From Bacillus sp. BA3 (GTDB lineage: Bacteria; Bacillota; Bacilli; Bacillales; DSM-1321): DNA of 64,000 nt. A program made the position numbers and the translations under genes. Under the pieces are notes generated by a model. That model ran no database searches. It was not told where the DNA came from and worked only from the letters and a program-made list of their open reading frames with translations. Numbering within the stretch: position 1 is the stretch's first letter; each line of letters opens with the position of its first letter. Shown here piece by piece: positions 1 through 64,000 of this stretch. The DNA lies in assembly GCA_002835675.1 (NCBI GenBank), contig PIZR01000013.1, positions 8,438 to 72,437 on the forward strand, read 5' to 3'.

Positions 1-47
1 TCCATTTAAAAAATAGAGAAAAGCCAAAAAATAACTGAAATAAAAGA

Positions 48-90
48 AAGCCTACATCCTTTAATAGCAAGGGTCGTAGGCTTATTTTAT
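48..90 (+). terminator. Intrinsic terminator of a gene upstream of the window
   Basis: AAGCCTAC and GTAGGCTT form a perfect 8-bp stem with a 20-base loop, followed by a T-rich stretch. No gene lies between it and the window start, so it probably ends a transcript entering from the left. Confidence 0.6.
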
Positions 91-143
91 TCTTATAGTT
101 GTTTAATTTACAATAAAGTCGTACCGATTTAAAAAAAGTTTAA

Positions 144-178
144 CCGTTTTTCTTAATAGGGGCAGGTTAGTTCAAGAA
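144..178 (+). repeat. Triple-hairpin repeat, 3' fragment
   Basis: The sequence TAGGGGCAGGTTAGTTCAAG matches the right-hand end of the dispersed triple-hairpin repeat described at 15381-15468. The left hairpin and terminator core are missing or diverged. Confidence 0.6.
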
Positions 179-270
179 ACAAAAAGGGGTTCTACCTAAA
201 TTTTAAAACAAACAAGACTTGATTATACTTAATGTTTTTTTTACTATAATCCTTATTGGATTGAAGAAAT

Positions 271-372
271 TTGCGACACTCTGCCGAATTACTGGCTAGC
301 CGAGACACCGCAGCGCTCGTGGCGAGGAGGCTTGGCAGGCAGTCGGCGGAAAGGGAGCGATTTCTGAAATCA
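271..372. repeat. GC-rich intergenic segment, possible dispersed element
   Basis: About 100 bases of GC-rich sequence stand out against AT-rich surroundings, with blocks such as TCGCTCCCTTTCCGCCGACTG on the minus strand. From memory this resembles GC-rich dispersed elements (CGCTTTCCGC... CCTCCTCG...) common between genes in Bacillaceae. A minus-strand open frame across it has no good start site or family resemblance and looks accidental. Only one copy is visible here. Confidence 0.4.
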
Positions 373-447
373 ACTGGAACGTTTTTTAAATAAAAAACTT
401 CAGTCAATCTCGCTTTTCTTCGAATTTGTCTACAGTCTGAAACCATT

Positions 448-1092
448 CTATAATGAATGGTTTTTATCTTTATCATATTTTGGTGATGTACTGGAGTGTG
501 TTAATATGCGGTCTAATACTTTTTTAGTAAATGGCATAAAGAAATTAAGTATTAGCCCCCCTAAACAAACGGTTAATAAAGTTCCAACGCCAATTGGTCC
601 ATTTGAAATCATTGCCAATATCAAGAATAGGAGGTAAATGAATGTTCTCGAAAGGAATATATTTGTTCTAGTTAATTCTTGTATGATTAATGTTAATCGG
701 TCAACTGGGATCGGTGCAAAATTTGTGTGTAAATATGTTGCAGTTCCTAATCCTATAACAACTAAGCCGATTCCAAAACAAACAACTTTGCTGTACCAAA
801 GTTCAGGTGTTATCAAATTGTGGAATAAAAAAAGCCACATATCAATACCGATACCAGTTATAAATGCTGTTAACAATCCCAATACTTCAGGTCTTTGTCT
901 TTTTAAAAATGAATTACTGCATATCAATATTAAAGCTATTATTATTTCCCAACTTCCCACAGTAAGCCCCACATTTATGGACAGTCCCACCAAAAGTGCA
1001 TCAAAAGGTGAAGTTCCAAGGTCTGATTGTATAGTGAAAGAAATACCAAGGGTTAATATTATAATTCCCAATACATAAAAAACATATTTCAC
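448..1092 (-). CDS. yczE: YczE/YyaS-YitT family integral membrane protein
   Basis: A 214-residue hydrophobic protein with about five membrane segments, matching the length and the N-terminal GTSPFDAL-type motif of the YczE group. The biochemical role of the family is not settled. I chose the GTG at 1092 because a GGAGGGG box lies nine bases before it; the longer frame to 1137 would start inside the operator and place that box in the coding region. It is divergent from a MarR regulator, and both share an operator region, so MarR probably represses it. Confidence 0.75.
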   Translation of the reverse strand: MKYVFYVLGIIILTLGISFTIQSDLGTSPFDALLVGLSINVGLTVGSWEIIIALILICSNSFLKRQRPEVLGLLTAFITGIGIDMWLFLFHNLITPELWYSKVVCFGIGLVVIGLGTATYLHTNFAPIPVDRLTLIIQELTRTNIFLSRTFIYLLFLILAMISNGPIGVGTLLTVCLGGLILNFFMPFTKKVLDRILTHSSTSPKYDKDKNHSL

Positions 1093-1120
1093 TTTACTAG
1101 GCCCCTCCATCATATTTTTT

Positions 1121-1184
1121 TGTTGCAAACGCAACAAAGCTAAGTTAAATTAAATATATGGTATTTTTATTGCATTTGCAACAA
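1121..1184. promoter_or_regulatory. Divergent promoter region with paired MarR-type operators
   Basis: Two related inverted repeats lie between yczE and the MarR gene: TGTTGCAAACGCAACA at 1121-1136 and, on the other strand, TTGTTGCAAATGCAA at 1170-1184. The shared core TTGCAAAyGCAA is a good candidate binding site for the neighbouring MarR dimer. The first copy sits just upstream of the yczE ribosome binding site and the second just before the MarR gene, consistent with repression of yczE plus autorepression. Confidence 0.6.
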
Positions 1185-1207
1185 AAATACACACTAAGGG
1201 GTTAATT

Positions 1208-2141
<934 letters not shown>

Positions 2142-2197
2142 CGAAATAAAGAACGGTAAAGGCAAAGCCCATAAAATAACCTTGAATGTTACTGCAT

Positions 2198-2217
2198 GAA
2201 CGGGTGAGTTAGCTGAA
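2198..2217 (+). repeat. Triple-hairpin repeat, 5' fragment
   Basis: AACGGGTGAGTTAGCTGAA matches the left hairpin of the dispersed repeat. No terminator core or right hairpin follows. The rest of the interval 2142-2355 shows no gene. Confidence 0.5.
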
Positions 2218-2355
2218 ATAACCGAACTGGATCTTATTATTCACTTTGTTTTTTTACCCGAAATACATGGCAGATTTTCATGTTACTATCGGTTTTAATT
2301 CGGGGTATATTTCTCCTTTCTGATCTCATACTAAAGTTAAGAAGGAGGGGTATAC

Positions 2356-2538
2356 ATGGCAAAACGAACAAAGAAAAATGATGCAGATCAAAAAAACAAA
2401 CAAGGGTTTGATTCAAGCAAAACTGATTCTGAATTCTCTAAGGAATTCGGCAGTGCAAATGCTAATCAAGCACATAAAAATAAAGCAAAAAAAGAAAAAG
2501 CATCTAAAAATCAAGGTGAGTGGAAAGGCATGCATTGA
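2356..2538 (+). CDS. Small, highly charged protein of unknown function
   Basis: 60 residues, nearly half Lys, Glu, Asp, Asn or Gln, with no hydrophobic segment: probably soluble and largely disordered. The strong site AAGGAGGGG precedes the ATG. The composition recalls minor small acid-soluble spore proteins, but no signature convinces me. It sits 68 bases before another tiny gene (2607) and both end before a shared terminator, so they may be one transcript. Confidence 0.6.
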   Translation: MAKRTKKNDADQKNKQGFDSSKTDSEFSKEFGSANANQAHKNKAKKEKASKNQGEWKGMH

Positions 2539-2606
2539 TGCCTGCTCGAGTACGCTTATCGTGCTTCAAACTTTTTACTTAACTTTATGTAAAGGAGCTT
2601 ATTTAG

Positions 2607-2738
2607 ATGACTCAATCCAAGCGACAGCAAGAACGCCAATGGAAAGATCGTAAACAATCTCAGAATCCACATGGTAAGGTCCCTTCATTTGAACAATTAG
2701 CTGAAGATACGGGCAAAAATGAATCTGAAACTAAGTAA
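2607..2738 (+). CDS. Very small DUF6254-like protein
   Basis: 43 residues beginning MTQSKRQQERQWKDRKQ and containing NPHGKVPSFEQLAED; I recognise this as the pattern of a small conserved Bacillus family (DUF6254) of unknown role. AAAGGAG precedes the ATG. It shares a terminator with the preceding small gene. Family assignment is from memory. Confidence 0.65.
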   Translation: MTQSKRQQERQWKDRKQSQNPHGKVPSFEQLAEDTGKNESETK

Positions 2739-2764
2739 AACGGTTCTCTTTTCGTTACCTAAAA

Positions 2765-2796
2765 GGCCATAATCATCGATGATTATGGTCTTTTTA
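2765..2796 (+). terminator. Intrinsic terminator
   Basis: CCATAATCATCGATGATTATGG is a nearly loopless perfect palindrome followed by TCTTTTT. It ends the two small genes upstream. Confidence 0.8.
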
Positions 2797-2954
2797 GGTT
2801 TATATATACGAGCTGGCTTTTTTTTAGGTAATAGAATGATTCGTATGTCATCCCCTTAAGTAGATACTGTAAAAGACAAAGACTACATAAAAATGCGGAT
2901 TATTACAAAACCTTTTAGTAAGGAGTTTTTTGGAAGGGGGGAAAGATCAGATAT

Positions 2955-3383
2955 ATGTTTTCGTTACGGGGAGATGCTCATAAAATTTATCTTCAATTAA
3001 AAAAAGCCTCATACAAAGACCGATCTTTCAAAGGGATGAAGAAACTGATTGAAGTGGAAGAAATTCAAAATTTTTATAGTTCGATTGATAGCGATACGTT
3101 AAAAAAAGTTTATTATTGTATGATAAAAGAGAAAAACGGATCGGGGATCATTCCTATTATAATATCCTCTGGGCCTTGGCTTTTTCTTCTGTTTTCAAAT
3201 CAATTGCAAGATTTCCTTTTTAAAGATGGGAGTTTGCTTTGGGTCGTCTTTAGTATAATATATATTTCGATTCTTTCCATAAGTGTGTTTCTTCACTTTC
3301 ATGAAAGATCATGGTCTTTTGTTCATATTGAAATCATTCAAGAAATTTTACATGATCGAAAAGGGATAAGGGAAAAGGCATGA
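2955..3383 (+). CDS. Hypothetical membrane protein
   Basis: 142 residues: a basic soluble N-terminal part (about 70 residues), two predicted membrane segments (about 65-83 and 92-112) and a short charged tail. I do not recognise the family. A GGGGGG stretch lies 13-14 bases before the ATG, a little far but usable. It is followed by a terminator at 3543 and stands alone. Confidence 0.6.
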   Translation: MFSLRGDAHKIYLQLKKASYKDRSFKGMKKLIEVEEIQNFYSSIDSDTLKKVYYCMIKEKNGSGIIPIIISSGPWLFLLFSNQLQDFLFKDGSLLWVVFSIIYISILSISVFLHFHERSWSFVHIEIIQEILHDRKGIREKA

Positions 3384-3542
3384 GGTTCCCTCAATGGGAG
3401 TTTTGCGGGAAAAACATATACTTTCTCACTGTTTTCTGGTGTATTATTAGCACGAAATATTATAGCAAAAATGAGGTATCGAAACCTTTTATGAATAGTG
3501 ATTATTTTTCTGCATATTCAATCTTAATCCCATTTACTCTTT

Positions 3543-3573
3543 CATCCAACTCGTAAGTTCGGATGTTTTTTTT
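3543..3573 (+). terminator. Intrinsic terminator
   Basis: CATCC/GGATG plus ACT/AGT form a stem around CGTA and are followed by eight T. Probably ends the membrane protein gene at 2955. No gene is visible between 3384 and 3790. Confidence 0.7.
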
Positions 3574-3676
3574 ATACAGGGGCTTGTACAATTTGATCGT
3601 TGATTGGTACGTAGGGCACCCGCTCCAATCAACTTTGTTTTAACTTTTAGAAAGAACCCTTTTGTCTACAAACTGC

Positions 3677-3734
3677 GCGATTCTTAAAGAAGAATCGCTT
3701 TTCTTATTGAGCTTACGGGGCAGATTACTTTAAC
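3677..3734 (+). repeat. Triple-hairpin repeat variant with GCGATTCTT terminator core
   Basis: GCGATTCTT/AAGAATCGC is a 9-bp stem followed by TTTTCTTATTGAG and then TTACGGGGCAGATTACTTTAA, a diverged right-hand hairpin. The terminator stem differs entirely from the common GCTGTC core, yet it occupies the same place, as also at 11411 and 41306. Confidence 0.65.
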
Positions 3735-3790
3735 AAAAGTAATGTAATATATAATAAAAAAAGCGTGTAGTAGAGGAGTCAGAAAATAAT

Positions 3791-4135
3791 ATGGAATGTC
3801 ATTGTGAACAAAAAGAAACAAGTGAGTTAAAAGTTGAAGGTGATGTTGGGGCGGACCCTATATGGTGCAATCAATGTGGTTGTAACTTGGAAATAGAGGA
3901 CATTCCGATTTCAAATAAGTTAAGTAGAGAATTGATTGAATGGGTAAATATGTATGGTGAATGGATTGATTGGGATGAAGATAAATTGCTTCATAATGGG
4001 ATTGAACTTGAAGAAGAACACAATAAACAAGGATTAAATTTAACAGAGAAAGTTAAGAAAGAACTTGAAGGGAAATATAGAATTAAATTTTCACCTTCGA
4101 CAATGGCAAGAATGTATGCCAATAAAAATCATTAA
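3791..4135 (+). CDS. Hypothetical protein with N-terminal Cys pairs
   Basis: 114 residues. The N-terminus has CHC near position 3 and CNQCGC near 27, spaced like a small zinc-binding knuckle, with a GADPIWC segment between. The rest is acidic and soluble, ending FSPSTMARMYA. I recall similar uncharacterised Bacillus proteins but no function. GAGGAG lies about 13 bases upstream of the ATG. The gene is followed directly by a triple-hairpin repeat that supplies its terminator. Confidence 0.65.
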   Translation: MECHCEQKETSELKVEGDVGADPIWCNQCGCNLEIEDIPISNKLSRELIEWVNMYGEWIDWDEDKLLHNGIELEEEHNKQGLNLTEKVKKELEGKYRIKFSPSTMARMYANKNH

Positions 4136-4144
4136 TCCTCATTC

Positions 4145-4226
4145 CACTAACAGGTGAGTTAGATGAATATCGGAGCTGTCTTAAGGCAGCTTTTTTATAT
4201 GCAACTATCGCGGGAGGTTAGTTCAT
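4145..4226 (+). repeat. Triple-hairpin repeat, complete copy
   Basis: Left arm CTAACAGGTGAGTTAG, core GGAGCTGTCTTAAGGCAGCTTTTTT, right end AACTATCGCGGGAGGTTAGTTC. It begins ten bases after the stop codon at 4135 and is the likely terminator of that gene. Confidence 0.8.
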
Positions 4227-4297
4227 GAAGGACAAATGAAAGTTTATATCGAAATTAATTAAGTAAGAGATTAAGTAAATGTAAAAGAGGTAGAACA

Positions 4298-4771
4298 ATG
4301 GCTGTTTCAATCAACCCCATTTCCAAAGATGAAAAGCATATTCTTCAGAATTTATATTCCCTTTATTTACATGACCTTTCGGAGTTTACCGACGGTTTAG
4401 ACATATCAACAGATGGTTCATTTGAATTAATTTGGAAGAAGGAAGGATTAACACCATATTTTTTGAAAAAAGATATGAAAATTGTCGGGTTTTTATTACT
4501 GTTAGAAAGGCCGTTTTTAAATAAGGACTATGATTACAGCATTAATGATATTTTTATTTTAAAAAAATATAGAAGAAAAGGTGCTGCAATTTCATTATTA
4601 AAGGAATTGTTTAAACAAAAAAAAGGTAGTTACTTTGTTGTTCAATTAGCCAAGAATATCCCTGCTGTTATATTTTGGAGAAAGATTTTTAGTGAGCTAA
4701 ATATAGATTTTGAAGAAAAAAAGAAAATTGTCGATAATGAAGAATGTTTGGTTCAATCCTTTCAAATTTAA
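4298..4771 (+). CDS. GNAT family N-acetyltransferase
   Basis: 157 residues with the GNAT fold pattern: a GFLLLLERP strand, IFILKKYRRKGAAISLLKELF (acetyl-CoA loop RRKGAA) and the late FWRKIFSEL motif. AAAGAGG precedes the ATG. Substrate cannot be told from sequence. It ends 11 bases before another repeat/terminator. Confidence 0.8.
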   Translation: MAVSINPISKDEKHILQNLYSLYLHDLSEFTDGLDISTDGSFELIWKKEGLTPYFLKKDMKIVGFLLLLERPFLNKDYDYSINDIFILKKYRRKGAAISLLKELFKQKKGSYFVVQLAKNIPAVIFWRKIFSELNIDFEEKKKIVDNEECLVQSFQI

Positions 4772-4781
4772 ACTGATATTA

Positions 4782-4846
4782 AACAACGGGTGCATTAGCT
4801 GAAAATCGGAGCTGTCTTTAAGGCAGCCTTATCTTTAGGGAACTAA
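4782..4846 (+). repeat. Triple-hairpin repeat, right end lost
   Basis: AACGGGTGCATTAGCTGAAAATCGGAGCTGTCTTTAAGGCAGCC with the 3' sequence decayed after GGGAACTAAG. Acts as a plausible terminator for the GNAT gene. Confidence 0.75.
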
Positions 4847-4888
4847 GATTAAAAAGCGATCTTAAGATCTTAATATATTCAATTGATA

Positions 4889-4921
4889 ATAAAAAAGATT
4901 CAGGTTAGCACAACCTGAACC
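4889..4921 (-). terminator. Intrinsic terminator of the haloperoxidase-like gene
   Basis: TTCAGGTT/AACCTGAA with a 5-base loop; reading on the minus strand it is followed by TCTTTTTTA. It lies 8 bases after the minus-strand stop codon. Confidence 0.8.
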
Positions 4922-4928
4922 CAAAATA

Positions 4929-5645
4929 TTATTGAAGCGTATTTAGATTTTGTGCCCTTAAGTAACTTACAACTACCTCTCCAATTTGTCTGCCTAACCT
5001 TAAGCCTTCATTGTTATCCACGTTAAAATGTACGCCAGCGTACAAACGAGATTGAGCACTTTCTTCCATTATTTTTTTTATTTCTGAAGACTCTTGAGGG
5101 ATGAAATAACTTAATACTGTCTCTGCACATCCTGCCACAGTTGCGTGTGCAGAAGGGTAAGCGGGAAAACGAGGGGTAAACAACACAGTAGACAGATTTC
5201 TGCCATATTGATTTGGACGTGCAACATCCCAATGATATTTAAGAAACCACGTGATAACAAAGGTATCATTCATAGCAGCGTGGAAATAACTCTGAACCCT
5301 TGCAACACTCGGTGATCCCAGCATATACTTTTCAGCTAAATTGAAAATTAGAGTGGTAATTTTCGCCGTTAATTCACCTGTTCCCCAATATTGTGCGATG
5401 CTTATTTGCTGGGATGTCAATGACTTTAATGTATCTTCTACAATGAATAACTCTGTTACCCAATCAATATCTAGAGGATTTTTAATTCGCCAAATGATTC
5501 GTTGATGAAAGGGGTCCAGGAACTCATTGTCTCTTCCTCTTGAAATAAAAAACATTGGCCAATTTCCTGCCTCTGGAGAACCTTTAGGTGTGTTACTTTC
5601 CCCTGGGTAAGGAAATTCTGTCCATCTTCTATAACTTGTTCTCAT
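4929..5645 (-). CDS. Vanadium-dependent haloperoxidase / PAP2-like protein
   Basis: 238 residues. Three spaced motifs match the vanadate/phosphate pocket of the PAP2-haloperoxidase superfamily: KYHWDVARP, PSAHATVAG and SRLYAGVHFNVDN (Arg, then catalytic His and Asp). No signal peptide or membrane segment is evident, which fits the soluble vanadium haloperoxidases better than the membrane PAP2 lipid phosphatases. The third residue of the PSGH motif is Ala rather than Gly. I chose ATG 5645 over an upstream GTG because AGGGGGTG precedes it. Substrate unknown. Monocistronic. Confidence 0.78.
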   Translation of the reverse strand: MRTSYRRWTEFPYPGESNTPKGSPEAGNWPMFFISRGRDNEFLDPFHQRIIWRIKNPLDIDWVTELFIVEDTLKSLTSQQISIAQYWGTGELTAKITTLIFNLAEKYMLGSPSVARVQSYFHAAMNDTFVITWFLKYHWDVARPNQYGRNLSTVLFTPRFPAYPSAHATVAGCAETVLSYFIPQESSEIKKIMEESAQSRLYAGVHFNVDNNEGLRLGRQIGEVVVSYLRAQNLNTLQ

Positions 5646-5898
5646 AAAGACCACCCCCTAATAAATGTTCTCCTTGTTCCTTATGATTAAGAGTAATGAA
5701 ATATGACCATATAACTTTTGGATCCCTTATCAGAGAGAAATATCAGGGGGGTGAGCCAATTTATGCCTTTATAGCTGATTCTCCCAGCTTTACAACATAA
5801 ATTAAGATTTCAAAGTTTTATTTGAAAAACTTCCAAATATTCAAAGGTATTTTAATGATCATATCCTGAAATAATAAAAAAAAAGCAGGAGAAATAAT

Positions 5899-6753
5899 AT
5901 GAACAGCAAAAAAAGTTATAAAGGATTTATCGCTATTTTTATATCTGTCTTAATGTTGAGTCACTCGGCCTATGCGAATGAATGGGAAGATAAAGAAGTA
6001 CCTATAAACTTTAAAACTGAGATATTACCTTGGGAGATAGTAAACAACACTATTCCTAATAAAACGACTTTCACCATTATAGACATTGAAACGGGATTAT
6101 CATTTAAGGTTCAACGAAGAGCAGGTAGTCATCATGTCGATGCTCAGCCACTAACCAAGGATGATACACAGATTATGAAGAAAATTTATCATAATCAATG
6201 GAGCTGGAAAAGAAGAGCGATTATTGTATTAATTAATAATCAAATGATCGCTGCCTCTATGAATGGAATGCCACATGGTGCCGGTTCTCTTCAAAATGGT
6301 TTTCCAGGCCACTTCTGTGTTCATTTCTATGGAAGTTTAACGCATCGTTTAAAAAACGAAGATTCCGCTCATAAATTGATGATACTGAAAGCAGCCGGTA
6401 AGCTTGATGAATATTTAGGCACGATAAGTCCCTACGAACTTATCCATATTTTTACCATTGCCATAAATCAAGGAGATCGAAAATTATTATCAATGACCTT
6501 ATCAAATTCGGATCATTCCAAACGTTTCATTAAACTTGCTGAAAATATTACATACTTTGGGGTTGGAGATTTTTCAAGACAACCACTTGAAGACGCAAAC
6601 GGGTTAATATTCGTGGATGTACCGGTTCAAGTGAAGGTTTATAAAGAGAGAAAAGGGAGTGAAAGCAAAATCATCCATTTTATGATCCGGAGGGAGAGTT
6701 TGACTGATCGTTGGTTCATTGATCAAGAGGCGATCTATGAAGCCTTAAAATAA
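5899..6753 (+). CDS. Secreted protein with conserved GHFCVHF-type motif
   Basis: 284 residues with a clear Sec signal peptide (Lys-rich start, hydrophobic core, cleavage near SAYA-NE, residue 26). The mature part contains GSHHVDAQPLT, WSWKRRAI, AASMNGMPHGAGSL and PGHFCVHFYGSLTH. The invariant-looking Cys and His residues suggest an enzyme, perhaps acting on the cell wall, but I do not recognise a named family and this is inference. It runs into the VanW gene 54 bases downstream, so they are probably co-transcribed and act together at the cell surface. Confidence 0.7.
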   Translation: MNSKKSYKGFIAIFISVLMLSHSAYANEWEDKEVPINFKTEILPWEIVNNTIPNKTTFTIIDIETGLSFKVQRRAGSHHVDAQPLTKDDTQIMKKIYHNQWSWKRRAIIVLINNQMIAASMNGMPHGAGSLQNGFPGHFCVHFYGSLTHRLKNEDSAHKLMILKAAGKLDEYLGTISPYELIHIFTIAINQGDRKLLSMTLSNSDHSKRFIKLAENITYFGVGDFSRQPLEDANGLIFVDVPVQVKVYKERKGSESKIIHFMIRRESLTDRWFIDQEAIYEALK

Positions 6754-6806
6754 GATTTGTGAAGATACGGAAAAATAAATTCCAATCCATTGTGGGGGTG
6801 CATTCT

Positions 6807-7718
6807 ATGCGATTAACATGGATTGCCGGACTTTTACTATTCGTTCAACCTGTGAATATTTCTGAAAGCTTATCGGTAACCCACCAAGGACAAACGATTG
6901 CCAATGTCAACCATGCTGATATTACATTGCCCTTACTGGATGTTCCTATCATGGACGTGGATAAATACAATCATTTTGTCGAAAAAATAGATCGACAAGT
7001 GTACCAAAAACCTGTAGATGCCACAATAGACAAACAAGGTAATATTCTTCCTGGGCGGGTAGGTTATAAGCTATACCATCAAGCATTTAAAGAGCAATTT
7101 TATTCCTTTTTGTACAGTAGTAAAGCATATAAACTAGAAGTACCTTTGCTTGCTATTCATCCAAAAGTTGACAGCGAATTACTTGCAGAGATTCGTGAAA
7201 AAAAGATAGGTGAATATAGAACTTATTTTAATGTGAACAACAGAAATCGTACAAATAATATCTCGCTTGCTACAGAAGCCATTAATAATTATGTCGTGTT
7301 TCCCGGAGAGGTGTTTTCTTTTAATCAAGCCGTTGGCAAGAGATCAGTAAATAAAGGATATATGCTCGCTCGAGTTATCGTTAAAGGAGAGTTTTCTGAA
7401 GGGATTGGTGGAGGGATATGTCAGGTGTCATCCACCCTGTTTAATGCTATCGACAATGCAGGATTGCAAACTATTCAACGCTATTCCCATACTAGGAGCG
7501 TTCCGTATGTTCCATCTGGCCGCGATGCTACAGTAAGCTGGTATGGTCCTGATTTTAGTTTTAAAAACACATACAATCAACCTATTCTAATCCGAGCTAC
7601 AACCCAAGGAGGAATGGTAAGTATCATGGTTTACTCTTCAGATATGATAAATTATAAGACACGAAAAGTTTCCGCTGCTTCAAATCAGAAATCAAAAGAA
7701 CAGATTTACCGTTCCTAA
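6807..7718 (+). CDS. VanW family protein
   Basis: 303 residues with an N-terminal membrane or signal segment and a C-terminal VanW domain: FSFNQAVGKRSVNKGYMLA, GGGICQVSSTLFNA, ERYSH-like QRYSHTRSVPYVPSGRDATV and NPILI-like ending. VanW proteins are found in some glycopeptide-resistance operons and in ordinary surface proteins such as B. subtilis YoaR; the biochemical role is unknown. ATG 6807 follows GGGGGTG at good spacing; a GTG at 6759 would extend it by 16 residues with a poor site. No vanA/B genes lie nearby, so this is not evidence of vancomycin resistance. Confidence 0.85.
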   Translation: MRLTWIAGLLLFVQPVNISESLSVTHQGQTIANVNHADITLPLLDVPIMDVDKYNHFVEKIDRQVYQKPVDATIDKQGNILPGRVGYKLYHQAFKEQFYSFLYSSKAYKLEVPLLAIHPKVDSELLAEIREKKIGEYRTYFNVNNRNRTNNISLATEAINNYVVFPGEVFSFNQAVGKRSVNKGYMLARVIVKGEFSEGIGGGICQVSSTLFNAIDNAGLQTIQRYSHTRSVPYVPSGRDATVSWYGPDFSFKNTYNQPILIRATTQGGMVSIMVYSSDMINYKTRKVSAASNQKSKEQIYRS

Positions 7719-7742
7719 AAGTACACTTTTACGAACGGTTAC
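7709..7742 (+). terminator. Intrinsic terminator after the VanW gene
   Basis: ACCGTTC/GAACGGT plus an inner AAAAGT/ACTTTT stem, followed by TACTTTTTTAT; it overlaps the stop codon. Confidence 0.75.
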
Positions 7743-7749
7743 TTTTTTA

Positions 7750-8060
7750 TAAAATCATCTACTAAAATATTTCTGAAAAATTTCATTTTCAATCCAACAA
7801 TATGGACGGAATACGCAATAGCCTTTCCGTTGTATAATTTCTGAGCCTTCCCCTTGCAGCTAATCTTCGGAGCTATAAATGAATTTCACCAACAATTATA
7901 TCCTGATACTAGCTATAGAATTGTTTCCTGTCTGCAGGAGTGACAAACTCCATTATGCCGGCTGCTTTATCCGGTTATTTTCTTCAATTCCTAGAAGCAA
8001 ACCAAATTTGTCTATTCTTAATCCGGTTATTAATGCATTGGTATATTGATAATTAATAAC
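7750..8060 (-). pseudogene. Possible degraded minus-strand coding remnant
   Basis: A protein-like frame on the minus strand (MEFVTPADRKQFYS, then YQDIIVGEIHL, then LRRLAARGRLRNYTTERLL) is interrupted by two in-frame TAG codons. I do not recognise the family. The rest of the gap 7743-8279 holds one strong hairpin and no intact gene. Confidence 0.3.
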
Positions 8061-8099
8061 CTTATCAAGACCTAAATTATAAAAAAAACTTAATAAATA

Positions 8100-8148
8100 A
8101 AGGAGAGCACATATTAGCCAGTATAATATGTACTCTCCTTTTCTTTTT
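8100..8148 (+). terminator. Strong, possibly bidirectional terminator
   Basis: AAGGAGAG.ACATATTA pairs with TAATATGT.CTCTCCTT around a short loop; a T-rich run follows on the plus strand. It separates the remnant at 7750-8060 from the small genes downstream. Confidence 0.75.
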
Positions 8149-8279
8149 TATTAAACTAGCTTTTGTAGAATTGACACAAACTGTACGGTGAACATTAATA
8201 CTCCTTAAGAATAGTAATAAAATAAATGAATGTGGTATCCTATTGGCTAGTAATATTATCCAAATGAGGATTAAAGAGG

Positions 8280-8417
8280 ATGAACGACGACCAATGCCCT
8301 AACTGTAACTCAAACAATATTAAGAAAGGAGCTCTTGGAACCGGGTTTAAATTTGTTCAAATGTTTTCCTATAATAATTTAAGGAATAAACCTTCCAAGA
8401 TTATTTCTCATCGGTAA
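8280..8417 (+). CDS. Small zinc-ribbon-like protein, probably truncated
   Basis: 45 residues beginning MNDDQCPNCNSNNIKKGALG, one CxxC knuckle and then an end without the second pair. Related small Bacillus proteins, by memory, continue with a CTDCG motif after the SKII segment, so this looks like a frameshifted or truncated copy. GAGG lies about 11 bases upstream. Confidence 0.4.
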   Translation: MNDDQCPNCNSNNIKKGALGTGFKFVQMFSYNNLRNKPSKIISHR

Positions 8418-8440
8418 CTAGAGAGTGGAGGCCCGTTCAT

Positions 8441-8539
8441 ATGGGTGAATTATTATCGTTAGTATTAGATTTTTTATTCGTTGCATCAATGTCATTGCAT
8501 AATAGTAAGAAACATACGGACAAACACATTAAATTTTAA
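8441..8539 (+). CDS. Possible 32-residue membrane peptide
   Basis: MGELLSLVLDFLFVASMSLH followed by a basic tail (NSKKHTDKHIKF). GTGGAGG lies ten bases before the ATG. A short hydrophobic peptide with a His/Lys tail; function unknown and it could be chance. Confidence 0.35.
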   Translation: MGELLSLVLDFLFVASMSLHNSKKHTDKHIKF

Positions 8540-8659
8540 AAGAATAGGATTGGTTTACGGCTTTGTATTACAACCCGACAAACAAATTAGAGGTAAATAA
8601 CAACCAAGGGAGAGATAAGTATTTTTTTATACGTTTATGAAGCAGGAATAATTCTAGCA

Positions 8660-9280
8660 ATGATTGTATTCGGACTCGCTTATGTATTTGTAAAAGGGAT
8701 AGAGGATAGAACGCAACTCTTACTTCAATTTTTGCTAGGCATATTGATTTTAGTGTTTTCCTTATCTGTGATTGGTGGGTTTGAGGGAATGCCGTATGCT
8801 GTGTTGATCCTTGGAGTATTCACACTGGCGATTCTATACTTTTTCTTAAAGAAATATGTTATAGGAAAGAAAATACTCTTTATAGGGGTTCCACTCATCG
8901 TCGTTATTCATATATTCATTGGGTTCATCAATCAAGTGGACTACTGGGTAGTGGATAAAGAAAGACTGACGGATGATGAAACCGGGGATTATATTGAAAA
9001 AATCGAGAAAGATACATCGATTGTCGGTTACAAAAAGTTTAATGGAGGTGAAGGGGAGGACTTTTTACTAATATCAATGGGTGGTGAAAAAAAGGGAAAT
9101 ACCATTGAAGTGTTGGAAGTGAAAGACGATAGTGAGAAGACTATCATTCGCATTCGGACATCTTATAATAAAAATCCTGAGCCTAATCCGTATATAGCTG
9201 TAGCACTTACTCGTATTAAATCAAAGGTAGTCATTTTGGATACGGATGGAACAAATTATGGGGATGGTATATTTGATTAA
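8660..9280 (+). CDS. Hypothetical membrane protein with soluble C-terminal domain
   Basis: 206 residues as given: three membrane segments in the first 95 residues, then a soluble beta-rich domain rich in acidic residues. I do not recognise it. The ATG at 8660 has no ribosome binding site and cuts into the first membrane segment; the same frame is open upstream, where GGGAGAG at about 8610 precedes an ATA/ATT but no ATG, GTG or TTG. The true start may therefore be non-canonical or mutated. Confidence 0.55.
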   Translation: MIVFGLAYVFVKGIEDRTQLLLQFLLGILILVFSLSVIGGFEGMPYAVLILGVFTLAILYFFLKKYVIGKKILFIGVPLIVVIHIFIGFINQVDYWVVDKERLTDDETGDYIEKIEKDTSIVGYKKFNGGEGEDFLLISMGGEKKGNTIEVLEVKDDSEKTIIRIRTSYNKNPEPNPYIAVALTRIKSKVVILDTDGTNYGDGIFD

Positions 9281-9318
9281 ACCTTTATAATTTGTTCATA
9301 CTTGGATGGTTCCTTTTT

Positions 9319-9350
9319 CTTATGGAACTAACGGGGCAGTTTAGTTCAAG
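9319..9350 (+). repeat. Triple-hairpin repeat, 3' half
   Basis: TTATGGAACTAACGGGGCAGTTTAGTTCAAG; right hairpin with one changed arm base. Lies 38 bases after the stop of the gene at 8660. Confidence 0.7.
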
Positions 9351-9570
9351 AGTGCTGTTTGATCTTTGTTCAACAATTGGGCCATTTAATGGAACAAGAA
9401 TCGTAAATTGAACTGGATATTTATGTTAACATTAGTGTAGAGTTTGTGAAGGATTGTACTTAAACTAAAGTTGCAGTTTAGTGGAATAAGCAGGTTCTTT
9501 GGTTGGCAAAGAAGTAGTTTGTATGAGTGTAGGTATTCAAGTAACAAGGTAGCCAAGGAGACTGAAATGA

Positions 9571-9671
9571 TCAAGAAAAACTTAAATGTTCTAAATGTGG
9601 AAATGAAATCAAAGAAAATGACAATTTTATTGTTGCTTTAACATTACCAAGTAATGAAATAACCCCAAAAT
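9571..9671 (+). pseudogene. Remnant of a zinc-ribbon protein
   Basis: The frame reads DQEKLKCSKCGNEIKEN and continues DNFIVALTLPSNEITPK before a TGA, with a stop just upstream and no start codon. This looks like the front of a small CxxC protein whose second half is gone. The remainder of 9351-9782 shows nothing else. Confidence 0.45.
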
Positions 9672-9782
9672 GACAGTACGGAAGGATACCAAAAATGAAC
9701 GATTAACAGTATTTACACAATATTTTATGTAATAGATGACAAAGTCGAATAATAAAATTTACAGTTAAAGGAAAAAGAGATT

Positions 9783-11264
9783 ATGCGAAAAAAACAATTT
9801 GTAATCGGTAAAATGATCGTAATCGCCATACTAATGCTAATGACAAGTGTTAACGGAGATGTATTTGCAAACGATAATGAGTCTACAAATGGTAATCTGG
9901 ATATTTCTAATATTGATGAGTTTATGACAAATGAGATAGAGAGACTGAACATTCCTGGTGCTTCATTGGCCATCGTAAAGGGAGATCAAGTGGAATACTT
10001 GCAAGGATATGGTGTTTCGAACCCAGATGGGACAGAAATGACATCGCAAACGCCAGTTGTTCTTGGATCGACTACTAAATCGTTCACAGCTCTTGCCATT
10101 ATGCAGTTAGTGGAACAAGGAAAAATCAATCTAGAAGAACCAGTGCAATCCTACATACCTTGGTTTCAAATTGCAGATGAAGAGGCATCTAAAAAAATCA
10201 CCATTCAACATTTACTGAATCATACAAGTGGTCTTTCTACAAATGATGGTCAAGTATCTATATCACAAGGGGATAAAACATTAAAAGAACATATTCAAAG
10301 CTTGGCAAATACAGAATTGACATACCCTGTGAGTGATCAATATCAATACTCGAATTTAAATTATAACATTTTAGGTTTAGTCATCGAGGAAGTTACGAAT
10401 AAATCGTATAAAGAGTATATTAATGAATTCATATTCAAACCGCTTGAAATGAACAATAGTTATGCTGACCCAAAAGATGATATAAACAATACAATTGCGG
10501 CCGGATATCAAACTGTATTTGGATTAAAGATGCCTACAAAGCAATTAATCCATGAAGGAACTGTTTCTTCAGGTTACCTTATTTCCAGTGCGGAAGATAT
10601 GGCAAATTACATGATCGTACAATTGAATCAGGGAGAATTCAAAGGAAAAAGTATTTTATCAGCGAATGCAATGAACACAATGCATCATCCATCAGCACTC
10701 ATGGGGAATGATACCTACTATGCGATGGGGTGGGAAGTGAATAATGAAGGAATCTCCCATAATGGATGGACAGAAAACACATACTCAAAAGTTGTCTTAG
10801 ATGGGGAGTATGGCATCAGCCTGCAGATCAATTCAATGGATTATTTTAATCTTAATGAATATGATGCCATCATAAGTGGGATAAACAAGCTGGTACATAA
10901 TGAAGAACCTTCTATATCTGATAGCAATCCATTTATGAAATATGTAATTATTGATTTGATTTTACTGGCAATAGTTGCTTTAATTGTTTGGTCAGCTTAC
11001 AGAATTTTTAAACCTAAAAATCGTAAAGTAACAACATTCCGTAGGATTCTAAATGGGTTGTCTATATTAGTATTTAACTGGCTGCTGCCGTTGATTATTT
11101 TAATTGGATTCCCTAAATTATTTGGTCCTTTGTCTACGGTAACATTATTTGCTCCAGGAATAGGGCATCTCTTATTTTTAATACCTTTACTCCTTTTAAT
11201 TGTGGGAATCGTTAAATTAGGTAAAGTAACACTAACATTAAAGAAAAATACTTTCGATGCATAA
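9783..11264 (+). CDS. Serine hydrolase of the class C beta-lactamase / PBP4* family, membrane-anchored
   Basis: 493 residues. Signal peptide to about residue 29; beta-lactamase-fold domain with the catalytic SxxK as STTK at 96-99 and the YxN motif as YSN at 189-191; then a C-terminal region (from about 385) with three or four hydrophobic segments that anchor it. The long membrane tail and domain order fit the B. subtilis Pbp-like serine hydrolases that work on cell wall peptides or other esters. It need not confer resistance. Strong purine-rich site before the ATG. Confidence 0.85.
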   Translation: MRKKQFVIGKMIVIAILMLMTSVNGDVFANDNESTNGNLDISNIDEFMTNEIERLNIPGASLAIVKGDQVEYLQGYGVSNPDGTEMTSQTPVVLGSTTKSFTALAIMQLVEQGKINLEEPVQSYIPWFQIADEEASKKITIQHLLNHTSGLSTNDGQVSISQGDKTLKEHIQSLANTELTYPVSDQYQYSNLNYNILGLVIEEVTNKSYKEYINEFIFKPLEMNNSYADPKDDINNTIAAGYQTVFGLKMPTKQLIHEGTVSSGYLISSAEDMANYMIVQLNQGEFKGKSILSANAMNTMHHPSALMGNDTYYAMGWEVNNEGISHNGWTENTYSKVVLDGEYGISLQINSMDYFNLNEYDAIISGINKLVHNEEPSISDSNPFMKYVIIDLILLAIVALIVWSAYRIFKPKNRKVTTFRRILNGLSILVFNWLLPLIILIGFPKLFGPLSTVTLFAPGIGHLLFLIPLLLLIVGIVKLGKVTLTLKKNTFDA

Positions 11265-11410
11265 GCTGAAAAATTGTGATTTTATGAATTCTCTCTCTAT
11301 TAATTGAAAAAGTATGTTATTTTAATTTCATTTCATCATCTTATCCCCATTAATATTTTTCAATAGGAGATCAAGGGCGATACTACTATAAGGGGTGTCG
11401 CCATTTCTTA

Positions 11411-11540
11411 TTGAACTAAAGGGCGCGATTCTTTAATAAGAATCGATTTTCTTAATGAACTAACGGGTGCGTTAGTTCATTAACTTGGGTTGCTTCGGCA
11501 GCCTTATTCTTTATGCAACTATCGGGGCAGGTTAATTCAG
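11411..11540 (+). repeat. Triple-hairpin repeats, two units in tandem
   Basis: First unit: GAACTAAAGGGCGCGATTCTT and its partner AAGAATCG with TTTTCTTAATG. Second unit: AACTAACGGGTGCGTTAGTT (a perfect 7-bp left hairpin), core GGTTGCTTCGGCAGCC, right end AACTATCGGGGCAGGTTAATT. The tandem lies between the + gene ending at 11264 and a minus gene and still reads on the + strand. Confidence 0.85.
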
Positions 11541-11570
11541 TATCGTGGCATAAGGCATATATTAAACGAA

Positions 11571-11603
11571 AAAAAGAGACAGTGTACCACGCTGCCTCTT
11601 TTT
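11571..11603. terminator. Bidirectional terminator between convergent genes
   Basis: AAAAAGAG.CAG pairs with CTG.CTCTTTTT, giving T-runs on both strands. Serves the minus gene at 11611 and any read-through from the left. Confidence 0.8.
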
Positions 11604-11610
11604 GTATTTT

Positions 11611-11922
11611 TCAAATCTCATCTGGTGAAATGATTCTATGTTTTAATTCTGAATTCGAATCTAAAAAACCTATCACAATTTGATTATTTTCCGTACCTGT
11701 TATGTATCTGAAATAATCATCACCAGATATCAACAAATCGGTATCATTCGTCTTTTTTTCCATTTTGGCAAAGACATCTTCTGTGTACTCAAGGTGAAAA
11801 AAATCATCCAATCCTTTGGTTGAGCCACCTACCCAGGTATACAGAAAATCTTTCATTGTGATTTGTTCATTTTCCGATAAATGTTTCTTGAAGCGTAACT
11901 TATCTACTGTTACAGTTTTCAT
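11611..11922 (-). CDS. Hypothetical protein
   Basis: 103 residues, soluble and acidic, no signal or membrane segment. AAGGAG at good spacing supports the ATG. I do not recognise the family; the C-terminal strand pattern (NNQIVIGFLDSNSELKHRII) suggests a small beta-rich domain. Monocistronic. Confidence 0.6.
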   Translation of the reverse strand: MKTVTVDKLRFKKHLSENEQITMKDFLYTWVGGSTKGLDDFFHLEYTEDVFAKMEKKTNDTDLLISGDDYFRYITGTENNQIVIGFLDSNSELKHRIISPDEI

Positions 11923-12016
11923 CTTACATCACTCCTTAACGAATACCAAGTGTATACATTGAGGTCTGGAACATCAATACTAATCCAGTAACAATCTTAT
12001 TACAGTTTAGTTACTA

Positions 12017-12043
12017 AACTAAAGGGGCAGGTTAGTGCAATAA
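12017..12043 (+). repeat. Triple-hairpin repeat, 3' fragment
   Basis: AACTAAAGGGGCAGGTTAGTG; lies upstream of a minus-strand gene, yet in the same + orientation as all other copies. The interval 11923-12446 otherwise holds a weak GCCA/TGGC terminator-like hairpin near 12305 and no gene. Confidence 0.7.
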
Positions 12044-12446
12044 GTCGGGTTGAAAATCCAGCTCTCTTTTAAGTCGCTCTTGAGACATATTATTCAGCTA
12101 AGAAAAGTAAAAAATAAAAATCCATCCCTGAAAAGCTTCAAGGATGGATACAGACAAACACCAAGATCCTTAGGGTGTCTCTTGGATAATTCTTATTATG
12201 GTCTATAGATAGGTAAGTTTTCCAGGTCATTACGTAAAACGAACATAATATATAGAAAAAGAGAATGTGCTTAAACGGGAACAAAAGTCGAAGATCCAGC
12301 TGCCATAATTGGTGGCTTTTTTATTGACTAAGGTGCAGATTTGGTCTTTATATAGAGGGGGGAATCGAGGATTAAATATTTTGCCCCCTTAATACTAAGG
12401 TTCAATTCGAATTAATATAAATGGACTGTGTAATGGACTTAAAAAA

Positions 12447-12599
12447 ATGAAATTTTCTATACACGCTTTGATATATATCTTTTTAGGCTGTATCTATGGT
12501 ATTCATGAAATATTTATAGATGGTACACAAAGGTATTTTTCAAAAATAGTAGGAATGCTATCCAGCATTTATCAACATGGGTATTTGCTTCATGTATAA
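12447..12599 (+). CDS. Possible small membrane protein
   Basis: 50 residues: MKFSIHALIYIFLGCIYGIHE and a mixed C-terminal part. A hydrophobic N-terminus with a Cys gives a weak lipoprotein look. No clear ribosome binding site, so it may be a decayed gene or chance. Confidence 0.3.
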   Translation: MKFSIHALIYIFLGCIYGIHEIFIDGTQRYFSKIVGMLSSIYQHGYLLHV

Positions 12600-12732
12600 C
12601 GTCTTTGAAAGACAAAGCTGGTCGATAATTGCATTCTTATTCAGTATAAATTTTAAGACTATTCGCTTCAAATAAGTAGACGTGTTCCCTACTTAAGACA
12701 ATCAGAAGTTGTTCTCGAAAGGGGGATCTAAT

Positions 12733-12972
12733 TTGAAGAAATTTATTGTTTGTTATACCTTGGATAATGATATTAAACGAGAAAAAATAATAAAAGGGCC
12801 AGATGTAAAGAAGGAAGACGTTCTAAAAGATGTATTAGATAAGATAGTACGAAGTAATTACTTTATTGCGAAAACCGACCAAGGAGAGTATAGGATAAAT
12901 TCTTCCTTAATACGTTATATACAGGTTTTGAATGAAATGCATTGTTTTAAATACCATACTGATCATCAATGA
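12733..12972 (+). CDS. Hypothetical small protein
   Basis: 79 residues from a TTG that follows AAGGGGG by seven bases; the longer frame to 12709 lacks a site. The sequence is soluble with a beta-alpha pattern and ends in a short His-containing tail. No family recognised. It is 77 bases upstream of the PBP gene and could share its transcript. Confidence 0.5.
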   Translation: MKKFIVCYTLDNDIKREKIIKGPDVKKEDVLKDVLDKIVRSNYFIAKTDQGEYRINSSLIRYIQVLNEMHCFKYHTDHQ

Positions 12973-13049
12973 CTAGTGAGTAAATAAAAGGTTATTTGCA
13001 TAGTTTTCTTCAATTTTATTGAGTAACTTGAATATGGGAGAGAAGATTA

Positions 13050-15305
13050 ATGTCAGAAACGTATCGTTCTCGTCAGGAACGAAAACAAGTGGAAAAAACA
13101 AAACAAGATCAAAAAAAAGGTAAAACCCCCCCTAAAAGAAGGTCTTTCTTGAAAAAAGTTTTACTTTGGTGTTTATTATTAGGTGTTGTTTCAATTGGAA
13201 TAGGGGCAGTTACGGTTGCAGCAATGATTAAGGATGCACCTGAAATAGATGCTTCAAAACTAGTCGACCCGCTTTCTACCAAATTATACGATAAAAACGG
13301 GAATTTCATTTACGAATATGGTAAAGAAAAGCGAACAAAAATTAAATATTCTCAAGTTCCAAAAATGTTGGAACATGCTTTCATTGCCACGGAGGATGCA
13401 CATTTTTATGAACACAATGGCATTGATATAAAAGGAACTTCGAGAGCAATCTTCAAGAACCTAAAAGGGGATTTCGGATCTCAAGGCGGAAGTACGATTA
13501 CACAGCAGGTCATTAAAAACTCCTTTTTGTCACCTCAGAAAACAATAAAGCGAAAGGTACAGGAATGGAGCTTGGCCTATCAGCTTGAGCAAAAGTATTC
13601 CAAACATCAAATCTTAATGATGTATTTAAATAAGATCTACCTTGGAGACGGGGCATATGGTGTAGCAGCTGCCGCCAAAAATTACTACGGAATCGATGCC
13701 GATCATCTAAATAAATTAACGCTTCCGGAGGCCGCTATGCTGGCGGGGCTCCCACAGAGTCCAAGTTATTACGATCCCACTGAACCCGAACATGTGAAAG
13801 CTGCAACAAATCGTCGTAATATTGTTTTAGAAGCTATGTATAAACAAGGGTATATTACGAAACAGCAATTGGAGGATGCAAAGAAGGTTCCAGTTACAGC
13901 AGGACTTGTTCCAAAAACGAAACAACAAGGAATGCCGTACGAGGCGTTTTTGGACGCTGTTGTAAAAGAAGTTGAAAGAAAGCTGAAAAATGTAGATATC
14001 AATTCGGATGGATTATCTATTTATACGACGCTAGATCCAAAAGCTCAGACCTTTGCGGACAAAATAATGAACACCGATACGATTATTACTTATCCAAATG
14101 ACAATTTTCAAGGAGCCTTCGTATTTTTAGATACAAAAACAGGAGAAGTTCGAGCTATTGGAAGCGGTCGAAACCAATATAAAGCTTCCTTCCGAGGCAA
14201 CAACTTTGCGGTTGATATTAAACGTCAACCAGGATCTACTTTCAAGCCAGTCTTTGATTATGGTCCGGCTATTGAAAATTCAAAATGGTCTACAGCACAC
14301 CAAATTAATGATCATGAGATAACCTACTCAAATGGTCAATCTATTTCTAACTGGGATCATCAATATCACGGAATGTTGTCTATTAGAACAGCACTTCAAT
14401 GGTCATACAATATTCCAGCACTCCTTACCCTTCAAGAAGTAGGGATGGATAAAGCACAAAACTTTGCAGAAAATCTGGGTATTACTTTTAATAATAATAA
14501 GGTGTACGAATCATATGCGATTGGAAGTAATACGGTTAATCCATTAGAGTTGGCAGGGGCATATAGTGCTTTTGGAAATAACGGTGAATACAATACACCA
14601 CATTTTGTTCGTAAAGTTGTCTATCCTGATGGCAGAGTTGTTAATTTAAATCCAAAGCCAAAACGAGCTATGCATGATTACACAGCTTATTTGGTGACGG
14701 ATATGTTACGGACAGTCGTAAAATCTGGTACAGGAAAAACAGCAAATGTCCTTGGACTAGATGTGGCTGGAAAAACTGGCACAACTAATTTTGACAGTAA
14801 AACCAGAGCACAATATGGATATCCATCCGGTTCGGTAAATGATAGTTGGTTCGCTGGTTATACACCGCAATACACTATGGCGGTTTGGACTGGATATACT
14901 AAAAATGGTCCAGGTAATTATATGGATGGAAATACAACTAAAATCTCGCACCAAATGTTCAAGGTCATGCTGGAAGCATTTGGAACAGACCAAAGTAGCT
15001 TCCAGCAGCCTAGTGATGTATACCAGGTGAATAATGAACTGTTCATTAAAGGTGCAAATCCTGAAGAAGGTCCACCAGTTACAAAAAATAATAAAGATAA
15101 ACCATTTTATATTGGTGGAAATAAAGAGGATAAAAAACATAAACAACAAGAGGAAAATAAATACCAACAAGAGGAAGAGAAGCATAAACAACAAGAGGAA
15201 AAGAAATACCAAAAGGAAGAGAAGCATAAACAACAAGAGGAAAAGAAACACAAACAAAAGGAAGAGAAGCATAAACAACAAGAGGAAAAGAAACACAAAC
15301 AATAA
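13050..15305 (+). CDS. Class A penicillin-binding protein (PBP1A/PonA-type)
   Basis: 751 residues, bifunctional peptidoglycan synthase. Basic cytoplasmic N-terminus, one membrane anchor (about 36-60), glycosyltransferase domain with EDAHFYEHNG (E115 catalytic) and GGSTITQQV (146-154), transpeptidase domain with STFK (S396 nucleophile), SYN (452-454) and KTGTT (575-579). All catalytic motifs are intact. The last 50-60 residues are a Lys/Gln/Glu repeat replacing the C-terminal extension of B. subtilis PonA (914 residues), so this is a shorter paralogue. It acts outside the membrane in cell wall growth. Confidence 0.93.
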   Translation: MSETYRSRQERKQVEKTKQDQKKGKTPPKRRSFLKKVLLWCLLLGVVSIGIGAVTVAAMIKDAPEIDASKLVDPLSTKLYDKNGNFIYEYGKEKRTKIKYSQVPKMLEHAFIATEDAHFYEHNGIDIKGTSRAIFKNLKGDFGSQGGSTITQQVIKNSFLSPQKTIKRKVQEWSLAYQLEQKYSKHQILMMYLNKIYLGDGAYGVAAAAKNYYGIDADHLNKLTLPEAAMLAGLPQSPSYYDPTEPEHVKAATNRRNIVLEAMYKQGYITKQQLEDAKKVPVTAGLVPKTKQQGMPYEAFLDAVVKEVERKLKNVDINSDGLSIYTTLDPKAQTFADKIMNTDTIITYPNDNFQGAFVFLDTKTGEVRAIGSGRNQYKASFRGNNFAVDIKRQPGSTFKPVFDYGPAIENSKWSTAHQINDHEITYSNGQSISNWDHQYHGMLSIRTALQWSYNIPALLTLQEVGMDKAQNFAENLGITFNNNKVYESYAIGSNTVNPLELAGAYSAFGNNGEYNTPHFVRKVVYPDGRVVNLNPKPKRAMHDYTAYLVTDMLRTVVKSGTGKTANVLGLDVAGKTGTTNFDSKTRAQYGYPSGSVNDSWFAGYTPQYTMAVWTGYTKNGPGNYMDGNTTKISHQMFKVMLEAFGTDQSSFQQPSDVYQVNNELFIKGANPEEGPPVTKNNKDKPFYIGGNKEDKKHKQQEENKYQQEEEKHKQQEEKKYQKEEKHKQQEEKKHKQKEEKHKQQEEKKHKQ
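15133..15302 (+). repeat. In-gene tandem repeat coding a KHKQQEEK tail
   Basis: The block GAGAAGCATAAACAACAAGA starts at 15177, 15219 and 15264 (spacings 42 and 45 bases), and shorter variants lie upstream. All unit lengths are multiples of three, so copy changes would lengthen or shorten the charged PBP tail without a frameshift. Confidence 0.85.
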
Positions 15306-15313
15306 AGATTTTT

Positions 15314-15346
15314 AGGATGGGATCGCATTGGTTCCATCCTTTTTTA
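15314..15346 (+). terminator. Intrinsic terminator of the PBP gene
   Basis: GGATGG.GA/TC.CCATCC around GATCGCATTGG-type loop bases, followed by seven T. Confidence 0.8.
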
Positions 15347-15380
15347 TGATACACATAAGAAAATGTGAAGGTTTCTACTT

Positions 15381-15468
15381 AAACTATAGGGTGCGTTAGC
15401 TGAAGATCTGAGCTGTCTTTAAGGCAGCTTTTTCTTATGGAACTAAAGGGGCAGGTTAGTTGAACAAG
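15381..15468 (+). repeat. Triple-hairpin repeat, reference copy
   Basis: Left hairpin AACTATAGGGTGCGTTAGCTG; terminator core AGCTGTCTTTAAGGCAGCTTTTTC; right hairpin AACTAAAGGGGCAGGTTAGTT, then GAACAAG. A best-fit consensus over all copies is left arms CTAAC/GTTAG with loop GGGTGC, a 6-8 bp terminator stem with TTTTTCTTATGG, and right arms AACTAAC/GTTAGTT with loop GGGGCAG. It follows an existing PBP terminator, so it is not needed to end that gene. Confidence 0.9.
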
Positions 15469-15594
15469 TAAAAGGTTTTTGTGGTGGTTATCTCGAAACT
15501 AAATGAGTAGGAAAATCATTTTAACATCAGGGAGGATGGCTGTTGTACTTAATTTAGGGATCCATATTCTAATTAGAATTGAGGAGTGAATAGA

Positions 15595-16077
15595 ATGACC
15601 AACGTAAAAGATATTATTTCTGACCAGTTCTTAGCGAATGCTAATGACCCTAGTTGGTACAAACCATTTTCAGAATCAGTTGAAAATTTGACGGAAGAAC
15701 AGGCTTTATGGAAGCCAAGCAAAGATAGTAACAGTATAGCTGAAATTGTACAACATCTGATTTATTGGAATCAAACTTGGCAAACCAGGTACGAAAAATC
15801 CAACGTAGACGCTGTATCTTCAATCGGAGATAATAATCGGAGCTTTTTAAGTACTGAATATATGTGCTTTAACGATTTGAAAAAAATCTTATTAGAAGTC
15901 CTTTTAAAGTGGGAAGGGTTATTAACTAATGAAAAAATAGAAAGTGATGTTATAGGTTTTCCTGAAAAAGTTAAGTGGTGGCAAATTCTTGGAAATGCAA
16001 CTACCCATAATGCATATCATATCGGTCAAATTATTTATATAAGGAAACTGCAAAACAGTTGGAAGGCGAATGCATGA
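15595..16077 (+). CDS. DinB family protein
   Basis: 160 residues, four-helix DinB fold. The metal-binding His residues fit VQHLIYWNQTW near residue 51 and HNAYHIGQIIYIRKL near the end. The family includes thiol transferases and many proteins of unknown role. GAGGAG precedes ATG 15595 better than the GTG at 15586. Ends before a repeat-derived terminator. Confidence 0.85.
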   Translation: MTNVKDIISDQFLANANDPSWYKPFSESVENLTEEQALWKPSKDSNSIAEIVQHLIYWNQTWQTRYEKSNVDAVSSIGDNNRSFLSTEYMCFNDLKKILLEVLLKWEGLLTNEKIESDVIGFPEKVKWWQILGNATTHNAYHIGQIIYIRKLQNSWKANA

Positions 16078-16117
16078 GAAGTTGACTTAGCTGCTAATTG
16101 GAACTTTTCGCTAGAAT

Positions 16118-16165
16118 GGATTGCTGCGGCAATCCTTTTTTCTTCATCAACTAAAGGGGCAGCAT
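16118..16165 (+). repeat. Triple-hairpin repeat, left hairpin lost
   Basis: Core GGATTGCTGCGGCAATCC with TTTTTTCTTCATC, then AACTAAAGGGGCAGCATT with a broken right arm. Probable terminator of the DinB gene. Confidence 0.75.
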
Positions 16166-16228
16166 TCCTGTAATGAACGAATCGGTTTATTTATGCAAAG
16201 CCAACTAAGTTTGTGAATAAGTACACTT

Positions 16229-16316
16229 AAACTAACGGGTGCGTTAGCTGAAGTTCGGAACTGTCTTTAAGGCAGTTTTTTCTTTATGCAACTAAAGGGC
16301 AGGTTAGTTCAATAAG
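16229..16316 (+). repeat. Triple-hairpin repeat, complete copy
   Basis: AACTAACGGGTGCGTTAGCTG, core GAACTGTCTTTAAGGCAGTTTTTTC (the outer G-C pairs of the usual stem have become A-T pairs), and AACTAAAGGGCAGGTTAGTTC. Only about 65 bases separate it from the preceding copy. Confidence 0.9.
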
Positions 16317-16362
16317 AAGGGCTATTATAAGACCTAACCAAACCTATTTTAAGGAGGCAAAC

Positions 16363-16686
16363 ATGAGCTTGGATCATGAGTTTTATCTTATTTCTAAGAC
16401 AACTGATATAAAGGATTTTTGGATGTACAGAGAAAGAAATAGCAGTGTAATCGATAGTATTGTTATACATGATGATTTGATTCAATATATTATGGACTCA
16501 TTGGAATGGATTCCAAGTAAAAACCCATCATTGCAAGGAACTCCAAGTGGCAGGGGTATTAACTATCATGGAGAAACCCTTTTTGATAATCACTCTTCTG
16601 AAACTTTAATAAGTATTTTTTCGTCATGGAAGAGTCTTATTAAAAATGCACCTGATAAATTTGAACTCACTGGAAAATTCGTTTAG
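16363..16686 (+). CDS. Hypothetical protein
   Basis: 107 residues, soluble; AAGGAGG gives firm support for the ATG. A SLQGTPSGRGINYHGETLF segment in the middle is distinctive but I do not recognise it. Isolated short cytoplasmic proteins like this are often immunity or antitoxin proteins; that is speculation. Confidence 0.6.
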   Translation: MSLDHEFYLISKTTDIKDFWMYRERNSSVIDSIVIHDDLIQYIMDSLEWIPSKNPSLQGTPSGRGINYHGETLFDNHSSETLISIFSSWKSLIKNAPDKFELTGKFV

Positions 16687-16844
16687 GGCGAAGCTGACAA
16701 TCAGGAGGGGGACTATAAAAAATCAGTCTTCAACCGGGATGAAGTAATTACAAAATTAGAAAAATGATTTTAATGTCAGAAGCTTTAGCTAAAGGTGAAT
16801 TTTATTTGTACCATTGTGGAATATGATGGTATAAAAAAACTATT

Positions 16845-16930
16845 CAACTAATAGGTGCTTTACTGTAATGCAGAGGTTGCTACCGCAGCCTTTTTCTAAT
16901 GGAACTAACGGGGCATGATAGTTGAACAAG
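16845..16930 (+). repeat. Triple-hairpin repeat, complete copy with GGTTGC core
   Basis: AACTAATAGGTGCTTTACTG, core GGTTGCTACCGCAGCC with TTTTTC, and AACTAACGGGGCATGATAGTT. The interval 16687-16844 holds nothing else obvious. Confidence 0.85.
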
Positions 16931-17000
16931 CAAATCAATGTCTATGCTACAATTATTACAAGCGTAGCCATTAATATAAGTTGATGTTTGGGAGTTCACT

Positions 17001-17759
17001 ATGGGAAAAATAAAAATAGCTTTATTACACCTATTGCCTATCGCTGGTGATGTGGAGTATAACCAAAAACTAATTGAACAAGCCATTCATATAGCATCAA
17101 ATAATAATGCCGAATGGATTATAACACCCGAACTATGTGTTAGCGGACTTCAATTCAATCATAAGATTGGGACTGGATGGATTAACCGGCAACCTGATGC
17201 TTGGATGGGTAATTTGAGCCGTAAACTAAAGAGTTTGAAAAGCACTGTATTTTTGGGTTGCCCTGAAAAAGGCAGTAACGGAGAATTGTATAATTCTGTG
17301 TTTGTCATAGATAAACAAGGTCATTTATTAGGCAAACAGAGAAAAATAAGTGTTATTGATGATTGGTCAGCATCAGGGGATGTATTAGAGCCAATAAAAA
17401 CAGACAAAGTTGAGGTTGGTATTATGATTTGTGCAGACGCCTATCCCAAAGATATTGCTTACAGCTTAGTTGAAAAAGGAGCAGAAATATTAATTGCACC
17501 GTCTTCCTGGGGTCCCGGATTACACGGTCCAGAGGGAGAATGGGAACAAAGGTCATTAGAAACAGGACTGCCCGTATTTGTCTGTAATCGTACTGGAGAA
17601 GACGAAACTGTCCGTTTTTGGGATGCAGAAAGCATGATCATAAAAAATGGAGTACGCCTTTTGACACATAAATCAAAACAATCAGCCATCCTTACTTTTG
17701 AATGGGATTTACAAAGCATGGAATTAATATCCCCTCATTTCGATATCGATTACATATAA
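17001..17759 (+). CDS. Carbon-nitrogen hydrolase (nitrilase superfamily amidase)
   Basis: 252 residues with the Glu-Lys-Cys triad: TPELCVSG (E44), GKQRKISV (K115 likely) and MICADAYPK (C144). Hydrolyses C-N bonds of an amide or nitrile; the substrate cannot be told. The strand-helix order and length fit stand-alone family members. GGGAG precedes the ATG. Flanked on both sides by repeats, i.e. its own transcription unit. Confidence 0.87.
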   Translation: MGKIKIALLHLLPIAGDVEYNQKLIEQAIHIASNNNAEWIITPELCVSGLQFNHKIGTGWINRQPDAWMGNLSRKLKSLKSTVFLGCPEKGSNGELYNSVFVIDKQGHLLGKQRKISVIDDWSASGDVLEPIKTDKVEVGIMICADAYPKDIAYSLVEKGAEILIAPSSWGPGLHGPEGEWEQRSLETGLPVFVCNRTGEDETVRFWDAESMIIKNGVRLLTHKSKQSAILTFEWDLQSMELISPHFDIDYI

Positions 17760-17790
17760 TGAGTACATACTAATATACTACACTCTTGTT

Positions 17791-17872
17791 GAATTAAAGG
17801 GTGCTTAGCTAAAGATCGAAGCTGCCTTTAAGGCAGCTTTTCTTTATGTAATTATAGGGGCAATTTTTATTG
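17791..17872 (+). repeat. Triple-hairpin repeat, right arm decayed
   Basis: AATTAAAGGGTGCTTAGCTAA, core GAAGCTGCCTTTAAGGCAGC with TTTTC, then AATTATAGGGGCAATTTTT. Here the core stem is GCTGCC/GGCAGC, a full Watson-Crick version of the common GCTGTC/GGCAGC. Confidence 0.8.
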
Positions 17873-18052
17873 CCGATATTATCTTCAGAATAAAGTACAG
17901 GCTACTGGAATCAATCTAATCACCTCCTTATTTGCATGAGGGCAATTGATAAAATTCGATATAATATTATGGATTTTATATCTTTTGAATAGTTTCACAT
18001 GTATCCAGATAAATAGCATGAGAAATTTGAGTGAAACAAATGAGGGGCTTAA

Positions 18053-18199
18053 ATGAACCAAGCTAGTGTTAATAACTACGGAAAAAAAACTTTAGGACTA
18101 TGATTGTCCAATATTCATATTGTACAAATTACGAGCTTACCAGAATATTTCAGTAAGATGCTTTTACTGACGGAACGATTATATAATCTAGATGGATAA
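18053..18199 (+). pseudogene. Small reading frame interrupted by TGA
   Basis: From an ATG with GAGGGG six bases upstream, the frame reads MNQASVNNYGKKTLGL, TGA, then LSNIHIVQITSLPEYFSK and on to a TAA at 18197 in the same frame. It looks like a short protein broken by one nonsense change. No family recognised. The rest of 17873-18206 shows nothing else. Confidence 0.35.
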
Positions 18200-18206
18200 A
18201 AACTGA

Positions 18207-18273
18207 TTGACATTGATAATCATTATCATTATTATATAAAGTAATATTTGATATTGATAATCATTTTCAATTA
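18207..18273 (+). promoter_or_regulatory. Fur-controlled promoter with two Fur boxes
   Basis: TTGACA (18207-18212) and TATTAT (18230-18235) are spaced by 17 bases. The spacer contains TGATAATCATTATCA (18214-18228), a perfect 7-1-7 Fur box, and a second near-match TGATAATCATTTTCA lies at about 18256-18270. Iron-bound Fur would cover the promoter, so the genes downstream should be on when iron is scarce. The leader to the first gene is about 240 bases. Confidence 0.85.
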
Positions 18274-18481
18274 ATACTCTTGCAAATTCCTATTCCCTGT
18301 CAATAAATATTAAAAGGCGTCAACATATTGAATAAACAGTTTTGGATCAGGAAGAAAAATGAAAATAGTTCAACCTTAAAAGAATAGAAAGGTAAGTCTG
18401 ACAAAAAACAGTCAACTGACTAAGTTAGCGATAACAAATAAAATTCAATAAATATTGAATATGGGTGGAGGAGGAACATCT

Positions 18482-18901
18482 GTGGATAAAAATTTTATAA
18501 TATTGGAACAATTTCAGCATCAAGTAAGCTGCTGCTGTCCTGGGCAAAAGCACCAACATATGATTGAGTTCCTTCAAGGTGATGTTTGGACAATTACAAA
18601 CGAGCGGAAGTATGTTGATTGCTTGGGATGGCACTTTTTAATAGATATCAATAACGAGTTTCAGTTTTTTATGCATGTGGAAGATATTGAGGAACTGTAT
18701 TCCAAGGGAAGCATTTGCTCCATTTTGGATTTGAATCTAAAAATTAACCATTTAAGCTTTAAAATAAACGAAGCCCTAGATGCACATGATAGGCAGTCGT
18801 TTCTTTCATTTGCCGATGAACTGAGTAACGTACAGAAAATAAAGAATAAAATCAACACTGGAGATTTACATGCTTTTTGGGAAAACACGACAATTTTATG
18901 A
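18482..18901 (+). CDS. Iron-regulated protein with His/Cys cluster and IDEAL-like tail
   Basis: 139 residues from a GTG that follows GGAGGAGG; the longer frame starts at the binding site itself. The N-terminal SCCCPGQKHQH is a potential metal-binding cluster. The C-terminal INEALDAHDRQSFLSFADEL resembles the short IDEAL helical motif of Bacillus proteins. No enzyme fold recognised. It is the first gene after the Fur boxes and is followed by a flavodoxin, so a role in iron-limited metabolism is inferred. Confidence 0.65.
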   Translation: MDKNFIILEQFQHQVSCCCPGQKHQHMIEFLQGDVWTITNERKYVDCLGWHFLIDINNEFQFFMHVEDIEELYSKGSICSILDLNLKINHLSFKINEALDAHDRQSFLSFADELSNVQKIKNKINTGDLHAFWENTTIL

Positions 18902-19073
18902 ACATATTCAATAAAGATGCAATTGACTTTTATATTTTAAAAACATCGATACCTATCTTTTTTGCTAATAGGTGTGGAAATTCAATTTCACCAAATTTAA
19001 ATTAAAGGTGATAATGCTGCTGAGTAGTTTGAATTTTTACTAATAATCATCAGTGTTGGAAGGGGAACTTATC

Positions 19074-19535
19074 ATGTCTAAAATCATTATGATTTTTGCC
19101 AGTATGAGTGGAAATACAGAAGAAATGGCGGATATCATTATAGAAGGAATCACAGAAATCAGTGATGTGAATATCGAAAGGATAGATATAATGGAAGGTC
19201 CTGAAGCCTCCATACTTGGAGAGTACGATGGTATCTTATTAGGTGCATATACGTGGGGAGACGGAGAATTACCGGATGATTTTTTAGACTTTTATGAGGA
19301 AATGGATCATATTGATTTAACTGGCAAGAAAGCAGCGGTGTTTGGATCCTGCGATTCCTCTTACTCACAATATGGTGCGGCCGTAGATATTTTGTCCGAA
19401 AAATTAAGGGAACAGGGTGCTGATATCGTCCTGGAAGGGTTAAAAGTAGAATTAAACCCAGATGATGAGGATATCAAAAACTGCCGAAATTTCGGGAGGG
19501 ATTTTATAAAGAATAGTCTTGTCTTTTCAATATAG
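19074..19535 (+). CDS. Flavodoxin (YkuN/YkuP-like)
   Basis: 153 residues. FASMSGNTEEMA is the FMN phosphate loop, GAYTWGDGELPDDF holds the aromatic flavin-stacking loop, and GSCDSSYSQYG the second loop. Length and sequence match the short-chain flavodoxins YkuN/YkuP of B. subtilis, which by established work are Fur-regulated and replace ferredoxin under iron limitation. ATG 19074 follows GGAAGGGG. A 172-base gap separates it from the gene above; no terminator is seen there. Confidence 0.9.
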   Translation: MSKIIMIFASMSGNTEEMADIIIEGITEISDVNIERIDIMEGPEASILGEYDGILLGAYTWGDGELPDDFLDFYEEMDHIDLTGKKAAVFGSCDSSYSQYGAAVDILSEKLREQGADIVLEGLKVELNPDDEDIKNCRNFGRDFIKNSLVFSI

Positions 19536-19571
19536 AATTAGCTATTTTATGAGGAAAGAGAGGTGAGGGGA

Positions 19572-20345
19572 ATGATGGGTAAGGAACATCGGATTTCCAT
19601 TGCTACTTTAACTGATTACCATTTACAAGATTTTATAAGATGTCCTTATCAATTTTACTTTCATCATATAGAAGGAAAAATCACAACTCGATTGGATTGG
19701 AGGAAAATGGTTCAAGCTGTTGTTAATCAAGTTGTAAGCCGCTATTATAAACTGCCTCCAATATGTCAGACATCTAAGAAAGTTATGGAGTTAATAGATG
19801 ATCATTGGAGTGCCATTGATGTACGTCAGTTCGAGTCAAGGAGTCATTATTATATGGCTCTTGCTAATATAACTGACCATTTACTCCGATTTTTAACTTC
19901 CAAAAAAATTCAAAATCCACCTTTATTTTTATATGAAAAGTTTAACATCAATATTGAGGAGTTGGGGACCGAACTCTCCTTGACTTTTGAAGTAGCAGAA
20001 TGGTCAAGCGGCTCATACATCATAAAAAAATATGTAGTTGATACACACGAAGAAATGAACTTATTATTTACTAATATGATTTCGGTGTTTTGTGAAAGGG
20101 CATTTGGTCAATTACCGGCAAGAATAGAGATTTTCTCGCTTATGGAAGGCAAAATAGAAACTTATATTCCAACCATGAATGATGTTTCGGATGGATTGGA
20201 ATACCTCAACATAATCAAGAATCTTTTACAAGAACCAAAAAAGTATTTGAAAACGAATTCTTTACTGGTTTGCAAAAGCTGCTCTTATCAAAAAAGGTGT
20301 TATGACGGTAATAATACAAACCAAGAAATGGCGAATTTTCAATAA
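19572..20345 (+). CDS. Cas4/AddB-like PD-(D/E)XK family protein with Fe-S cysteines
   Basis: 257 residues. The N-terminus LTDYHLQDFIRCPYQFYF (Cys about 24) and the C-terminal CKSCSYQKRC (C-x2-C-x5-C) reproduce the four-Cys 4Fe-4S arrangement of Cas4 and the AddB nuclease domain. The central part that should carry the D...ExK metal site (around SLTFEVAEW and SYIIKKYVVD) lacks a clear match, so nuclease activity is doubtful. It is 36 bases after the flavodoxin, in the Fur-controlled cluster, and no cas genes or CRISPR are nearby. An Fe-S protein in an iron-starvation unit may act as a sensor or electron acceptor; that is inference. Confidence 0.7.
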   Translation: MMGKEHRISIATLTDYHLQDFIRCPYQFYFHHIEGKITTRLDWRKMVQAVVNQVVSRYYKLPPICQTSKKVMELIDDHWSAIDVRQFESRSHYYMALANITDHLLRFLTSKKIQNPPLFLYEKFNINIEELGTELSLTFEVAEWSSGSYIIKKYVVDTHEEMNLLFTNMISVFCERAFGQLPARIEIFSLMEGKIETYIPTMNDVSDGLEYLNIIKNLLQEPKKYLKTNSLLVCKSCSYQKRCYDGNNTNQEMANFQ

Positions 20346-20498
20346 TTTTATATATGTTCAGAAAACCTTGGATTATATCAGGTTATGGACAAAAGCATAC
20401 ATACAGATCAAGGTTGTTCCAATACTTATCTCTTAGTATATAAAAGGTGTGTATAAGGATGGATTACAAGATTGGTGCAAAAAAGATTCTAATTGAGC

Positions 20499-20567
20499 TT
20501 ACTAAGGGAGGTTGCTGAGGCAGCCTTTTTCTTTTTGGCTCTTTCTAGGCAGGATAGTTGAATAAAG
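20499..20567 (+). repeat. Triple-hairpin repeat with GGTTGC core
   Basis: CTTACTAAGGGAGGTTGCTGAGGCAGCC is split here as left remnant CTTACTAAGGG, core GGTTGCTGAGGCAGCC, then a decayed right end CTAGGCAGGATAGTTGAATAAAG. Confidence 0.75.
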
Positions 20568-20602
20568 ATATCAAATATAAGTATTGGGGGAGTTGAAAGA
20601 AA

Positions 20603-21166
20603 ATGAATGACGAAAATATCGGCTCGGCTAGCGGAGTAGTAATAGCTGTAAGTAAAAGTGATAAACACACATTCAGCAAGGAAAATTGCAATAGTATAAA
20701 ACTGTTGAAGGGTTTGGGCGTTGAAGGAGATGCCCATTCGGGTAAAACTGTTAAGCATCGTTCACGTGTAGCGCAGAACCCAAATCAACCTAACCTGCGG
20801 CAAGTTCACCTAATCCACTCAGAATTATTAGATGAATTGAAAGACAGGTTTAATGTTTCAACTGGACAAATGGGTGAAAATATTACCACAAAAGGTATCG
20901 ATCTGCTTGAATTACCGAAGGATTCGTTACTATTTATTGGGGAAACAGCAGTTATTAAAGTAACAGGCCTACGAAATCCATGTGCCCAGATTGATCAATT
21001 TAAATCAGGACTTATGAACGCTGTTTTGGACCGGGATCTGCATGGGAACTTGATACGTAAAGCAGGAATAATGAGCATAGTTTTGGAAAGTGGTGTGGTT
21101 CACCCCGGGGACCTGGTTAGAATTCAATTACCACCGTTACCTCATACACCACTTGAGAGGGTATAG
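20603..21166 (+). CDS. MOSC domain protein
   Basis: 187 residues. The MOSC fold is shown by GLGVEGDAHSG near residue 37, RQVHLIHSELLDEL, GQMGENITTKGIDLLELP and the conserved GLRNPCAQID with its cysteine, which in this family handles molybdenum cofactor sulfur. The electron partner is unknown; no oxidoreductase is attached. GGGGGAG precedes the ATG. Probable self-contained unit between two repeats. Confidence 0.88.
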   Translation: MNDENIGSASGVVIAVSKSDKHTFSKENCNSIKLLKGLGVEGDAHSGKTVKHRSRVAQNPNQPNLRQVHLIHSELLDELKDRFNVSTGQMGENITTKGIDLLELPKDSLLFIGETAVIKVTGLRNPCAQIDQFKSGLMNAVLDRDLHGNLIRKAGIMSIVLESGVVHPGDLVRIQLPPLPHTPLERV

Positions 21167-21202
21167 TGTTTTCAATAGAACTGTTTTTATTTTCTTTAAA
21201 AC

Positions 21203-21240
21203 AATTAGGGGGTTGCTGAGGCAGCCTTTTTCATATGCAT
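21203..21240 (+). repeat. Triple-hairpin repeat, core only
   Basis: TTAGGGGGTTGCTGAGGCAGCC with TTTTTCATATG; both flanking hairpins are lost. Terminator for the MOSC gene. Confidence 0.7.
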
Positions 21241-21301
21241 TTAAAAGAAATTCGTTTGAAATATAGGTAAATTATGGTAATCTAAAATTAGAGGTGATTA
21301 C

Positions 21302-21877
21302 TTGAGGAGATTCTTTGTTTTTATTAGCCTATTTGCTTTATTCTTTTTATCAGCTTGTTCATCAAATCCTTCTCTGGAACTAGTGGATGCGAAAGTTGAT
21401 ATTGTTAAAGATAAAAGTTTAGTTGGTGCAATTGGGATAACTGAAGGGGAAAGAAAGGGAGATGAGCTGATCCCGACAGCTTTATTTTATGAATTCACCA
21501 TTAAAAATACAGGTAATAAAACAGCAGATATTGAAGAAGTTGATAAAGGAATTGAACTTAAGATTGAGCCCAAAGACAAATTAAAAGCCGTGTCGGAAGA
21601 CGTAATAGGCTTCAATATTTATGATCCTGAAGATTATAACGGGAGTGGTGTAGGGTTCGGTCATTCATTTTTACCGGTTCTTAATCCTGATCAAAAGGGT
21701 GAGTATACTCTTAACTACGATTTAGGTGTAAGTGAAGAAAATTCGCAAGTTCCACTGCTGGTACCTTCAAATGAAAAATTAGCTAAACTTAAAGAGTATG
21801 CATTTGATGCTTTTTTAGTTGTGACAATTGATAATCAAGAAATAGCAAGATTTGACCTGAGTAAACTTAAAAACTAA
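21302..21877 (+). CDS. Lipoprotein of unknown function
   Basis: 191 residues from a TTG with AGAGGTGA upstream. Lipobox FLSACSSN gives a lipidated Cys at about residue 19. The mature part is a beta-rich domain with FTIKNTGNKTADIEEVD, like immunoglobulin-like secreted domains. Surface-anchored; role unknown. Its stop codon lies inside the left hairpin of the repeat that follows. Confidence 0.7.
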   Translation: MRRFFVFISLFALFFLSACSSNPSLELVDAKVDIVKDKSLVGAIGITEGERKGDELIPTALFYEFTIKNTGNKTADIEEVDKGIELKIEPKDKLKAVSEDVIGFNIYDPEDYNGSGVGFGHSFLPVLNPDQKGEYTLNYDLGVSEENSQVPLLVPSNEKLAKLKEYAFDAFLVVTIDNQEIARFDLSKLKN

Positions 21878-22001
21878 CGGGTGCTTTTTGAAGGTGGATT
21901 TAAAAGGTAAATTAAACTTGGTTCTGATAAAATTTGTTTGAAGGAAGGTTGCTGAGGCAGCCTTTTTCTTATGGCACTAAAGGAGCGGGATAGCGGAAGT
22001 A
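21872..22001 (+). repeat. Triple-hairpin repeat overlapping a stop codon
   Basis: The left end AACTAACGGGTGC supplies the TAA (21875-21877) of the lipoprotein gene. After about 60 unrelated bases come GGTTGCTGAGGCAGCC with TTTTTC and a decayed right end CACTAAAGGAGCGGGATAGC. The element may be a fusion of two partial copies. Confidence 0.75.
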
Positions 22002-22058
22002 AGCAATGGAATGATATGGTATATAGATAAGCAAACTGCTGAATAAGGAGGTTATTAT

Positions 22059-22460
22059 ATGAGTTATAAGAACACACTTATTACCATTTCAGAGGATTCA
22101 AAAGTTACTTCAGCAAAGGTACCTGTCATAAAAAACGAAAAACCCACAATTGCTTATATTGAACATGATTTAATTAACAATAACCCATATAAATTTACAC
22201 AAGAAGACGTCCAATTTAAAACTTTTTTAAACAAGAGTCAAATAGAAGAGGAAAATACAGCTGAACTTCGAGAACAGTTCTTTTCAAAACCCAAGGCATG
22301 CTTCAGAGCTTCTCCTTTGGTGAAAAATTATGGTTGGGGAATTCATTATGATAATCAAGGGAAAATTTCCATATATGATGTTAACAGTAAAATGTATAAC
22401 CAATTGCTTAAGCAAGCTGACATTACAAAACTTAAAGGTATGCGTTCTAAAAGAAAATAA
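22059..22460 (+). CDS. DUF6157 family protein
   Basis: 133 residues; FSKPKACFRASPLVKNYGWG and IHYDNQGKISIY are the signature I associate with this small family. AAGGAGG supports the ATG. Cytoplasmic, function unknown. Confidence 0.75.
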   Translation: MSYKNTLITISEDSKVTSAKVPVIKNEKPTIAYIEHDLINNNPYKFTQEDVQFKTFLNKSQIEEENTAELREQFFSKPKACFRASPLVKNYGWGIHYDNQGKISIYDVNSKMYNQLLKQADITKLKGMRSKRK

Positions 22461-22477
22461 ATACAAAATTACTTTTA

Positions 22478-22496
22478 TATACGGGGCAGGTTAGAA
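22478..22496 (+). repeat. Triple-hairpin repeat, short 3' fragment
   Basis: ATATACGGGGCAGGTTAGA, only the right loop and arm remain. Confidence 0.45.
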
Positions 22497-22540
22497 TGCG
22501 TAAGAGATTGTATTATAAATACAAGGGGGGATATATAGAA

Positions 22541-22612
22541 ATGATGAAAAAAAGTAAACAAAATGCTGAACATTACATATGGGGAGATAATTGTGATGGG
22601 AGTTTAGTGTAA
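22541..22612 (+). pseudogene. Truncated cupin protein start
   Basis: After GGGGGG, an ATG opens MMKKSKQNAEHYIWGDNCDG and the frame stops three codons later. The sequence matches by memory the N-terminus of small Bacillus cupins (QNAEYYxWGxNCDGWHLV), with the Trp and the remainder lost. Confidence 0.55.
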
Positions 22613-22669
22613 AAAGGTATAGAATAACAGAATATTTCCAACAGAACCTATTCATAGGGGGTGCTTAGT

Positions 22670-22876
22670 TTGAATAATCACAATGAAACGCCTGAAGAGA
22701 AAAGAGAGAGATTAAGACAAGAAGAACTTAAAAAAAATCCAATAGGTACATTAAAAGATGGATTTAATGGAAATGGCAATTTAGCAGACTTAGTTGGTGG
22801 TTTAGGTTGGAAAGGAATGGGGATATTAATTGTTGTTTTAATAGTTGGATATGTTTTATATAAACTGTTTTTTTAA
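22670..22876 (+). CDS. DUF6366 family small membrane protein
   Basis: 68 residues from a TTG six bases after AGGGGGTG. A charged front (TPEEKRERLRQEELKKNP), a glycine-rich linker and one C-terminal membrane helix. The pattern ETPEEKRERLRQEE...GGLGWKGMGILI is that of DUF6366. Function unknown. Confidence 0.8.
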   Translation: MNNHNETPEEKRERLRQEELKKNPIGTLKDGFNGNGNLADLVGGLGWKGMGILIVVLIVGYVLYKLFF

Positions 22877-23040
22877 AGATGTTACTTAACCTTCTTCAAC
22901 TAAAGGGTACTTACTTCATATCACGAGCTGATCAGCATCTCCTTTTCTTATTAGTGACATAAGTACCTTTCAGAAATAATGAAAATATAAAAAAACTTGG
23001 CGTGATCAACAATATTTAAATGATTAAGGGAGGAAGAATT

Positions 23041-23610
23041 ATGTCAATTAACGTAAGACCAAGAAGAATGATTTTAGATTTAGCAGTTACTTTAGATGGT
23101 TTTATAGAAGGAAAAAATGGGGAAGTTGATTGGTGCATCATGGACCCTGAGATGGGGTTTATTAATTTCTTAAATCAAATTGATACTATTTTATATGGAA
23201 GAAAAAGCTACGATTTATGGGGACAATTCACTCCAGGAATTGAAGATGCCGATACTGAAAAAGAACTTTGGGAAATGGTTCATAGTAAAGAAAAATACGT
23301 GTTTTCCAGAACGCAAAAAGGGACTGATAATAAAGCGATCTATATAAATGATAATATTGTTGAAGAAGTAAATAAATTAAAGAATAAACCTGGTAAAGAC
23401 ATCTGGCTATATGGCGGAGCAAGTCTTATTACAACATTTATCAATTTAGGGCTTGTTGATGAATTTAGATTATCTGTTCATCCTGTTATTTTGGGAGAAG
23501 GAAAACCTTTGTTTATTGATATAAAGCAGAGATTGAATCTAAAATTGGTTAATACAAGAATGTTCTCCTCTGGCGTTGTGCAACTAATATATCATTTGAA
23601 TGAAAATTAA
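23041..23610 (+). CDS. Dihydrofolate reductase-like (RibD C-terminal domain) protein
   Basis: 189 residues. LDLAVTLDGFIEGKNGEVDW opens the fold; ILYGRKSYDLW, DIWLYGGASLITTFINLGLVDE and HPVILGEGKPLF are the family motifs for the NADPH-binding reductase domain. Many Bacillus genomes hold several such paralogues (YyaP, YwjB) of unknown substrate. ATG 23041 follows GGGAGG. Confidence 0.88.
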   Translation: MSINVRPRRMILDLAVTLDGFIEGKNGEVDWCIMDPEMGFINFLNQIDTILYGRKSYDLWGQFTPGIEDADTEKELWEMVHSKEKYVFSRTQKGTDNKAIYINDNIVEEVNKLKNKPGKDIWLYGGASLITTFINLGLVDEFRLSVHPVILGEGKPLFIDIKQRLNLKLVNTRMFSSGVVQLIYHLNEN

Positions 23611-23939
23611 TTATAGTGTTCATTCGTAAATATGCGATAGTTATTGCTGTCATTTCCCTTCAACAATCGGGCGCTTTAATGGTGCAATGAAATAGCTTAA
23701 TTTCTTAATGCTCAGAAATTAGGCTTTTTAATATTGTGAGCATGATTTAATTAAATAACCTATATAAATAAGAAGAAACCGAAATTATAGATAGTTCATG
23801 AACTTTAATTAAGCAAGGTTGATGAAGATGACGCAACAAAAGATGATTGAATTTAAGAAACTATAGTCATTTTTAATCATTTTAATAGTCAGTTTATTCT
23901 GATATTATGAAAGGGATAAAGATTGGAGGAGGAAATAAC

Positions 23940-24347
23940 ATAAAAAGCTTATTTTTAATCTTAAGTACCTTTGTGTTAGTTCTGGTAAGTGGAATCGTAT
24001 TTGGTACTTCTGCTGCTCAAGCAAGTGTTCCTCAGTATTCTTTTCAAACAGAAGATGGAAAATGGGATGGTGAAATTGGAAATCCTAACAAAGGTAGTGA
24101 CTTAGAGGTAGAACTGGTTTCCCCAATCTATTTAAAGACCTCTTCTGGAAGTAAGTTATTGACTAATTATAGTAACATATGGTCTCGTCTCTGCAATGCT
24201 AGTACTGGAAAGTGCACAGGCTATCATAGTTTAGCAGGTGGAAAGACATTATTCACAGATATGAAAATAGGTAAATTTTATGTTGATGTGAAAGATGGAT
24301 ACTCTTCTGGTAAAGTATCTGGAAAACTACAGATTGTTTTCAAATAA
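23940..24347 (+). CDS. Small secreted protein, probable non-canonical start
   Basis: A signal peptide (KSLFLILSTFVLVLVSG... cleaved near AQA-SVP) precedes about 100 mature residues with two Cys (SRLCNASTGKCTGYH). A strong GGAGGAGG lies just before an ATA at 23940; the only ATG in frame, 23907, has no site and adds an odd GIKIGGG leader. Start by ATA, or a mutated ATG, is suggested. Family unknown. Confidence 0.6.
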   Translation: MKSLFLILSTFVLVLVSGIVFGTSAAQASVPQYSFQTEDGKWDGEIGNPNKGSDLEVELVSPIYLKTSSGSKLLTNYSNIWSRLCNASTGKCTGYHSLAGGKTLFTDMKIGKFYVDVKDGYSSGKVSGKLQIVFK

Positions 24348-24359
24348 CTTGTATTACTT

Positions 24360-24390
24360 GCTACCCACACTTGATGGGGAGCTTTTTTTA
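24360..24390 (+). terminator. Intrinsic terminator
   Basis: GCT.CCCA/TGGG.AGC around CACTTGA-type loop, followed by seven T; ends the secreted protein gene. Confidence 0.75.
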
Positions 24391-24582
24391 TATGAAAAGT
24401 TTCTGAAATAAATTAATTCTAAGTAATTTTGTATAATTTTTTACGAAGATTGAGCTTTACCACTGCCTTTTACGGAAAAGAAGTGAAGTTTACTGACATG
24501 ACTAGTACGTTACAAACGCTACAAAGGGTGTCGAGCTAAATGGTGTTTGTGTAGACATGAACTAAAGTTTGATATTTTGTTA

Positions 24583-24614
24583 ATGAACTTATGGGGCAGG
24601 TTAGTTGAACAAGG
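24583..24614 (+). repeat. Triple-hairpin repeat, 3' fragment
   Basis: ATGAACTTATGGGGCAGGTTAGTTGAACAAG; right hairpin with one damaged arm. Confidence 0.7.
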
Positions 24615-24680
24615 ATTGAAGCTTTATTAATTTAGGAATCGTTTAAAAGAGAGTGGCGTGTAGGAAACGATTACGATTAT

Positions 24681-24898
24681 GGGTGGTGGTGTATAATTGA
24701 AACTTTTAGTAAATGCGGCAACGAACTTACGAGAGCCTATATTTCCGGATTTCAAGGAGAATTTCTGATAAACAAAAAACCAAGAGGTCTTTTCACGGAT
24801 AGTCCGATTTACAGCAAGTATCTTCTTATGTTTGTTCTAAATGTGGGTATTTAGAGTTCTATGTAGAACAAGCTGTGAAAAGGATTTCTACATCTTGA
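24681..24898 (+). pseudogene. Frameshifted zinc-ribbon protein
   Basis: One frame gives FSKCGNELTRAYISGFQGEF and on to SPIYSK; another frame continues SSYVCSKCGYLEFYVEQAVK to a TGA at 24896. Together they make a two-knuckle (CxxC...CxxC) small protein, so a frameshift near 24815 and a lost first Cys or start have broken it. Confidence 0.6.
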
Positions 24899-24907
24899 AA
24901 CGACTCA

Positions 24908-25022
24908 AGGTTGCTGAGGTAACCTTTTTCATATGTTATTAACGGGTGCGTTAGCTGAAAATCGGAGCGTCTTTAAGGCAGCTCTTTTCTTATGGAACTA
25001 AAGGAGCAGGTTAGTTGAATAA
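24908..25022 (+). repeat. Triple-hairpin repeat preceded by a second core
   Basis: A lone core GGTTGCTGAGGTAACC with TTTTTC is followed by a full copy: TTAACGGGTGCGTTAGCTG, core GGAGCGTCTTTAAGGCAGC with TTTTC, and AACTAAAGGAGCAGGTTAGTT. Confidence 0.85.
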
Positions 25023-25058
25023 CAATTGTTGAATTTTATTAAGAAAAATAAATAAAAA

Positions 25059-25087
25059 TTGACTAGAGAAAAAGTTAATGCTAAATT
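25059..25087 (+). promoter_or_regulatory. Predicted sigma-A promoter for the ykkCD region
   Basis: TTGACT and TAAATT with a 17-base spacer. AACTAACGAACGGTCGG just downstream looks like a TetR-type operator half. I see no guanidine-I (ykkC) riboswitch, which precedes these genes in B. subtilis. Confidence 0.55.
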
Positions 25088-25117
25088 TAACTAACGAACG
25101 GTCGGAAGGTTGGGGAA

Positions 25118-25198
25118 TTGACTGCAGAGCGAATTAAAGAAGTTGCCTTAAAGTATTTCGCACAAAATGGATATTGGCGTGGACTTTCTAATGATTAA
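25118..25198 (+). pseudogene. Truncated TetR family regulator
   Basis: From a TTG with GGAAGG upstream the frame reads TAERIKEVALKYFAQNGY, the start of a TetR DNA-binding domain, and then runs into the duplicated 100-bp segment and stops after 26 residues. The regulator of ykkCD has therefore been reduced to its first helix. Confidence 0.65.
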
Positions 25199-25360
25199 TG
25201 GTCTTGGAGGGGATTTTATGAAACGAAATTGGGCATATGTTATCATTGCCGGTATTATTGCTTGGTATTTGCATTGGCGTGGACTTTCTAATGATTAATG
25301 ATCTTGGAGGGAATTTTATGAATCGAAATTGGGCATATGTTATTATTGCCGGTATTATTG
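25173..25360 (+). repeat. Direct duplication, 100-bp offset, at the start of ykkC
   Basis: 25173-25260 repeats at 25273-25360 with only a few differences (both begin ATTGGCGTGGACTTTCTAAT and include a ribosome binding site, ATG and the first codons of ykkC). The upstream copy encodes only the beginning of the gene before the sequence returns to the repeat. Confidence 0.85.
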
Positions 25361-25659
25361 AGGTAATGTGGGCAATGGGGTTGAAGTATTCAAATAATTT
25401 GATTACTTGGGCCGGTACATTTTTTCTTATATATGTATCCTTTGTTGTATTGATGAAAGCTACAAAAAAACTACCCGTTGCTACTGTCTATGCTGTCTTT
25501 ACAGGAATAGGAACAGCGGGAACAGTCTTGGTGGAAATGGTGGTTTTTGGAGAACCTTTCAGTTGGACAAAAATATTGTTTATTCTCCTGCTTCTGTCTG
25601 GTGTAGTAGGATTAAAACTTGTCACAACTGAACCAAGCAAGAAAGAAGGTGCAGTATAA
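25318..25659 (+). CDS. ykkC: Small multidrug resistance protein, YkkC subunit
   Basis: 113 residues, four membrane helices, with the SMR glutamate in AGIIEVMWAMGLKYS and YAVFTGIGTAGTVLVE. Matches YkkC of the paired YkkCD efflux pump. ATG 25318 with CTTGGAGG is the true start; a longer frame begins in the duplicated DNA. The stop codon is immediately followed by the ykkD ATG. YkkCD-type pairs export cationic compounds or guanidinium; which applies here is unknown. Confidence 0.88.
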   Translation: MNRNWAYVIIAGIIEVMWAMGLKYSNNLITWAGTFFLIYVSFVVLMKATKKLPVATVYAVFTGIGTAGTVLVEMVVFGEPFSWTKILFILLLLSGVVGLKLVTTEPSKKEGAV

Positions 25660-25974
25660 ATGGCTTGGTTATATCTTATCTTGGCTGGAACTTTTGAAGT
25701 AGTTGGGGTTACGGGTATGAATAAAGTTGTTAAAGATAAAAACCTACAGTCGTATATAGTATTGTTTATGGGATTTATAATTAGTTTTGGTTTTCTAAGT
25801 CTAGCTATGAAAACTCTCCCTATGGGAATTTCCTATGCGGTATGGACAGGGATTGGAACTGTGGGAGGAGTAATTATTGGAATGTTGTTTTATGGAGAAT
25901 CAAAAGATTGGAAACGAATTTTATTTATAGGGGCAATTTTAGTAGCGGTAGTGGGGTTGAAATTGACATCATAA
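25660..25974 (+). CDS. ykkD: Small multidrug resistance protein, YkkD subunit
   Basis: 104 residues, four membrane helices; AGTFEVVGVTGMNK carries the key Glu and SYAVWTGIGTVGG the helix-three motif. Starts directly after the ykkC stop, so the heterodimer subunits are co-translated. Ends 15 bases before a triple-hairpin repeat. Confidence 0.88.
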   Translation: MAWLYLILAGTFEVVGVTGMNKVVKDKNLQSYIVLFMGFIISFGFLSLAMKTLPMGISYAVWTGIGTVGGVIIGMLFYGESKDWKRILFIGAILVAVVGLKLTS

Positions 25975-25989
25975 ATAATATACGTTGTT

Positions 25990-26076
25990 GAACTAACGGG
26001 TGCTTTAACTTATGATCGGAGCTGTCTTTAAGACAGCTTTTTCCTTATGCAATTAACGGGGCAGGATAGTTGAAGA
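25990..26076 (+). repeat. Triple-hairpin repeat, complete copy
   Basis: AACTAACGGGTGCTTTAACTT, core GGAGCTGTCTTTAAGACAGC with TTTTTC (here GCTGTC pairs with GACAGC, a perfect stem), and AATTAACGGGGCAGGATAGTT. Confidence 0.9.
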
Positions 26077-26089
26077 AGAACTGATAAAT

Positions 26090-26117
26090 AAAAACAGCCA
26101 GGTTCTGGCTGTTTTTA
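26090..26117. terminator. Bidirectional terminator between convergent genes
   Basis: AAAAACAGCCAG/CTGGCTGTTTTT with a 3-base loop; T-runs on both strands. Ends the patatin gene on the minus strand. Confidence 0.85.
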
Positions 26118-26180
26118 TTTAAAAAATCCAAATGCTTGAAATAAAAACTAAAATTCAAGCAGACTTATGGGATAATTTTA

Positions 26181-27137
26181 TTAATTCCAGTTTTTCTCTA
26201 TAAATTGAACTGCGGGTTGTAAATTTGTTTTGTTAGCAATTGAAATGACAGCTGGAACCACAGAAGGGTCCGTTTTGGAGAAATTAGGGATCCGTGGATT
26301 TAACCGAAAAAAACGATTTCCTAGAAGCTGAGAACTGACCATGGATTCATAGTAACCGGATCCACTAGCGACAATCTGTAGAAATGGCAGTAAGGGTTCA
26401 TTGGGCGATCGGTCCAAAAGAACTCCCCAATTTGGGGGAAGGTTCTTCATATTTTCGGGACGTATGTTATCTGCACTTACCATCCCCCACCCCTTCGTAT
26501 CTCTTCTTAATCGAGTCGGCTCTTCACCTGTTCCAATGGATAATACCGCAATTTGATCCAACGGCTGTTTGGCTTTCCCCACTGCAAACGCGATACTGGC
26601 TGTACTGGGGTTAGTTGCTACTGTATACCCATCCACGTAGTTTTGATAGGCTCGTTGCGTCGCGGGAGCACCACTGCTCCGTAGTATTACATCACTCGCT
26701 TTCTCATTTAAATAGGGAGAGCCAGGAAAGTTGTGGAATAACACAGGAGTCCAACGATTCAGCTCCGGTGAGAATAAATGAAATGCAGGGACAACAATTC
26801 GTCTTTTTAAGTTTTTGAGGAGAAGATCTGATGGAAAAAATGTTTGTACCGCTTTAATGAAACCAGAATATGGCAATTGTTGATTGAAAACAGGTCCACC
26901 TGGTCGGGAAACGCTGAAAGCCGGCAGGATTTTATCCTTAAAAAACTGGAGTGTCTCCTTCGGCGATCTTCCACTTGCTAACGCAAGGGCAGTGAATGAA
27001 CCGATTGAATTTCCCGAAAAAACATTGGTTCGACTAATTAATTTTGGGTTTTGCTGAGCCAGTCTGTTCAAAAGTTGTAAACTTAAAGCACCTAAGGTGC
27101 CGCCTCCATCAAAGGACATGATCCGATATTTTGTCAA
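26181..27137 (-). CDS. Patatin-like phospholipase
   Basis: 318 residues from a TTG eight bases after AAGGGAG; the longer frame to 27221 has no good site. SFDGGGTLGAL (oxyanion loop), SGNSIGS (Ser44 nucleophile, GxSxG) and YVDGY (catalytic Asp) form the Ser-Asp dyad of patatins. Predicted cytoplasmic lipid acyl hydrolase. No CBASS or other defence genes lie beside it, so a defence effector role is not supported. Confidence 0.88.
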   Translation of the reverse strand: MTKYRIMSFDGGGTLGALSLQLLNRLAQQNPKLISRTNVFSGNSIGSFTALALASGRSPKETLQFFKDKILPAFSVSRPGGPVFNQQLPYSGFIKAVQTFFPSDLLLKNLKRRIVVPAFHLFSPELNRWTPVLFHNFPGSPYLNEKASDVILRSSGAPATQRAYQNYVDGYTVATNPSTASIAFAVGKAKQPLDQIAVLSIGTGEEPTRLRRDTKGWGMVSADNIRPENMKNLPPNWGVLLDRSPNEPLLPFLQIVASGSGYYESMVSSQLLGNRFFRLNPRIPNFSKTDPSVVPAVISIANKTNLQPAVQFIEKNWN

Positions 27138-27599
27138 AGCTGATTTCTCCCTTCTAATCAGGTCACAAGTATCATTCAGTATATGTTTATTTTTCAGGGG
27201 CAGGATTATGTAGCTAAACATCCAAGAAAAGACTTCATCGAGTATAAAAAAAAACTACGACGAGGATAGAGGAGACTACGTTTGAGTGGCAGTACGGGCA
27301 AGCCGAACAGGAATTATTATGCACGTACTTTGTTTGTAATGGGTGATGAGAAAGTCAGAAAGTACAACCAAAAAAACTTGAAAGAAAATAAAAAAGCCAT
27401 AGCGGTAGGCTACGGCTGCCTGTTCCGTCCTCAAACAGGCTATTTTGCAACCTTATGCACAAAAGGTTATTGATGATTATTATTATTAAATATCTTGCGA
27501 TCCTTTAAGATGGAGATCGCTTTTTCCAACAACAGGATTGTGAACAATTAAATTAATTAATTGTCTTTTTGCTCTGTTATTACTGTCATAAATGCACAC
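27138..27599. other. Gap with hairpins, no convincing gene
   Basis: A 63-codon frame at 27282-27473 follows AGAGGAG but overlaps two strong hairpins (GCC.TAGC/GCTA.GGC near 27395 and GCCTGTT/AACAGGC near 27420), which argues against coding. GCGATC/GATCGC with TTTTT near 27494 is another terminator-like stem. Confidence 0.5.
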
Positions 27600-27654
27600 G
27601 GTGCTGCGGCATCTCTTTTTCTTATTCAACAAACGAAGCAGTAGAGTTGAATAA
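27600..27654 (+). repeat. Triple-hairpin repeat, degenerate copy
   Basis: GGTGCTGCGGCATC with TCTTTTTCTTATTC, then AACAAACGAAGCAGTAGAGTTGAATAAG, which keeps the outer ends but has many changes. It lies downstream of a minus gene but reads on the + strand. Confidence 0.55.
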
Positions 27655-27706
27655 GAAATAACTTTACAAGGCTCTGTTAAATAACTGTGTTGATTTGCAG
27701 CTAAAT

Positions 27707-27735
27707 AAAAGCTTGGAAAAAAACGCCAAGCTTTT
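27707..27735 (-). terminator. Terminator of the PhzF gene
   Basis: AAAAGCTTGG/CCAAGCTTTT perfect stem 56 bases beyond the minus-strand stop codon. Confidence 0.75.
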
Positions 27736-27790
27736 ATAATTTGTTTGGTTAGTACGTTGGTTTGACTATATTTCATATCTTCCATAGTCA

Positions 27791-28570
27791 TTACCCTATA
27801 TTTATATCCCCTATTAAGTAGAGTGTTGCTTTTCCAGCCATCTTTACCCGTGTGTCCTCGTGCTTACAAAAAAGTGTACCGCCTCTATTGGATAACTGTC
27901 TTGCTACCATTTCACGTTTCTTTAGTTTCTCTCCCCAAAAGGGCACTAAACCGCAGTGTGCAGAACCGCATACTGGGTCCTCATTTACCTTTAACTTTGG
28001 GAAAAATGCTCTTGAAACAAAATCATAATCATTTCCTTTGGCAGAAACAATAACTCCAAGACCCTCTGGCAACTGTTCTAGTTTTGAAAAGTCTGGACAT
28101 AGATTTTTCACTGCTTCTTCTGACTCTAATACAAATAACAAATCTCTATTTAGATATGCTTCTATCGGTGTGGTTCCCAAAGCATCAATCATTTGTTCAG
28201 TAAGAGGTATCTCCTTTGAAGGGACAGTTGGGAAATCAAGTTCATACAAATCATCTTTTCTATTTACTGTAAGTACCCCACTCATCGTGTCGAATTGAAT
28301 GGTTTTCAATAGCTTTTCAACATAGTTCATAATGACAAAAGCAGTTGCTAAAGTTGCGTGACCACAAAGGTTGATTTCTCCTCCAGGCGTAAACCATCTA
28401 AGTTTATAGTTTTCCGCACCTTTTACTGCAAATGCCGTTTCAGAAAGGTTATTTTCAATAGCAACCTTTTGCATAATGTCATCAGAAACCCATTCATTCA
28501 TAACACAAACCCCAGCAGGATTTCCTTCAAAGACTTTTTCTGCAAATGCATCAACCACATAATACTTCAT
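27791..28570 (-). CDS. PhzF family isomerase-like protein
   Basis: 259 residues. AFAEKVFEGNPAGVC, NLSETAFAV with the catalytic Glu, GGEINLCGHATLATA and EDPVCGSAHCGL are the PhzF signature in both half-domains. Family members isomerise or cyclise small metabolites; no phenazine genes are present. AGGAGG precedes the ATG. Divergent from a MocR-type regulator, which probably controls it. Confidence 0.88.
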   Translation of the reverse strand: MKYYVVDAFAEKVFEGNPAGVCVMNEWVSDDIMQKVAIENNLSETAFAVKGAENYKLRWFTPGGEINLCGHATLATAFVIMNYVEKLLKTIQFDTMSGVLTVNRKDDLYELDFPTVPSKEIPLTEQMIDALGTTPIEAYLNRDLLFVLESEEAVKNLCPDFSKLEQLPEGLGVIVSAKGNDYDFVSRAFFPKLKVNEDPVCGSAHCGLVPFWGEKLKKREMVARQLSNRGGTLFCKHEDTRVKMAGKATLYLIGDINIG

Positions 28571-28645
28571 AATTTTTTCCTCCTAGATTAATCAAATTGA
28601 ACGTAAAATGTTCAGGTGTTATACTTGAATATCCTTATATTAATG

Positions 28646-28681
28646 GTTATATATGTATAACAGTCAACTTGATCATATAAC
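28646..28681. promoter_or_regulatory. Candidate operator between phzF-like and mocR-like genes
   Basis: A perfect inverted repeat GTTATATATGTATAAC at 28646-28661 is followed by another TATAAC 20 bases later (28676-28681). Such spaced repeats are typical targets of MocR-type dimers; assignment is inferred from position. Confidence 0.5.
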
Positions 28682-28718
28682 ACTTAATTTTCAACACAGT
28701 GCTGATGGAGGCTTTATT

Positions 28719-30200
28719 ATGAAGATTGAAATAAACAGGAACTCCAATATCCCGATTAATCAACAAATTTATGAGAATATAGCAGATAGAATAAGGTCAG
28801 GGGGGTTATCGGAAGATGAACGTTTGCCTTCCGTTAGAGCGTTAGCAAAACAATTAGGGGTAAGTGTACTTACAGTTGTAAGAGTGTATGCATTGTTAGA
28901 AAAAAATGAGTTAATTGAACGGATACAAGGGAAGGGGACATTTGTTAAAGCTAATATTACATCAGAAGATAAAGATAATAATAAAAAGAACAATTTCGAG
29001 TGGCAATTATCCGTTTTAGATTATCTTCCCCGGACTCAATTTGGTACACATTATGGTTCATTTGAAAACTGTATTCAGTTTTCTGTTGCAGCGATTTGTC
29101 CATCTTTACTTCCGAATCATTATCTGGAGAAAGAAATCCATTCAACTTTAGAAAAGAATCCCAGTATTTTATCAAGTTATGGACCTGCTCAAGGGGATGA
29201 GGAACTTAGAAAAGCTATGAGCGAGTATCTTCGCAAACAAGATTTAAATATTGACCATAAAGATATATTGGTAACTAATGGCACTCAACAAGGAATAGAT
29301 TTGGTGGCGAAAACTTTTATAGGACCAGGAGATGTGGTGGTTACAGAAGCACCCACTTATCCTAATGCAATTGATACATTTCGTGCTCGTGGGGCTACTA
29401 TTATTCCTGTTCCATTAGATAAAGAAGGAATGAGAATGGACCTGTTACAAAGAGTTTGCGAAATATATAAACCCAAAATGATATATACCATCCCTAACTT
29501 TCAGAATCCAACTGGAAGGGTTTTAAGTCGAAAAAGAAGGGAGCAATTATTAATATTTGCCCAAGAACATCAAATAATCATTGTAGAAGACGAACCCTGG
29601 AGTGAGATATTTTTTGACAAGAAACCTCCATCACCTATAAAAAGTCTTGATACAAATGGTTTCGTCATTTATCTAAAGGGGCTAAGCAAGACATTGGTTC
29701 CTGGTTGCCGGATAGGACTGCTGGCCGCAAATGGCACTCTGTTTAATCGTTTAGTGGCATCTAAAGTGAATACAGACCTTGGTAGTCCATTATTAACACA
29801 AAAGGCAATTCTCCCATTTTTTCATTCGAAAAGGATGGAGGACCATATGGAAAAGCTGAGATTTGCCTTGAAATTAAGAAGGGATAAAGTTATAGAACTC
29901 TTCAATTCCCATATGCCGAATGAAGTTCAATGGATTGAACCAACAGGTGGATTAAATATATGGGTATCCATTCCATCAGAGTGGAACACGAACCATTTAT
30001 TAATCGAATGTCAAAAAGAGAATATTTACTTTCTTCCTGGTTCAGCTTGTTTCGCTGGAGAACCCGAAAACCATCATTTAAGGTTAAACTTTTCCTATTT
30101 ATCGGATAGTGAATTAGAAAATGGAATATTAAAATTTTGCAATATCACAAGAAAATTTTTATCTTCAAATCAACTATTTAGACAATCCCCCATTATGTAA
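28719..30200 (+). CDS. MocR-type GntR regulator with aminotransferase domain
   Basis: 493 residues. N-terminal GntR winged helix (LPSVRALAKQLGVSVLTVVR) joined to a class I aminotransferase domain: VTNGTQQGIDLVAKTF, PTYPNAIDTF, IPNFQNPTGR and KGLSKTLVPGCRIG with the PLP lysine. Such proteins are PLP-sensing regulators. ATG 28719 follows GGAGG; the 22-residue longer frame lacks a site. Divergent from the PhzF gene. Confidence 0.9.
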   Translation: MKIEINRNSNIPINQQIYENIADRIRSGGLSEDERLPSVRALAKQLGVSVLTVVRVYALLEKNELIERIQGKGTFVKANITSEDKDNNKKNNFEWQLSVLDYLPRTQFGTHYGSFENCIQFSVAAICPSLLPNHYLEKEIHSTLEKNPSILSSYGPAQGDEELRKAMSEYLRKQDLNIDHKDILVTNGTQQGIDLVAKTFIGPGDVVVTEAPTYPNAIDTFRARGATIIPVPLDKEGMRMDLLQRVCEIYKPKMIYTIPNFQNPTGRVLSRKRREQLLIFAQEHQIIIVEDEPWSEIFFDKKPPSPIKSLDTNGFVIYLKGLSKTLVPGCRIGLLAANGTLFNRLVASKVNTDLGSPLLTQKAILPFFHSKRMEDHMEKLRFALKLRRDKVIELFNSHMPNEVQWIEPTGGLNIWVSIPSEWNTNHLLIECQKENIYFLPGSACFAGEPENHHLRLNFSYLSDSELENGILKFCNITRKFLSSNQLFRQSPIM

Positions 30201-30282
30201 GAAAGGCTGCAACAAAAATACTTTCAGATTAAAGTTTGATGGTTGTAAATTTTCAGTTCATCTCATAGAAATTGTATAAAGA

Positions 30283-30319
30283 CCCTGGTTTCCTGCTTAC
30301 GTAAGGAAGTCAGGGTTTT
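30283..30319 (+). terminator. Intrinsic terminator
   Basis: CCCTGGTTTCCT pairs with AGGAAGTCAGGG around GCTTACGTA, followed by TTTT; ends the MocR gene. Confidence 0.75.
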
Positions 30320-30449
30320 GACGTATCAGCACCCTGAATTTAAAGAGTTATCTTTACAGAAGCAATATATAACCCTGCAATAACATACTATAAGCTTTTA
30401 AAGTTAGGATGTACAATTGCATGAGGATATCTTGAAAGGAGTTTACCTC

Positions 30450-31025
30450 ATGAATATTACATCTTTTGTATTTTACTGTTTTATTGTTACATTTACACCA
30501 GGACCCACTAATATCGTCATATTATCCACCGTGCATAACTCTGGGACAAAAAAGGCAATGGAATATACGTATGGAGCAACGATTGCTTTTGGTTTCTTAC
30601 TTGCTATTTCTGCTATGTTAAATACGATACTTGCAACGATCATACCAAAAATTTTAATTGTTATGCAGATAATCGGAAGCTTTTATATGTTGTATCTTGC
30701 TTATCAAGTTTACAAAATGGATTCATCAAAACCAACTGTAAACCAAACGGGTACCTTTATGTCTGGATTTCTTACGCAGTTTTTAAATCCAAAGGTAGTA
30801 CTATTTACAATGACTGTCATTCCTACCTATATTATGCCCTATTATGTCTCAATGCCTGCGGTTACAACAAGCGTTATCGCTATAACTGTTATAGGATTCT
30901 TAGCATTTATTACATGGGTACTTTTTGGTGCAGTCTTCAAGGAGTTTTTACAGAAGCATAAAAAGATTGTTAATATATTGATGGCAGTGTTTTTAGTTTA
31001 TGCTGCAATCATGATCTGGATGTAG
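30450..31025 (+). CDS. LysE family exporter
   Basis: 191 residues, six hydrophobic segments; VTFTPGPTNIVILSTVHNSG is the family N-terminal motif and FLTQFLNPKVVLFTMTVIP the repeat around helix four. Exports amino acids or related small molecules. ATG 30450 follows GAAAGGAG. The AraC gene starts 24 bases later, so they form an operon. Confidence 0.87.
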   Translation: MNITSFVFYCFIVTFTPGPTNIVILSTVHNSGTKKAMEYTYGATIAFGFLLAISAMLNTILATIIPKILIVMQIIGSFYMLYLAYQVYKMDSSKPTVNQTGTFMSGFLTQFLNPKVVLFTMTVIPTYIMPYYVSMPAVTTSVIAITVIGFLAFITWVLFGAVFKEFLQKHKKIVNILMAVFLVYAAIMIWM

Positions 31026-31049
31026 GTAGCTACTTAAGAGGTGAATTAA

Positions 31050-31826
31050 ATGGATAAATTTATCTATAAAAAATCGGCGGGTATTACGGCTTTGTCAGCA
31101 AGTATTTCTGATTTCACATATAAGAAGCACTCTCATAAAGAGTATGCAATAGGAGTCACATTGCGTGGCATTCAACACTATAACTTGGATGGCAGTTTAC
31201 ACTTGTCTTATCAAAATGGCGTTATGCTTTTTAATCCGGAACAGGCACATGACGGAATGGCACATGATGAGACAGGACTAGATTATGTGATGCTATATAT
31301 TGAGCCACAATTGCTTCTGGAGGTTATTGAGAAGAAGGATATCATACGCTTTTCAAACCCCATTGTGTATGATTATAGGCTTAAACAAGGAATACTAAGT
31401 CTTTCTAATGCAATATTAAGCGAAAAAGACGAGGCATTGTGCAGTGAATTACTGTTATCCCTCACAGATAACCTTATTCAAACTGATCTTTCTACAGACT
31501 ATAAGAAAGATAACACTCTAATTAGAAAAGCGAAGGATATGCTTCACACCAACTTAGAAACTATACCTAAACTTGACGAGATATGTAAAGAGCTTGATTT
31601 ATCGAAATTTAAGTTTATCCGGTTATTCAAGACTCATACTGGCATTTCACCATATCAATACTTTCTTAACTGCAAGATAGAATATGCAAAGCAGTTAATA
31701 GAAAAAAATAGAGATATTCATTCAGCTGTAGCTGAATGTGGTTTTGTTGATTTAACCCATTTAAATAAACACTTTAAAAGCGTATACGGAACAACAGCCT
31801 TTGAATATATTTCACATTTAAATTGA
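31050..31826 (+). CDS. AraC family regulator
   Basis: 258 residues: an N-terminal cupin-like sensor (KHSHKEYAIGVTLRG, FNPEQAHDGMAHDE) and two C-terminal helix-turn-helix motifs (KLDEICKELDLSKFKFIRLFK and AVAECGFVDLTHLNKHFKSVYG-like, within residues 175-250). AAGAGGTG precedes the ATG. Probably controls the LysE gene before it. Confidence 0.88.
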   Translation: MDKFIYKKSAGITALSASISDFTYKKHSHKEYAIGVTLRGIQHYNLDGSLHLSYQNGVMLFNPEQAHDGMAHDETGLDYVMLYIEPQLLLEVIEKKDIIRFSNPIVYDYRLKQGILSLSNAILSEKDEALCSELLLSLTDNLIQTDLSTDYKKDNTLIRKAKDMLHTNLETIPKLDEICKELDLSKFKFIRLFKTHTGISPYQYFLNCKIEYAKQLIEKNRDIHSAVAECGFVDLTHLNKHFKSVYGTTAFEYISHLN

Positions 31827-31884
31827 TTAGTAGTTTGTTCGATTATTATTGGTTAGTCTATTTGAATTTAAGGAGGAATGGCTT

Positions 31885-32868
31885 ATTAAAAAATCCAGTA
31901 TTATTTTCTTTGAAAGAAAATTCCCAAGTGCAAACATGATCCTTATTAAGGATCAGCTCCCGGTCCTTATTGATACTGGTTTTGGAAGTGATGTGAAAGA
32001 TACAGAGCAATTAATTAAAGAAGTAGGCATTTCACCAGAAGAATTACACCTTATTGTGAACACGCACTATCATAGTGACCATGTAGGAGGCAATTTTCAT
32101 TTTCAAAAAAATTATGGAGTAAGGATTGGTGCTCATAAATGGGAAGCAGAATTAATTAATTCTTGCGACTCGGAAGCCTGTAGTTCAGAATGGTTAGATC
32201 AGCCTGTAGAACCTTATCGAGTCGATCTAAAGTTCTCGGATAACGATGATATTAATACAGGAAGCAGAACGTTAAAAATCTTGCACACACCAGGACATAC
32301 GTTAGGACATATTTCTTTATATGAACCGGAAGAAGAAGTATTAATTTGCGGGGATCTCTTCCACAAAGGTGATATCGGATGGTTAAATATCTTTCGAGAG
32401 GGTGTTTCATCCATCCAACGATCGATAGAAAGTTTGGATCGGTTGTCCATGCTTCGAATTCAACAGGCATATTCAGGACATGGACCGCAAATAGAGAATC
32501 CTCTGACTGCCATTGATGCAGCAAGGAAACGGTTTGAAAAGTGGCTCAGAATGCCAGAAAAGGTTGCATGGCATGCCTGCAAAAGGATTTTTTCATTCAC
32601 ATTAATCATTAAAAACGGATTGACAAAAGAAGAACTCGATAACTACCTACTAAAGTGTGGTTGGTTCCAAGATTTTGCACACTACTCTTTCCAACTTCAG
32701 CCAGAAGAATTTATCCCAATCCTGCTCGATGAAATGATTCGTTCCGGAGCAGCAAGCTGGCACAATAATCATTTAATTGCCTCCACCCCATACCAAGCAC
32801 CACAAAAGAAATGGATGAATAAGAACATAAAGCCGAAAGATTGGAACCCTCAAGATTTTCTCACATAA
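31885..32868 (+). CDS. Metallo-beta-lactamase fold hydrolase, possible ATT start
   Basis: 327 residues. VNTHYHSDHVGG is the HxHxDH zinc motif; HTPGHTLGHISLY, CGDLFH and the late SGHGPQI supply other ligands. The C-terminal 100 residues form an extra helical domain as in YobT-like proteins. AAGGAGG lies eight bases before an ATT at 31885; the TTG at 31849 has no site and would put the box inside the gene. The natural N-terminus is therefore likely at ATT. Confidence 0.82.
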   Translation: MKKSSIIFFERKFPSANMILIKDQLPVLIDTGFGSDVKDTEQLIKEVGISPEELHLIVNTHYHSDHVGGNFHFQKNYGVRIGAHKWEAELINSCDSEACSSEWLDQPVEPYRVDLKFSDNDDINTGSRTLKILHTPGHTLGHISLYEPEEEVLICGDLFHKGDIGWLNIFREGVSSIQRSIESLDRLSMLRIQQAYSGHGPQIENPLTAIDAARKRFEKWLRMPEKVAWHACKRIFSFTLIIKNGLTKEELDNYLLKCGWFQDFAHYSFQLQPEEFIPILLDEMIRSGAASWHNNHLIASTPYQAPQKKWMNKNIKPKDWNPQDFLT

Positions 32869-33064
32869 GGATATCTGAAAAACGTTTCTGGTTTCTATGC
32901 AGCGTAATTATATCCCTTTCCTCAGATAATTATCTTATATCCAAAATCCGAAAACAAATTACCAAAACAATACTTCAACGACGCTGTTAGTTATTAAGAT
33001 ATAAAATTCGCGTTTTGTCCGCGGATATTAATCAACTTTATTAAACCTTCAGGGGGGATTTTAT

Positions 33065-33442
33065 ATGTCATTAAAAGTAGGAGATATCATTACGTTTGAA
33101 CGGACTTTTACAGTAAGGGATGTTGAATTATTTACAGAGATTTCAGGTGATGAAGGGAATCATCATATAACCCCAGATGAACAGGGAAGACTTGTAATTC
33201 AAGGGTTATTAACGGCAACTCTACCAACAAAAATAGGTGGAGATCATCACGTAATGGCTCGTACTATGAATTTTGAGTTTTTAAGACCTGTGTTTACCGG
33301 GGATACAATAATATGTGAAGTTAAAATTGAAAAATATGAAAGGCAAGAAAATAATAGAACAGCTATTATTGCATTCTTTTTATGTAAAAATCAGTATGAA
33401 AAAGAAGTATTAAAAGGGGATTTTTCAGGTGTAATACTTTAA
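33065..33442 (+). CDS. MaoC-like hotdog domain protein
   Basis: 125 residues with the hotdog pattern: FTVRDVELFTEISGDEGNHH (hydratase 2 region), VIQGLLTATLPTKIGG and FEFLRPVFTGDTIICEV. Members hydrate enoyl-CoA or bind acyl groups. The usual D...H site is shifted (DEGNHH), so activity is uncertain. GGGGGG precedes the ATG. Ends before a repeat. Confidence 0.78.
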   Translation: MSLKVGDIITFERTFTVRDVELFTEISGDEGNHHITPDEQGRLVIQGLLTATLPTKIGGDHHVMARTMNFEFLRPVFTGDTIICEVKIEKYERQENNRTAIIAFFLCKNQYEKEVLKGDFSGVIL

Positions 33443-33469
33443 ATTTTGGGGTTAATATGTGTCTTAATG

Positions 33470-33556
33470 AACTAACGGGTGCGTTAGCTGAAGAGTGAAG
33501 ATGTCTTAAGGCAGCTTTTTTTTTATGGAACTAACGGGCAGGTTAGATACATAAAG
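33470..33556 (+). repeat. Triple-hairpin repeat, complete copy
   Basis: AACTAACGGGTGCGTTAGCTG, core AGATGTCTTAAGGCAGC with nine T, and AACTAACGGGCAGGTTAG. The core stem is weakened (GATGTC against GGCAGC). Confidence 0.88.
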
Positions 33557-33663
33557 AATATCTAAATATTAGCTCTAATAGCATCGTTGGGAATGATGGT
33601 ATCCATAAAATACAATTTTTTTGGACAGGATAAAAAGAAAAAGGAATGAAAGAGGTCCGGTCT

Positions 33664-35304
33664 ATGGTTTCTTTTTTCAAACAAAAAGGACAAATGAAGA
33701 AACGTGAGAAGCGAAGGATTGATGAAAAGGACCAATCTAAAGGTATAACAACTGAACTTATTGACAGCTCCATTTCAGCCAATCTGGAAAAGGTGAGGCA
33801 GAAAACAGGTAACAGCCCCGACATTATTATCCGAAATTTGAAAATCAGTCAAAATCCTGAGATTAAAACGGCTATTTTGTATGTGCAGGGTCTGATTGAT
33901 AATCCAAGCGTTACTGACTTTTTAATTGAATCCATCATGAAAAATCCTCATCTTAAAGAAAAACTACTTCCACAAGAAGCGTTGGAGGTAATCTCTAAAG
34001 ACGTGGTTTCTCTCGGTGGTGTAGAATCCGTAACAGACTGGAAACAAATGGTTTTGTCATTATTATCAGGAGATAGCATCATTTTTGTTGACGGAATAAA
34101 CATAGCCCTGGTTGCAAGTACAAAAGGGGGAGAAAGGCGTTCCGTTCAGGAACCTAGCACAAATTCGGTAGTTCGCGGTTCAAGAGAGGGATTTACGGAA
34201 TCGAATGTAACAAACATAGCACTGGTACGCCGCATCATTAATAGTACGGATTTATGGATAGAGTCGATGAAAATTGGGACGGTGACAAAGACGGATGTTT
34301 CCATCATGTATATAAATGGGATTGCCAAAGAAGGAATCGTCGAGGAGGTTAAAAAGCGCTTAAAAGGAATAAATATTGATAGTATTCTTGAATCCGGATA
34401 TATTGAACAATTGATAGAAGATCAGGTCATGACCCCATTCCCCACCCTGGATCATACAGAAAGACCGGATAAGGTCGCAGGCAATCTACTTGAAGGAAGG
34501 GTAGCCATTTTTGTTAACGGAACACCTTTTGTCTTGGTGGCACCTGCGTTATTTATTCAGTTCTTTCAATCTGTCGAGGACTACTTTGCTCGCTTTGATA
34601 TAGCCTCATCTATACGTTTTTTACGTATTTTTATTTTCTTTATTTCGCTAATTGCCCCATCTGTATATGTGGCAGCTACAACGTATCATCAAGAAATGAT
34701 TCCAACAAAGCTGCTCGTCATTCTTGCAGCCCAACGGGATTCCGTTCCTTTTCCGGCAGTTGTCGAAGCATTCATAATGGAAATAATATTTGAACTCTTA
34801 CGAGAAGCAAGCCTAAGGATGCCCAAAGCCATTGGCGCGACTATGTCCATTGTTGGTGCTCTGGTGATTGGGCAGGCGGCAGTCCAAGCTGGAATTGTAT
34901 CACCGGCAATGGTCATCATCGTATCGATTACGGCCATTGCAAGTTTTGCCACCCCTTCCTACGCCATGGCAATTTCGGCTCGCTTGCTGCGGTTCGTATT
35001 TATCATTTGCGCAGGCACAATGGGTTTATATGGTATGATTTTAGTCTTTTTTGTCGTCGTAGTTCATTTATGTAGCCTACGTTCATTCGGAGTTCCTTAT
35101 ATGACACCACTTGCTCCACTTAACCCGGAAGGACTAGGCGATACATTCTTTAGGAGACCAATGTGGGCGTTAAAATACAGACCCAAATTTTTAAGCTCCG
35201 ATAATAATTTGAAAAGGGAAGGCGATAATCAAAGGCCACTACCTCCTACATCACGTGGGATGAAGACTTTTAACATGAAGAAGGGCGACGGCACTGAATC
35301 GTGA
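33664..35304 (+). CDS. GerA family spore germination protein, A subunit
   Basis: 546 residues. A hydrophilic N-terminal half (DIIIRNLKI, GDSIIFVDG, VVRGSREGFTES, GYIEQLIEDQ...PFP) and five or so membrane segments in the C-terminal half (SLIAPSVYVAATTYHQEMIP, LREASLRMPKAIG), as in GerAA/GerKA. The protein sits in the spore inner membrane and is part of a nutrient receptor. ATG 33664 follows AAAGAGG. No B or C subunit gene follows: a repeat comes next, so this is an orphan A subunit that must partner elsewhere or be non-functional. Confidence 0.9.
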   Translation: MVSFFKQKGQMKKREKRRIDEKDQSKGITTELIDSSISANLEKVRQKTGNSPDIIIRNLKISQNPEIKTAILYVQGLIDNPSVTDFLIESIMKNPHLKEKLLPQEALEVISKDVVSLGGVESVTDWKQMVLSLLSGDSIIFVDGINIALVASTKGGERRSVQEPSTNSVVRGSREGFTESNVTNIALVRRIINSTDLWIESMKIGTVTKTDVSIMYINGIAKEGIVEEVKKRLKGINIDSILESGYIEQLIEDQVMTPFPTLDHTERPDKVAGNLLEGRVAIFVNGTPFVLVAPALFIQFFQSVEDYFARFDIASSIRFLRIFIFFISLIAPSVYVAATTYHQEMIPTKLLVILAAQRDSVPFPAVVEAFIMEIIFELLREASLRMPKAIGATMSIVGALVIGQAAVQAGIVSPAMVIIVSITAIASFATPSYAMAISARLLRFVFIICAGTMGLYGMILVFFVVVVHLCSLRSFGVPYMTPLAPLNPEGLGDTFFRRPMWALKYRPKFLSSDNNLKREGDNQRPLPPTSRGMKTFNMKKGDGTES

Positions 35305-35316
35305 CATGCTTTTTTC

Positions 35317-35398
35317 AAAACGGGTGCGTTAACTTAAGATCAGAGCTGTCTTTAAGACAGCTTTTTCTTGTGGAACTAACGGGGCAGGATTGAATAAC
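35317..35398 (+). repeat. Triple-hairpin repeat, complete copy
   Basis: AACGGGTGCGTTAACTTAAG, core AGAGCTGTCTTTAAGACAGC with TTTTTC, and AACTAACGGGGCAGGATTG with a short deletion in the right arm. It starts 12 bases after the GerA-type stop codon. Confidence 0.85.
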
Positions 35399-35543
35399 GT
35401 TCAATTTATCAAAAAAGGTTGTTATCTGATATTCAACACATTTTCTAGAAATAGGTACTGTGGTTATATCGTTTATTACTTCAATTTAAGCATTTTTTAT
35501 AACGTTACGTCATAGTCTAAAGTAAGAATAGAAGGAGGTTTGT

Positions 35544-36526
35544 ATGTTTACGAAAAAAAAGATGGATCATTTTAGTTATTGTTTCTTTGGCTATATTCAT
35601 ACTATTGTAGATAATCAGGTCTTTTCAAAGATGATGGTTCAATGAGTGGTTTCGTTACAAATGAAGGTAAGCAAGAATACATAAATTCTTATCATGAGGC
35701 AATGAGTTATTTACCACAACCTGTTGAGTCAAAAATGCTCAATACCGATTTTGGTAAAGTGAAGCTATACAAATTTCAAGAAGAGGAAACACCAGACAAA
35801 ACACCGTTATTGTTACTTCCTGGAAAGGGGTCTGCTACACCAATGTGGGAAGCAAATCTCAATGACTTCTTAAAACACCGTCCGGTTTACACAATTGATT
35901 TGATAGGTGAGCCAGGGTTAAGTATAGAAACAAAACGTATCAAAACTAATATGGATCAAGCTATTTGGTTAAAACAGGTGTTAGAACAATTGCCAGAAGA
36001 GGAAATCAACTTATTAGGATTGTCATTTGGTGGATGGAGTGCGGCAAATTTAGCAATTAAGCACCCAGAAAAAATTCAAACACTCATATTAGTAGAACCA
36101 GTTTATGTTTTTGGTCCTATTCCACTAAAAATGATTCTAGTTTCGATTCCAGCTTCCGTACCAGCAGTGCCAAAATCAATAAGGGAAAGAATGCTTAGTT
36201 ATATCTCTGGTGGTGCTAAAATTGATGAAAGTGAGCCGACAGCCAAATTGATTGAAACAGGAATGCGAACATTCAAAAGTAAATTGCCAATGCCAGAAAA
36301 GGTTAAAACTGAACATTTGAAGAAACTTAAGATGCCAGTGCTCGGAATTTTGGCTGGTCAATCAACTATGCATCATTCCGAAAAGTCGTTTCAAATCGGT
36401 TTAGAAAATTTAAGAAATCCATACAGTAATATGGTGTTATTTGAAGACGCCTCTCATGCTATCAATGGGGAGTACCCTGAAAAGTTGTTACAAACGATTG
36501 AAGACTTTCTAAAACATATTGAATAA
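35544..36526 (+). pseudogene. Alpha/beta hydrolase with frameshifted leader
   Basis: The main frame (35642-36526, 294 residues from its first ATG) is an intact hydrolase: LLLLPGKGSATPMWEANL, GLSFGGWSAAN (Ser nucleophile) and EDASHAINGEY (His). But that ATG has no ribosome binding site. Upstream, AGAAGGAGG precedes an ATG at 35544, and between lies a membrane or signal segment in another frame (WIILVIVSLAIFILL) after a run of eight A. Two indels near 35551 and 35612 would join them. Likely a membrane-anchored or secreted hydrolase whose leader is broken, or a sequencing error. Confidence 0.65.
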
Positions 36527-36685
36527 GGGTTATGACCACGGCTATTTAGTTCCAGGCATCTCATGATAATATAGTTATCGACACAAATGTGAATTGGTGA
36601 TTATCGTGAGAACTTTGGTAGTTCATTAAGGATTACTAAAAATAATCAAACTATTTTATAAAAATTGTATCTGAATCATAAGGAA

Positions 36686-36730
36686 AGAATCCATTTATTT
36701 AATATTTTTACAAAATGGATTCTTGTTTTT
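36686..36730 (+). terminator. Intrinsic terminator
   Basis: AGAATCCATTT/AAATGGATTCT stem followed by TGTTTTT, about 160 bases after the hydrolase stop. The region 36527-36968 holds no gene. Confidence 0.7.
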
Positions 36731-36968
36731 ACACTAATATGTGGTTTCAAGAGGGGATTTTGGTCAATCTTGATTTCAAAACTACACATAGACATTAATA
36801 TTTTTATAAATGGACTTACTGATCATTTATCAGTTCCTATATATTCAACTTTTAGGGGATTTTTCACCTGATAATTATCCTCATGATTCATTGCATCTTT
36901 CAAAACTTCATGCCTTTGCCCTTTCCTGGTTTCTTCAGAAAAGAGAGTACGAGCTACAAACCATACTC

Positions 36969-38243
36969 TCATATTTTCTTCATCCGTATCATATCTTTTT
37001 TGTGATACACACTTAAAACCAGACCAAACAAGAAGGCGTTGATCATCGCTGATAAAGCACCATAACTCATAAATGGCAGGGATACGCTTATTATTGGCAA
37101 TAAGCCGAGAGACATTCCGATACTGACAGTTACCTGTGCAGTGAATATGGCAAAACTGCCGGAAACAAGCATTTTCCCAAATGGGTCTTTCACCGTTTGG
37201 AATATAAGGGAAATTCGCCAGATCATCCATAAAAACAGCAGACCAATGAGCAATGCCCCGGCCCAGCCAAGCGTATAGGTAATGGTTACAAAGATAAAAT
37301 CCGTCATCATTTCATTAGAAAAATCAATTGCTCCAAGGGAACCAAAATGGCCAAACCATCCGGCATCCTCAATTAGCCTTTCTAGTTTCAAATATATATA
37401 CCCCGATGTCTCACTGAATTTTTCAGGCGTAACGAACGCAAAAAGTCTCTCAAATTGATAGGCCCTTATATTTTTCAAGGATATAAGCAGAAGTGAAACA
37501 CATGTAGTAAGCAGGACCGCTGCAGTGATAAGGATTTTCCTTTTATTTAGTCCGCTCTTCCAGACCATGACAGCGACCATCAATGAATAAAGCGCCACCG
37601 CCTGCAAGTTGACTGTAACCATAAACAAAAAGGCGGAACAAATGTATAAAATGGCAGCCAAATAAACATTCATCTTTTTTGATTGAAGCATTCCGGCCCA
37701 GGCAAGCAGAAAAAGCGGCAGAACCACAATAGAATCGACCGACAATAAACCCATAATATTAATTCGAGGACTGCCGTTCACTAATACATTGGAAAATTGG
37801 AATTGAAAAAGAATCAGACATCCTATCGTAAAGAAAGCCCAGCCCCATCTCTGAAGTTTCCGATAATCGAAAAAAAGAAGGACACAGGCCAAAATTACAC
37901 TTCCTGTGACAGAATATACCTGCTTCAGCACTGAAAATGAATGACCATTCTTAAATAAGAACCAAAACAAAAACAGACCCGTAGCTGCCATGAATAGAAA
38001 CATGCTCATTAGCTTCCAATCAATTTTCGGCCTGTGCAGCTTGTCCATCTTCTGTCCAATGTCAGAGGGGCTTCCCATTTTTCGGACAGCCAGTTCCTCT
38101 GCTTCATCCTCTGTATATCCTTTTTTGACCAGTTCAGTTTTAGCTTGATGCAAATGGGCTTTTAATTCAGCTTCTATATATTTTTTTGCTTCTTTTGATC
38201 GGATATAAGACGAAACCTCATCTAAAAAATGATTGCTTCTCAA
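36969..38243 (-). CDS. FtsW/RodA/SpoVE-type SEDS protein with N-terminal HAAS-like domain
   Basis: 424 residues. The first 70 residues (EAKKYIEAELKAHLHQAKTEL...YTEDEAEELAVRKMGSP) match the permease prefix (HAAS) domain usually joined to PadR partners; then about ten membrane segments with SEDS features in the last third (SLGLLPIISVSLPFMSYG is the conserved end motif). SEDS proteins polymerise peptidoglycan with a PBP; no PBP is beside it. The TTG start overlaps the PadR stop as TTGA, with GGAGGA upstream, so all three genes 39176-36969 form one coupled operon. Confidence 0.85.
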   Translation of the reverse strand: MRSNHFLDEVSSYIRSKEAKKYIEAELKAHLHQAKTELVKKGYTEDEAEELAVRKMGSPSDIGQKMDKLHRPKIDWKLMSMFLFMAATGLFLFWFLFKNGHSFSVLKQVYSVTGSVILACVLLFFDYRKLQRWGWAFFTIGCLILFQFQFSNVLVNGSPRINIMGLLSVDSIVVLPLFLLAWAGMLQSKKMNVYLAAILYICSAFLFMVTVNLQAVALYSLMVAVMVWKSGLNKRKILITAAVLLTTCVSLLLISLKNIRAYQFERLFAFVTPEKFSETSGYIYLKLERLIEDAGWFGHFGSLGAIDFSNEMMTDFIFVTITYTLGWAGALLIGLLFLWMIWRISLIFQTVKDPFGKMLVSGSFAIFTAQVTVSIGMSLGLLPIISVSLPFMSYGALSAMINAFLFGLVLSVYHKKDMIRMKKI

Positions 38244-38659
38244 TCGGTTCTTCCTCCTTCAAACGCTGTCCGCCAACGAGCAGAGGCGGAACCACTTTTA
38301 GATTCCTTTTTCTTTAGCCACTTTTTCGCACGTTCATCCAAGGAATAGAGCTTTCTTTCTTCCGTTTCCCAAAAAGACTGGATCCAGCCTTCCTTCTCAA
38401 GCTCATGCAAGGCAGCATATAAGGAGCCTTCGTTATTTTCATATATCCGGATGCCTTTCTGGTAAAGAGCTTCGTTAATTTGATAACCACTTTTCTCCTC
38501 ATCCAAAGATCTAAAAATACCAATCAAAATGTCTTCCCTACTCACATCCTGCTTTTCGATGGCAGTATGGATGGAGTGTCTATGGTTTTCCGTGAATTTT
38601 AAATCAAGAAATGTATGCTTTTTCATAGCCGATTTTAAGCGTGCTAATTTATCTTCCAT
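38240..38659 (-). CDS. PadR family regulator
   Basis: 139 residues. The winged helix is in the second half (GYQINEALYQKGIRIYENNEGSLYAALHELEKEGWIQSFW). PadR proteins commonly pair with HAAS-domain membrane proteins, as here. GGGAGG lies nine bases before the ATG inside the sigma gene; start overlaps the sigma stop by 11 bases. Confidence 0.85.
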   Translation of the reverse strand: MEDKLARLKSAMKKHTFLDLKFTENHRHSIHTAIEKQDVSREDILIGIFRSLDEEKSGYQINEALYQKGIRIYENNEGSLYAALHELEKEGWIQSFWETEERKLYSLDERAKKWLKKKESKSGSASARWRTAFEGGRTD

Positions 38660-39176
38660 CGGTGGATTCCTCCCAATAGGTTTTTAACCTTTTTTTCGCC
38701 TGGCGCATCCTGGTCTTCACCGTTCCAAGTTTGACCCCGGTAATTTCAGAAATCTCCTTGAGCTTCATTTCCTGAAAATAATGGAGATAAATAAGCTCGC
38801 GATATTGGATAGGCAGCTCCATAACTGCAACAGCAAGCTGCCTGTCTTCATCCTGCTGAATGACCTCTTCTTCCACATTATCGGTAGAAGTCCATTCCTG
38901 CTCCTCTTCCGCAGTCGAAACTTTTCGGAAGTACCAGCTTTTCCTATAATCCTTACAATGGTTAATAGCTATTCTCCAAAGCCACGTCCTTATATTTGAT
39001 TGTTGGTTATACGTGGGCAGAGCCTTATAGCATTTGATGAAAATCTCCTGTGTCAGGTCCTCTGCCACAACTGCATCCTTTACATAGGAATAGACCAATT
39101 GCAGAATATCCTGGCCATAAAGGGACATCATTTCATCCAGTAAGGATTCGTCATCTTTCATTTGAGACCATTTCAA
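38649..39176 (-). CDS. ECF-type RNA polymerase sigma factor
   Basis: 175 residues. Region 2: DEMMSLYGQDILQLVYSYVKD...AEDLTQEIFIKCYKALPTYN with the RTWLWRIAINHCKDYRK core; region 4: LPIQYRELIYLHYFQEMKLKEISEITGVKLGTVKTRMRQAKKRLK (these are described by position, residues 125-170). TTG 39176 follows GGAGGAG by six bases; the frame could open at a TTG 15 bases earlier. No anti-sigma gene of the usual kind follows; PadR and the SEDS protein take that place. Confidence 0.88.
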   Translation of the reverse strand: MKWSQMKDDESLLDEMMSLYGQDILQLVYSYVKDAVVAEDLTQEIFIKCYKALPTYNQQSNIRTWLWRIAINHCKDYRKSWYFRKVSTAEEEQEWTSTDNVEEEVIQQDEDRQLAVAVMELPIQYRELIYLHYFQEMKLKEISEITGVKLGTVKTRMRQAKKRLKTYWEESTDGR

Positions 39177-39396
39177 CACAAACTCCTCCAAAACAGTTCA
39201 CACTTCCTTCCTAGATATATAGACGATAGTACTTATAAGAAGGTTTTCTTTTTTTGAAAATTATCCCTTTGTTACTGTGGAGTACAGCTAAAAATATAGA
39301 AAGCATTTTAAGAATCAGAACAGGAATAGTAGACTATCCTTGCCTGACAACATCCGATCAGAAAAGTAAAACCGTTTATCAATATAATAAACCACG

Positions 39397-39457
39397 AAAT
39401 CAATGGTTGATTTTGTTTTTTCTTATTGAACTAAAGGGGCAGGATAGTTGTATAAAG
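39397..39457 (+). repeat. Triple-hairpin repeat, 3' two-thirds with new core
   Basis: Core AAATCAATGGTTGATTT with TTGTTTTTTC, then GAACTAAAGGGGCAGGATAGTTG. It lies upstream of the minus-strand sigma operon, so it is not downstream of any + gene, yet it keeps the + orientation. Confidence 0.75.
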
Positions 39458-39566
39458 AATGTGGTTTTTTATGTTAAAAAACTTAATTATTTTCATTAAT
39501 GAGTCTACCTTCAATATGAAATTAGATGATATGTAAAAAGGAGTGGGGAACATGTTCCACACACAA

Positions 39567-39606
39567 AACCCCTGAATACGGCTGTTATTAGCCGGATTCA
39601 GGGGTT
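39567..39606. terminator. Strong terminator at the end of the quinone oxidoreductase gene
   Basis: AACCCCTGAAT.CGGCT pairs with AGCCG.ATTCAGGGGTT; T-rich on both sides (minus strand TTTTG, plus strand GACTTGTTTTTT). Confidence 0.8.
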
Positions 39607-39706
39607 GACTTGTTTTTTCGTTACCTGTAAGGATTTTCATGTGAACTACCTTGCTGTTTTTGAATAACGACTTTTAAATGTATATTGAATACATTCCTTT
39701 ACTTAT

Positions 39707-40677
39707 TTAAATCGTAAAAATGATTTTTCCAATTGCTTTTCGTGAATTAAGACGTGAAATTGCTTGCCCCCATTGTTCTAGGGAGAACGTTGAATCAATG
39801 ACTGGGCGAATTTTTTCTTCTTCGGCTAAGTGAATAATATGTTGAAGTGCTGATAAAGTAACCTCTTCAGGGATAGCAAAATGCTGAATCCCAAAATCTT
39901 TGTCGCTTTTGCTAAAAGATCCATCAGATTGATCGTTGTTTCCATACCAGCTGCATACCCAATACTTACAAGACGACCAGCTTGTGCTAAAGATTGGAGG
40001 AGCAGACTTGTTCCATTACTACCGACTGGGTCAAGCGCTACATTAATACCCTGACCATTTGTAATGCGAGCAATACCTTTAACAATTCCTTCTTGTGAAA
40101 GATTGATAATAGCTTCTGGTTGAGCCGTTAGAGCTTGTTTTGCTTTTTCATCTGATGACACGATAGCAATTGGTTTAGCACCTAATGCTTTGGCAAGTTG
40201 AAGTGCTGCATAACCAACGGATCCTGTTGCGCCTGCAAGTGCCACCCATTCATCTTTTTTGACTTCACCATAATAGGTTAATGCTAGATAAGCAGTTAAA
40301 TAAGCAACAGGTAAAGCAGCTCCTTCTTCAAAGCTAAAGTTATCTGGAAGAGGAACTAATTGGTTTTCAGGTACAACCATCAGCTCTTGGTGTGTACCGT
40401 CTTGGCTAACGCCTAACTTTCCCCCTTGAATAATTACTTTGGTTCCTTTAGGAAACTTTGATGAATATTGTACAACTCCTGCCCCTTCATTTCCGAGAAT
40501 AAATGGAGGATTTTTGGCAAATGGTATATGACCTGATTTAACTGATAAATCAAGGGGATTTAATGCTGCAGCATATACTCTAACTAAAGCTTCTCCTTGA
40601 TTGGGTGTTGGTTTATCTCTTGATTCAAGTACGATTTCAGCATTTTCCCCATATTTTTTAACAACTAGAGCTTTCAT
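39707..40677 (-). pseudogene. Zinc-free quinone oxidoreductase / alcohol dehydrogenase-like, frameshifted
   Basis: The frame from 40677 gives an MDR-family enzyme (ALVRVYAAALNPLDLSVKSG, NEGAGVV, ALAGATGSVGYAALQLAKAL NADPH fold) to about residue 260, then turns to nonsense. Another frame continues FGIQHFAIPEEVTLSALQHI and ends EQWGQAISRLNSRKAIGKII with a stop at 39707. A single indel near 39898 therefore removes the last 60 residues. Without it the length (about 323) would be normal. Divergent from HxlR. Confidence 0.8.
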
Positions 40678-40866
40678 TGTATCAATTCCTCTCTCTACAT
40701 TTTGTTTTATATATGTTCAATTTGATTTATTGTAACCATGTTATTCTACTATTCATGATTCCCTCGATAAAAACTGTTGTAGGCTCGTAAAATGATTATA
40801 TTATGTAATAAACTTAATAAAAAGTACGCACAATAAAGTGGTATAGTACCCATTAGGAAACCATTA

Positions 40867-41235
40867 ATGAAAACATTTAAAAATGGAGAAAAAACCAACA
40901 TGAACATAAAAAAAAATGACCCAGTAGAAGCTACAATAGAATTAATAGGGGGAAAGTGGAAACCATTAATCGTTTGGCATCTAACGGATAAAACAATGCG
41001 ATTCAATGAATTAAAAAAATCACTTCCAAACGTCACGCAAAAAATGTTAACTCAACAACTTCGTGAAATGGAATATCATGGGCTTATTCATCGCAAAGTC
41101 TATGCTCAAGTACCACCTAAAGTTGAATATTCACTTACAGAATTGGGAAAGAGTCTAGTACCCCTTCTAGATATAATGTGTCAATGGGGAACTAATTATC
41201 TTAAAAGTACGAAGGATATAACATTAAAATTGTAG
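40867..41235 (+). CDS. HxlR family regulator
   Basis: 122 residues: ATIELIGGKWKPLIVWHLTD, RFNELKKSLPNVTQKMLTQQL and YSLTELGKSL are the family winged-helix hallmarks. HxlR proteins often sense aldehydes or quinones and control the neighbouring reductase, which here is broken. Start could be 40867 or the ATG at 40900. The spacer contains GTAC-rich half sites (AGTAC...GTAC) near 40830-40860. Confidence 0.85.
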   Translation: MKTFKNGEKTNMNIKKNDPVEATIELIGGKWKPLIVWHLTDKTMRFNELKKSLPNVTQKMLTQQLREMEYHGLIHRKVYAQVPPKVEYSLTELGKSLVPLLDIMCQWGTNYLKSTKDITLKL

Positions 41236-41305
41236 CTATATTGATTACTGATAAGAAGTATTATGTAAATCTTTTAGAAGAATATACCTTTCTAGTTGTT
41301 CTGTA

Positions 41306-41377
41306 ATCGGCGCGATTCTTTTATAAGGTTCTCTTTTCTTAATGAACTAACGGGGCAGGATAGTTGAAGTGGGTAAA
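41306..41377 (+). repeat. Triple-hairpin repeat with GCGATTCTT core
   Basis: AATCGGCGCGATTCTTTTATA, then TCTTTTCTTAATG and AACTAACGGGGCAGGATAGTT. The terminator partner strand is decayed. The left hairpin sequence differs from the common CTAACGGG type. Confidence 0.75.
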
Positions 41378-41433
41378 GCTAAAATTTAACTACGAACCTA
41401 TATTATTATTTATTTGAAGTAAAGGAGGGTAAG

Positions 41434-41904
41434 ATGAATACGTATTGTAAGAGTGCATTGAATCAAATTAAAGTGGCTGTAACGACAATTGTTGAGATGA
41501 TAGAAAAGTTAGAAGAAAATGACTTACAAAAAAGACCTACACCCAATAAACATTCCATAGGAGAGCTGTTAGAACACATTGCTATTATTTGTGAAGCTGA
41601 TTCGCTTATATCGGACGGGGCATCCCAAGACAAGATGAATAAATTTTATTCAAGTGTTTCATATAAAAGCCTATATGAGATGAAAGAAGCTTTGATAAAA
41701 AATCATCAATTTTTAGAAGATAAATTTATGAATTTTACAGAGGTCGAACTTCAAGAGGAAATTACTTCTTATTGGGGTGTTACATACTCACGATATGAAT
41801 GGTTGATAGAGATTGTAGCTCACGTTTATCATCACAGAGGGCAATTACACACTATGCTTGTTCATTGTTATGGGATAGACACAAAAGTTCCATTATTTGA
41901 ATAG
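41434..41904 (+). CDS. DinB family protein
   Basis: 156 residues; four-helix fold with candidate metal His in LLEHIAIICEAD and HVYHHRGQLHTML. AAAGGAGGG supports the ATG. Only weak resemblance to the DinB protein at 15595, so not a recent duplication. Bounded by repeats on both sides. Confidence 0.85.
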   Translation: MNTYCKSALNQIKVAVTTIVEMIEKLEENDLQKRPTPNKHSIGELLEHIAIICEADSLISDGASQDKMNKFYSSVSYKSLYEMKEALIKNHQFLEDKFMNFTEVELQEEITSYWGVTYSRYEWLIEIVAHVYHHRGQLHTMLVHCYGIDTKVPLFE

Positions 41905-41917
41905 ATTTTACTTTTCA

Positions 41918-41998
41918 ACAAACGGGTGCGATAGCTTAAGATCGGAGCTGTCTTTAAGGGAGCTTTTTTTTATGCAACTAACGGGGCAGGTTAGCGTT
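41918..41998 (+). repeat. Triple-hairpin repeat, complete copy
   Basis: AACGGGTGCGATAGCTTAAG, core GGAGCTGTCTTTAAGGGAGC with eight T, and AACTAACGGGGCAGGTTAGCG. Last copy before the gap in the repeat family that runs to 51.4 kb, apart from a possible left fragment near 42173. Confidence 0.88.
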
Positions 41999-42319
41999 AC
42001 AAGGATATGCTAAGATAATAGTGGTTCGGTTCCACAGAAAATCTAGGAAAAACAAGAAATCTGACTTGGTTATTTATTTGTGCAAAAAATACTAGGGGAA
42101 AGCTAATGCTTGTAAAGAATATGGCTTCAATCGATTAATTTCTCTAATCGATAAAAACAATCCTAACTTCTAAACGGGTAGCTGAAAAGGTCGGAATGCA
42201 ATTTGAAAAGGAAATATTTAAATGGGGCAAATATGTTGAAATATATAGCATAAAGAGTTAAATAAATACTGTGTTTTTGGTGGGCTCCCATGAAAATTTA
42301 AGTAACTAGGAGTGGTTTG

Positions 42320-43201
42320 GTGAACGAAAAGGACTGCATGATGCTCCAATACATATCGGAAGAACAAAATATGACCAAAGCAGCAGAACGCCTTTACATT
42401 ACACAGCCAGCGTTAACCTATCGGCTTCGACAAATCGAGAAAGAATTCGGAGTGCCCGTTATTATGAAAAACGGAAAAGGTATAAAACTTACTCAAGAAG
42501 GTGAGTACTTGGTTACTTACTCACAAAAAGTACTCTTAGACTTGAGAAAAACAAAAGAGTATGTCGTTAACATGAGAAATGAAGTAGAAGGCCACCTAAG
42601 AATAGGGGTTTCCAGCTATTACGGACTGTATAAACTTCCTCCCATTTTAAAAAGTTTTATTAGTACGTACCCAAAAGTTCAGATTAACGTTGACTCTGGG
42701 TGGAGTAACGAGATATATGAATTGCTACTCCATGAGGATATACACGTCGGGATTGTTAAAGGAGATTATCAATGGTATGACCAGAAATATCTCATTAATG
42801 AAGAGAGCATATGCGTTATCTCTCAAGAGGAAATTAATTTGGACAGTTTGCCCAAGATACCGAGAATTAACTTCAAGATTTCCAAATCAGGAGGAAGCTA
42901 TCGTTACTCATCGTTGAGTCAAACCATTGATGATTGGTGGCATGAGAGATTTAATGAGTCACCTCAGATAACCATGCAAGTTGACAGCTATGAAACCTGT
43001 AAAGAGATGGTGAAAAATGGGTTAGGATATGCAATTATTCCGAGGAGTTTTGTGAACCCTAGTGATGAACTACATAGGATAGATTTGATTCGAAAAAATG
43101 GCCAAGCCATTAAAAGGAATACATGGATGTTGTATAGAGAAACGTCATTGCAATTCACAATAGTGGAGAGGTTTGTTAATTATATAAAAAGCTTGAACTG
43201 A
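42320..43201 (+). CDS. LysR family regulator
   Basis: 293 residues. MTKAAERLYITQPALTYRLRQIEKEFG is the LysR helix-turn-helix (positions 15-45); the rest is the effector domain (HLRIGVSSYYGLYKLPPIL). GTG 42320 follows AGGAG by seven bases. It stands just before and in line with the M20-YfcC-M28 genes and probably senses their substrate. The gap 41999-42319 holds a palindrome ATCGATTA/TAATCGAT near 42130. Confidence 0.87.
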   Translation: MNEKDCMMLQYISEEQNMTKAAERLYITQPALTYRLRQIEKEFGVPVIMKNGKGIKLTQEGEYLVTYSQKVLLDLRKTKEYVVNMRNEVEGHLRIGVSSYYGLYKLPPILKSFISTYPKVQINVDSGWSNEIYELLLHEDIHVGIVKGDYQWYDQKYLINEESICVISQEEINLDSLPKIPRINFKISKSGGSYRYSSLSQTIDDWWHERFNESPQITMQVDSYETCKEMVKNGLGYAIIPRSFVNPSDELHRIDLIRKNGQAIKRNTWMLYRETSLQFTIVERFVNYIKSLN

Positions 43202-43208
43202 ATAAAGT

Positions 43209-43238
43209 AAAGGGGATTCCGGAATAGGGGATCCCCTT
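43209..43238 (+). terminator. Hairpin after the LysR gene
   Basis: AAGGGGATTCC/GGGGATCCCCTT stem seven bases after the stop; the T-run is poor, so termination may be partial. Confidence 0.55.
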
Positions 43239-43370
43239 ACTATTTGAATTATTGATAAAATTTTTTTATAGAAATTTATTAAATTTATTAATTTTACTTA
43301 TTTATATATGTTTTATAATATAAATTCAGAAGATACAAAAAATATTTTAATCAAAAAGGAGAATTTCAAA

Positions 43371-44567
43371 ATGATTAGAGAAAAGCTAAATCAAAAAGGA
43401 CGAATAAAACATGCTATTGAGGAACGCGATGCAGAGCTGGGTGAAATAGCTTTGAAAATACATGCGAACCCAGAGTTGAGCTTTCAGGAACAAAAAGCCG
43501 TTGAATGGTTAACAGCTCCTCTTATTCAAGCAGGTTTTCAGGTTGAAAAAGGCATTGCTAATCTTGAAACCGCTTTCCGCGCTACGTGGGAGGGAACCCC
43601 GGGCGGCCCTACCATTGCTCTTTTGGCGGAGTATGACGCTCTCCCTGAAATAGGACACGCTTGTGGACACAATCTTATAGGAACGGCAGCAGTTGGTGCT
43701 GCTCTAGCTCTAAAAGATTCCTGTCCTGATCTGCCCGGACGGATTGTTGTACTAGGTACTCCAGCGGAAGAGGATGGTGGTGGGAAAATCATCATGTGTC
43801 AAAAGGGAGTCTTTGATGACATAGATGCCGTTATGCTTTGCCACCCGCATAAGAAGACAATGGTACTTCGTGGAGGATTAGCCTGTGTTGATGCCACCTT
43901 CCAATTTTTTGGAAAACAATCCCATGCCTCTTCGGCGCCAGAAAAAGGCATTAGTGCACTCGATGCGTTAATTAACTCCTTCGTAGCGATTAATACTCTA
44001 AGGCAATTTTTCAAAGAAGATGTAAAAATTCACGGAATTATAAGTAAAGGGGGCGATGCACCGAATGTTGTTCCAGGATACTGTGAAGCAAAATTTATGT
44101 TACGTGCATCAACAGTGAAAGAACTTGATGTAGTACGAGAGAAGGTGTATACGGCTGTGAGGCATTCGGCAAAAGCGGTAGGGGCACTAGTTGAAGTGAG
44201 TGAAGGTCTTGTCTATGCGGAGCGAAACAACAACAAGGAAATGGCAATGTTATTTCAAAGAAATTTGGAGTTAATGGGAATCGAAGTCAGTGAACCACCA
44301 AAGAAAGGCGGTATCGGATCTTCCGATATAGGTAACGTGGGACAGGTGACTGCAACAATACATCCTTATATTGAAATTGGAGATGTTTCCGCGCATACGC
44401 CTGAGTTTTGTCAAGCGGCCGGTTCGGAAAAAGGGTTAAAGGCTCTAAATCATGCAGCGAAAGCATTAGCCATGACAGCGTTTGATTTATGTGTTGATTC
44501 CGATGCATTACGAAGAGTTCGTGAAGAGTTCGAAAACTGGAAGAAAAAACGAAACGTGGAGGTATGA
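43371..44567 (+). CDS. M20 family amidohydrolase
   Basis: 398 residues. HANPELSFQE, LAEYDALPEIGHACGHNLIG (metal ligands), GTPAEEDGGGK (catalytic Glu pair), ARFQFFGKQSHAS-type dimer domain and VPGYCEAKFMLRAS match AbgA/AbgB and N-acyl amino acid amidohydrolases. Likely cleaves an amide-linked amino acid such as an N-acyl or aminobenzoyl conjugate. ATG 43371 follows AAGGAG. Its stop overlaps the transporter start, so enzyme and uptake are coupled. Confidence 0.9.
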   Translation: MIREKLNQKGRIKHAIEERDAELGEIALKIHANPELSFQEQKAVEWLTAPLIQAGFQVEKGIANLETAFRATWEGTPGGPTIALLAEYDALPEIGHACGHNLIGTAAVGAALALKDSCPDLPGRIVVLGTPAEEDGGGKIIMCQKGVFDDIDAVMLCHPHKKTMVLRGGLACVDATFQFFGKQSHASSAPEKGISALDALINSFVAINTLRQFFKEDVKIHGIISKGGDAPNVVPGYCEAKFMLRASTVKELDVVREKVYTAVRHSAKAVGALVEVSEGLVYAERNNNKEMAMLFQRNLELMGIEVSEPPKKGGIGSSDIGNVGQVTATIHPYIEIGDVSAHTPEFCQAAGSEKGLKALNHAAKALAMTAFDLCVDSDALRRVREEFENWKKKRNVEV

Positions 44568-44569
44568 TG

Positions 44570-46012
44570 ATGCATGATGTTCAAGAAAGTCCCGACATGC
44601 CGCAAGATAGGAAGCGAGCCTTCCGTCTGAGACAGGTATTAAAAATGCCCCATACATTTGTCATACTGGTCATGCTAATTTTCTTTGCCGCTGCTTTAAC
44701 ATACATTATTCCTGCAGGCGAATTGGACCGAATAGAGGATAAAGCCACCGGGAAGGAACTCGTGGTTGAAGGGTCTTACCACCAGGTTGAAGAGAGTCCG
44801 GTTGGGATTTTTGACATTCCGTTGGCAATCGTTCATGGGTTAGTCGATGCTAGTGACGTTATCTTCTCTATTCTAATTGTTGGAGGAGCATTTCAGGTTA
44901 TTATGGCAACTGGAACCGTTGAAGCTGCAACTGGAAGAGTGGCGAGGCGGTTCTCAAAAAACGAAAAATGGGTTATACCAATTTTTCTGTCCCTTTTTTC
45001 CATTGGTGGATTTACGATGGGGATGGCTACAGAGGGTATAGTATTTGTCCCAATAGGCATAGCCATTGCAAGATCTCTTGGATATGACGCCATAACTGGA
45101 ACCGCAATGGTCGCACTTGGGGCTTCTTGTGGATTTACAGCGGGTCTGCTAAATCCCTTCAATGTAGGAATTGCACAAGCGATTGCTGGAGTTCCTCTGT
45201 TTTCTGGATTGTGGCTTAGGGCTGTTTTACTGATCGTGTTCCTTGTGATTACAAGTATATACCTCATGCGTTATGCAACCAAGGTGAAAGAAGACCCCTC
45301 GAAGAGCGTTGTTTATGAATTGGAAAAAAACGCCGCAGAAAAGAAGGTCGATTTTTCGCATTTACCTTCCATGGAGCTTAAACACTACCTTACAATCTTG
45401 ACAATGATACTTAGTTTTTCCCTTTTAATCTGGGGTGTTTCTAATAAAAATTGGGGAATAGAAGAAATATCTGCACTATTTTTAACGATGGGAGTTGCTT
45501 CAGGACTTTGCGGAGGATTTGGCCCCAGCAAAATCTCAAGTGAATTAGTAAAGGGAGCTACTGCAATTACATTTGGAGCCCTCATTATTGGCGTTGCAAG
45601 AGCTATCGTAGTTGTATTGGAACAGGGGAATATTATCGACACTATTGTAAGTAGCTTAGCAATGATAGTGGGGGAGTTACCTAGTTCTATGCAAGTTCTA
45701 GGAATGTACGCCTTCCAGACCCTTATGAATGTGATGATCACATCGGGATCAGGGATAGCAGCTACAACAATGCCAATCATGGCACCACTTTCTGATCTGC
45801 TTGGCATATCAAGGCAAACTGCTATACTTGCCTACCAATTAGGCGATGGTATTTCTAACCTTATCTTACCCGTATCCGCTACACTAATGGGAACCCTTGC
45901 TGTTGCTGGTATCCCCTATCAAAAATGGGTGAAGTTCATGTGGCCTTTAATGTTGATTTGGATGGGCACGGGAGCCGTCTTTCTGCTGATTGCAAATATT
46001 ATAAACTATTGA
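44570..46012 (+). CDS. YfcC family transporter (dicarboxylate/amino acid type)
   Basis: 480 residues, about 12 membrane segments. FAAALTYIIPAGELDR near the N-terminus, GGFTMGMATEGIVF, GASCGFTAGLLNPFNVGIAQ and QLGDGISNLILPVSATLMG are features of the YfcC/AbgT-like ion transporters. GGAGG lies seven bases before ATG 44570. Placed between an amidohydrolase and a peptidase, it probably imports their substrate. Confidence 0.88.
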   Translation: MHDVQESPDMPQDRKRAFRLRQVLKMPHTFVILVMLIFFAAALTYIIPAGELDRIEDKATGKELVVEGSYHQVEESPVGIFDIPLAIVHGLVDASDVIFSILIVGGAFQVIMATGTVEAATGRVARRFSKNEKWVIPIFLSLFSIGGFTMGMATEGIVFVPIGIAIARSLGYDAITGTAMVALGASCGFTAGLLNPFNVGIAQAIAGVPLFSGLWLRAVLLIVFLVITSIYLMRYATKVKEDPSKSVVYELEKNAAEKKVDFSHLPSMELKHYLTILTMILSFSLLIWGVSNKNWGIEEISALFLTMGVASGLCGGFGPSKISSELVKGATAITFGALIIGVARAIVVVLEQGNIIDTIVSSLAMIVGELPSSMQVLGMYAFQTLMNVMITSGSGIAATTMPIMAPLSDLLGISRQTAILAYQLGDGISNLILPVSATLMGTLAVAGIPYQKWVKFMWPLMLIWMGTGAVFLLIANIINY

Positions 46013-46038
46013 TATTGAATTAGGGGAGGGGATCAACC

Positions 46039-46872
46039 GTGGATAGAAAAGAGTGCCGCAATGAAATGGATTATGGAATTGTTAACGCGATAGAAAAAAA
46101 CCGGATGGAGGAACATCTAAAAGTCTTTTGCCAGTTGAATCGACTAACCGGAGAAAAAGAGGCAGAAGTAGCTGTCGATTATATCGTTAAAAAGCTTGAA
46201 GAATACGGTGTGAAAAATGACAGGTACTGGTTTGATTCTTATTTCAGTGACCCAATTCAAGGTAAAGTAGAGGTTATCTTGCCTGAAAACTATGAAGTAG
46301 CAGCTAAAGCTAGATCGTTTTGTCTACCTTGCCCTGACGGAATAGAAGCAGAAGTTGTTTATGATGAATACAGCAAAAATATACATCTAAGTCCTAGTGA
46401 AGAGGAATTATGGTTTAAAACTTTTAAAGACAAGATTGTTTTGAGCTGGAATTGCTCTGAAGAATATGTAACAAAGATTGAATATGTCGGGGCAAAGGGA
46501 TTAATTCATATCTGGCCTACACAGGAAGATGTTATCCATGAAGATACCGTAGGAACTATATGGGGAACACCCACCACGGAAAACGTATACTCATTACCTC
46601 GCATTCCCGTAGTTGGAATTACGTATCATGACGGGATCAAACTGATGGAACAGGCGGTTGCCGACCAATCGAAAGTGGTAATAACAACGAAACTGAATAT
46701 AGGAGTTAAACATGTAAGTTTACCCGTTGCTTATATACCAGGTGATACCGAAGAGTTTATATTGTTGTCTGGTCATTATGACTCGTGGCACAAGGGAGCC
46801 ACAGACAATGCGGGTGGCAATGCTCTATGCTTGGAATTGGCTAGAGTCTTTCTACCTACGTCGGGAAGTTGA
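46039..46872 (+). CDS. M28-like peptidase, N-terminal part
   Basis: 277 residues from a GTG after GGGAGGGG. The N-terminal cap is followed by the first metal motif SGHYDSWHKGATDNAGGNAL (His and Asp ligands) and the frame then stops at 46872. The rest of the enzyme continues in the next frame from 46869. The overlap is TTGA, the same form of coupling as in the PadR-SEDS pair, so either this is a -1 frameshift or the enzyme is made as two chains. Confidence 0.7.
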   Translation: MDRKECRNEMDYGIVNAIEKNRMEEHLKVFCQLNRLTGEKEAEVAVDYIVKKLEEYGVKNDRYWFDSYFSDPIQGKVEVILPENYEVAAKARSFCLPCPDGIEAEVVYDEYSKNIHLSPSEEELWFKTFKDKIVLSWNCSEEYVTKIEYVGAKGLIHIWPTQEDVIHEDTVGTIWGTPTTENVYSLPRIPVVGITYHDGIKLMEQAVADQSKVVITTKLNIGVKHVSLPVAYIPGDTEEFILLSGHYDSWHKGATDNAGGNALCLELARVFLPTSGS

Positions 46873-47771
46873 AACGGGGAATAAAAATTGCCTGGTGGCC
46901 GGGTCATTCTAATGGAAGATATGCAGGATCAGCTTGGTATTGCGATCATTTTTGGCAGGATTTAAATGATAATTGCGTGGCACATATTAATATTGATTTT
47001 CCAGGGTCAAGTGGTGCAGTAAATGTTATTCCAAAGTCAACCACGTTGGAAGACCAGGACATGCTTAAGATGATTATCTCGGATTTTACTAGTAAGGTCA
47101 CGAATACATTTGGTTACTTGCCACGCGGGGCGGATCAATCGTTTTTTGGAGTGAATATCCCTATTTATCTTGCGATCAGATATGAACCAGAAGATAAAAA
47201 TATCATCTGTAATCCTGGTGGAGGGTGGTGGTGGCATACGGAAGAGGACTTGTACGATAAGATAGACCTAGAAGTGCTACTGAGGGATACAAAGATTCAT
47301 GCTGCTATTATCCAGAACATATCTCAAGCAGGTGTATTACCTCTTAAGTTGAATCAATTTCTTGAAAATGGCAAAAGAATCATAGAAGAGATTGATAAGA
47401 ATTCAGATGAAGCATTTGACTTCACCCTCATCTATCAATCGCTTGACGACTTCCGCGAAAAATGGAAAGAAATAGAGAAACGAAATACTTTGCCTCTGGA
47501 AGTATACAATCACAATCAACTGCTGAAAATCATTGCGGGTGGCTTAAACAGGCTTATGTTTTCCTATTCCAGTAGATACGATTTTGACAGTACATTTCCC
47601 CAAAAGCCGTTTCCAGGGTTGCAAAAAGTTGAACATATTTACAAAATGAATGCTTCGAAAGAATCTTACTTATTTACAATGACGTTTTTTGTAAGACAGC
47701 GAAATAGGTTCATCAATGAAATGAAAAGGATGATTAACGTAATCGATAATTTTATACAAAGAGAAAGGTAA
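46869..47771 (+). CDS. M28-like peptidase, C-terminal part
   Basis: 300 residues. It starts KRGIKIAWWPGHSNGRYAGS: in standard M28 enzymes this strand ends in the catalytic EE, but here GHSNG stands there, as in a known variant subgroup. NIDFPGSSG, LPRGADQSFFG and WWWHTEEDLYDKID supply the later ligands. Joined to 46039 it makes a full-length (about 575 residue) M28 protein. Alone it lacks the first metal ligands. Confidence 0.7.
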   Translation: MKRGIKIAWWPGHSNGRYAGSAWYCDHFWQDLNDNCVAHINIDFPGSSGAVNVIPKSTTLEDQDMLKMIISDFTSKVTNTFGYLPRGADQSFFGVNIPIYLAIRYEPEDKNIICNPGGGWWWHTEEDLYDKIDLEVLLRDTKIHAAIIQNISQAGVLPLKLNQFLENGKRIIEEIDKNSDEAFDFTLIYQSLDDFREKWKEIEKRNTLPLEVYNHNQLLKIIAGGLNRLMFSYSSRYDFDSTFPQKPFPGLQKVEHIYKMNASKESYLFTMTFFVRQRNRFINEMKRMINVIDNFIQRER

Positions 47772-47837
47772 ATAAATTCAATTTGAATTTTTGACATGTC
47801 TTTAAATAGGTATGATTCATGAAGGTGGTTAACGACG

Positions 47838-47984
47838 ATGCAGATGTTAAGTAATCATTTTTTAATCGATATTTATGTTGAAGCAAAGGGGTTAAACCTT
47901 GATTCTGGCTTTATTTCTTTATTAGAGGAAGAAATGCAAAGAAGAAATTTAATCTTAATGTGGCATGAGACACATGTCATTTGA
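47838..47984 (+). CDS. sda: Sda-like sporulation checkpoint protein
   Basis: 48 residues, MQMLSNHFLIDIYVEAKGLN and LDSGFISLLEEEMQRRNL. The spacing LS..LI..Y..A..LNL...FI.L.E.E..RR.L matches Sda, the helical hairpin that blocks the KinA kinase when replication is disturbed. GAAGGTGG lies nine bases before the ATG. The C-terminal end differs from B. subtilis Sda, so it may be a paralogue. Confidence 0.7.
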   Translation: MQMLSNHFLIDIYVEAKGLNLDSGFISLLEEEMQRRNLILMWHETHVI

Positions 47985-48075
47985 ATGATTTCATGTGTCG
48001 AATAAATAAACTGAATATATATATAAAATTTAGAAAGTTTTATAAATAGAAAGAATAATATTTATTTTTGGAAGG

Positions 48076-48198
48076 TTGCACATCAGAAAAACTAATTCTC
48101 AGCCTGTTGATCCAATAATTTTACAAAAACAAAAAGCAAAAGATACTATGGAAAATTTAGAAGGAGGCATTTCTGCAAAGGAAGTGGGAAAACGATGA
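48076..48198 (+). CDS. Possible 40-residue protein
   Basis: A TTG-started frame, HIRKTNSQPVDPIILQKQKAK then DTMENLEGGISAKEVGKR. The purine-rich site directly abuts the start, so translation is doubtful. The rest of 47985-48638 shows nothing convincing. Confidence 0.25.
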   Translation: MHIRKTNSQPVDPIILQKQKAKDTMENLEGGISAKEVGKR

Positions 48199-48638
48199 GT
48201 GCTGCAAACAACAGCTAGAAGATAATTGGAATATTTAGTTTCGATAATAGAAAGCAAAAAAGAGTTTCACTATGTATCGGACCTCCAGAACATAAAAAGT
48301 ACGTACTTTAATGTTCCTCTGATTTATGATGAGGATTAATTTTCGATGCCATGATTGCAGAAATACCAAGAATCAGTAGGTATTAGTGAATTTATAATAG
48401 ATTTGTCAAGACTGGTGAATAAGGTTCTGGTTCGATAAAGCAATCAAACTGGACATGCTGATTCAATTACTCAAAGGGATGTTCAGTGTGGAAACACAAA
48501 ATTTGTTCAAATGAAAAAATTATCACCCCGACCTTATTTACCAAACAATTAAGTTTACTTCATTGTGTTTTATCCCGGTACACTTTAAATAACATGGAAT
48601 TATATAGTAGCCAATTTCACCAATTGCAGGAGGCACAA

Positions 48639-49505
48639 ATGTTTAAAGGTCTAAAGGTCACAAATGTCTTTTTTATTTTGATTGGTTCAGCTATTTTTGC
48701 CTTCGGACTAGTTAATTTTAATATGCAAAATAATTTAGCAGAAGGCGGTTTTACAGGGATTACATTACTTTTATACTTTTTATTTACTATTGATCCTTCT
48801 ATTACCAACCTGGTTTTAAACATTCCGCTGTTTTTTGTCGGCTGGAAGCTGCTTGGACGCATATCTTTTTTCTATACGATGTTCGGTGTATTCAGTTTAT
48901 CCATATTTATGTCAATATTCCAACGCTACCCGTTGAAAATGCCCTTACAAAACGATATGATACTTGCTTCGTTGTTTGCAGGTCTGTTTATCGGCATCGG
49001 TTTAGGAATTATTTTTCGAAACGGTGGTACAACCGGCGGTGTTGACATAATTGCTCGTCTTTTACAAAAGTATGTGGGATGGAAAATAGGAAAAACTATA
49101 TTTCTTTTTGACCTTGCTGTCGTAGGCCTTTCGTGGATATTGTATCTCGACTATAAAGAAGCACTGTATACACTTTTGGCTGTATTTGTGGGGGCAAAGG
49201 TAATCGACTTTATGCAAGAAGGGGCTTATTCTGCTAAAGGAGCTACGATTATATCGAACCGAAATTCTGAAATTGCTGAAAATATTATGAAAGAGATGGA
49301 ACGTGGAGTGACCATTTTAAAAGGGCAAGGTTCATTTTCTAAACAAGATTTGGACGTCTTGTACTGTGTGGTAAGTCGGAACGAAATCTTTCGTTTAAAA
49401 CAAGCAATAACTTCTATTGATCCCCATGCTTTTGTATCTGTGAGTGATGTACATGATGTGATGGGTGAAGGTTTTACACTAGATGAAAATAAAATGCCCT
49501 TTTGA
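48639..49505 (+). CDS. YitT family membrane protein (DUF161/DUF2179)
   Basis: 288 residues: five or six membrane segments (ALAEGGFTGITLLL-type NNLAEGGFTGIT motif, FRNGGTTGGVDIIARLLQKY) followed by the soluble DUF2179 domain (GATIISNRNSEIAENIMKEMERGVT and on). ATG 48639 follows CAGGAGG; the 51-residue upstream extension lacks a site. Function of the family is unknown. Confidence 0.88.
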   Translation: MFKGLKVTNVFFILIGSAIFAFGLVNFNMQNNLAEGGFTGITLLLYFLFTIDPSITNLVLNIPLFFVGWKLLGRISFFYTMFGVFSLSIFMSIFQRYPLKMPLQNDMILASLFAGLFIGIGLGIIFRNGGTTGGVDIIARLLQKYVGWKIGKTIFLFDLAVVGLSWILYLDYKEALYTLLAVFVGAKVIDFMQEGAYSAKGATIISNRNSEIAENIMKEMERGVTILKGQGSFSKQDLDVLYCVVSRNEIFRLKQAITSIDPHAFVSVSDVHDVMGEGFTLDENKMPF

Positions 49506-49576
49506 TAGATAAAATGAAATTAAGGAAAAAAGCTTTAAAATACATTTTATTGGAGTCATTTTATTGGAGTCTTTCT

Positions 49577-49711
49577 ATGTGGGTAATAACTGTTCATTTA
49601 AAGAACAACATTCAAATATTTGAGTTTGACACTGAAAAAGAAGCTACAGAGGCTTTCAGGGAAATGCAAGGTTGTAAAATCCTAACAGAAGTAATATATT
49701 TTAATGATTAG
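49577..49711 (+). CDS. Small hypothetical protein
   Basis: 44 residues, MWVITVHLKNNIQIFEFDTE and KEATEAFREMQGCKILTEV, a typical small beta-beta-alpha cytoplasmic protein. TTGGAGT seven bases upstream favours the internal ATG 49577. The 12-base block TTTATTGGAGTC occurs twice just upstream (about 49547-49573), duplicating the binding site. Confidence 0.5.
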   Translation: MWVITVHLKNNIQIFEFDTEKEATEAFREMQGCKILTEVIYFND

Positions 49712-49928
49712 GAATACTACACTATAAAAAAAGTTTGAAAAAAGTTAATCAGATATAAGAAAAAATATTATGTTAAACAAACAAATACGATTTAAGTATG
49801 AAGGAGCAAAAACAAATGAAGATAACATTCAATAATTTATAACGTTTATATAGAATTTATTATTTTTCAAGGGGACCTCCTAATATTCCTTTTTACAAAA
49901 GACTAAAATAATATTGGAGGAATAATAA

Positions 49929-50798
49929 ATGAGAACTGAAAAAGAAATGATGGATTTAATATTAAAAGTCGCTATGAATGATACACGAATTCGTGCTGTT
50001 GGTATGAATGGCTCCCGAGTGAACGCCAATGTTCCAAAAGATTTGTTTCAGGACTATGATATTGTTTATCTTGTAACCGATATGGATTCCTTCATATCCG
50101 ATCCTAGTTGGATAAATGTTTTTGGTGAACAACTTATTATGCAAACGCCCGAAGCTATGTCCATGTTTCCTCCAGAGTTAGAAGAAAGATTCTCTTATTT
50201 GATGCAGTTTTCTGATGGAAACCGTATTGATTTATTATTAGTTCCTGTAAATGAAAAAGACGTGTATTGTAAAGAGGATAAGCTTACAAAGATTTTATTG
50301 GACAAAGATAATCAACTTCCCCCAATCTCCGAACCAACGGATGAGGATTATTGGGTAAAACGCCCAACTGCTGAATTTTTCGATGATTGTTGCAATGAAT
50401 TTTGGTGGGTATCAAATTATGTTGCAAAGGGCTTATGGAGAGAAGAATTTCTTTATGCACAGGAGCATCTTAATAATGTTAAAGAAATGCTAATTCAAAT
50501 GTTAGAATGGCAGGTAGGTATTCAAACAGACTTTTTAGTTAGTGTGGGTAAAAACGGTAAATATTTAGATAATTTCCTCTCTCAAAAAAGTTGGCAAGAG
50601 CTTCTTTCTACTTATAACAATGGAAATTATGAAGATTGTTGGAGGGCATTGTTTTCAATGTGTGATCTGTTTTCCAGTACAGCAGAATATGTTTCAAAAA
50701 ACCTAAAATTCCACTACCAAAAAGCTAGATATTCTAAAGTATATGATCATTTAAAACATATTAAATCTTTACCAAGAGATGCTAAAAAGATTTATTAA
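49929..50798 (+). CDS. Aminoglycoside 6-adenylyltransferase family protein (AadK-like)
   Basis: 289 residues. GMNGSRVNANVPKDLFQDYD gives the GS and DYD nucleotidyltransferase motifs; WINVFGEQLIMQTPEAM, RIDLLLVP and EFWWVSNYVAKGLWREE are typical of ANT(6) enzymes that inactivate streptomycin. Length matches AadK (284). All key residues are present. GGAGG precedes the ATG. A chromosomal housekeeping copy, as in B. subtilis, is as likely as acquisition. Confidence 0.88.
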   Translation: MRTEKEMMDLILKVAMNDTRIRAVGMNGSRVNANVPKDLFQDYDIVYLVTDMDSFISDPSWINVFGEQLIMQTPEAMSMFPPELEERFSYLMQFSDGNRIDLLLVPVNEKDVYCKEDKLTKILLDKDNQLPPISEPTDEDYWVKRPTAEFFDDCCNEFWWVSNYVAKGLWREEFLYAQEHLNNVKEMLIQMLEWQVGIQTDFLVSVGKNGKYLDNFLSQKSWQELLSTYNNGNYEDCWRALFSMCDLFSSTAEYVSKNLKFHYQKARYSKVYDHLKHIKSLPRDAKKIY

Positions 50799-50814
50799 TT
50801 TATTAAAATTATTA

Positions 50815-50846
50815 AGCTGTTGTCACTATACGACAACAGCTTTTTG
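50815..50846 (+). terminator. Intrinsic terminator of the adenylyltransferase gene
   Basis: AGCTGTTGTC/GACAACAGCT perfect stem, 7-base loop, five T. Confidence 0.88.
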
Positions 50847-50896
50847 GGGTACCGCCAGCAAAACGCGGATTTACAACGTTAAGGATATTCCAGTAT
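50847..50896. repeat. Two-copy motif, first copy
   Basis: GGTACCGCCAGCAAAACGCGG then ATTTACAACGTTAAG. A close match occurs at 61816-61862 (GTAGCGTCAGGAAAAATGCGG then ATTTACAACGTTAAG). Both are followed by AATCCAAAT and a hairpin (here AATCTCTC/GAGAGATT near 50909-50936). Confidence 0.65.
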
Positions 50897-51482
50897 TAAA
50901 AATCCAAATCTCTCATTTATATCACTGAGAGATTGGGAATTATTCAACAAATCTACTATTAGCTGATATTGAAGAAAAGCACAGTTATTTGCATGCCTAT
51001 TTCATATTATCAGGATTATAGGAAGTAATACAACAACCCTGATAACGCTAAAAAGATTGCTTCAATAAGTAGACTCCACATAGTGTAGATACAAATTTAA
51101 AGGTATTTATAGTTGGATAATATTCTTATACGAGGCGCAATTTTATGTGCCATTTTTGTGATTTTTCATAACCTTCCAGAGGTCTTGATATATTAACAAT
51201 TTGATCTAATGTTTTTTTCATAATTAACCAAAAAATATTGATATTCTCTTCAATGTGACTTTATTTCAAAACCACATGTACTACGGCAATTATAAAATTA
51301 ACATTTCAAGATGTTGAAATGGTCCGTGTTTGTCAAAATCCTGATCAATATATAGTAAAACAGGTAACTACGAGCCATTTATATTGATGCTCACTAAACC
51401 TGGTTATTTTTGTTTTGCTTCCTCTTTTTAAACAAAAACTGTGACATATGAGAAAGGTAAATTAAAACCTTTACCTTATAGA
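50897..51482. other. Gap with no recognisable gene
   Basis: AT-rich, with many stops in all frames. Apart from the hairpin after the two-copy motif I see nothing that looks like a gene or RNA. Confidence 0.5.
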
Positions 51483-51566
51483 GCTAACAGGTGCTTTTCA
51501 TTAAGAGAGTTGCTTTGGCAGCTCTTTTTCTTATGGAACTATCGGTGCAGGATAGTTCATTAAGGA
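51483..51566 (+). repeat. Triple-hairpin repeat, copy with covarying right arms
   Basis: GCTAACAGGTGCTTTTCATT, core GAGTTGCTTTGGCAGCTC with TTTTTC, and AACTATCGGTGCAGGATAGTT. In the right hairpin the arms are AACTATC/GATAGTT instead of AACTAAC/GTTAGTT: both strands changed together. Confidence 0.9.
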
Positions 51567-51600
51567 ATGGTATAATGAAGGAAATTAACGAGGTGCAAAA

Positions 51601-52236
51601 ATGCTTTTAAACGACTTTATGAATGAGAATTTCCCAAACTTAGAACTTAGACCACCCTTGTTTTATAGTTGGAAAATTGATATCCGTTTTGAGTTAGGTG
51701 TGGACTATGATAGTGAATATGCTTATGAAAATAGTCCATATCTACAACGAGTATATAAAAGGGCTATCACTTTATTTAAGTTCTTGCATTCTCATAACGA
51801 TGATATTTTTATCGTAGTTGACGTAAACGATTATGCAGATGGTTTTAAACATAAATCAAAAACTTTTTCGCGTTATATTAAAGAGAAATCGGTCCTATAT
51901 GGGTTAAACCAAAAAACAATTCCTTATATTTTTCCTGACGATGATGAAGAAGGAACATATAAAACACATAGATTTACTTTAAAATGTAAAACTTCTGACT
52001 TCAAATACATTCCAATGTTAAAAGCGATCTGCAATCAGGATATGGGTATAAGACCAAGTATTTATAATAGCGTCTATATTATAAACATCAACAGGAAAAC
52101 TATATTTCACGTTTATGATGACAGGGGTTGTGATTTATTGGCAACCTCGTCTGAAACAATAAGAGATGTTTATGACAAATACAACGATTGGATATTAGAT
52201 TACGACAGAAATGAAATAGACGAGTTATTCAAATAA
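51601..52236 (+). CDS. DUF3885 domain protein
   Basis: 211 residues. LFYSWKIDIRFELGV near the start, QRVYKRAITLFKFLHSHNDDIF and the C-terminal YDDRGCDLLATSSETIRDVY are the signature I recall for DUF3885. Cytoplasmic, unknown function. GAGGTG precedes the ATG. Confidence 0.75.
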   Translation: MLLNDFMNENFPNLELRPPLFYSWKIDIRFELGVDYDSEYAYENSPYLQRVYKRAITLFKFLHSHNDDIFIVVDVNDYADGFKHKSKTFSRYIKEKSVLYGLNQKTIPYIFPDDDEEGTYKTHRFTLKCKTSDFKYIPMLKAICNQDMGIRPSIYNSVYIININRKTIFHVYDDRGCDLLATSSETIRDVYDKYNDWILDYDRNEIDELFK

Positions 52237-52418
52237 AGGATCTCATATCTTATGCAACTCCCATGAAAATTAAAAAAGCTCAAAATCCTGAAAAAACCTC
52301 AACAAAATAGACCCAGTAAAAACGCTTTTAAAAAAAGGCTGAGCCTTATGAGTGACCTGATTGAGTTTGGTAAATCGTTAAACAAAAACCTCCAATTATA
52401 GCAAATTAAGTAGAGGCT

Positions 52419-52620
52419 AGCGCGACGACCAAAAAAGGATTAATCTCCCATGAGTGCTGCCCATAAAGGGCGCGACAGTCGGTGGTACACCGTGGTCGTC
52501 GGAGTCAGACTAACGGATGGGCTCAAAGGCACCATAGTTCAAAGACCTTCTTCGCCAGCCATTAAAACATTATCGACCTAGAAACCAATTTTCATTCTCT
52601 GTGGTGAAGCGCTGATTTTT
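52419..52620 (+). ncRNA. Orphan structured GC-rich segment, possible IS110-type bridge RNA remnant
   Basis: About 200 bases, clearly richer in GC than the surroundings, without a reading frame. CGACGACC (52423-52430) can pair with GGTCGTCG (52494-52501), enclosing two perfect hairpins, GCCC/GGGC (52459-52471) and CGGTG/CACCG (52480-52492). Further on, GAAGCGC/GCGCTTC forms another stem near 52606-52628. The nested layout resembles IS110-family end RNAs or another structured RNA. No transposase follows. Identity is inferred; strand is guessed. Confidence 0.45.
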
Positions 52621-52633
52621 GCGCTTCATGGAT

Positions 52634-52719
52634 GGCTAACGGGTGCTTTACTTCAATAAGGGAGTTGCTTTGGCAGCTCTTTTTCTTATGGAGCTGATGG
52701 GGCAAGTTAGTTGAACAAG
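52634..52719 (+). repeat. Triple-hairpin repeat, complete copy
   Basis: GCTAACGGGTGCTTTACTTC, core GAGTTGCTTTGGCAGCTC with TTTTTC, and GAGCTGATGGGGCAAGTTAGTT. The core is identical to that of the copy at 51483, over 1.1 kb away. Confidence 0.88.
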
Positions 52720-52835
52720 CTATGAAGATCCAGCTGAATACTTATGGGAAAAGAAATTTTTTACAGTTATGTGACCTGGTAGGATTAGCGACTAGAAATA
52801 AAGAATACCTATTTATCAAAAAGGGGGCATCTTTA

Positions 52836-53047
52836 ATGGAAAAAGAAAACTTACTAGCTGTAAAATGTCGAGCTGCAAAAAGGAATTGGACGCAATAGAC
52901 TTGGTCATCATCAATGAATCACTTCAGCTGACGCATATTCAATGCCCTGATAAAGGAGAAAAAGCAATTATTGATGTAGGATATTTTAATGCTGTATCCC
53001 GAAAATACCTGACCTGTACTCGTGAAGAAGCCCCTATAAGTTTTTAG
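52836..53047 (+). pseudogene. Frameshifted small protein gene
   Basis: AAGGGGG and an ATG at 52836 open MEKENLLAVKC, but the following frame ends quickly. Another frame, KELDAIDLVIINESLQLTHI onward to YFNAVSRKYLTC, carries the protein-like remainder to 53047. A one-base change in the AAAAAGG run near 52880 would join them. Family unknown. Confidence 0.45.
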
Positions 53048-53082
53048 TGGAGCGTAAGTCCATGGCTTTAAAATCCTTCTAC

Positions 53083-53145
53083 AACTAACAGGTGTGTTAG
53101 CTGAAAATGAAAGCTATCTTTAATTGAGGTTTTTCTTTTTACTAT
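53083..53145 (+). repeat. Triple-hairpin repeat, left hairpin and damaged core
   Basis: AACTAACAGGTGTGTTAGCTG has a perfect left hairpin; the core AAGCTATCTTTAATTGAGG no longer pairs well. No right hairpin is found. The interval 53146-53446 shows no gene. Confidence 0.7.
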
Positions 53146-53446
53146 AATTACCTTTTGTTTAGATTCAGCATGAAATCGTTCCAGGATTTATTTGCATTGT
53201 AATGGGTTACGATATTAGTAATTTATCTATTTTAATTTTTATCATGATGAATTAAAGGTTATATATCCGAAATAATAAAATTATAGTATACCAATTAATC
53301 TGTTTCTTTCACATTTGGTTGTCTGGCTCCTGCAAGACACAATGTATTCTTTAGGGTACAATTGTCATATGATAGCAGAATCTTATTCCTTTTAGGACAC
53401 AACTCCATATTAGTTAAATCCCAAATTTAATAAATCGGAGGTATGA

Positions 53447-53566
53447 ATGTTGAAAGACAAATTTAAAAAATTAATAAATGATCCAAAAGTACAAAAGGCT
53501 GTAAAAGAAAAGGTAATACCTTTGGTGAAAAAAGAAATTGAAAAAAGAAAAACAAATAAAACATAA
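53447..53566 (+). CDS. 39-residue cationic protein
   Basis: MLKDKFKKLINDPKVQKAVK and a Lys/Glu-rich tail ending in KRKTNKT; mostly helical and strongly basic. CGGAGG lies five to six bases before the ATG. Function unknown. Confidence 0.5.
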   Translation: MLKDKFKKLINDPKVQKAVKEKVIPLVKKEIEKRKTNKT

Positions 53567-53683
53567 TCCTTATGAAGGACCTAGGCTGCACCAAATGGTT
53601 TCGAAGTGATTAGCTACGAACACCCGGATGTTTCCGACATTAGAAAGTTACCACTTGAAGCCAATTAAAATATAAACACATTA

Positions 53684-53822
53684 TTAACTAACGAGTGTGT
53701 TAGTTCATTTAGAAGGCCACCAAATTGGTGGTCTTTTGAATGTAAGATTCTTATACAAATCATACATTCAAATTAGAGAAGAAAGTACCATTATGCAATT
53801 AACGGGGCAGGATAGTTTAAGT
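53684..53822 (+). repeat. Triple-hairpin repeat with internal insertion
   Basis: Left AACTAACGAGTGTGTTAGTT (perfect 7-bp arms), core GGCCACCAAATTGGTGGTC with TTTT, then about 55 extra bases containing TGAATGTA/TACATTCA, then AATTAACGGGGCAGGATAGTT. The insertion separates core from right hairpin. Confidence 0.8.
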
Positions 53823-53843
53823 AGAATCCTTCACAATATTACT

Positions 53844-53866
53844 AAAAAAGCCCTGTTTAGCAGGGC
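53844..53866 (-). terminator. Terminator reading on the minus strand
   Basis: GCCCTG/CAGGGC with TTTTTT on the minus strand. It may end transcripts from the minus-strand LysR gene 370 bases away. Confidence 0.7.
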
Positions 53867-53895
53867 AATTCTTAACTAACTATTATTAATTTGTT

Positions 53896-53985
53896 TTATT
53901 CCTCATCTATTTGTTTTGTAACATAATTCATCCATAACCCACCATCATCCAATTTTTCTATTTCTTTTAAGATTTGAACAGTATC
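53896..53985 (-). pseudogene. C-terminal remnant of an unknown gene
   Basis: Minus-strand frame TVQILKEIEKLDDGGLWMNY then VTKQIDEE and a stop; preceded by in-frame stops and without a start. Looks like the last 27 codons of a lost gene. The rest up to 54234 holds nothing intact. Confidence 0.35.
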
Positions 53986-54234
53986 TCAATTAATCTTACT
54001 TTATCTTAAAATTACGTTCTTTTTCCTTTCCTTCTATCCTTTTGAGATAATAGCCATTTCTTCCATTACTTCAAGGGTAAAGGCTGCGCCAGACTATCGC
54101 CTCCTTGATTCCATTCCAGAAATGGATCAATAAAATTTAGGACAAAAGGAAGAAAAAATGGAATAGCTTTAGCCATTCCAAAATATTTTTCTCTCTCTTA
54201 TTCAGCTATCGCTCCAATTATCGAAAGTAACGTA

Positions 54235-55158
54235 TTATCTTTTTTTAAAATTATTCGATTTCTCATTAAATTCCTTATATTGTTCTCGTGAAATCTGTAT
54301 GAAATCCTCTAGATAAGAGGGAATATATTTATCCTTATGCCAAGCAATCTCTGTAAATACGGGTTCTAAAACGATGGATGTAGGTATTTCGATTAAACTG
54401 CCATTATCTAGTTCTTTTTCTACCACCATTTTAGGTAAAAGTGAAGTGCCTAATCCTGCCATAACACATTGTTTGATTGCTTCGATACTACCAAATTCAA
54501 TAATTTGCTCCGGATAAAAACCTTCTAATTGAATTCTATGTTCAAATTGAGTTCGATAAGAGCAGCCTTTTTCCGTTAACAGAATCGTTTCTTGTGCGAG
54601 TTCCTCTGCGGTCAACCGCTTTTTTTTAGTTAAATGATGCAAAGGAGATGCTACGAATATTAAGTCTTCCTCAATTAACATCTCTTTATGAAGCGCAGGC
54701 ATTTTTTTTAAGGTATCGGTGATGAAAGCTAAGTCGAGGGTACCCGATTGCAACAGATTCTTTGCTATATCTATTGTATGGACAGGTTTAAAAATCAGTT
54801 TGACTTGTGGGTGGCGTTGTTTGAAAAATTGTAAAATATCTGGAAGTCGATATGTGCATTGGCTTTCCTGGGCACCAATCGTTAAAACTGCATTGGACTC
54901 ATTTTGACCAGATAACGTTTGCCTCATTTCTTCGTTCAGATCAAGCATCTTTTGTGCGTATTGTTTCAGCTGTATGCCAGCTTCTGTTAAGTAGATTCGT
55001 TTCCCCAGTCGCTCAAATAATGGCGTTCCTAATTCCGCTTCTAATGACTTAATTTGTGCAGTAATACTAGATTGTGCATAATCTAGTATTTTAGCTGTTT
55101 GAGTAATGTTCAACGTCTTAGTAGCAGTTAAAAACGTATGCAAATGCTTAATTTCCAA
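54235..55158 (-). CDS. LysR family regulator
   Basis: 307 residues from a TTG six bases after AGAGGTG. LNITQTAKILDYAQSSITAQ is the DNA-binding helix region; the effector domain follows (VLTIGAQESQCTYRLPDIL). Divergent from the flavin reductase gene at 55275, which it probably controls via the palindrome at 55183. Confidence 0.88.
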   Translation of the reverse strand: MEIKHLHTFLTATKTLNITQTAKILDYAQSSITAQIKSLEAELGTPLFERLGKRIYLTEAGIQLKQYAQKMLDLNEEMRQTLSGQNESNAVLTIGAQESQCTYRLPDILQFFKQRHPQVKLIFKPVHTIDIAKNLLQSGTLDLAFITDTLKKMPALHKEMLIEEDLIFVASPLHHLTKKKRLTAEELAQETILLTEKGCSYRTQFEHRIQLEGFYPEQIIEFGSIEAIKQCVMAGLGTSLLPKMVVEKELDNGSLIEIPTSIVLEPVFTEIAWHKDKYIPSYLEDFIQISREQYKEFNEKSNNFKKR

Positions 55159-55182
55159 ATTATACACCTCTAAATCGTTTTT

Positions 55183-55201
55183 TTCGATTAATCAAATCGA
55201 A
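55183..55201. promoter_or_regulatory. LysR-type operator
   Basis: TTCGAT-N7-ATCGAA, an inverted repeat of the T-N11-A kind, between the divergent LysR and reductase genes. Confidence 0.6.
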
Positions 55202-55274
55202 ATGTTCATCTTTATAGATTATTAATTTAAGTATAAACTTTTTTTATACTAAAGTATAGAAAAGGGGTTTTAAA

Positions 55275-55838
55275 ATGAACATCGCAACATTCATAGGTAG
55301 CTCAAGAACAGAGGGTAACAGTGAATTACTAGCGGACTTGGTCTTGAAGGGGATAAACCATCAAAAGATATATTTAAAGGATTTATCCATTCAACCAATT
55401 GAAGATTTACGTCATACAAAAGAAGGATTTCAAATAGTAGAGGATGATTATGAACAAGTCGTAAAGGTATTCATGGAAAATGATGTGATAATCTTTGCTA
55501 CACCTATATACTGGTATAGTATGTCGGGTTTAATGAAAAATATGATTGATCGACTTAGTCATGCCATACGTGATGAAAGGTACCCGCTGTTTAAAGAACG
55601 TTTACAGGAAGTAGAAACGATTGTTATAGCTGTAGGTGGTGACGGACCAAGAATTAAAGGTTTGCCTCTTATTCAGCAATTCCAATATACTTTCGATTTC
55701 TTAAATATGCGTTTTTCATCTTACATTTTAGGTGAAGCAAACAAACCTGGTGATATTCTAGAGGATTGTCAAGCTTTATCGCAAGCTAATTTATTAAATA
55801 AAAATCTTAAAATGTTGCTAGACTCTGAGGAAGAGTAA
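55275..55838 (+). CDS. NAD(P)H-dependent FMN reductase-like flavoprotein
   Basis: 187 residues. FIGSSRTEGNSELLADLVL is the FMN phosphate loop and FATPIYWYSMSGLMKNMIDRL the conserved second motif. Reduces quinones, nitro compounds or metals in related proteins. AAAGGGG precedes the ATG. Controlled by the divergent LysR regulator by inference. Confidence 0.87.
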   Translation: MNIATFIGSSRTEGNSELLADLVLKGINHQKIYLKDLSIQPIEDLRHTKEGFQIVEDDYEQVVKVFMENDVIIFATPIYWYSMSGLMKNMIDRLSHAIRDERYPLFKERLQEVETIVIAVGGDGPRIKGLPLIQQFQYTFDFLNMRFSSYILGEANKPGDILEDCQALSQANLLNKNLKMLLDSEEE

Positions 55839-56000
55839 AAAGGAATAGTTATCTTAAAATTAATAATTTTTTTATCATTTTGCGATTGGGAAGTAGAAAC
55901 CAACTTGCTTAGCGTACAAAATTTATGAAATGTTGGCGTTATCCATGTAGGTTCTATGTCTCTATAAACTAACTTTAGTATCATAACCAAAATCGATTTA

Positions 56001-56342
56001 GGTCGTATGGTTGTACAAATTGGTTCGCAATTCTTACAAAAATCGAAGGGTGGTAAAGGAATCCTTCTTGCGGGTGTTCCTGGTGTTAGTCGTGGTAAAG
56101 TGACTATCATTGGTGGTGGTGGTGTAGGCACAAATGCAGCGAAAAGGCAATCGGTGTAGGGGCTGATTTCACTATCATTCACTTAAGTGCGGATCGGTTA
56201 CGTCAATTAGTTGATATCTTTGGTAATCAAATTAAAACTTTAATGTCCAATCCATTCAATAGAAGCTGATCTTTTAATCGGAGCCGTATTAATTCCTGGT
56301 GCAAAAGCTCCTAAGCTGGTAACTGAAGAAATGATTGAATAA
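56001..56342 (+). pseudogene. ald: Alanine dehydrogenase fragment
   Basis: [40 protein letters not shown] and, after two frame changes, [12 protein letters not shown] and [20 protein letters not shown] match the middle of Ald (about residues 125-240 of 370). Several indels and stops mean it is dead, and both ends of the gene are missing. Confidence 0.8.
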
Positions 56343-56476
56343 TAGTAAGTAAAAATGATTCAGGCAGTATCGTTGAAAGACATGTAAAGGTAAAAAAGCA
56401 ATAGATGTATCTTAAATAGTGTAGTGGACTTGGAAGAAAATTAGGATGGCTTTAATTTTGCTAAATAGAGAGATAA

Positions 56477-56513
56477 AAACAGCCAGGTGCTTGCGCGAGA
56501 GCCTTGGCTGTTT
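56477..56513. terminator. Terminator-like hairpin
   Basis: AAACAGCCA/TGGCTGTTT with a GC-rich inner part; T-run on the minus strand. Similar outer stem to the terminator at 26090. Confidence 0.6.
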
Positions 56514-56538
56514 AACAGAACCTCAAAATAAAAAACGA

Positions 56539-56563
56539 TTGCCCTCCTCTTTGAGGAGGGCAA
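56539..56563 (-). terminator. Terminator of the eutH gene
   Basis: TTGCCCTCCTC/GAGGAGGGCAA, loop of 3, with TCGTTTTTTATTTT on the minus strand. Confidence 0.85.
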
Positions 56564-56581
56564 AGTTGATATTTGTAATAT

Positions 56582-57676
56582 TTAAGTAGTAGATTTAGAA
56601 GTAGTAGATTTAGAAGTAGTGATAATAGCTAATGCAATCGCTGTAAGGCCTCCTATAAGCTTCCCAACAATCATGGCAAACACCATTTCTTTATTAACAC
56701 CTGCCACAAAACCTAGATTCCCTCCAAAAACAAAAGCAGCACTGACGGTAAAAGCAACATTCATTACCTTTCCTCTTGGATCCATGTTCTTTAGCGTCAT
56801 GAGCATAGGTATATTATTTGCAAGAGATGCAATAAGACCTGCTGTTGAAGTATCACTTATTCCTAGAAAATACCCTAGTTTCCCCAAATGGTTTTTAAAC
56901 ACTTTTGTGATGAAAGCAATCATGGGAAATGCTCCAGCAAGCGTAATTGCAATCATGCCAACAATTTTTATCCCTTCCGTGATTGGTGTCATATTCGGAA
57001 TAATAATAAAACCTGTTAATGTTTCAATGATGACCGCTGTAAGGCCTAACATAGCTATGACCTCAATGCATTTGCCAAAAAGATGAAATCCCGTAATCAT
57101 AATGCCTGTTGCTTTCCAAAGACCTATCGCAACAAATATGGAAAAGATGACAGTTGGGATAAGATTCATTAATACTATTTTCAAACTTAGATCAGCAACA
57201 ACTCCGCCAACAAGACAACCGAAAGGTACAGTTGTAATGCCTAAGAGAACACCTTTAGCAAAATATGGATGATCTTCTTTTTCAATTATCCCTAATGCAA
57301 CGGGAATGGTAAAGGAAATAGTAGGACCCATCATTGTGCCTAAAAACACCCAAGAAAATAACTCAGCTTCAGGGTTTGTGGCCATTTCATTTGCCAAGGC
57401 GTATCCCCCCATATCCACTGCTAACAGCGTGTTAGCAAATGATGAAGGATCGGCGCCAACCAAACCATAAATAGGCGTAATCACTGGTGTCAAAAATTTA
57501 GCAAGAATTGGAGCAATCGATATAATTCCGACCATGGCCATTGTTAAAGAGCCCATTGCCATAAAACCATCACTAAATTTCTGGCCTAACCCCATTCTAT
57601 TCCCCATACATTTATCAATAGCCCCTAAACAAAGAAAAACAACCATAATGTATATAATTATGTCACTTATTCCCAT
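56582..57676 (-). CDS. eutH: Ethanolamine permease-like protein EutH
   Basis: 364 residues, ten or so membrane segments. GNRMGLGQKFSDGFMAMGSL, DMGGYALANEMA, GTMMGPTISFTIPVALGIIE and GVLLGITTVPFGCLVGG are EutH motifs. Likely imports ethanolamine. No other eut gene (ammonia lyase, shell proteins) is in the window. The last residues TSKSTTSKSTT come from a 15-bp tandem repeat. AGAGG precedes the ATG. Confidence 0.9.
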   Translation of the reverse strand: MGISDIIIYIMVVFLCLGAIDKCMGNRMGLGQKFSDGFMAMGSLTMAMVGIISIAPILAKFLTPVITPIYGLVGADPSSFANTLLAVDMGGYALANEMATNPEAELFSWVFLGTMMGPTISFTIPVALGIIEKEDHPYFAKGVLLGITTVPFGCLVGGVVADLSLKIVLMNLIPTVIFSIFVAIGLWKATGIMITGFHLFGKCIEVIAMLGLTAVIIETLTGFIIIPNMTPITEGIKIVGMIAITLAGAFPMIAFITKVFKNHLGKLGYFLGISDTSTAGLIASLANNIPMLMTLKNMDPRGKVMNVAFTVSAAFVFGGNLGFVAGVNKEMVFAMIVGKLIGGLTAIALAIITTSKSTTSKSTT

Positions 57677-57707
57677 GGGAAAACCTCTTTTATTCTAATT
57701 TCATTTA

Positions 57708-58139
57708 TTAGTGGATTTCATATTTATATTTAGGTGAATAGAGCTGACATAAAAGACAATTAATATAGTTTTTTGATGTCAGTCTCTTTCTAATATAATT
57801 CAATAACTCAATTAACAAATCCCCGATTTGAATCGCATTGCCATTTTTCACATAAGTATCTTTCACGATACCAGCGAATGGTGCTTGAACCGTTGTCTCC
57901 ATTTTCATCGCTTCTGTTATCATGAGAAGGTCTCCTTTTGAGACCTTCTCTCCTTTTTCCACCAGTACTTTGATAACAGTTCCAGGCATAGAAACACTAA
58001 TGTAGTTTAGATTGCTGCTGTCTGCCTTTATACGTGTTTCTATAGTCGTTTTGATACTTTCATCTTTAATCACAATTTCACGATTGTCCATCATAATAAA
58101 AAATGATCTAAAAAAATTAAAGAGATAAAAAGATTCCAT
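57708..58139 (-). pseudogene. Pyruvate carboxylase C-terminal fragment with intact biotin site
   Basis: NREIVIKDESIKTTIETRIK, SVSMPGTVIKVLVEKGEKV and EAMKMETTVQAPFAG match the end of PycA, including the biotinylated Lys of MKM. A 16-residue hydrophobic leader precedes it and the natural end (LLIEI...) passes into unrelated residues. There is no clear ribosome binding site. A broken piece of pyc rather than a free biotin carrier is the better reading, but translation would give a biotinylatable protein. Confidence 0.65.
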
Positions 58140-58178
58140 GCTTCATTATGTCTAGTGAATCATTACGTTTGTATCTTT

Positions 58179-59588
58179 CTATACGCTTCTTTTTCCTTTC
58201 GTTAATGATTGGGTTCCCCCTTCATAAGTGGAAGGTTTTTCTTTACCAAGTTTAGAAATAAAATACGAAACAAGAACTAGCGCAGCAAGTACTAAAGTTG
58301 AAATTAATTGTGGTCGTGCAGAATCAATAAATGCCATAAATCCAAGAATTGAAACTATAGATCCAATAGTAATATACGTAAGGGAAGGGAATAACCACAT
58401 TTTTACAATAAGTGCTTCAGGATTTTCACGTTCCAATCTCTTGCGCATATAAAGTTGTGTAATAGGAACTACTAAATAAACTAGTAACATAATAGCTCCT
58501 GAAGCATTAACTAAAAATAAGAAAATTTTATCATAGGCAGCAGTACCAGAGAAAAAGAAAACCCAAGAAAAGAATGTACTACCTACAACCCCCCAAAACG
58601 GAGCCCCATTTTTGTTTACTCGGCCAAATATACGAGGAGCATCTCCTTTTTGGGCTAAAGAATACAGCATCCTTGACGCTGTATAAAGAGCTGAATTTAA
58701 CATAGAAAGTACAGCAGTTAAAATTATTAGATTCATAATGTCTGCAGCATAAGGAATCCCTACCATCTCCAATACTATGACAAAAGGACTTTTCAGTAGA
58801 GCAGAAGAATCCCATGGAAGAACGGTAACTAAAATAGAAATAGAGCCCACATAAAAGACAAAAACTCGCCATACTACACTGTTAATTGCTTTCATAACAG
58901 ACTTTTGGGGATCAGGGGATTCTCCAGCCGCAATTGTTACAATCTCAATTCCTGGAAATGCAAAAACAACGATAGTAATACCAACTAAGATAGAAGTAAT
59001 ACCATTAGGGAGAAATCCACCTCGATCAAGAAGATTAGAAACACCCGGTTTCTCAACGTTAGGGACCCATCCAAGAATAATAGCAGCTCCAAGAATTAAA
59101 AATAAAACAATAGCTGTTACTTTAATAATCGCGAACCAATATTCAAATTCTCCAAACGCTTTAACAGATCCAAAATTTGTAAGTGCCATTATAGCGATGA
59201 TACTAAAACTCAATATTCCTACATGAAGGGAAGGAAACCACTCATGGATAATAGCTGCAGCCATCATAGCTTCAGCGGGGATAACTACAGCCCAGAAAAA
59301 CCAGTATAACCACCCAGACGTGTAACCAGCCCATGGACCAATTTCATTATGTGCATAGGCTGAAAACGATCCACTACTTGGAAATACAGTGGCCATCTCT
59401 CCTAACATTCGCATTAAAAAGATAATGAGGACACCGACTGACAGATAAGCTAATACAGCTCCTGGTCCGGTAGAATTGATAACCACCCCACTACCTATAA
59501 ACAATCCACCTCCGATTACTCCACCAATAGAAATCATAGTCATATGCCTTTGCTTTAGTTCTTTTTTCAATTCATTATTATAATTCAA
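58179..59588 (-). CDS. Amino acid permease (APC family, GabP/AapA-like)
   Basis: 469 residues, 12 membrane segments. HMTMISIGGVIGGGLFIGSG is the family start, FPSSGSFSAYAHNEIGPWAG and ESPDPQKSVMKAINSVVWRV follow. Imports an amino acid or GABA. TTG 59588 has AGGAGG 11 bases upstream. In line with EutH and the oxidase on the same strand, though gaps suggest separate transcripts. Confidence 0.88.
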   Translation of the reverse strand: MNYNNELKKELKQRHMTMISIGGVIGGGLFIGSGVVINSTGPGAVLAYLSVGVLIIFLMRMLGEMATVFPSSGSFSAYAHNEIGPWAGYTSGWLYWFFWAVVIPAEAMMAAAIIHEWFPSLHVGILSFSIIAIMALTNFGSVKAFGEFEYWFAIIKVTAIVLFLILGAAIILGWVPNVEKPGVSNLLDRGGFLPNGITSILVGITIVVFAFPGIEIVTIAAGESPDPQKSVMKAINSVVWRVFVFYVGSISILVTVLPWDSSALLKSPFVIVLEMVGIPYAADIMNLIILTAVLSMLNSALYTASRMLYSLAQKGDAPRIFGRVNKNGAPFWGVVGSTFFSWVFFFSGTAAYDKIFLFLVNASGAIMLLVYLVVPITQLYMRKRLERENPEALIVKMWLFPSLTYITIGSIVSILGFMAFIDSARPQLISTLVLAALVLVSYFISKLGKEKPSTYEGGTQSLTKGKRSV

Positions 59589-60068
59589 AACTGTTTATTC
59601 CTCCTATTAAATTAACAAAATTCAAAATATTAAAACTTCTTTTGCTTATATAAATTTCCGCTTATCAAATTCATATAAAGAACAATAGTATCTAAAGTTA
59701 ATTTTGTTATTTTGATAATTTTTCCAATAGATTCTTTTATGTCCAGAAATTAATTATCCTAGATTTCGCGCCTGTGGATAAATGGGGGTTTCTGCTAGTG
59801 TAGAGGTATTTAATTTGGAAATTTTAATTCTAGTTGATAAGCATGTTGTAACATTTTTATCCAAAAAAAAATCCCTCTCGATAAACTAAAGTTCTGTTTC
59901 TAGAACCCTCACTTTTTTATAGTTTCAAACAAGGTAATGATGAGATTCATAGATAATAAATTTCTTTAGAATACTCGAACTATAAGACATATCAACATGG
60001 GAATTTTCATACAGTTCACAAGTGACTATCTACACGATTAACGGCTGTTCAATCTCCCTTATACCAAA
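59589..60068. other. Long gap upstream of the permease gene
   Basis: No gene seen in nearly 500 bases. GTTCT/AGAAC near 59890 is the only notable small palindrome. Probably the permease regulatory region. Confidence 0.4.
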
Positions 60069-60113
60069 CAAGCTAACGAAAGTGAAAGACAAAGCAATAC
60101 CTTCGTTAGCTTG
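60069..60113 (-). terminator. Terminator of the oxidase gene
   Basis: CAAGCTAACGAA/TTCGTTAGCTTG, 12-bp stem with a 21-base loop, 20 bases after the minus-strand stop. Confidence 0.7.
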
Positions 60114-60132
60114 AGGGCTATGGGGAGGACCC

Positions 60133-61344
60133 TTAAATTACGGCACGCTCAATTAGAGGTGCGTTGTTGGCAAGACGGGCATAGGAAAGTGCCGAGAGAT
60201 CAAGGGTGCGAAACTCACCATAGATGAGTAGTTCCGCGACACCGCGACCGCATGCGGGCGCTTGCTGCGAGCCATGGCCAGAGAAACCATTGCAGAAGAA
60301 AAGGTTAGCGATCTCGGTATGAGGGCCGATGATTGCATTATGGTCAAAAGTGTTAAACTCGTAGTGCCCTACCCATGAGTCTGTCACCTTGACTGAATTA
60401 AACTGTGGAATGCGGTTCTGAATCACCGGCAAAATCTTTTCTTCCCATACTGCTTCCGGGTAGCCGAAGTCGTCAAAAGCTACAGCAGGATCGCCTTCAA
60501 TAGGTGGACAACCTACAAGGTAATCGTGCTCGCCGAAGGAACGCATATGAACCCCGGTAGGGTCAATCGTCAGAGGTAGATCTTGTTCTAAATGATTTTC
60601 GGCAGAGAATATATAGGTGTAACGACGGCGAGGCTCGATTGGAAGATCTACGCCTGCCATTCTGGAGACTTGGGCTGCCCGGGTGCCAGCCGCATTAACA
60701 ACTTTTCCGACAGTAATGACTTCCCCTGTTTTTAAAGTGACGCTATTTATAGATTTTCCAGAGCTGTCCATCGTGACGACTTCGTTCTCGATGAAGTGCA
60801 CGCCGTTTTCCCAGGCTTTTTGTCGTAGCCATTCCACCATGAGTAAAGCATCGAAGGCTCCCTCGTCGACAGTGTTCAGACTTCCGGCGACGATGTCTTC
60901 GAGGTTGTAGAATGGGTAAGCGGTTACAATTTCCTGCTGTGTCAGAATCTTGGTACCAGCACCACAGGAGGCCTGTAATTGCTGGTCTTCACGGAGTATG
61001 TTGGCGAACTCCTCATTGTCGGCGAGATAGAGGTACCCGAAATTTCGTATAGGAATGTTCGGAACCTTGGGGTCATCACCTAGATTCTCACGAAAGTTTT
61101 TGACGAATTCGGCAGCGTACTGCGCAATCTCTACGTTGATTTCAGTAGCGAATTGTTGACGCATGCAGTTATTGCTGGCTATAGTTGCAGATTGCTTGAA
61201 TGCGGAATCTTTTTCGACAACTAGTACTCTACCGTCGAAGTCAGGGTTGTTGCTGAGGAACCAAGCCACAGCTGCTCCGCTCGTAGCGCCGCCGATGATG
61301 ACGACATCATAAAAACTATGTTCTGGGTGAATAGAAAATTTCAT
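60133..61344 (-). CDS. FAD-dependent oxidoreductase (DAO family)
   Basis: 403 residues. VVIIGGATSGAAVAWFLS is the FAD dinucleotide loop, RRRYTYIFSAE and VGHYEFNTFDHNAIIGPH with FFCNGFSGHGSQQAPACG the substrate and second FAD motifs. Oxidises an amine or amino acid (sarcosine/D-amino acid type). The gene is near 49 percent GC by eye, well above its neighbours, with codon use to match, so it was probably acquired. ATG 61344 follows AAGGAG. Confidence 0.88.
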   Translation of the reverse strand: MKFSIHPEHSFYDVVIIGGATSGAAVAWFLSNNPDFDGRVLVVEKDSAFKQSATIASNNCMRQQFATEINVEIAQYAAEFVKNFRENLGDDPKVPNIPIRNFGYLYLADNEEFANILREDQQLQASCGAGTKILTQQEIVTAYPFYNLEDIVAGSLNTVDEGAFDALLMVEWLRQKAWENGVHFIENEVVTMDSSGKSINSVTLKTGEVITVGKVVNAAGTRAAQVSRMAGVDLPIEPRRRYTYIFSAENHLEQDLPLTIDPTGVHMRSFGEHDYLVGCPPIEGDPAVAFDDFGYPEAVWEEKILPVIQNRIPQFNSVKVTDSWVGHYEFNTFDHNAIIGPHTEIANLFFCNGFSGHGSQQAPACGRGVAELLIYGEFRTLDLSALSYARLANNAPLIERAVI

Positions 61345-62057
61345 GTAAAACACTCCTTTTTTTGAATTATCTGAATTATATCGCGGTTATGAGTATTAGT
61401 AAAATGAATGTTAATAATGCTTGACATTAATTTTATTCATGTACAGAATTTTTGTGTTATGACTATTCAGGGTTATGAGGTTTCCAATAAAGTAGTTCAA
61501 CCATAAAGAAATAACAAGTATTGGAAATGAATTAAAAGGAAAGAAAAATACTATTTCCGATCGTTTTTAAGGTTTTATCTCCGTGAAATTGCCGTTACTG
61601 TTCCCATGACAGCAATAAGTATTATAATTACTCTTGTGATAGAGGATAACAGTTTAGAAGTGTTCACTAAGGAATTAGTAAATAAAATTTCTTATATTGT
61701 CATAAGATTTTCATTTTTAGCTATTGAGATCTCTTTTGCTTTATACACGAAACTTCCCCAACTCATTGCATTCCCTATTCTTTGTTATTGAGTTTTCCTT
61801 AAAAAAGCCTATACGGAGTAGCGTCAGGAAAAATGCGGATTTACAACGTTAAGAAAATCCAAATAAAAAGGCCTAATTACTCGCTTACAACACCGAGAAA
61901 TTAGGCTCTGATTTACTTTATATAAATTCCCGGTGTTTGGACAATCTTTTCCTTTATTCCATCCTTCTTGTAAAAAGTCGATTTAATTATGTACAAAATG
62001 AGCTTTATTTGGATGGTAATAATTTTTTTATTAATTACATAGACTGTTTTTGTTAAT
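61345..62057. other. Gap with second copy of the two-copy motif
   Basis: Holds GTAGCGTCAGGAAAAATGCGG and ATTTACAACGTTAAG (61818-61852), the partner of the motif at 50847, followed by AATCCAAAT and the hairpin GCCTAATT.CTCG/CGAG.AATTAGGC at 61871-61906. A hydrophobic 61-codon frame at 61606 has no start site and I do not call it. Confidence 0.6.
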
Positions 62058-62924
62058 CTACAACATACTCACCCAAGATTTAGTTACTTCAGCAAATTTC
62101 CTTGCTGCAGGAGAAAGATTATAACGTGTAGCAAGACCAATGGAACGATAGCTATCTACTTCTAAAGGAATAGCACGTAGCTGTGGTAAAAGTGACTGCA
62201 ACACCATTTCTGGCAGAATACTGATTCCTAAAAGATTAGCTACCATAGACATGATTGCATTTTCCCCCATTAGTTCAAAACGAATTTTGGGCTGAACTTT
62301 ATTTTCTTTAAAAATTCTTTTAACATCATGATAGCCACCAAATGCAGGCATAATAAACCATTGTTTTTCTAGTTCTTTAAAAGAAATAGTCTCATTATTG
62401 TATAGTTCACTTTTATCAGAAACAATACAAAGTAGTCTATCATCCTTTAAAGGAATTACATCAAATTTTTGTGAGTACCTAACATTAATAAAACCACAAT
62501 CTATCACTCCTCCTAATAGCCACTGTTCAATTTCAAAATAATTTCCTTCCATTAACTCAATTCGAATATCAGGATAATCTGTTTGCATTAATTTGATAAT
62601 TTCAGGTAACCAGATCGTAGAAACGCTAGTAAACACCCCAACCTTAATAGTTCCTTTTGTAAGTCCAGCAATACTAGCTGCTTCTTGTTGTACTTGTTCA
62701 TAATAGTGTAAAACCTTTCGTATCGTTAGTAACAATATTTCTCCTTCACTCGTTAAAGAGATACCTAATCGATTTCTATTTACTAAAGGAAAGCCAAATT
62801 CCGTTTCAAGATTAGTGATAGCGTGGCTCACTGCAGATTGAGTTAATCCTAAAACTTCAGCGGCTTGTGTGAAACTTTTTACTTCAGCAACTTTATTTAG
62901 GATTTCAAATTTAATCAAGCTCAT
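62058..62924 (-). CDS. LysR family regulator
   Basis: 288 residues. KSFTQAAEVLGLTQSAVSHA is the DNA-binding helix region; effector domain begins near IKVGVFTSVSTIWLPEIIK. AAGGAGG precedes the ATG. Nearest target candidates are the oxidase and permease downstream on the same strand. Confidence 0.88.
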   Translation of the reverse strand: MSLIKFEILNKVAEVKSFTQAAEVLGLTQSAVSHAITNLETEFGFPLVNRNRLGISLTSEGEILLLTIRKVLHYYEQVQQEAASIAGLTKGTIKVGVFTSVSTIWLPEIIKLMQTDYPDIRIELMEGNYFEIEQWLLGGVIDCGFINVRYSQKFDVIPLKDDRLLCIVSDKSELYNNETISFKELEKQWFIMPAFGGYHDVKRIFKENKVQPKIRFELMGENAIMSMVANLLGISILPEMVLQSLLPQLRAIPLEVDSYRSIGLATRYNLSPAARKFAEVTKSWVSML

Positions 62925-63067
62925 AATTATTCCTCCTTAATATGAATTTATCTCATGTTTCTTATAATAAAGATTTAATTTACTAATATTAACCTTATTT
63001 ATATAATTTGAATAGACATGAGGAAGATTGGAGTAGAATACGGACAAGATTGTGAAAGAATGTACTT

Positions 63068-63129
63068 AAACTAACGGGTGCGTTCGTATTATAAGGTTAG
63101 ACAGTTTATTTTACTGGTTGACCTTTTTT
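63068..63129 (+). repeat. Triple-hairpin repeat, left part with a new core
   Basis: AACTAACGGGTGCGTTCG, then core AGGTTAG.CAGT/ACTG.TGACCT with seven T. The right hairpin is missing and the IS110 region starts immediately after, so the element may have inserted into or beside the repeat. Confidence 0.7.
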
Positions 63130-63134
63130 TAATA

Positions 63135-63326
63135 GAATCTATTATATCAGTAGCCAGGGTAGGACGTACGGGTGCGTGGGACTTAATCCCGTGAACTAAA
63201 CTGTCCGCCCCCTACTTGTAGAAACATGTTTGAGGCTGGTTGGGACGTAGATCTCGTATAACAAGCGAAGCTATGACACTACATGGAGGACTAGGGGTAC
63301 TGGTTAATAAGTAGAGGAGGAAAAAA
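63135..63326 (+). ncRNA. Predicted bridge RNA of the IS110 element
   Basis: About 190 non-coding bases lie between the preceding repeat and the transposase ATG. They hold GC-richer stems such as GGGACTTAATCCC near 63178-63190. In IS110-family elements of the IS621 kind this upstream end encodes the RNA that pairs with target and donor DNA. Limits and strand are inferred from the transposase position. Confidence 0.5.
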
Positions 63327-63328
63327 CA

Positions 63329-64000
63329 ATGAATCCAGTTGTTGGTCTGGATGTGGCAAAAGAAGAGAGCCAAGTACAGGCATTTTTAGACCAATCTAAA
63401 CCGTATGGGAAGAGCTTTTCAATGAAGCATATCAAAGAGGAATTAGATTATTTATTAGACTTTTTAAAAGAGGTTGAAGAGGTGACAGGGCAGATGCCTA
63501 TGGTCATTTTAGAATCTACAGGGCATTACCATTCTCCCGTTATTCAATACTTGGAGGAACAAGGGATTCTATATATCTTACTAAATCCGATTATTTCTTA
63601 TCAGGTAAAGAAGTCCAGTTTACGGAAGGTAAAAACGGACGCAATCGATGCGTACCAGTTGTGTGTGCTGTATTACAAGGAGGATTTTGAACCTCATAAA
63701 ATTAGAGGAATTCAGCTTTTAGACCTTCGTAATTTGTCTAGACAACAGGAAATCGTAACGAATATGTATGTGGAGGCTAAACTTCAGTTTCACACCATTT
63801 TAGATCAGGTGTTTCCTGAATACCGGAAGGTTTTTGGGGATCTATATTCGAAGGTTTCTTTATTGATGTTAAAGGAATATCCTACTTCAGAGGCGGTATT
63901 AACGGCCGGAGAAAGTAGACTAGCAGAGAGTGTAATAGAGTTCTGTCCTAGCAGATCGGGTGAATGGGCATGGGAAAAAGCAAAAAAAATAATGGATTCC
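63329..64000 (+). CDS. IS110 family transposase (DEDD), partial
   Basis: First 224 residues; the frame is open at the window end. PVVGLDVAKEES (D8), VILESTGHYH (E62) and KVKTDAIDAYQLC (D104, D107) form the RuvC-like DEDD active site. AGAGGAGG precedes the ATG. The C-terminal transposase domain with the catalytic Ser lies outside the window. Confidence 0.92.
   Translation, partial: MNPVVGLDVAKEESQVQAFLDQSKPYGKSFSMKHIKEELDYLLDFLKEVEEVTGQMPMVILESTGHYHSPVIQYLEEQGILYILLNPIISYQVKKSSLRKVKTDAIDAYQLCVLYYKEDFEPHKIRGIQLLDLRNLSRQQEIVTNMYVEAKLQFHTILDQVFPEYRKVFGDLYSKVSLLMLKEYPTSEAVLTAGESRLAESVIEFCPSRSGEWAWEKAKKIMDS

Follow-up and report, generated by a model that had tools for sequence, protein, structure and literature searches.

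Composite repeats with an intrinsic terminator are probable junction sites of an integron-like pool of mostly single-gene cassettes in Peribacillus

Results

A one-strand series of composite repeats in a 64-kb window

The 64-kb stretch of Bacillus sp. BA3 DNA analysed here (the window) carries many copies of a composite repeat. In a full copy, a terminator separates a left site, L (AACTAAC-GGGTGC-GTTAG), from a right site, R (AACTAAC-GGGGCAG-GTTAGTT). Using nhmmer, 31 full or partial copies were detected with a profile iterated on the window (E≤0.01), and 28 with the final profile, which was built from 421 copies from the window and 80 fetched stretches. The first-pass annotation had claimed about 30 copies, and 28 to 31 on one strand agrees with this. 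Complete composites were found at all seven places that it had named (4145, 15381, 16229, 25990, 33470, 51483 and 52634). The copies are clustered rather than evenly spread. Half-site models detected 18 L and 25 R sites in the window, every one on the + strand, and none of the three models matched the reversed window at the same cut-off. The exact string AACTAACGGGGCAGGTTAGTT is absent from the window, and the copies diverge from one another. None of 4227 Rfam families scored above its gathering score in the window, as had been anticipated.

All features given below are on the + strand. Composite L-terminator-R copies lie at 4142..4229, 11455..11541, 15379..15467, 16227..16316, 16843..16930, 24939..25022, 25988..26077, 33468..33553, 35319..35392, 41914..42002, 51481..51563 and 52636..52718, with a further composite with a degenerate right end at 17790..17863 and an L site, longer spacer, terminator and R site at 21872..21998. 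L and a terminator are present at 53082..53138 and, with a degenerate right part, at 4781..4846, where a genome of the same species (G061) carries 2.9 kb of extra DNA and two additional repeats. A terminator with R lies at 3685..3736, 20496..20565 and 27599..27655, a degenerate terminator with R at 16085..16165 and a terminator fragment at 21206..21244. Single R sites are found at 9312..9351, 12006..12043, 24575..24612, 39417..39455, 41331..41368 and 53790..53821, with a partial copy at 147..178, and a single L site at 63064..63087. An L-variant site with the spacer GGGCGCG is located at 11405..11440. Example cassettes hold a DinB family gene (15586..16077) and a carbon-nitrogen hydrolase gene (17001..17759). 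An ORF without a Pfam match (16363..16686) is flanked by two composites, and an adjoining pair of SMR (Multi_Drug_Res) genes (25237..25974) has composites on either side.

Inverted arms flank short asymmetric spacers

Each site comprises two inverted arms, about TTNAACTAAC and GTTAGTTNAA, flanking a short asymmetric spacer, which is GGGTGC in L, GGGCGCG in the L variant and GGGGCAG in R. A scan for the arms with a free spacer showed that the L and R spacers dominate. The intrinsic terminator proposed between L and R was confirmed by its T-run and by covariation of its stem (columns 39-45, MI 0.171). The sites themselves had been described as left and right hairpins, and this was not supported: in 845 copies the Watson-Crick frequency of both outer palindromes equalled expectation, with no covariation, local or end to end, and the arms, while inverted repeats, showed no pairing beyond column composition. 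Long-range pairs (columns 1-10 with 78-87 and 17-29 with 58-70) had MI of 0.001-0.044 and were Watson-Crick at expectation. When five composites were folded as DNA, two were clearly more stable than shuffled sequences (z -2.88 and -3.84) and three were not; folded as RNA, several copies pair end to end with the terminator hairpin between. A hairpin RNA or structured DNA was rejected, since the alignment fold retains the terminator only and the arms do not covary. Mapping of linkage between repeat columns revealed a single block (17-57) to which the arms are unlinked, and linkage within the arms is low as well.

Arrays follow the direction of replication and hold diverse genes

Array DNA of ten Peribacillus genomes, 1.47 Mb in all, contained 674 copies. 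With each contig turned to its majority strand, 672 of them were on that strand; the median spacing was 0.9 kb. Genes follow the strand of the repeats only 1143 to 357 (along and against, respectively), and polarity is therefore a property of the sites. In the complete genome G027, one strand switch beside the terminus accounts for all 148 copies. The switch lies between 2,801,525 and 2,813,693. A dif-like site (~2,796,205, 27 of 28 bases) is located 5 to 18 kb before it, and the GC skew flips nearby. G061 has 99 copies within 180 kb in a single orientation. Besides the two exceptions in the ten genomes, there are seven among 157 copies in G061 and two in G031, where the local skew is about zero. 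The genome to which the window belongs has at least 150 repeat matches.

Among 794 inter-repeat intervals, 373 hold exactly one ORF of at least 90 aa and 149 hold none. In a clustering of 372 single-gene intervals, 226 clusters were obtained. Cassette genes are diverse and include GNAT, DinB, glyoxalase and SMR families. Arrays of polymorphic-toxin immunity genes were considered and rejected, as the gene content does not fit (SMI1_KNR4, 2 of 106). The features of a MITE, namely a fixed element, terminal inverted repeats and a target duplication, were not found, the content from R to L varying over the 226 clusters. The repeats are best read as junction sites of a large, integron-like shuffling pool of mostly single-gene cassettes in soil Peribacillus. 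In the titles and abstract openings of the literature examined, no earlier description of such an arrangement in Peribacillus was found.

Ends of cassettes shared between genomes are enriched in the repeats

Related genomes have cassettes in common, in differing order and with ends enriched in repeats. In 809 shared segments, the left end lay in a repeat in both partners in 186, the right end in 169 and both ends in 63, against a background of 6.3% of positions in or near repeats; in 517, neither end was in a repeat. Segments of G061 have matches on ten G000 contigs, and their order is mixed apart from some blocks that are collinear. The upstream gene brings columns 1-11 of the repeat along (column 3 identity 0.92, compared to 0.24 on the other side and a background of 0.31), and the downstream gene brings columns 80-88 (column 85 identity 0.91, compared to 0.34 and 0.36). 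Placement of the breaks in 205 pairs left 55 inconsistent, 56 coarsely placed and 17 without a difference. The 77 breaks assigned to a single interval fell at the two spacers (50), just past the terminator (21) or from L to the terminator (6). In an earlier likelihood placement, 41% of the breaks on the downstream side fell in the middle of the repeat.

Of 55 intergenome indels, 11 had a repeat at the empty junction, where random placement would give 4.3 (as many were reached in 7 of 2000 simulations), and 33 had no repeat at any end. The copies do not occupy identical positions in all relatives; some differ in position between them. The proposed mobility and empty sites were supported. The suggested membership of the REP/REPIN, RAYT or IS200/IS605 (PATE) elements gained no support: a search for the Y1 transposase domain (PF01797) gave no match in the draft genome of the window, the control search being positive in 5 of 14 genomes, and it is the gene between repeats (R-gene-L) that moves, not the block of two palindromes and a terminator.

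R-gene-L units bracket resistance genes on plasmids

The R-gene-L order is found around cat, dfrG and dfrK, carried by staphylococcal or enterococcal plasmids, and also around NTF2-like and ASCH genes and a Klebsiella ORF. For dfrK, one insertion could be compared with its empty site. The exchange lies inside an 11-bp core: the target's base precedes GGGCGCGATTG at the left junction and the insert's base at the right. If the lone A/C junction difference arose by later mutation, the exchange window would widen to ~20 bp. The insertion used a site of the L-variant type (spacer GGGCGCG), as found at 11405..11440, and duplicates nothing beyond the site. For dfrG, four close Peribacillus relatives were found, two of them between repeats; there was no clean empty site, the gene lying inside a larger element whose ends overlap by 9 bp. 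No clean empty site was found for cat either, where the plasmids compared differ more widely. On a qacG plasmid, the half-site models detected no L or R site (best E 0.56).

A chromosomal Xer/IntI-like protein is a candidate recombinase

Using eight recombinases of the window's own genome as queries, no recombinase gene common to the fetched arrays was detected. A conserved chromosomal 279-aa Xer/IntI-like protein (G000:C9:34957-35793), whose gene has no adjoining L or R site, is an unproven candidate for the catalyst. It occurs at ≥89% identity in 20 counted genomes with a median of at least 66 repeats, the other 15 having medians of 13.5 and 8; kinship among the genomes confounds this correlation. 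Genomes in which the homologue has 45-66% identity carry no more repeats than genomes without one (p 0.81), and one of the former, G003, has no repeat. G025 has many repeats and an interrupted candidate gene. Short tyrosine recombinases (173-211 aa) were also considered. One of them has some match in all 36 genomes of the genus, in G002 and G024 only among longer integrases, and its close form tracks repeat number (p 1e-4). They were rejected because G034 lacks the close form despite having at least 71 repeat matches, and the 279-aa type fits better.

Discussion

We consider the repeat to be probably the junction between adjacent mobile R-gene-L cassettes that are moved by site-specific recombination. 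Like spacers would recombine with like, and a circular R-gene-L unit would be excised and inserted in a single orientation only. A tyrosine recombinase, for which the 279-aa protein is the candidate, may catalyse the exchange, and the terminator between L and R would stop transcription of one cassette ahead of the next. Polarity may be kept because active sites in the wrong relative orientation would cause large chromosomal deletions or inversions; alternatively, the exchange may use the lagging-strand template.

In a first alternative, the repeats would be scattered terminators that carry palindromes, and the cassettes would be moved by ordinary or homeologous recombination (RecA, natural transformation) acting on short direct repeats, without a dedicated enzyme. 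Breaks at several repeat positions, including just past the T-run, the similarity and proximity of the repeats and the lack of an array-linked recombinase among the eight queried would all fit. We nevertheless regard it as unlikely, since it leaves unexplained the replication polarity of scattered copies, the conservation of inverted arms that do not pair, the plasmid R-gene-L units outside arrays and the short-core dfrK junctions. Very improbable is a single-strand transposon with palindromic ends (IS200/IS605-, RAYT- or IS91-like): a lagging-strand template would set the polarity, and palindromes do lie near both unit ends, but the transposase search, which covered Y1_Tnp, gave no match in the window's own draft genome, the same ends occur on many different genes (226 clusters in 372 single-gene intervals) and the arms lack hairpin covariation. 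A true integron attC, on which IntI would act and in which the composite ends pair around the terminator hairpin as variable terminal structure, is hardly tenable: several copies fold so as RNA, the gene content is cassette-like and the inner arms CTAAC/GTTAG resemble attC R boxes, but the end-to-end pairs do not covary, the eight own-genome queries revealed no integrase beside the arrays and L and R act as separate brackets around plasmid genes.

The system of mobile R-gene-L cassettes works like an integron or a dif module, yet lacks features of both for which it was tested. The standard example of a cassette system is the integron. As in integrons and CALIN, arrays are long and in a single orientation, hold diverse accessory genes, mostly singly and with a site after each, and include stretches without an integrase. 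In contrast to them, the sites are two short inverted-arm cores flanking a terminator, without attC-type covariation, and each genome has several replication-oriented arrays on both replichores. Unlike in integrons, no IntI or attI was found beside the arrays with the eight own-genome recombinases as queries. According to the IntegronFinder 2.0 paper (PMC9024848), integrons are rare in Firmicutes, in which it reports one complete integron and a few CALIN.

The dif (pdif) modules of Acinetobacter plasmids similarly have short spacer-bearing sites flanking genes, including resistance genes. Their neighbouring sites are in inverse orientation, whereas the sites here are directly repeated and form chromosomal arrays with tens of cassettes. 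L fits the 11-6-11 plan, yet in either orientation its arms match the host dif at only 3 and 5 of 11 positions, and the R spacer is 7 bp, compared to the 6-bp dif spacer. The dif modules are reported to occur uniquely in Acinetobacter and to use the host Xer recombinases.

REP/REPIN, PATE and bcr1-type elements (for bcr1, PMC2267715) are also short intergenic palindromic repeats in many copies, but here the genome has no Y1 transposase match, and the gene between copies is exchanged. In the DSO-gene-SSO mobilisation described for qacC on rolling-circle plasmids (PMC5037232), resistance genes likewise move alone among Gram-positive plasmids, but that process, unlike R-gene-L, depends on plasmid replication origins.

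No published description of the element was found in titles and abstract openings of literature on the motif, Bacillus cassettes, dif modules, Firmicutes CALIN and these resistance genes. Motif strings do match papers, some of which contain primers for a chloramphenicol resistance gene.

The odds seem about even that Bacillota have their own cassette-capture system, with non-integron sites, a chromosomal Xer/IntI-like recombinase and well over 100 replication-oriented sites in a Peribacillus genome, which supplied cat, dfrG and dfrK (perhaps also qacH) to staphylococcal, enterococcal and Listeria plasmids. Strict replication polarity of over 100 sites on a single chromosome is unusual and bears on how genomes tolerate recombination sites. 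If common soil Bacillales hold a second cassette pool of different build, it would help account for the origin of some one-gene resistance determinants on Gram-positive plasmids, and R-gene-L would be a mark by which others can be searched for.

Distribution and anatomy of the repeat

Between 28 (final model) and 31 (window model) copies of the composite repeat, which consists of a left site (L), a terminator and a right site (R), were found in the window, all on the + strand. The reversed window gave no copies, and an Rfam search of the window matched no family. The genome holding the window (5.59 Mb, 43 contigs) has at least 150 matches at E<=0.01. Small contigs and contig ends hold many of these matches, and within a contig nearly all share a strand. 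The repeat was matched (E<=1e-4) in 42 of 61 genomes: in 34 of 35 from the genus, Peribacillus, and in 8 of 26 others, which had 1 to 11 copies each; records of P. frigoritolerans, P. simplex and P. muralis carry the same repeat.

The consensus of 421 copies reads ATTGAACTAAC-GGGTGC-GTTAGCTGAAGATCG for L, GAGCTGTCTTTAAGGCAGCTTTTTT for the terminator and CTTATGGAACTAAC-GGGGCAG-GTTAGTTCAATAAG for R. Across 845 copies, the arms vary independently: whether pairing is taken locally or end to end, Watson-Crick pairs are exactly as frequent as the product of the column frequencies predicts, and covariation is confined to the terminator stem. Because only this stem covaries, the arms look like paired protein-binding sites. 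An L variant with the spacer GGGCGCG, present at window 11405-11440 and on the dfrK plasmid (L177:3917-3940), favours the repeat strand by 28 to 3 in 1.96 Mb. In the same 1.96 Mb, AATCGGGCCAT sites are rare (6 on the repeat strand, 0 on the other).

Polarity of the repeat along the chromosome

In the array sample (the window and 80 fetched stretches from ten genomes, 1.47 Mb, picked as repeat-rich), the majority strand of the contig carries 672 of 674 copies. In the complete genome G027, whose sequence starts at a dnaA-like gene (identified by eye), 148 of 148 copies among the matches listed are + up to 2,801,525 and - from 2,813,693. GC skew changes sign near this switch, and a dif-like site lies at ~2,796,205, so one + copy is found 5 kb beyond it. 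Two further genomes, G004 and G023, each show one + arc and one - arc among the copies listed, with skew sampled in G023 only. The exceptions were two copies among those listed in G031, both where local skew is near zero, and 7 of 157 copies in G061, which is of the same species as the window; six of the latter fall within 8 kb, in one short stretch at 3.158-3.167 Mb that is perhaps an inversion between sites. On the P. muralis plasmid pG25-68, copies occupy a single strand within a mostly positive-skew part, the one exception being a weak opposite-strand match, seen in one scan of the two, that overlaps a copy.

Content and movement of the cassettes

Copies in the array sample are a median of 0.9 kb apart, and gene strand is looser than repeat strand (1143 genes with, 357 against). 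Among 794 inter-repeat intervals, 373 contain one ORF of at least 90 aa, 149 none and 272 two or more. The 372 one-gene cassettes used formed 226 sequence clusters, including 145 singletons. A family scan of 106 cassettes revealed accessory types, among them glyoxalase (6), GNAT (4) and DinB (4), and no family exceeded 6; defence models gave six matches in total. A GerA spore germination gene sits between two composites (window 33646-35304), and its 81% relative in G061 lies at 4.275 Mb, in a different place and on the opposite strand.

For segments of at least 300 bp common to different loci (n=809), the left end fell inside a repeat of each partner in 186 cases, the right end in 169 and both ends in 63, against a background in which repeats and margins make up 6.3% of positions; 517 segments had no end in a repeat. 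Within the repeat, the outer left arm travels together with the gene upstream of it, the outer right arm with the one downstream. The 77 breaks resolved to one interval lie in the spacers (50), directly past the terminator (21) or between L and the terminator (6); 128 more pairs were inconsistent, coarse or without change. A repeat was present at the empty junction in 11 of 55 indels, where 4.3 are expected at random and 7 of 2000 simulations were equally high. In 33 of the 55, no end carries a repeat, and ordinary indels therefore also happen.

A 180-kb array region of G061 consists of segments 81-98% identical to ten contigs of the window's genome, in mixed order with some collinear blocks; the draft assembly may account for part of this scatter. 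The window neighbours 23008-23687 and 23821-24422 are swapped in order in G061, and no recognisable repeat lies between them in the window.

Resistance genes on plasmids outside the genus

Plasmids from other genera carry half-sites that flank genes, R before the gene and L after it (R-gene-L). These plasmids were chosen for matching and are therefore not a random sample. They carry catA-9 (S. aureus pKH13), dfrG (S. aureus pWBG707, E. faecalis pK72-1-A), an NTF2-like gene with its neighbour (Listeria innocua pLIS35) and an ASCH gene (Sporosarcina pSP10-6k); dfrK and a MazG-like gene are arranged as R-dfrK-R-L-R-MazG-L on S. aureus pKKS627 and S. epidermidis pSWS47. A complete R-ORF-L encoding a 171-aa protein on Klebsiella grimontii pNY3A (L178:5001-5658), an enterobacterial plasmid, may reflect dissemination outside Bacillota or an assembly artefact. 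At qacH on Listeria pLIS26, half-site matches are weak (E 0.13 and 0.63); the same plasmid sequences reversed gave no half-site below E 0.079. In two multi-resistance plasmids (one scanned whole, the other for 50 of 74 kb), sites were found only at dfrK-MazG and dfrG, and the other resistance genes in the parts scanned lack them.

An empty site, a single TTCCATTAAAGGGCGCGATTGCTGAA, is present on two tet(L)-mob plasmids that lack dfrK, and the insert of the dfrK plasmid has a TTCCATTAAAGGGCGCGATTGCTGAA-type site at each side. The bases at the dfrK junctions place the exchange inside GGGCGCGATTG or, should one A/C difference have arisen afterwards by mutation, within ~20 bp. The 160 bp right of the insertion (L177:3929-4088) recur without a difference in the enterobacterial plasmid records that were sampled, with a common start junction, and tallies suggest several hundred such records.

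DfrG relatives with 88-89% protein identity occur in 4 of 36 Peribacillus genomes, between repeats in G027 and G008 and not between repeats within the fetched flanks in G012 and G004. A cat homologue (57%) is present in two array stretches.

A candidate recombinase

Searches with eight recombinases of the window's genome revealed no relative of them common to the arrays. That genome has 13 tyrosine recombinase family matches, fragments among them. One, a chromosomal Xer/IntI-like protein of 279 aa, has a XerC-like and a XerA enzyme as its nearest PDB entries and does not reach the cut-off of its best NCBIfam model. It is present at >=89% in 21 of 36 genomes, with an interrupted copy in G025. 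The median number of repeats was at least 66 in the 20 counted genomes with the >=89% protein, 13.5 in ten with a 45-66% homologue and 8 in five without a homologue, the last two groups not differing (p 0.81), in a comparison that ignores kinship of the genomes. Its role as the enzyme of cassette exchange is a guess. Relatives on P. simplex pSHB26 (L207:4374-7425) and in G027 (L206:7883-8734) lie near ORFs resembling antisense 23S rRNA (by eye). A second tyrosine recombinase gene of pSHB26 is flanked by parts of the repeat, as though it too were a cassette.

Site-specific recombination exchanging R-gene-L cassettes is the likeliest explanation of these observations; support for the proposed site-specific step comes from statistics and from the dfrK insertion, the one plasmid event resolved. 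With its short sites in a single orientation, cassettes that mostly hold one gene, and exchange within a short core, the system resembles an integron or a dif module; by the tested features, it belongs to neither.
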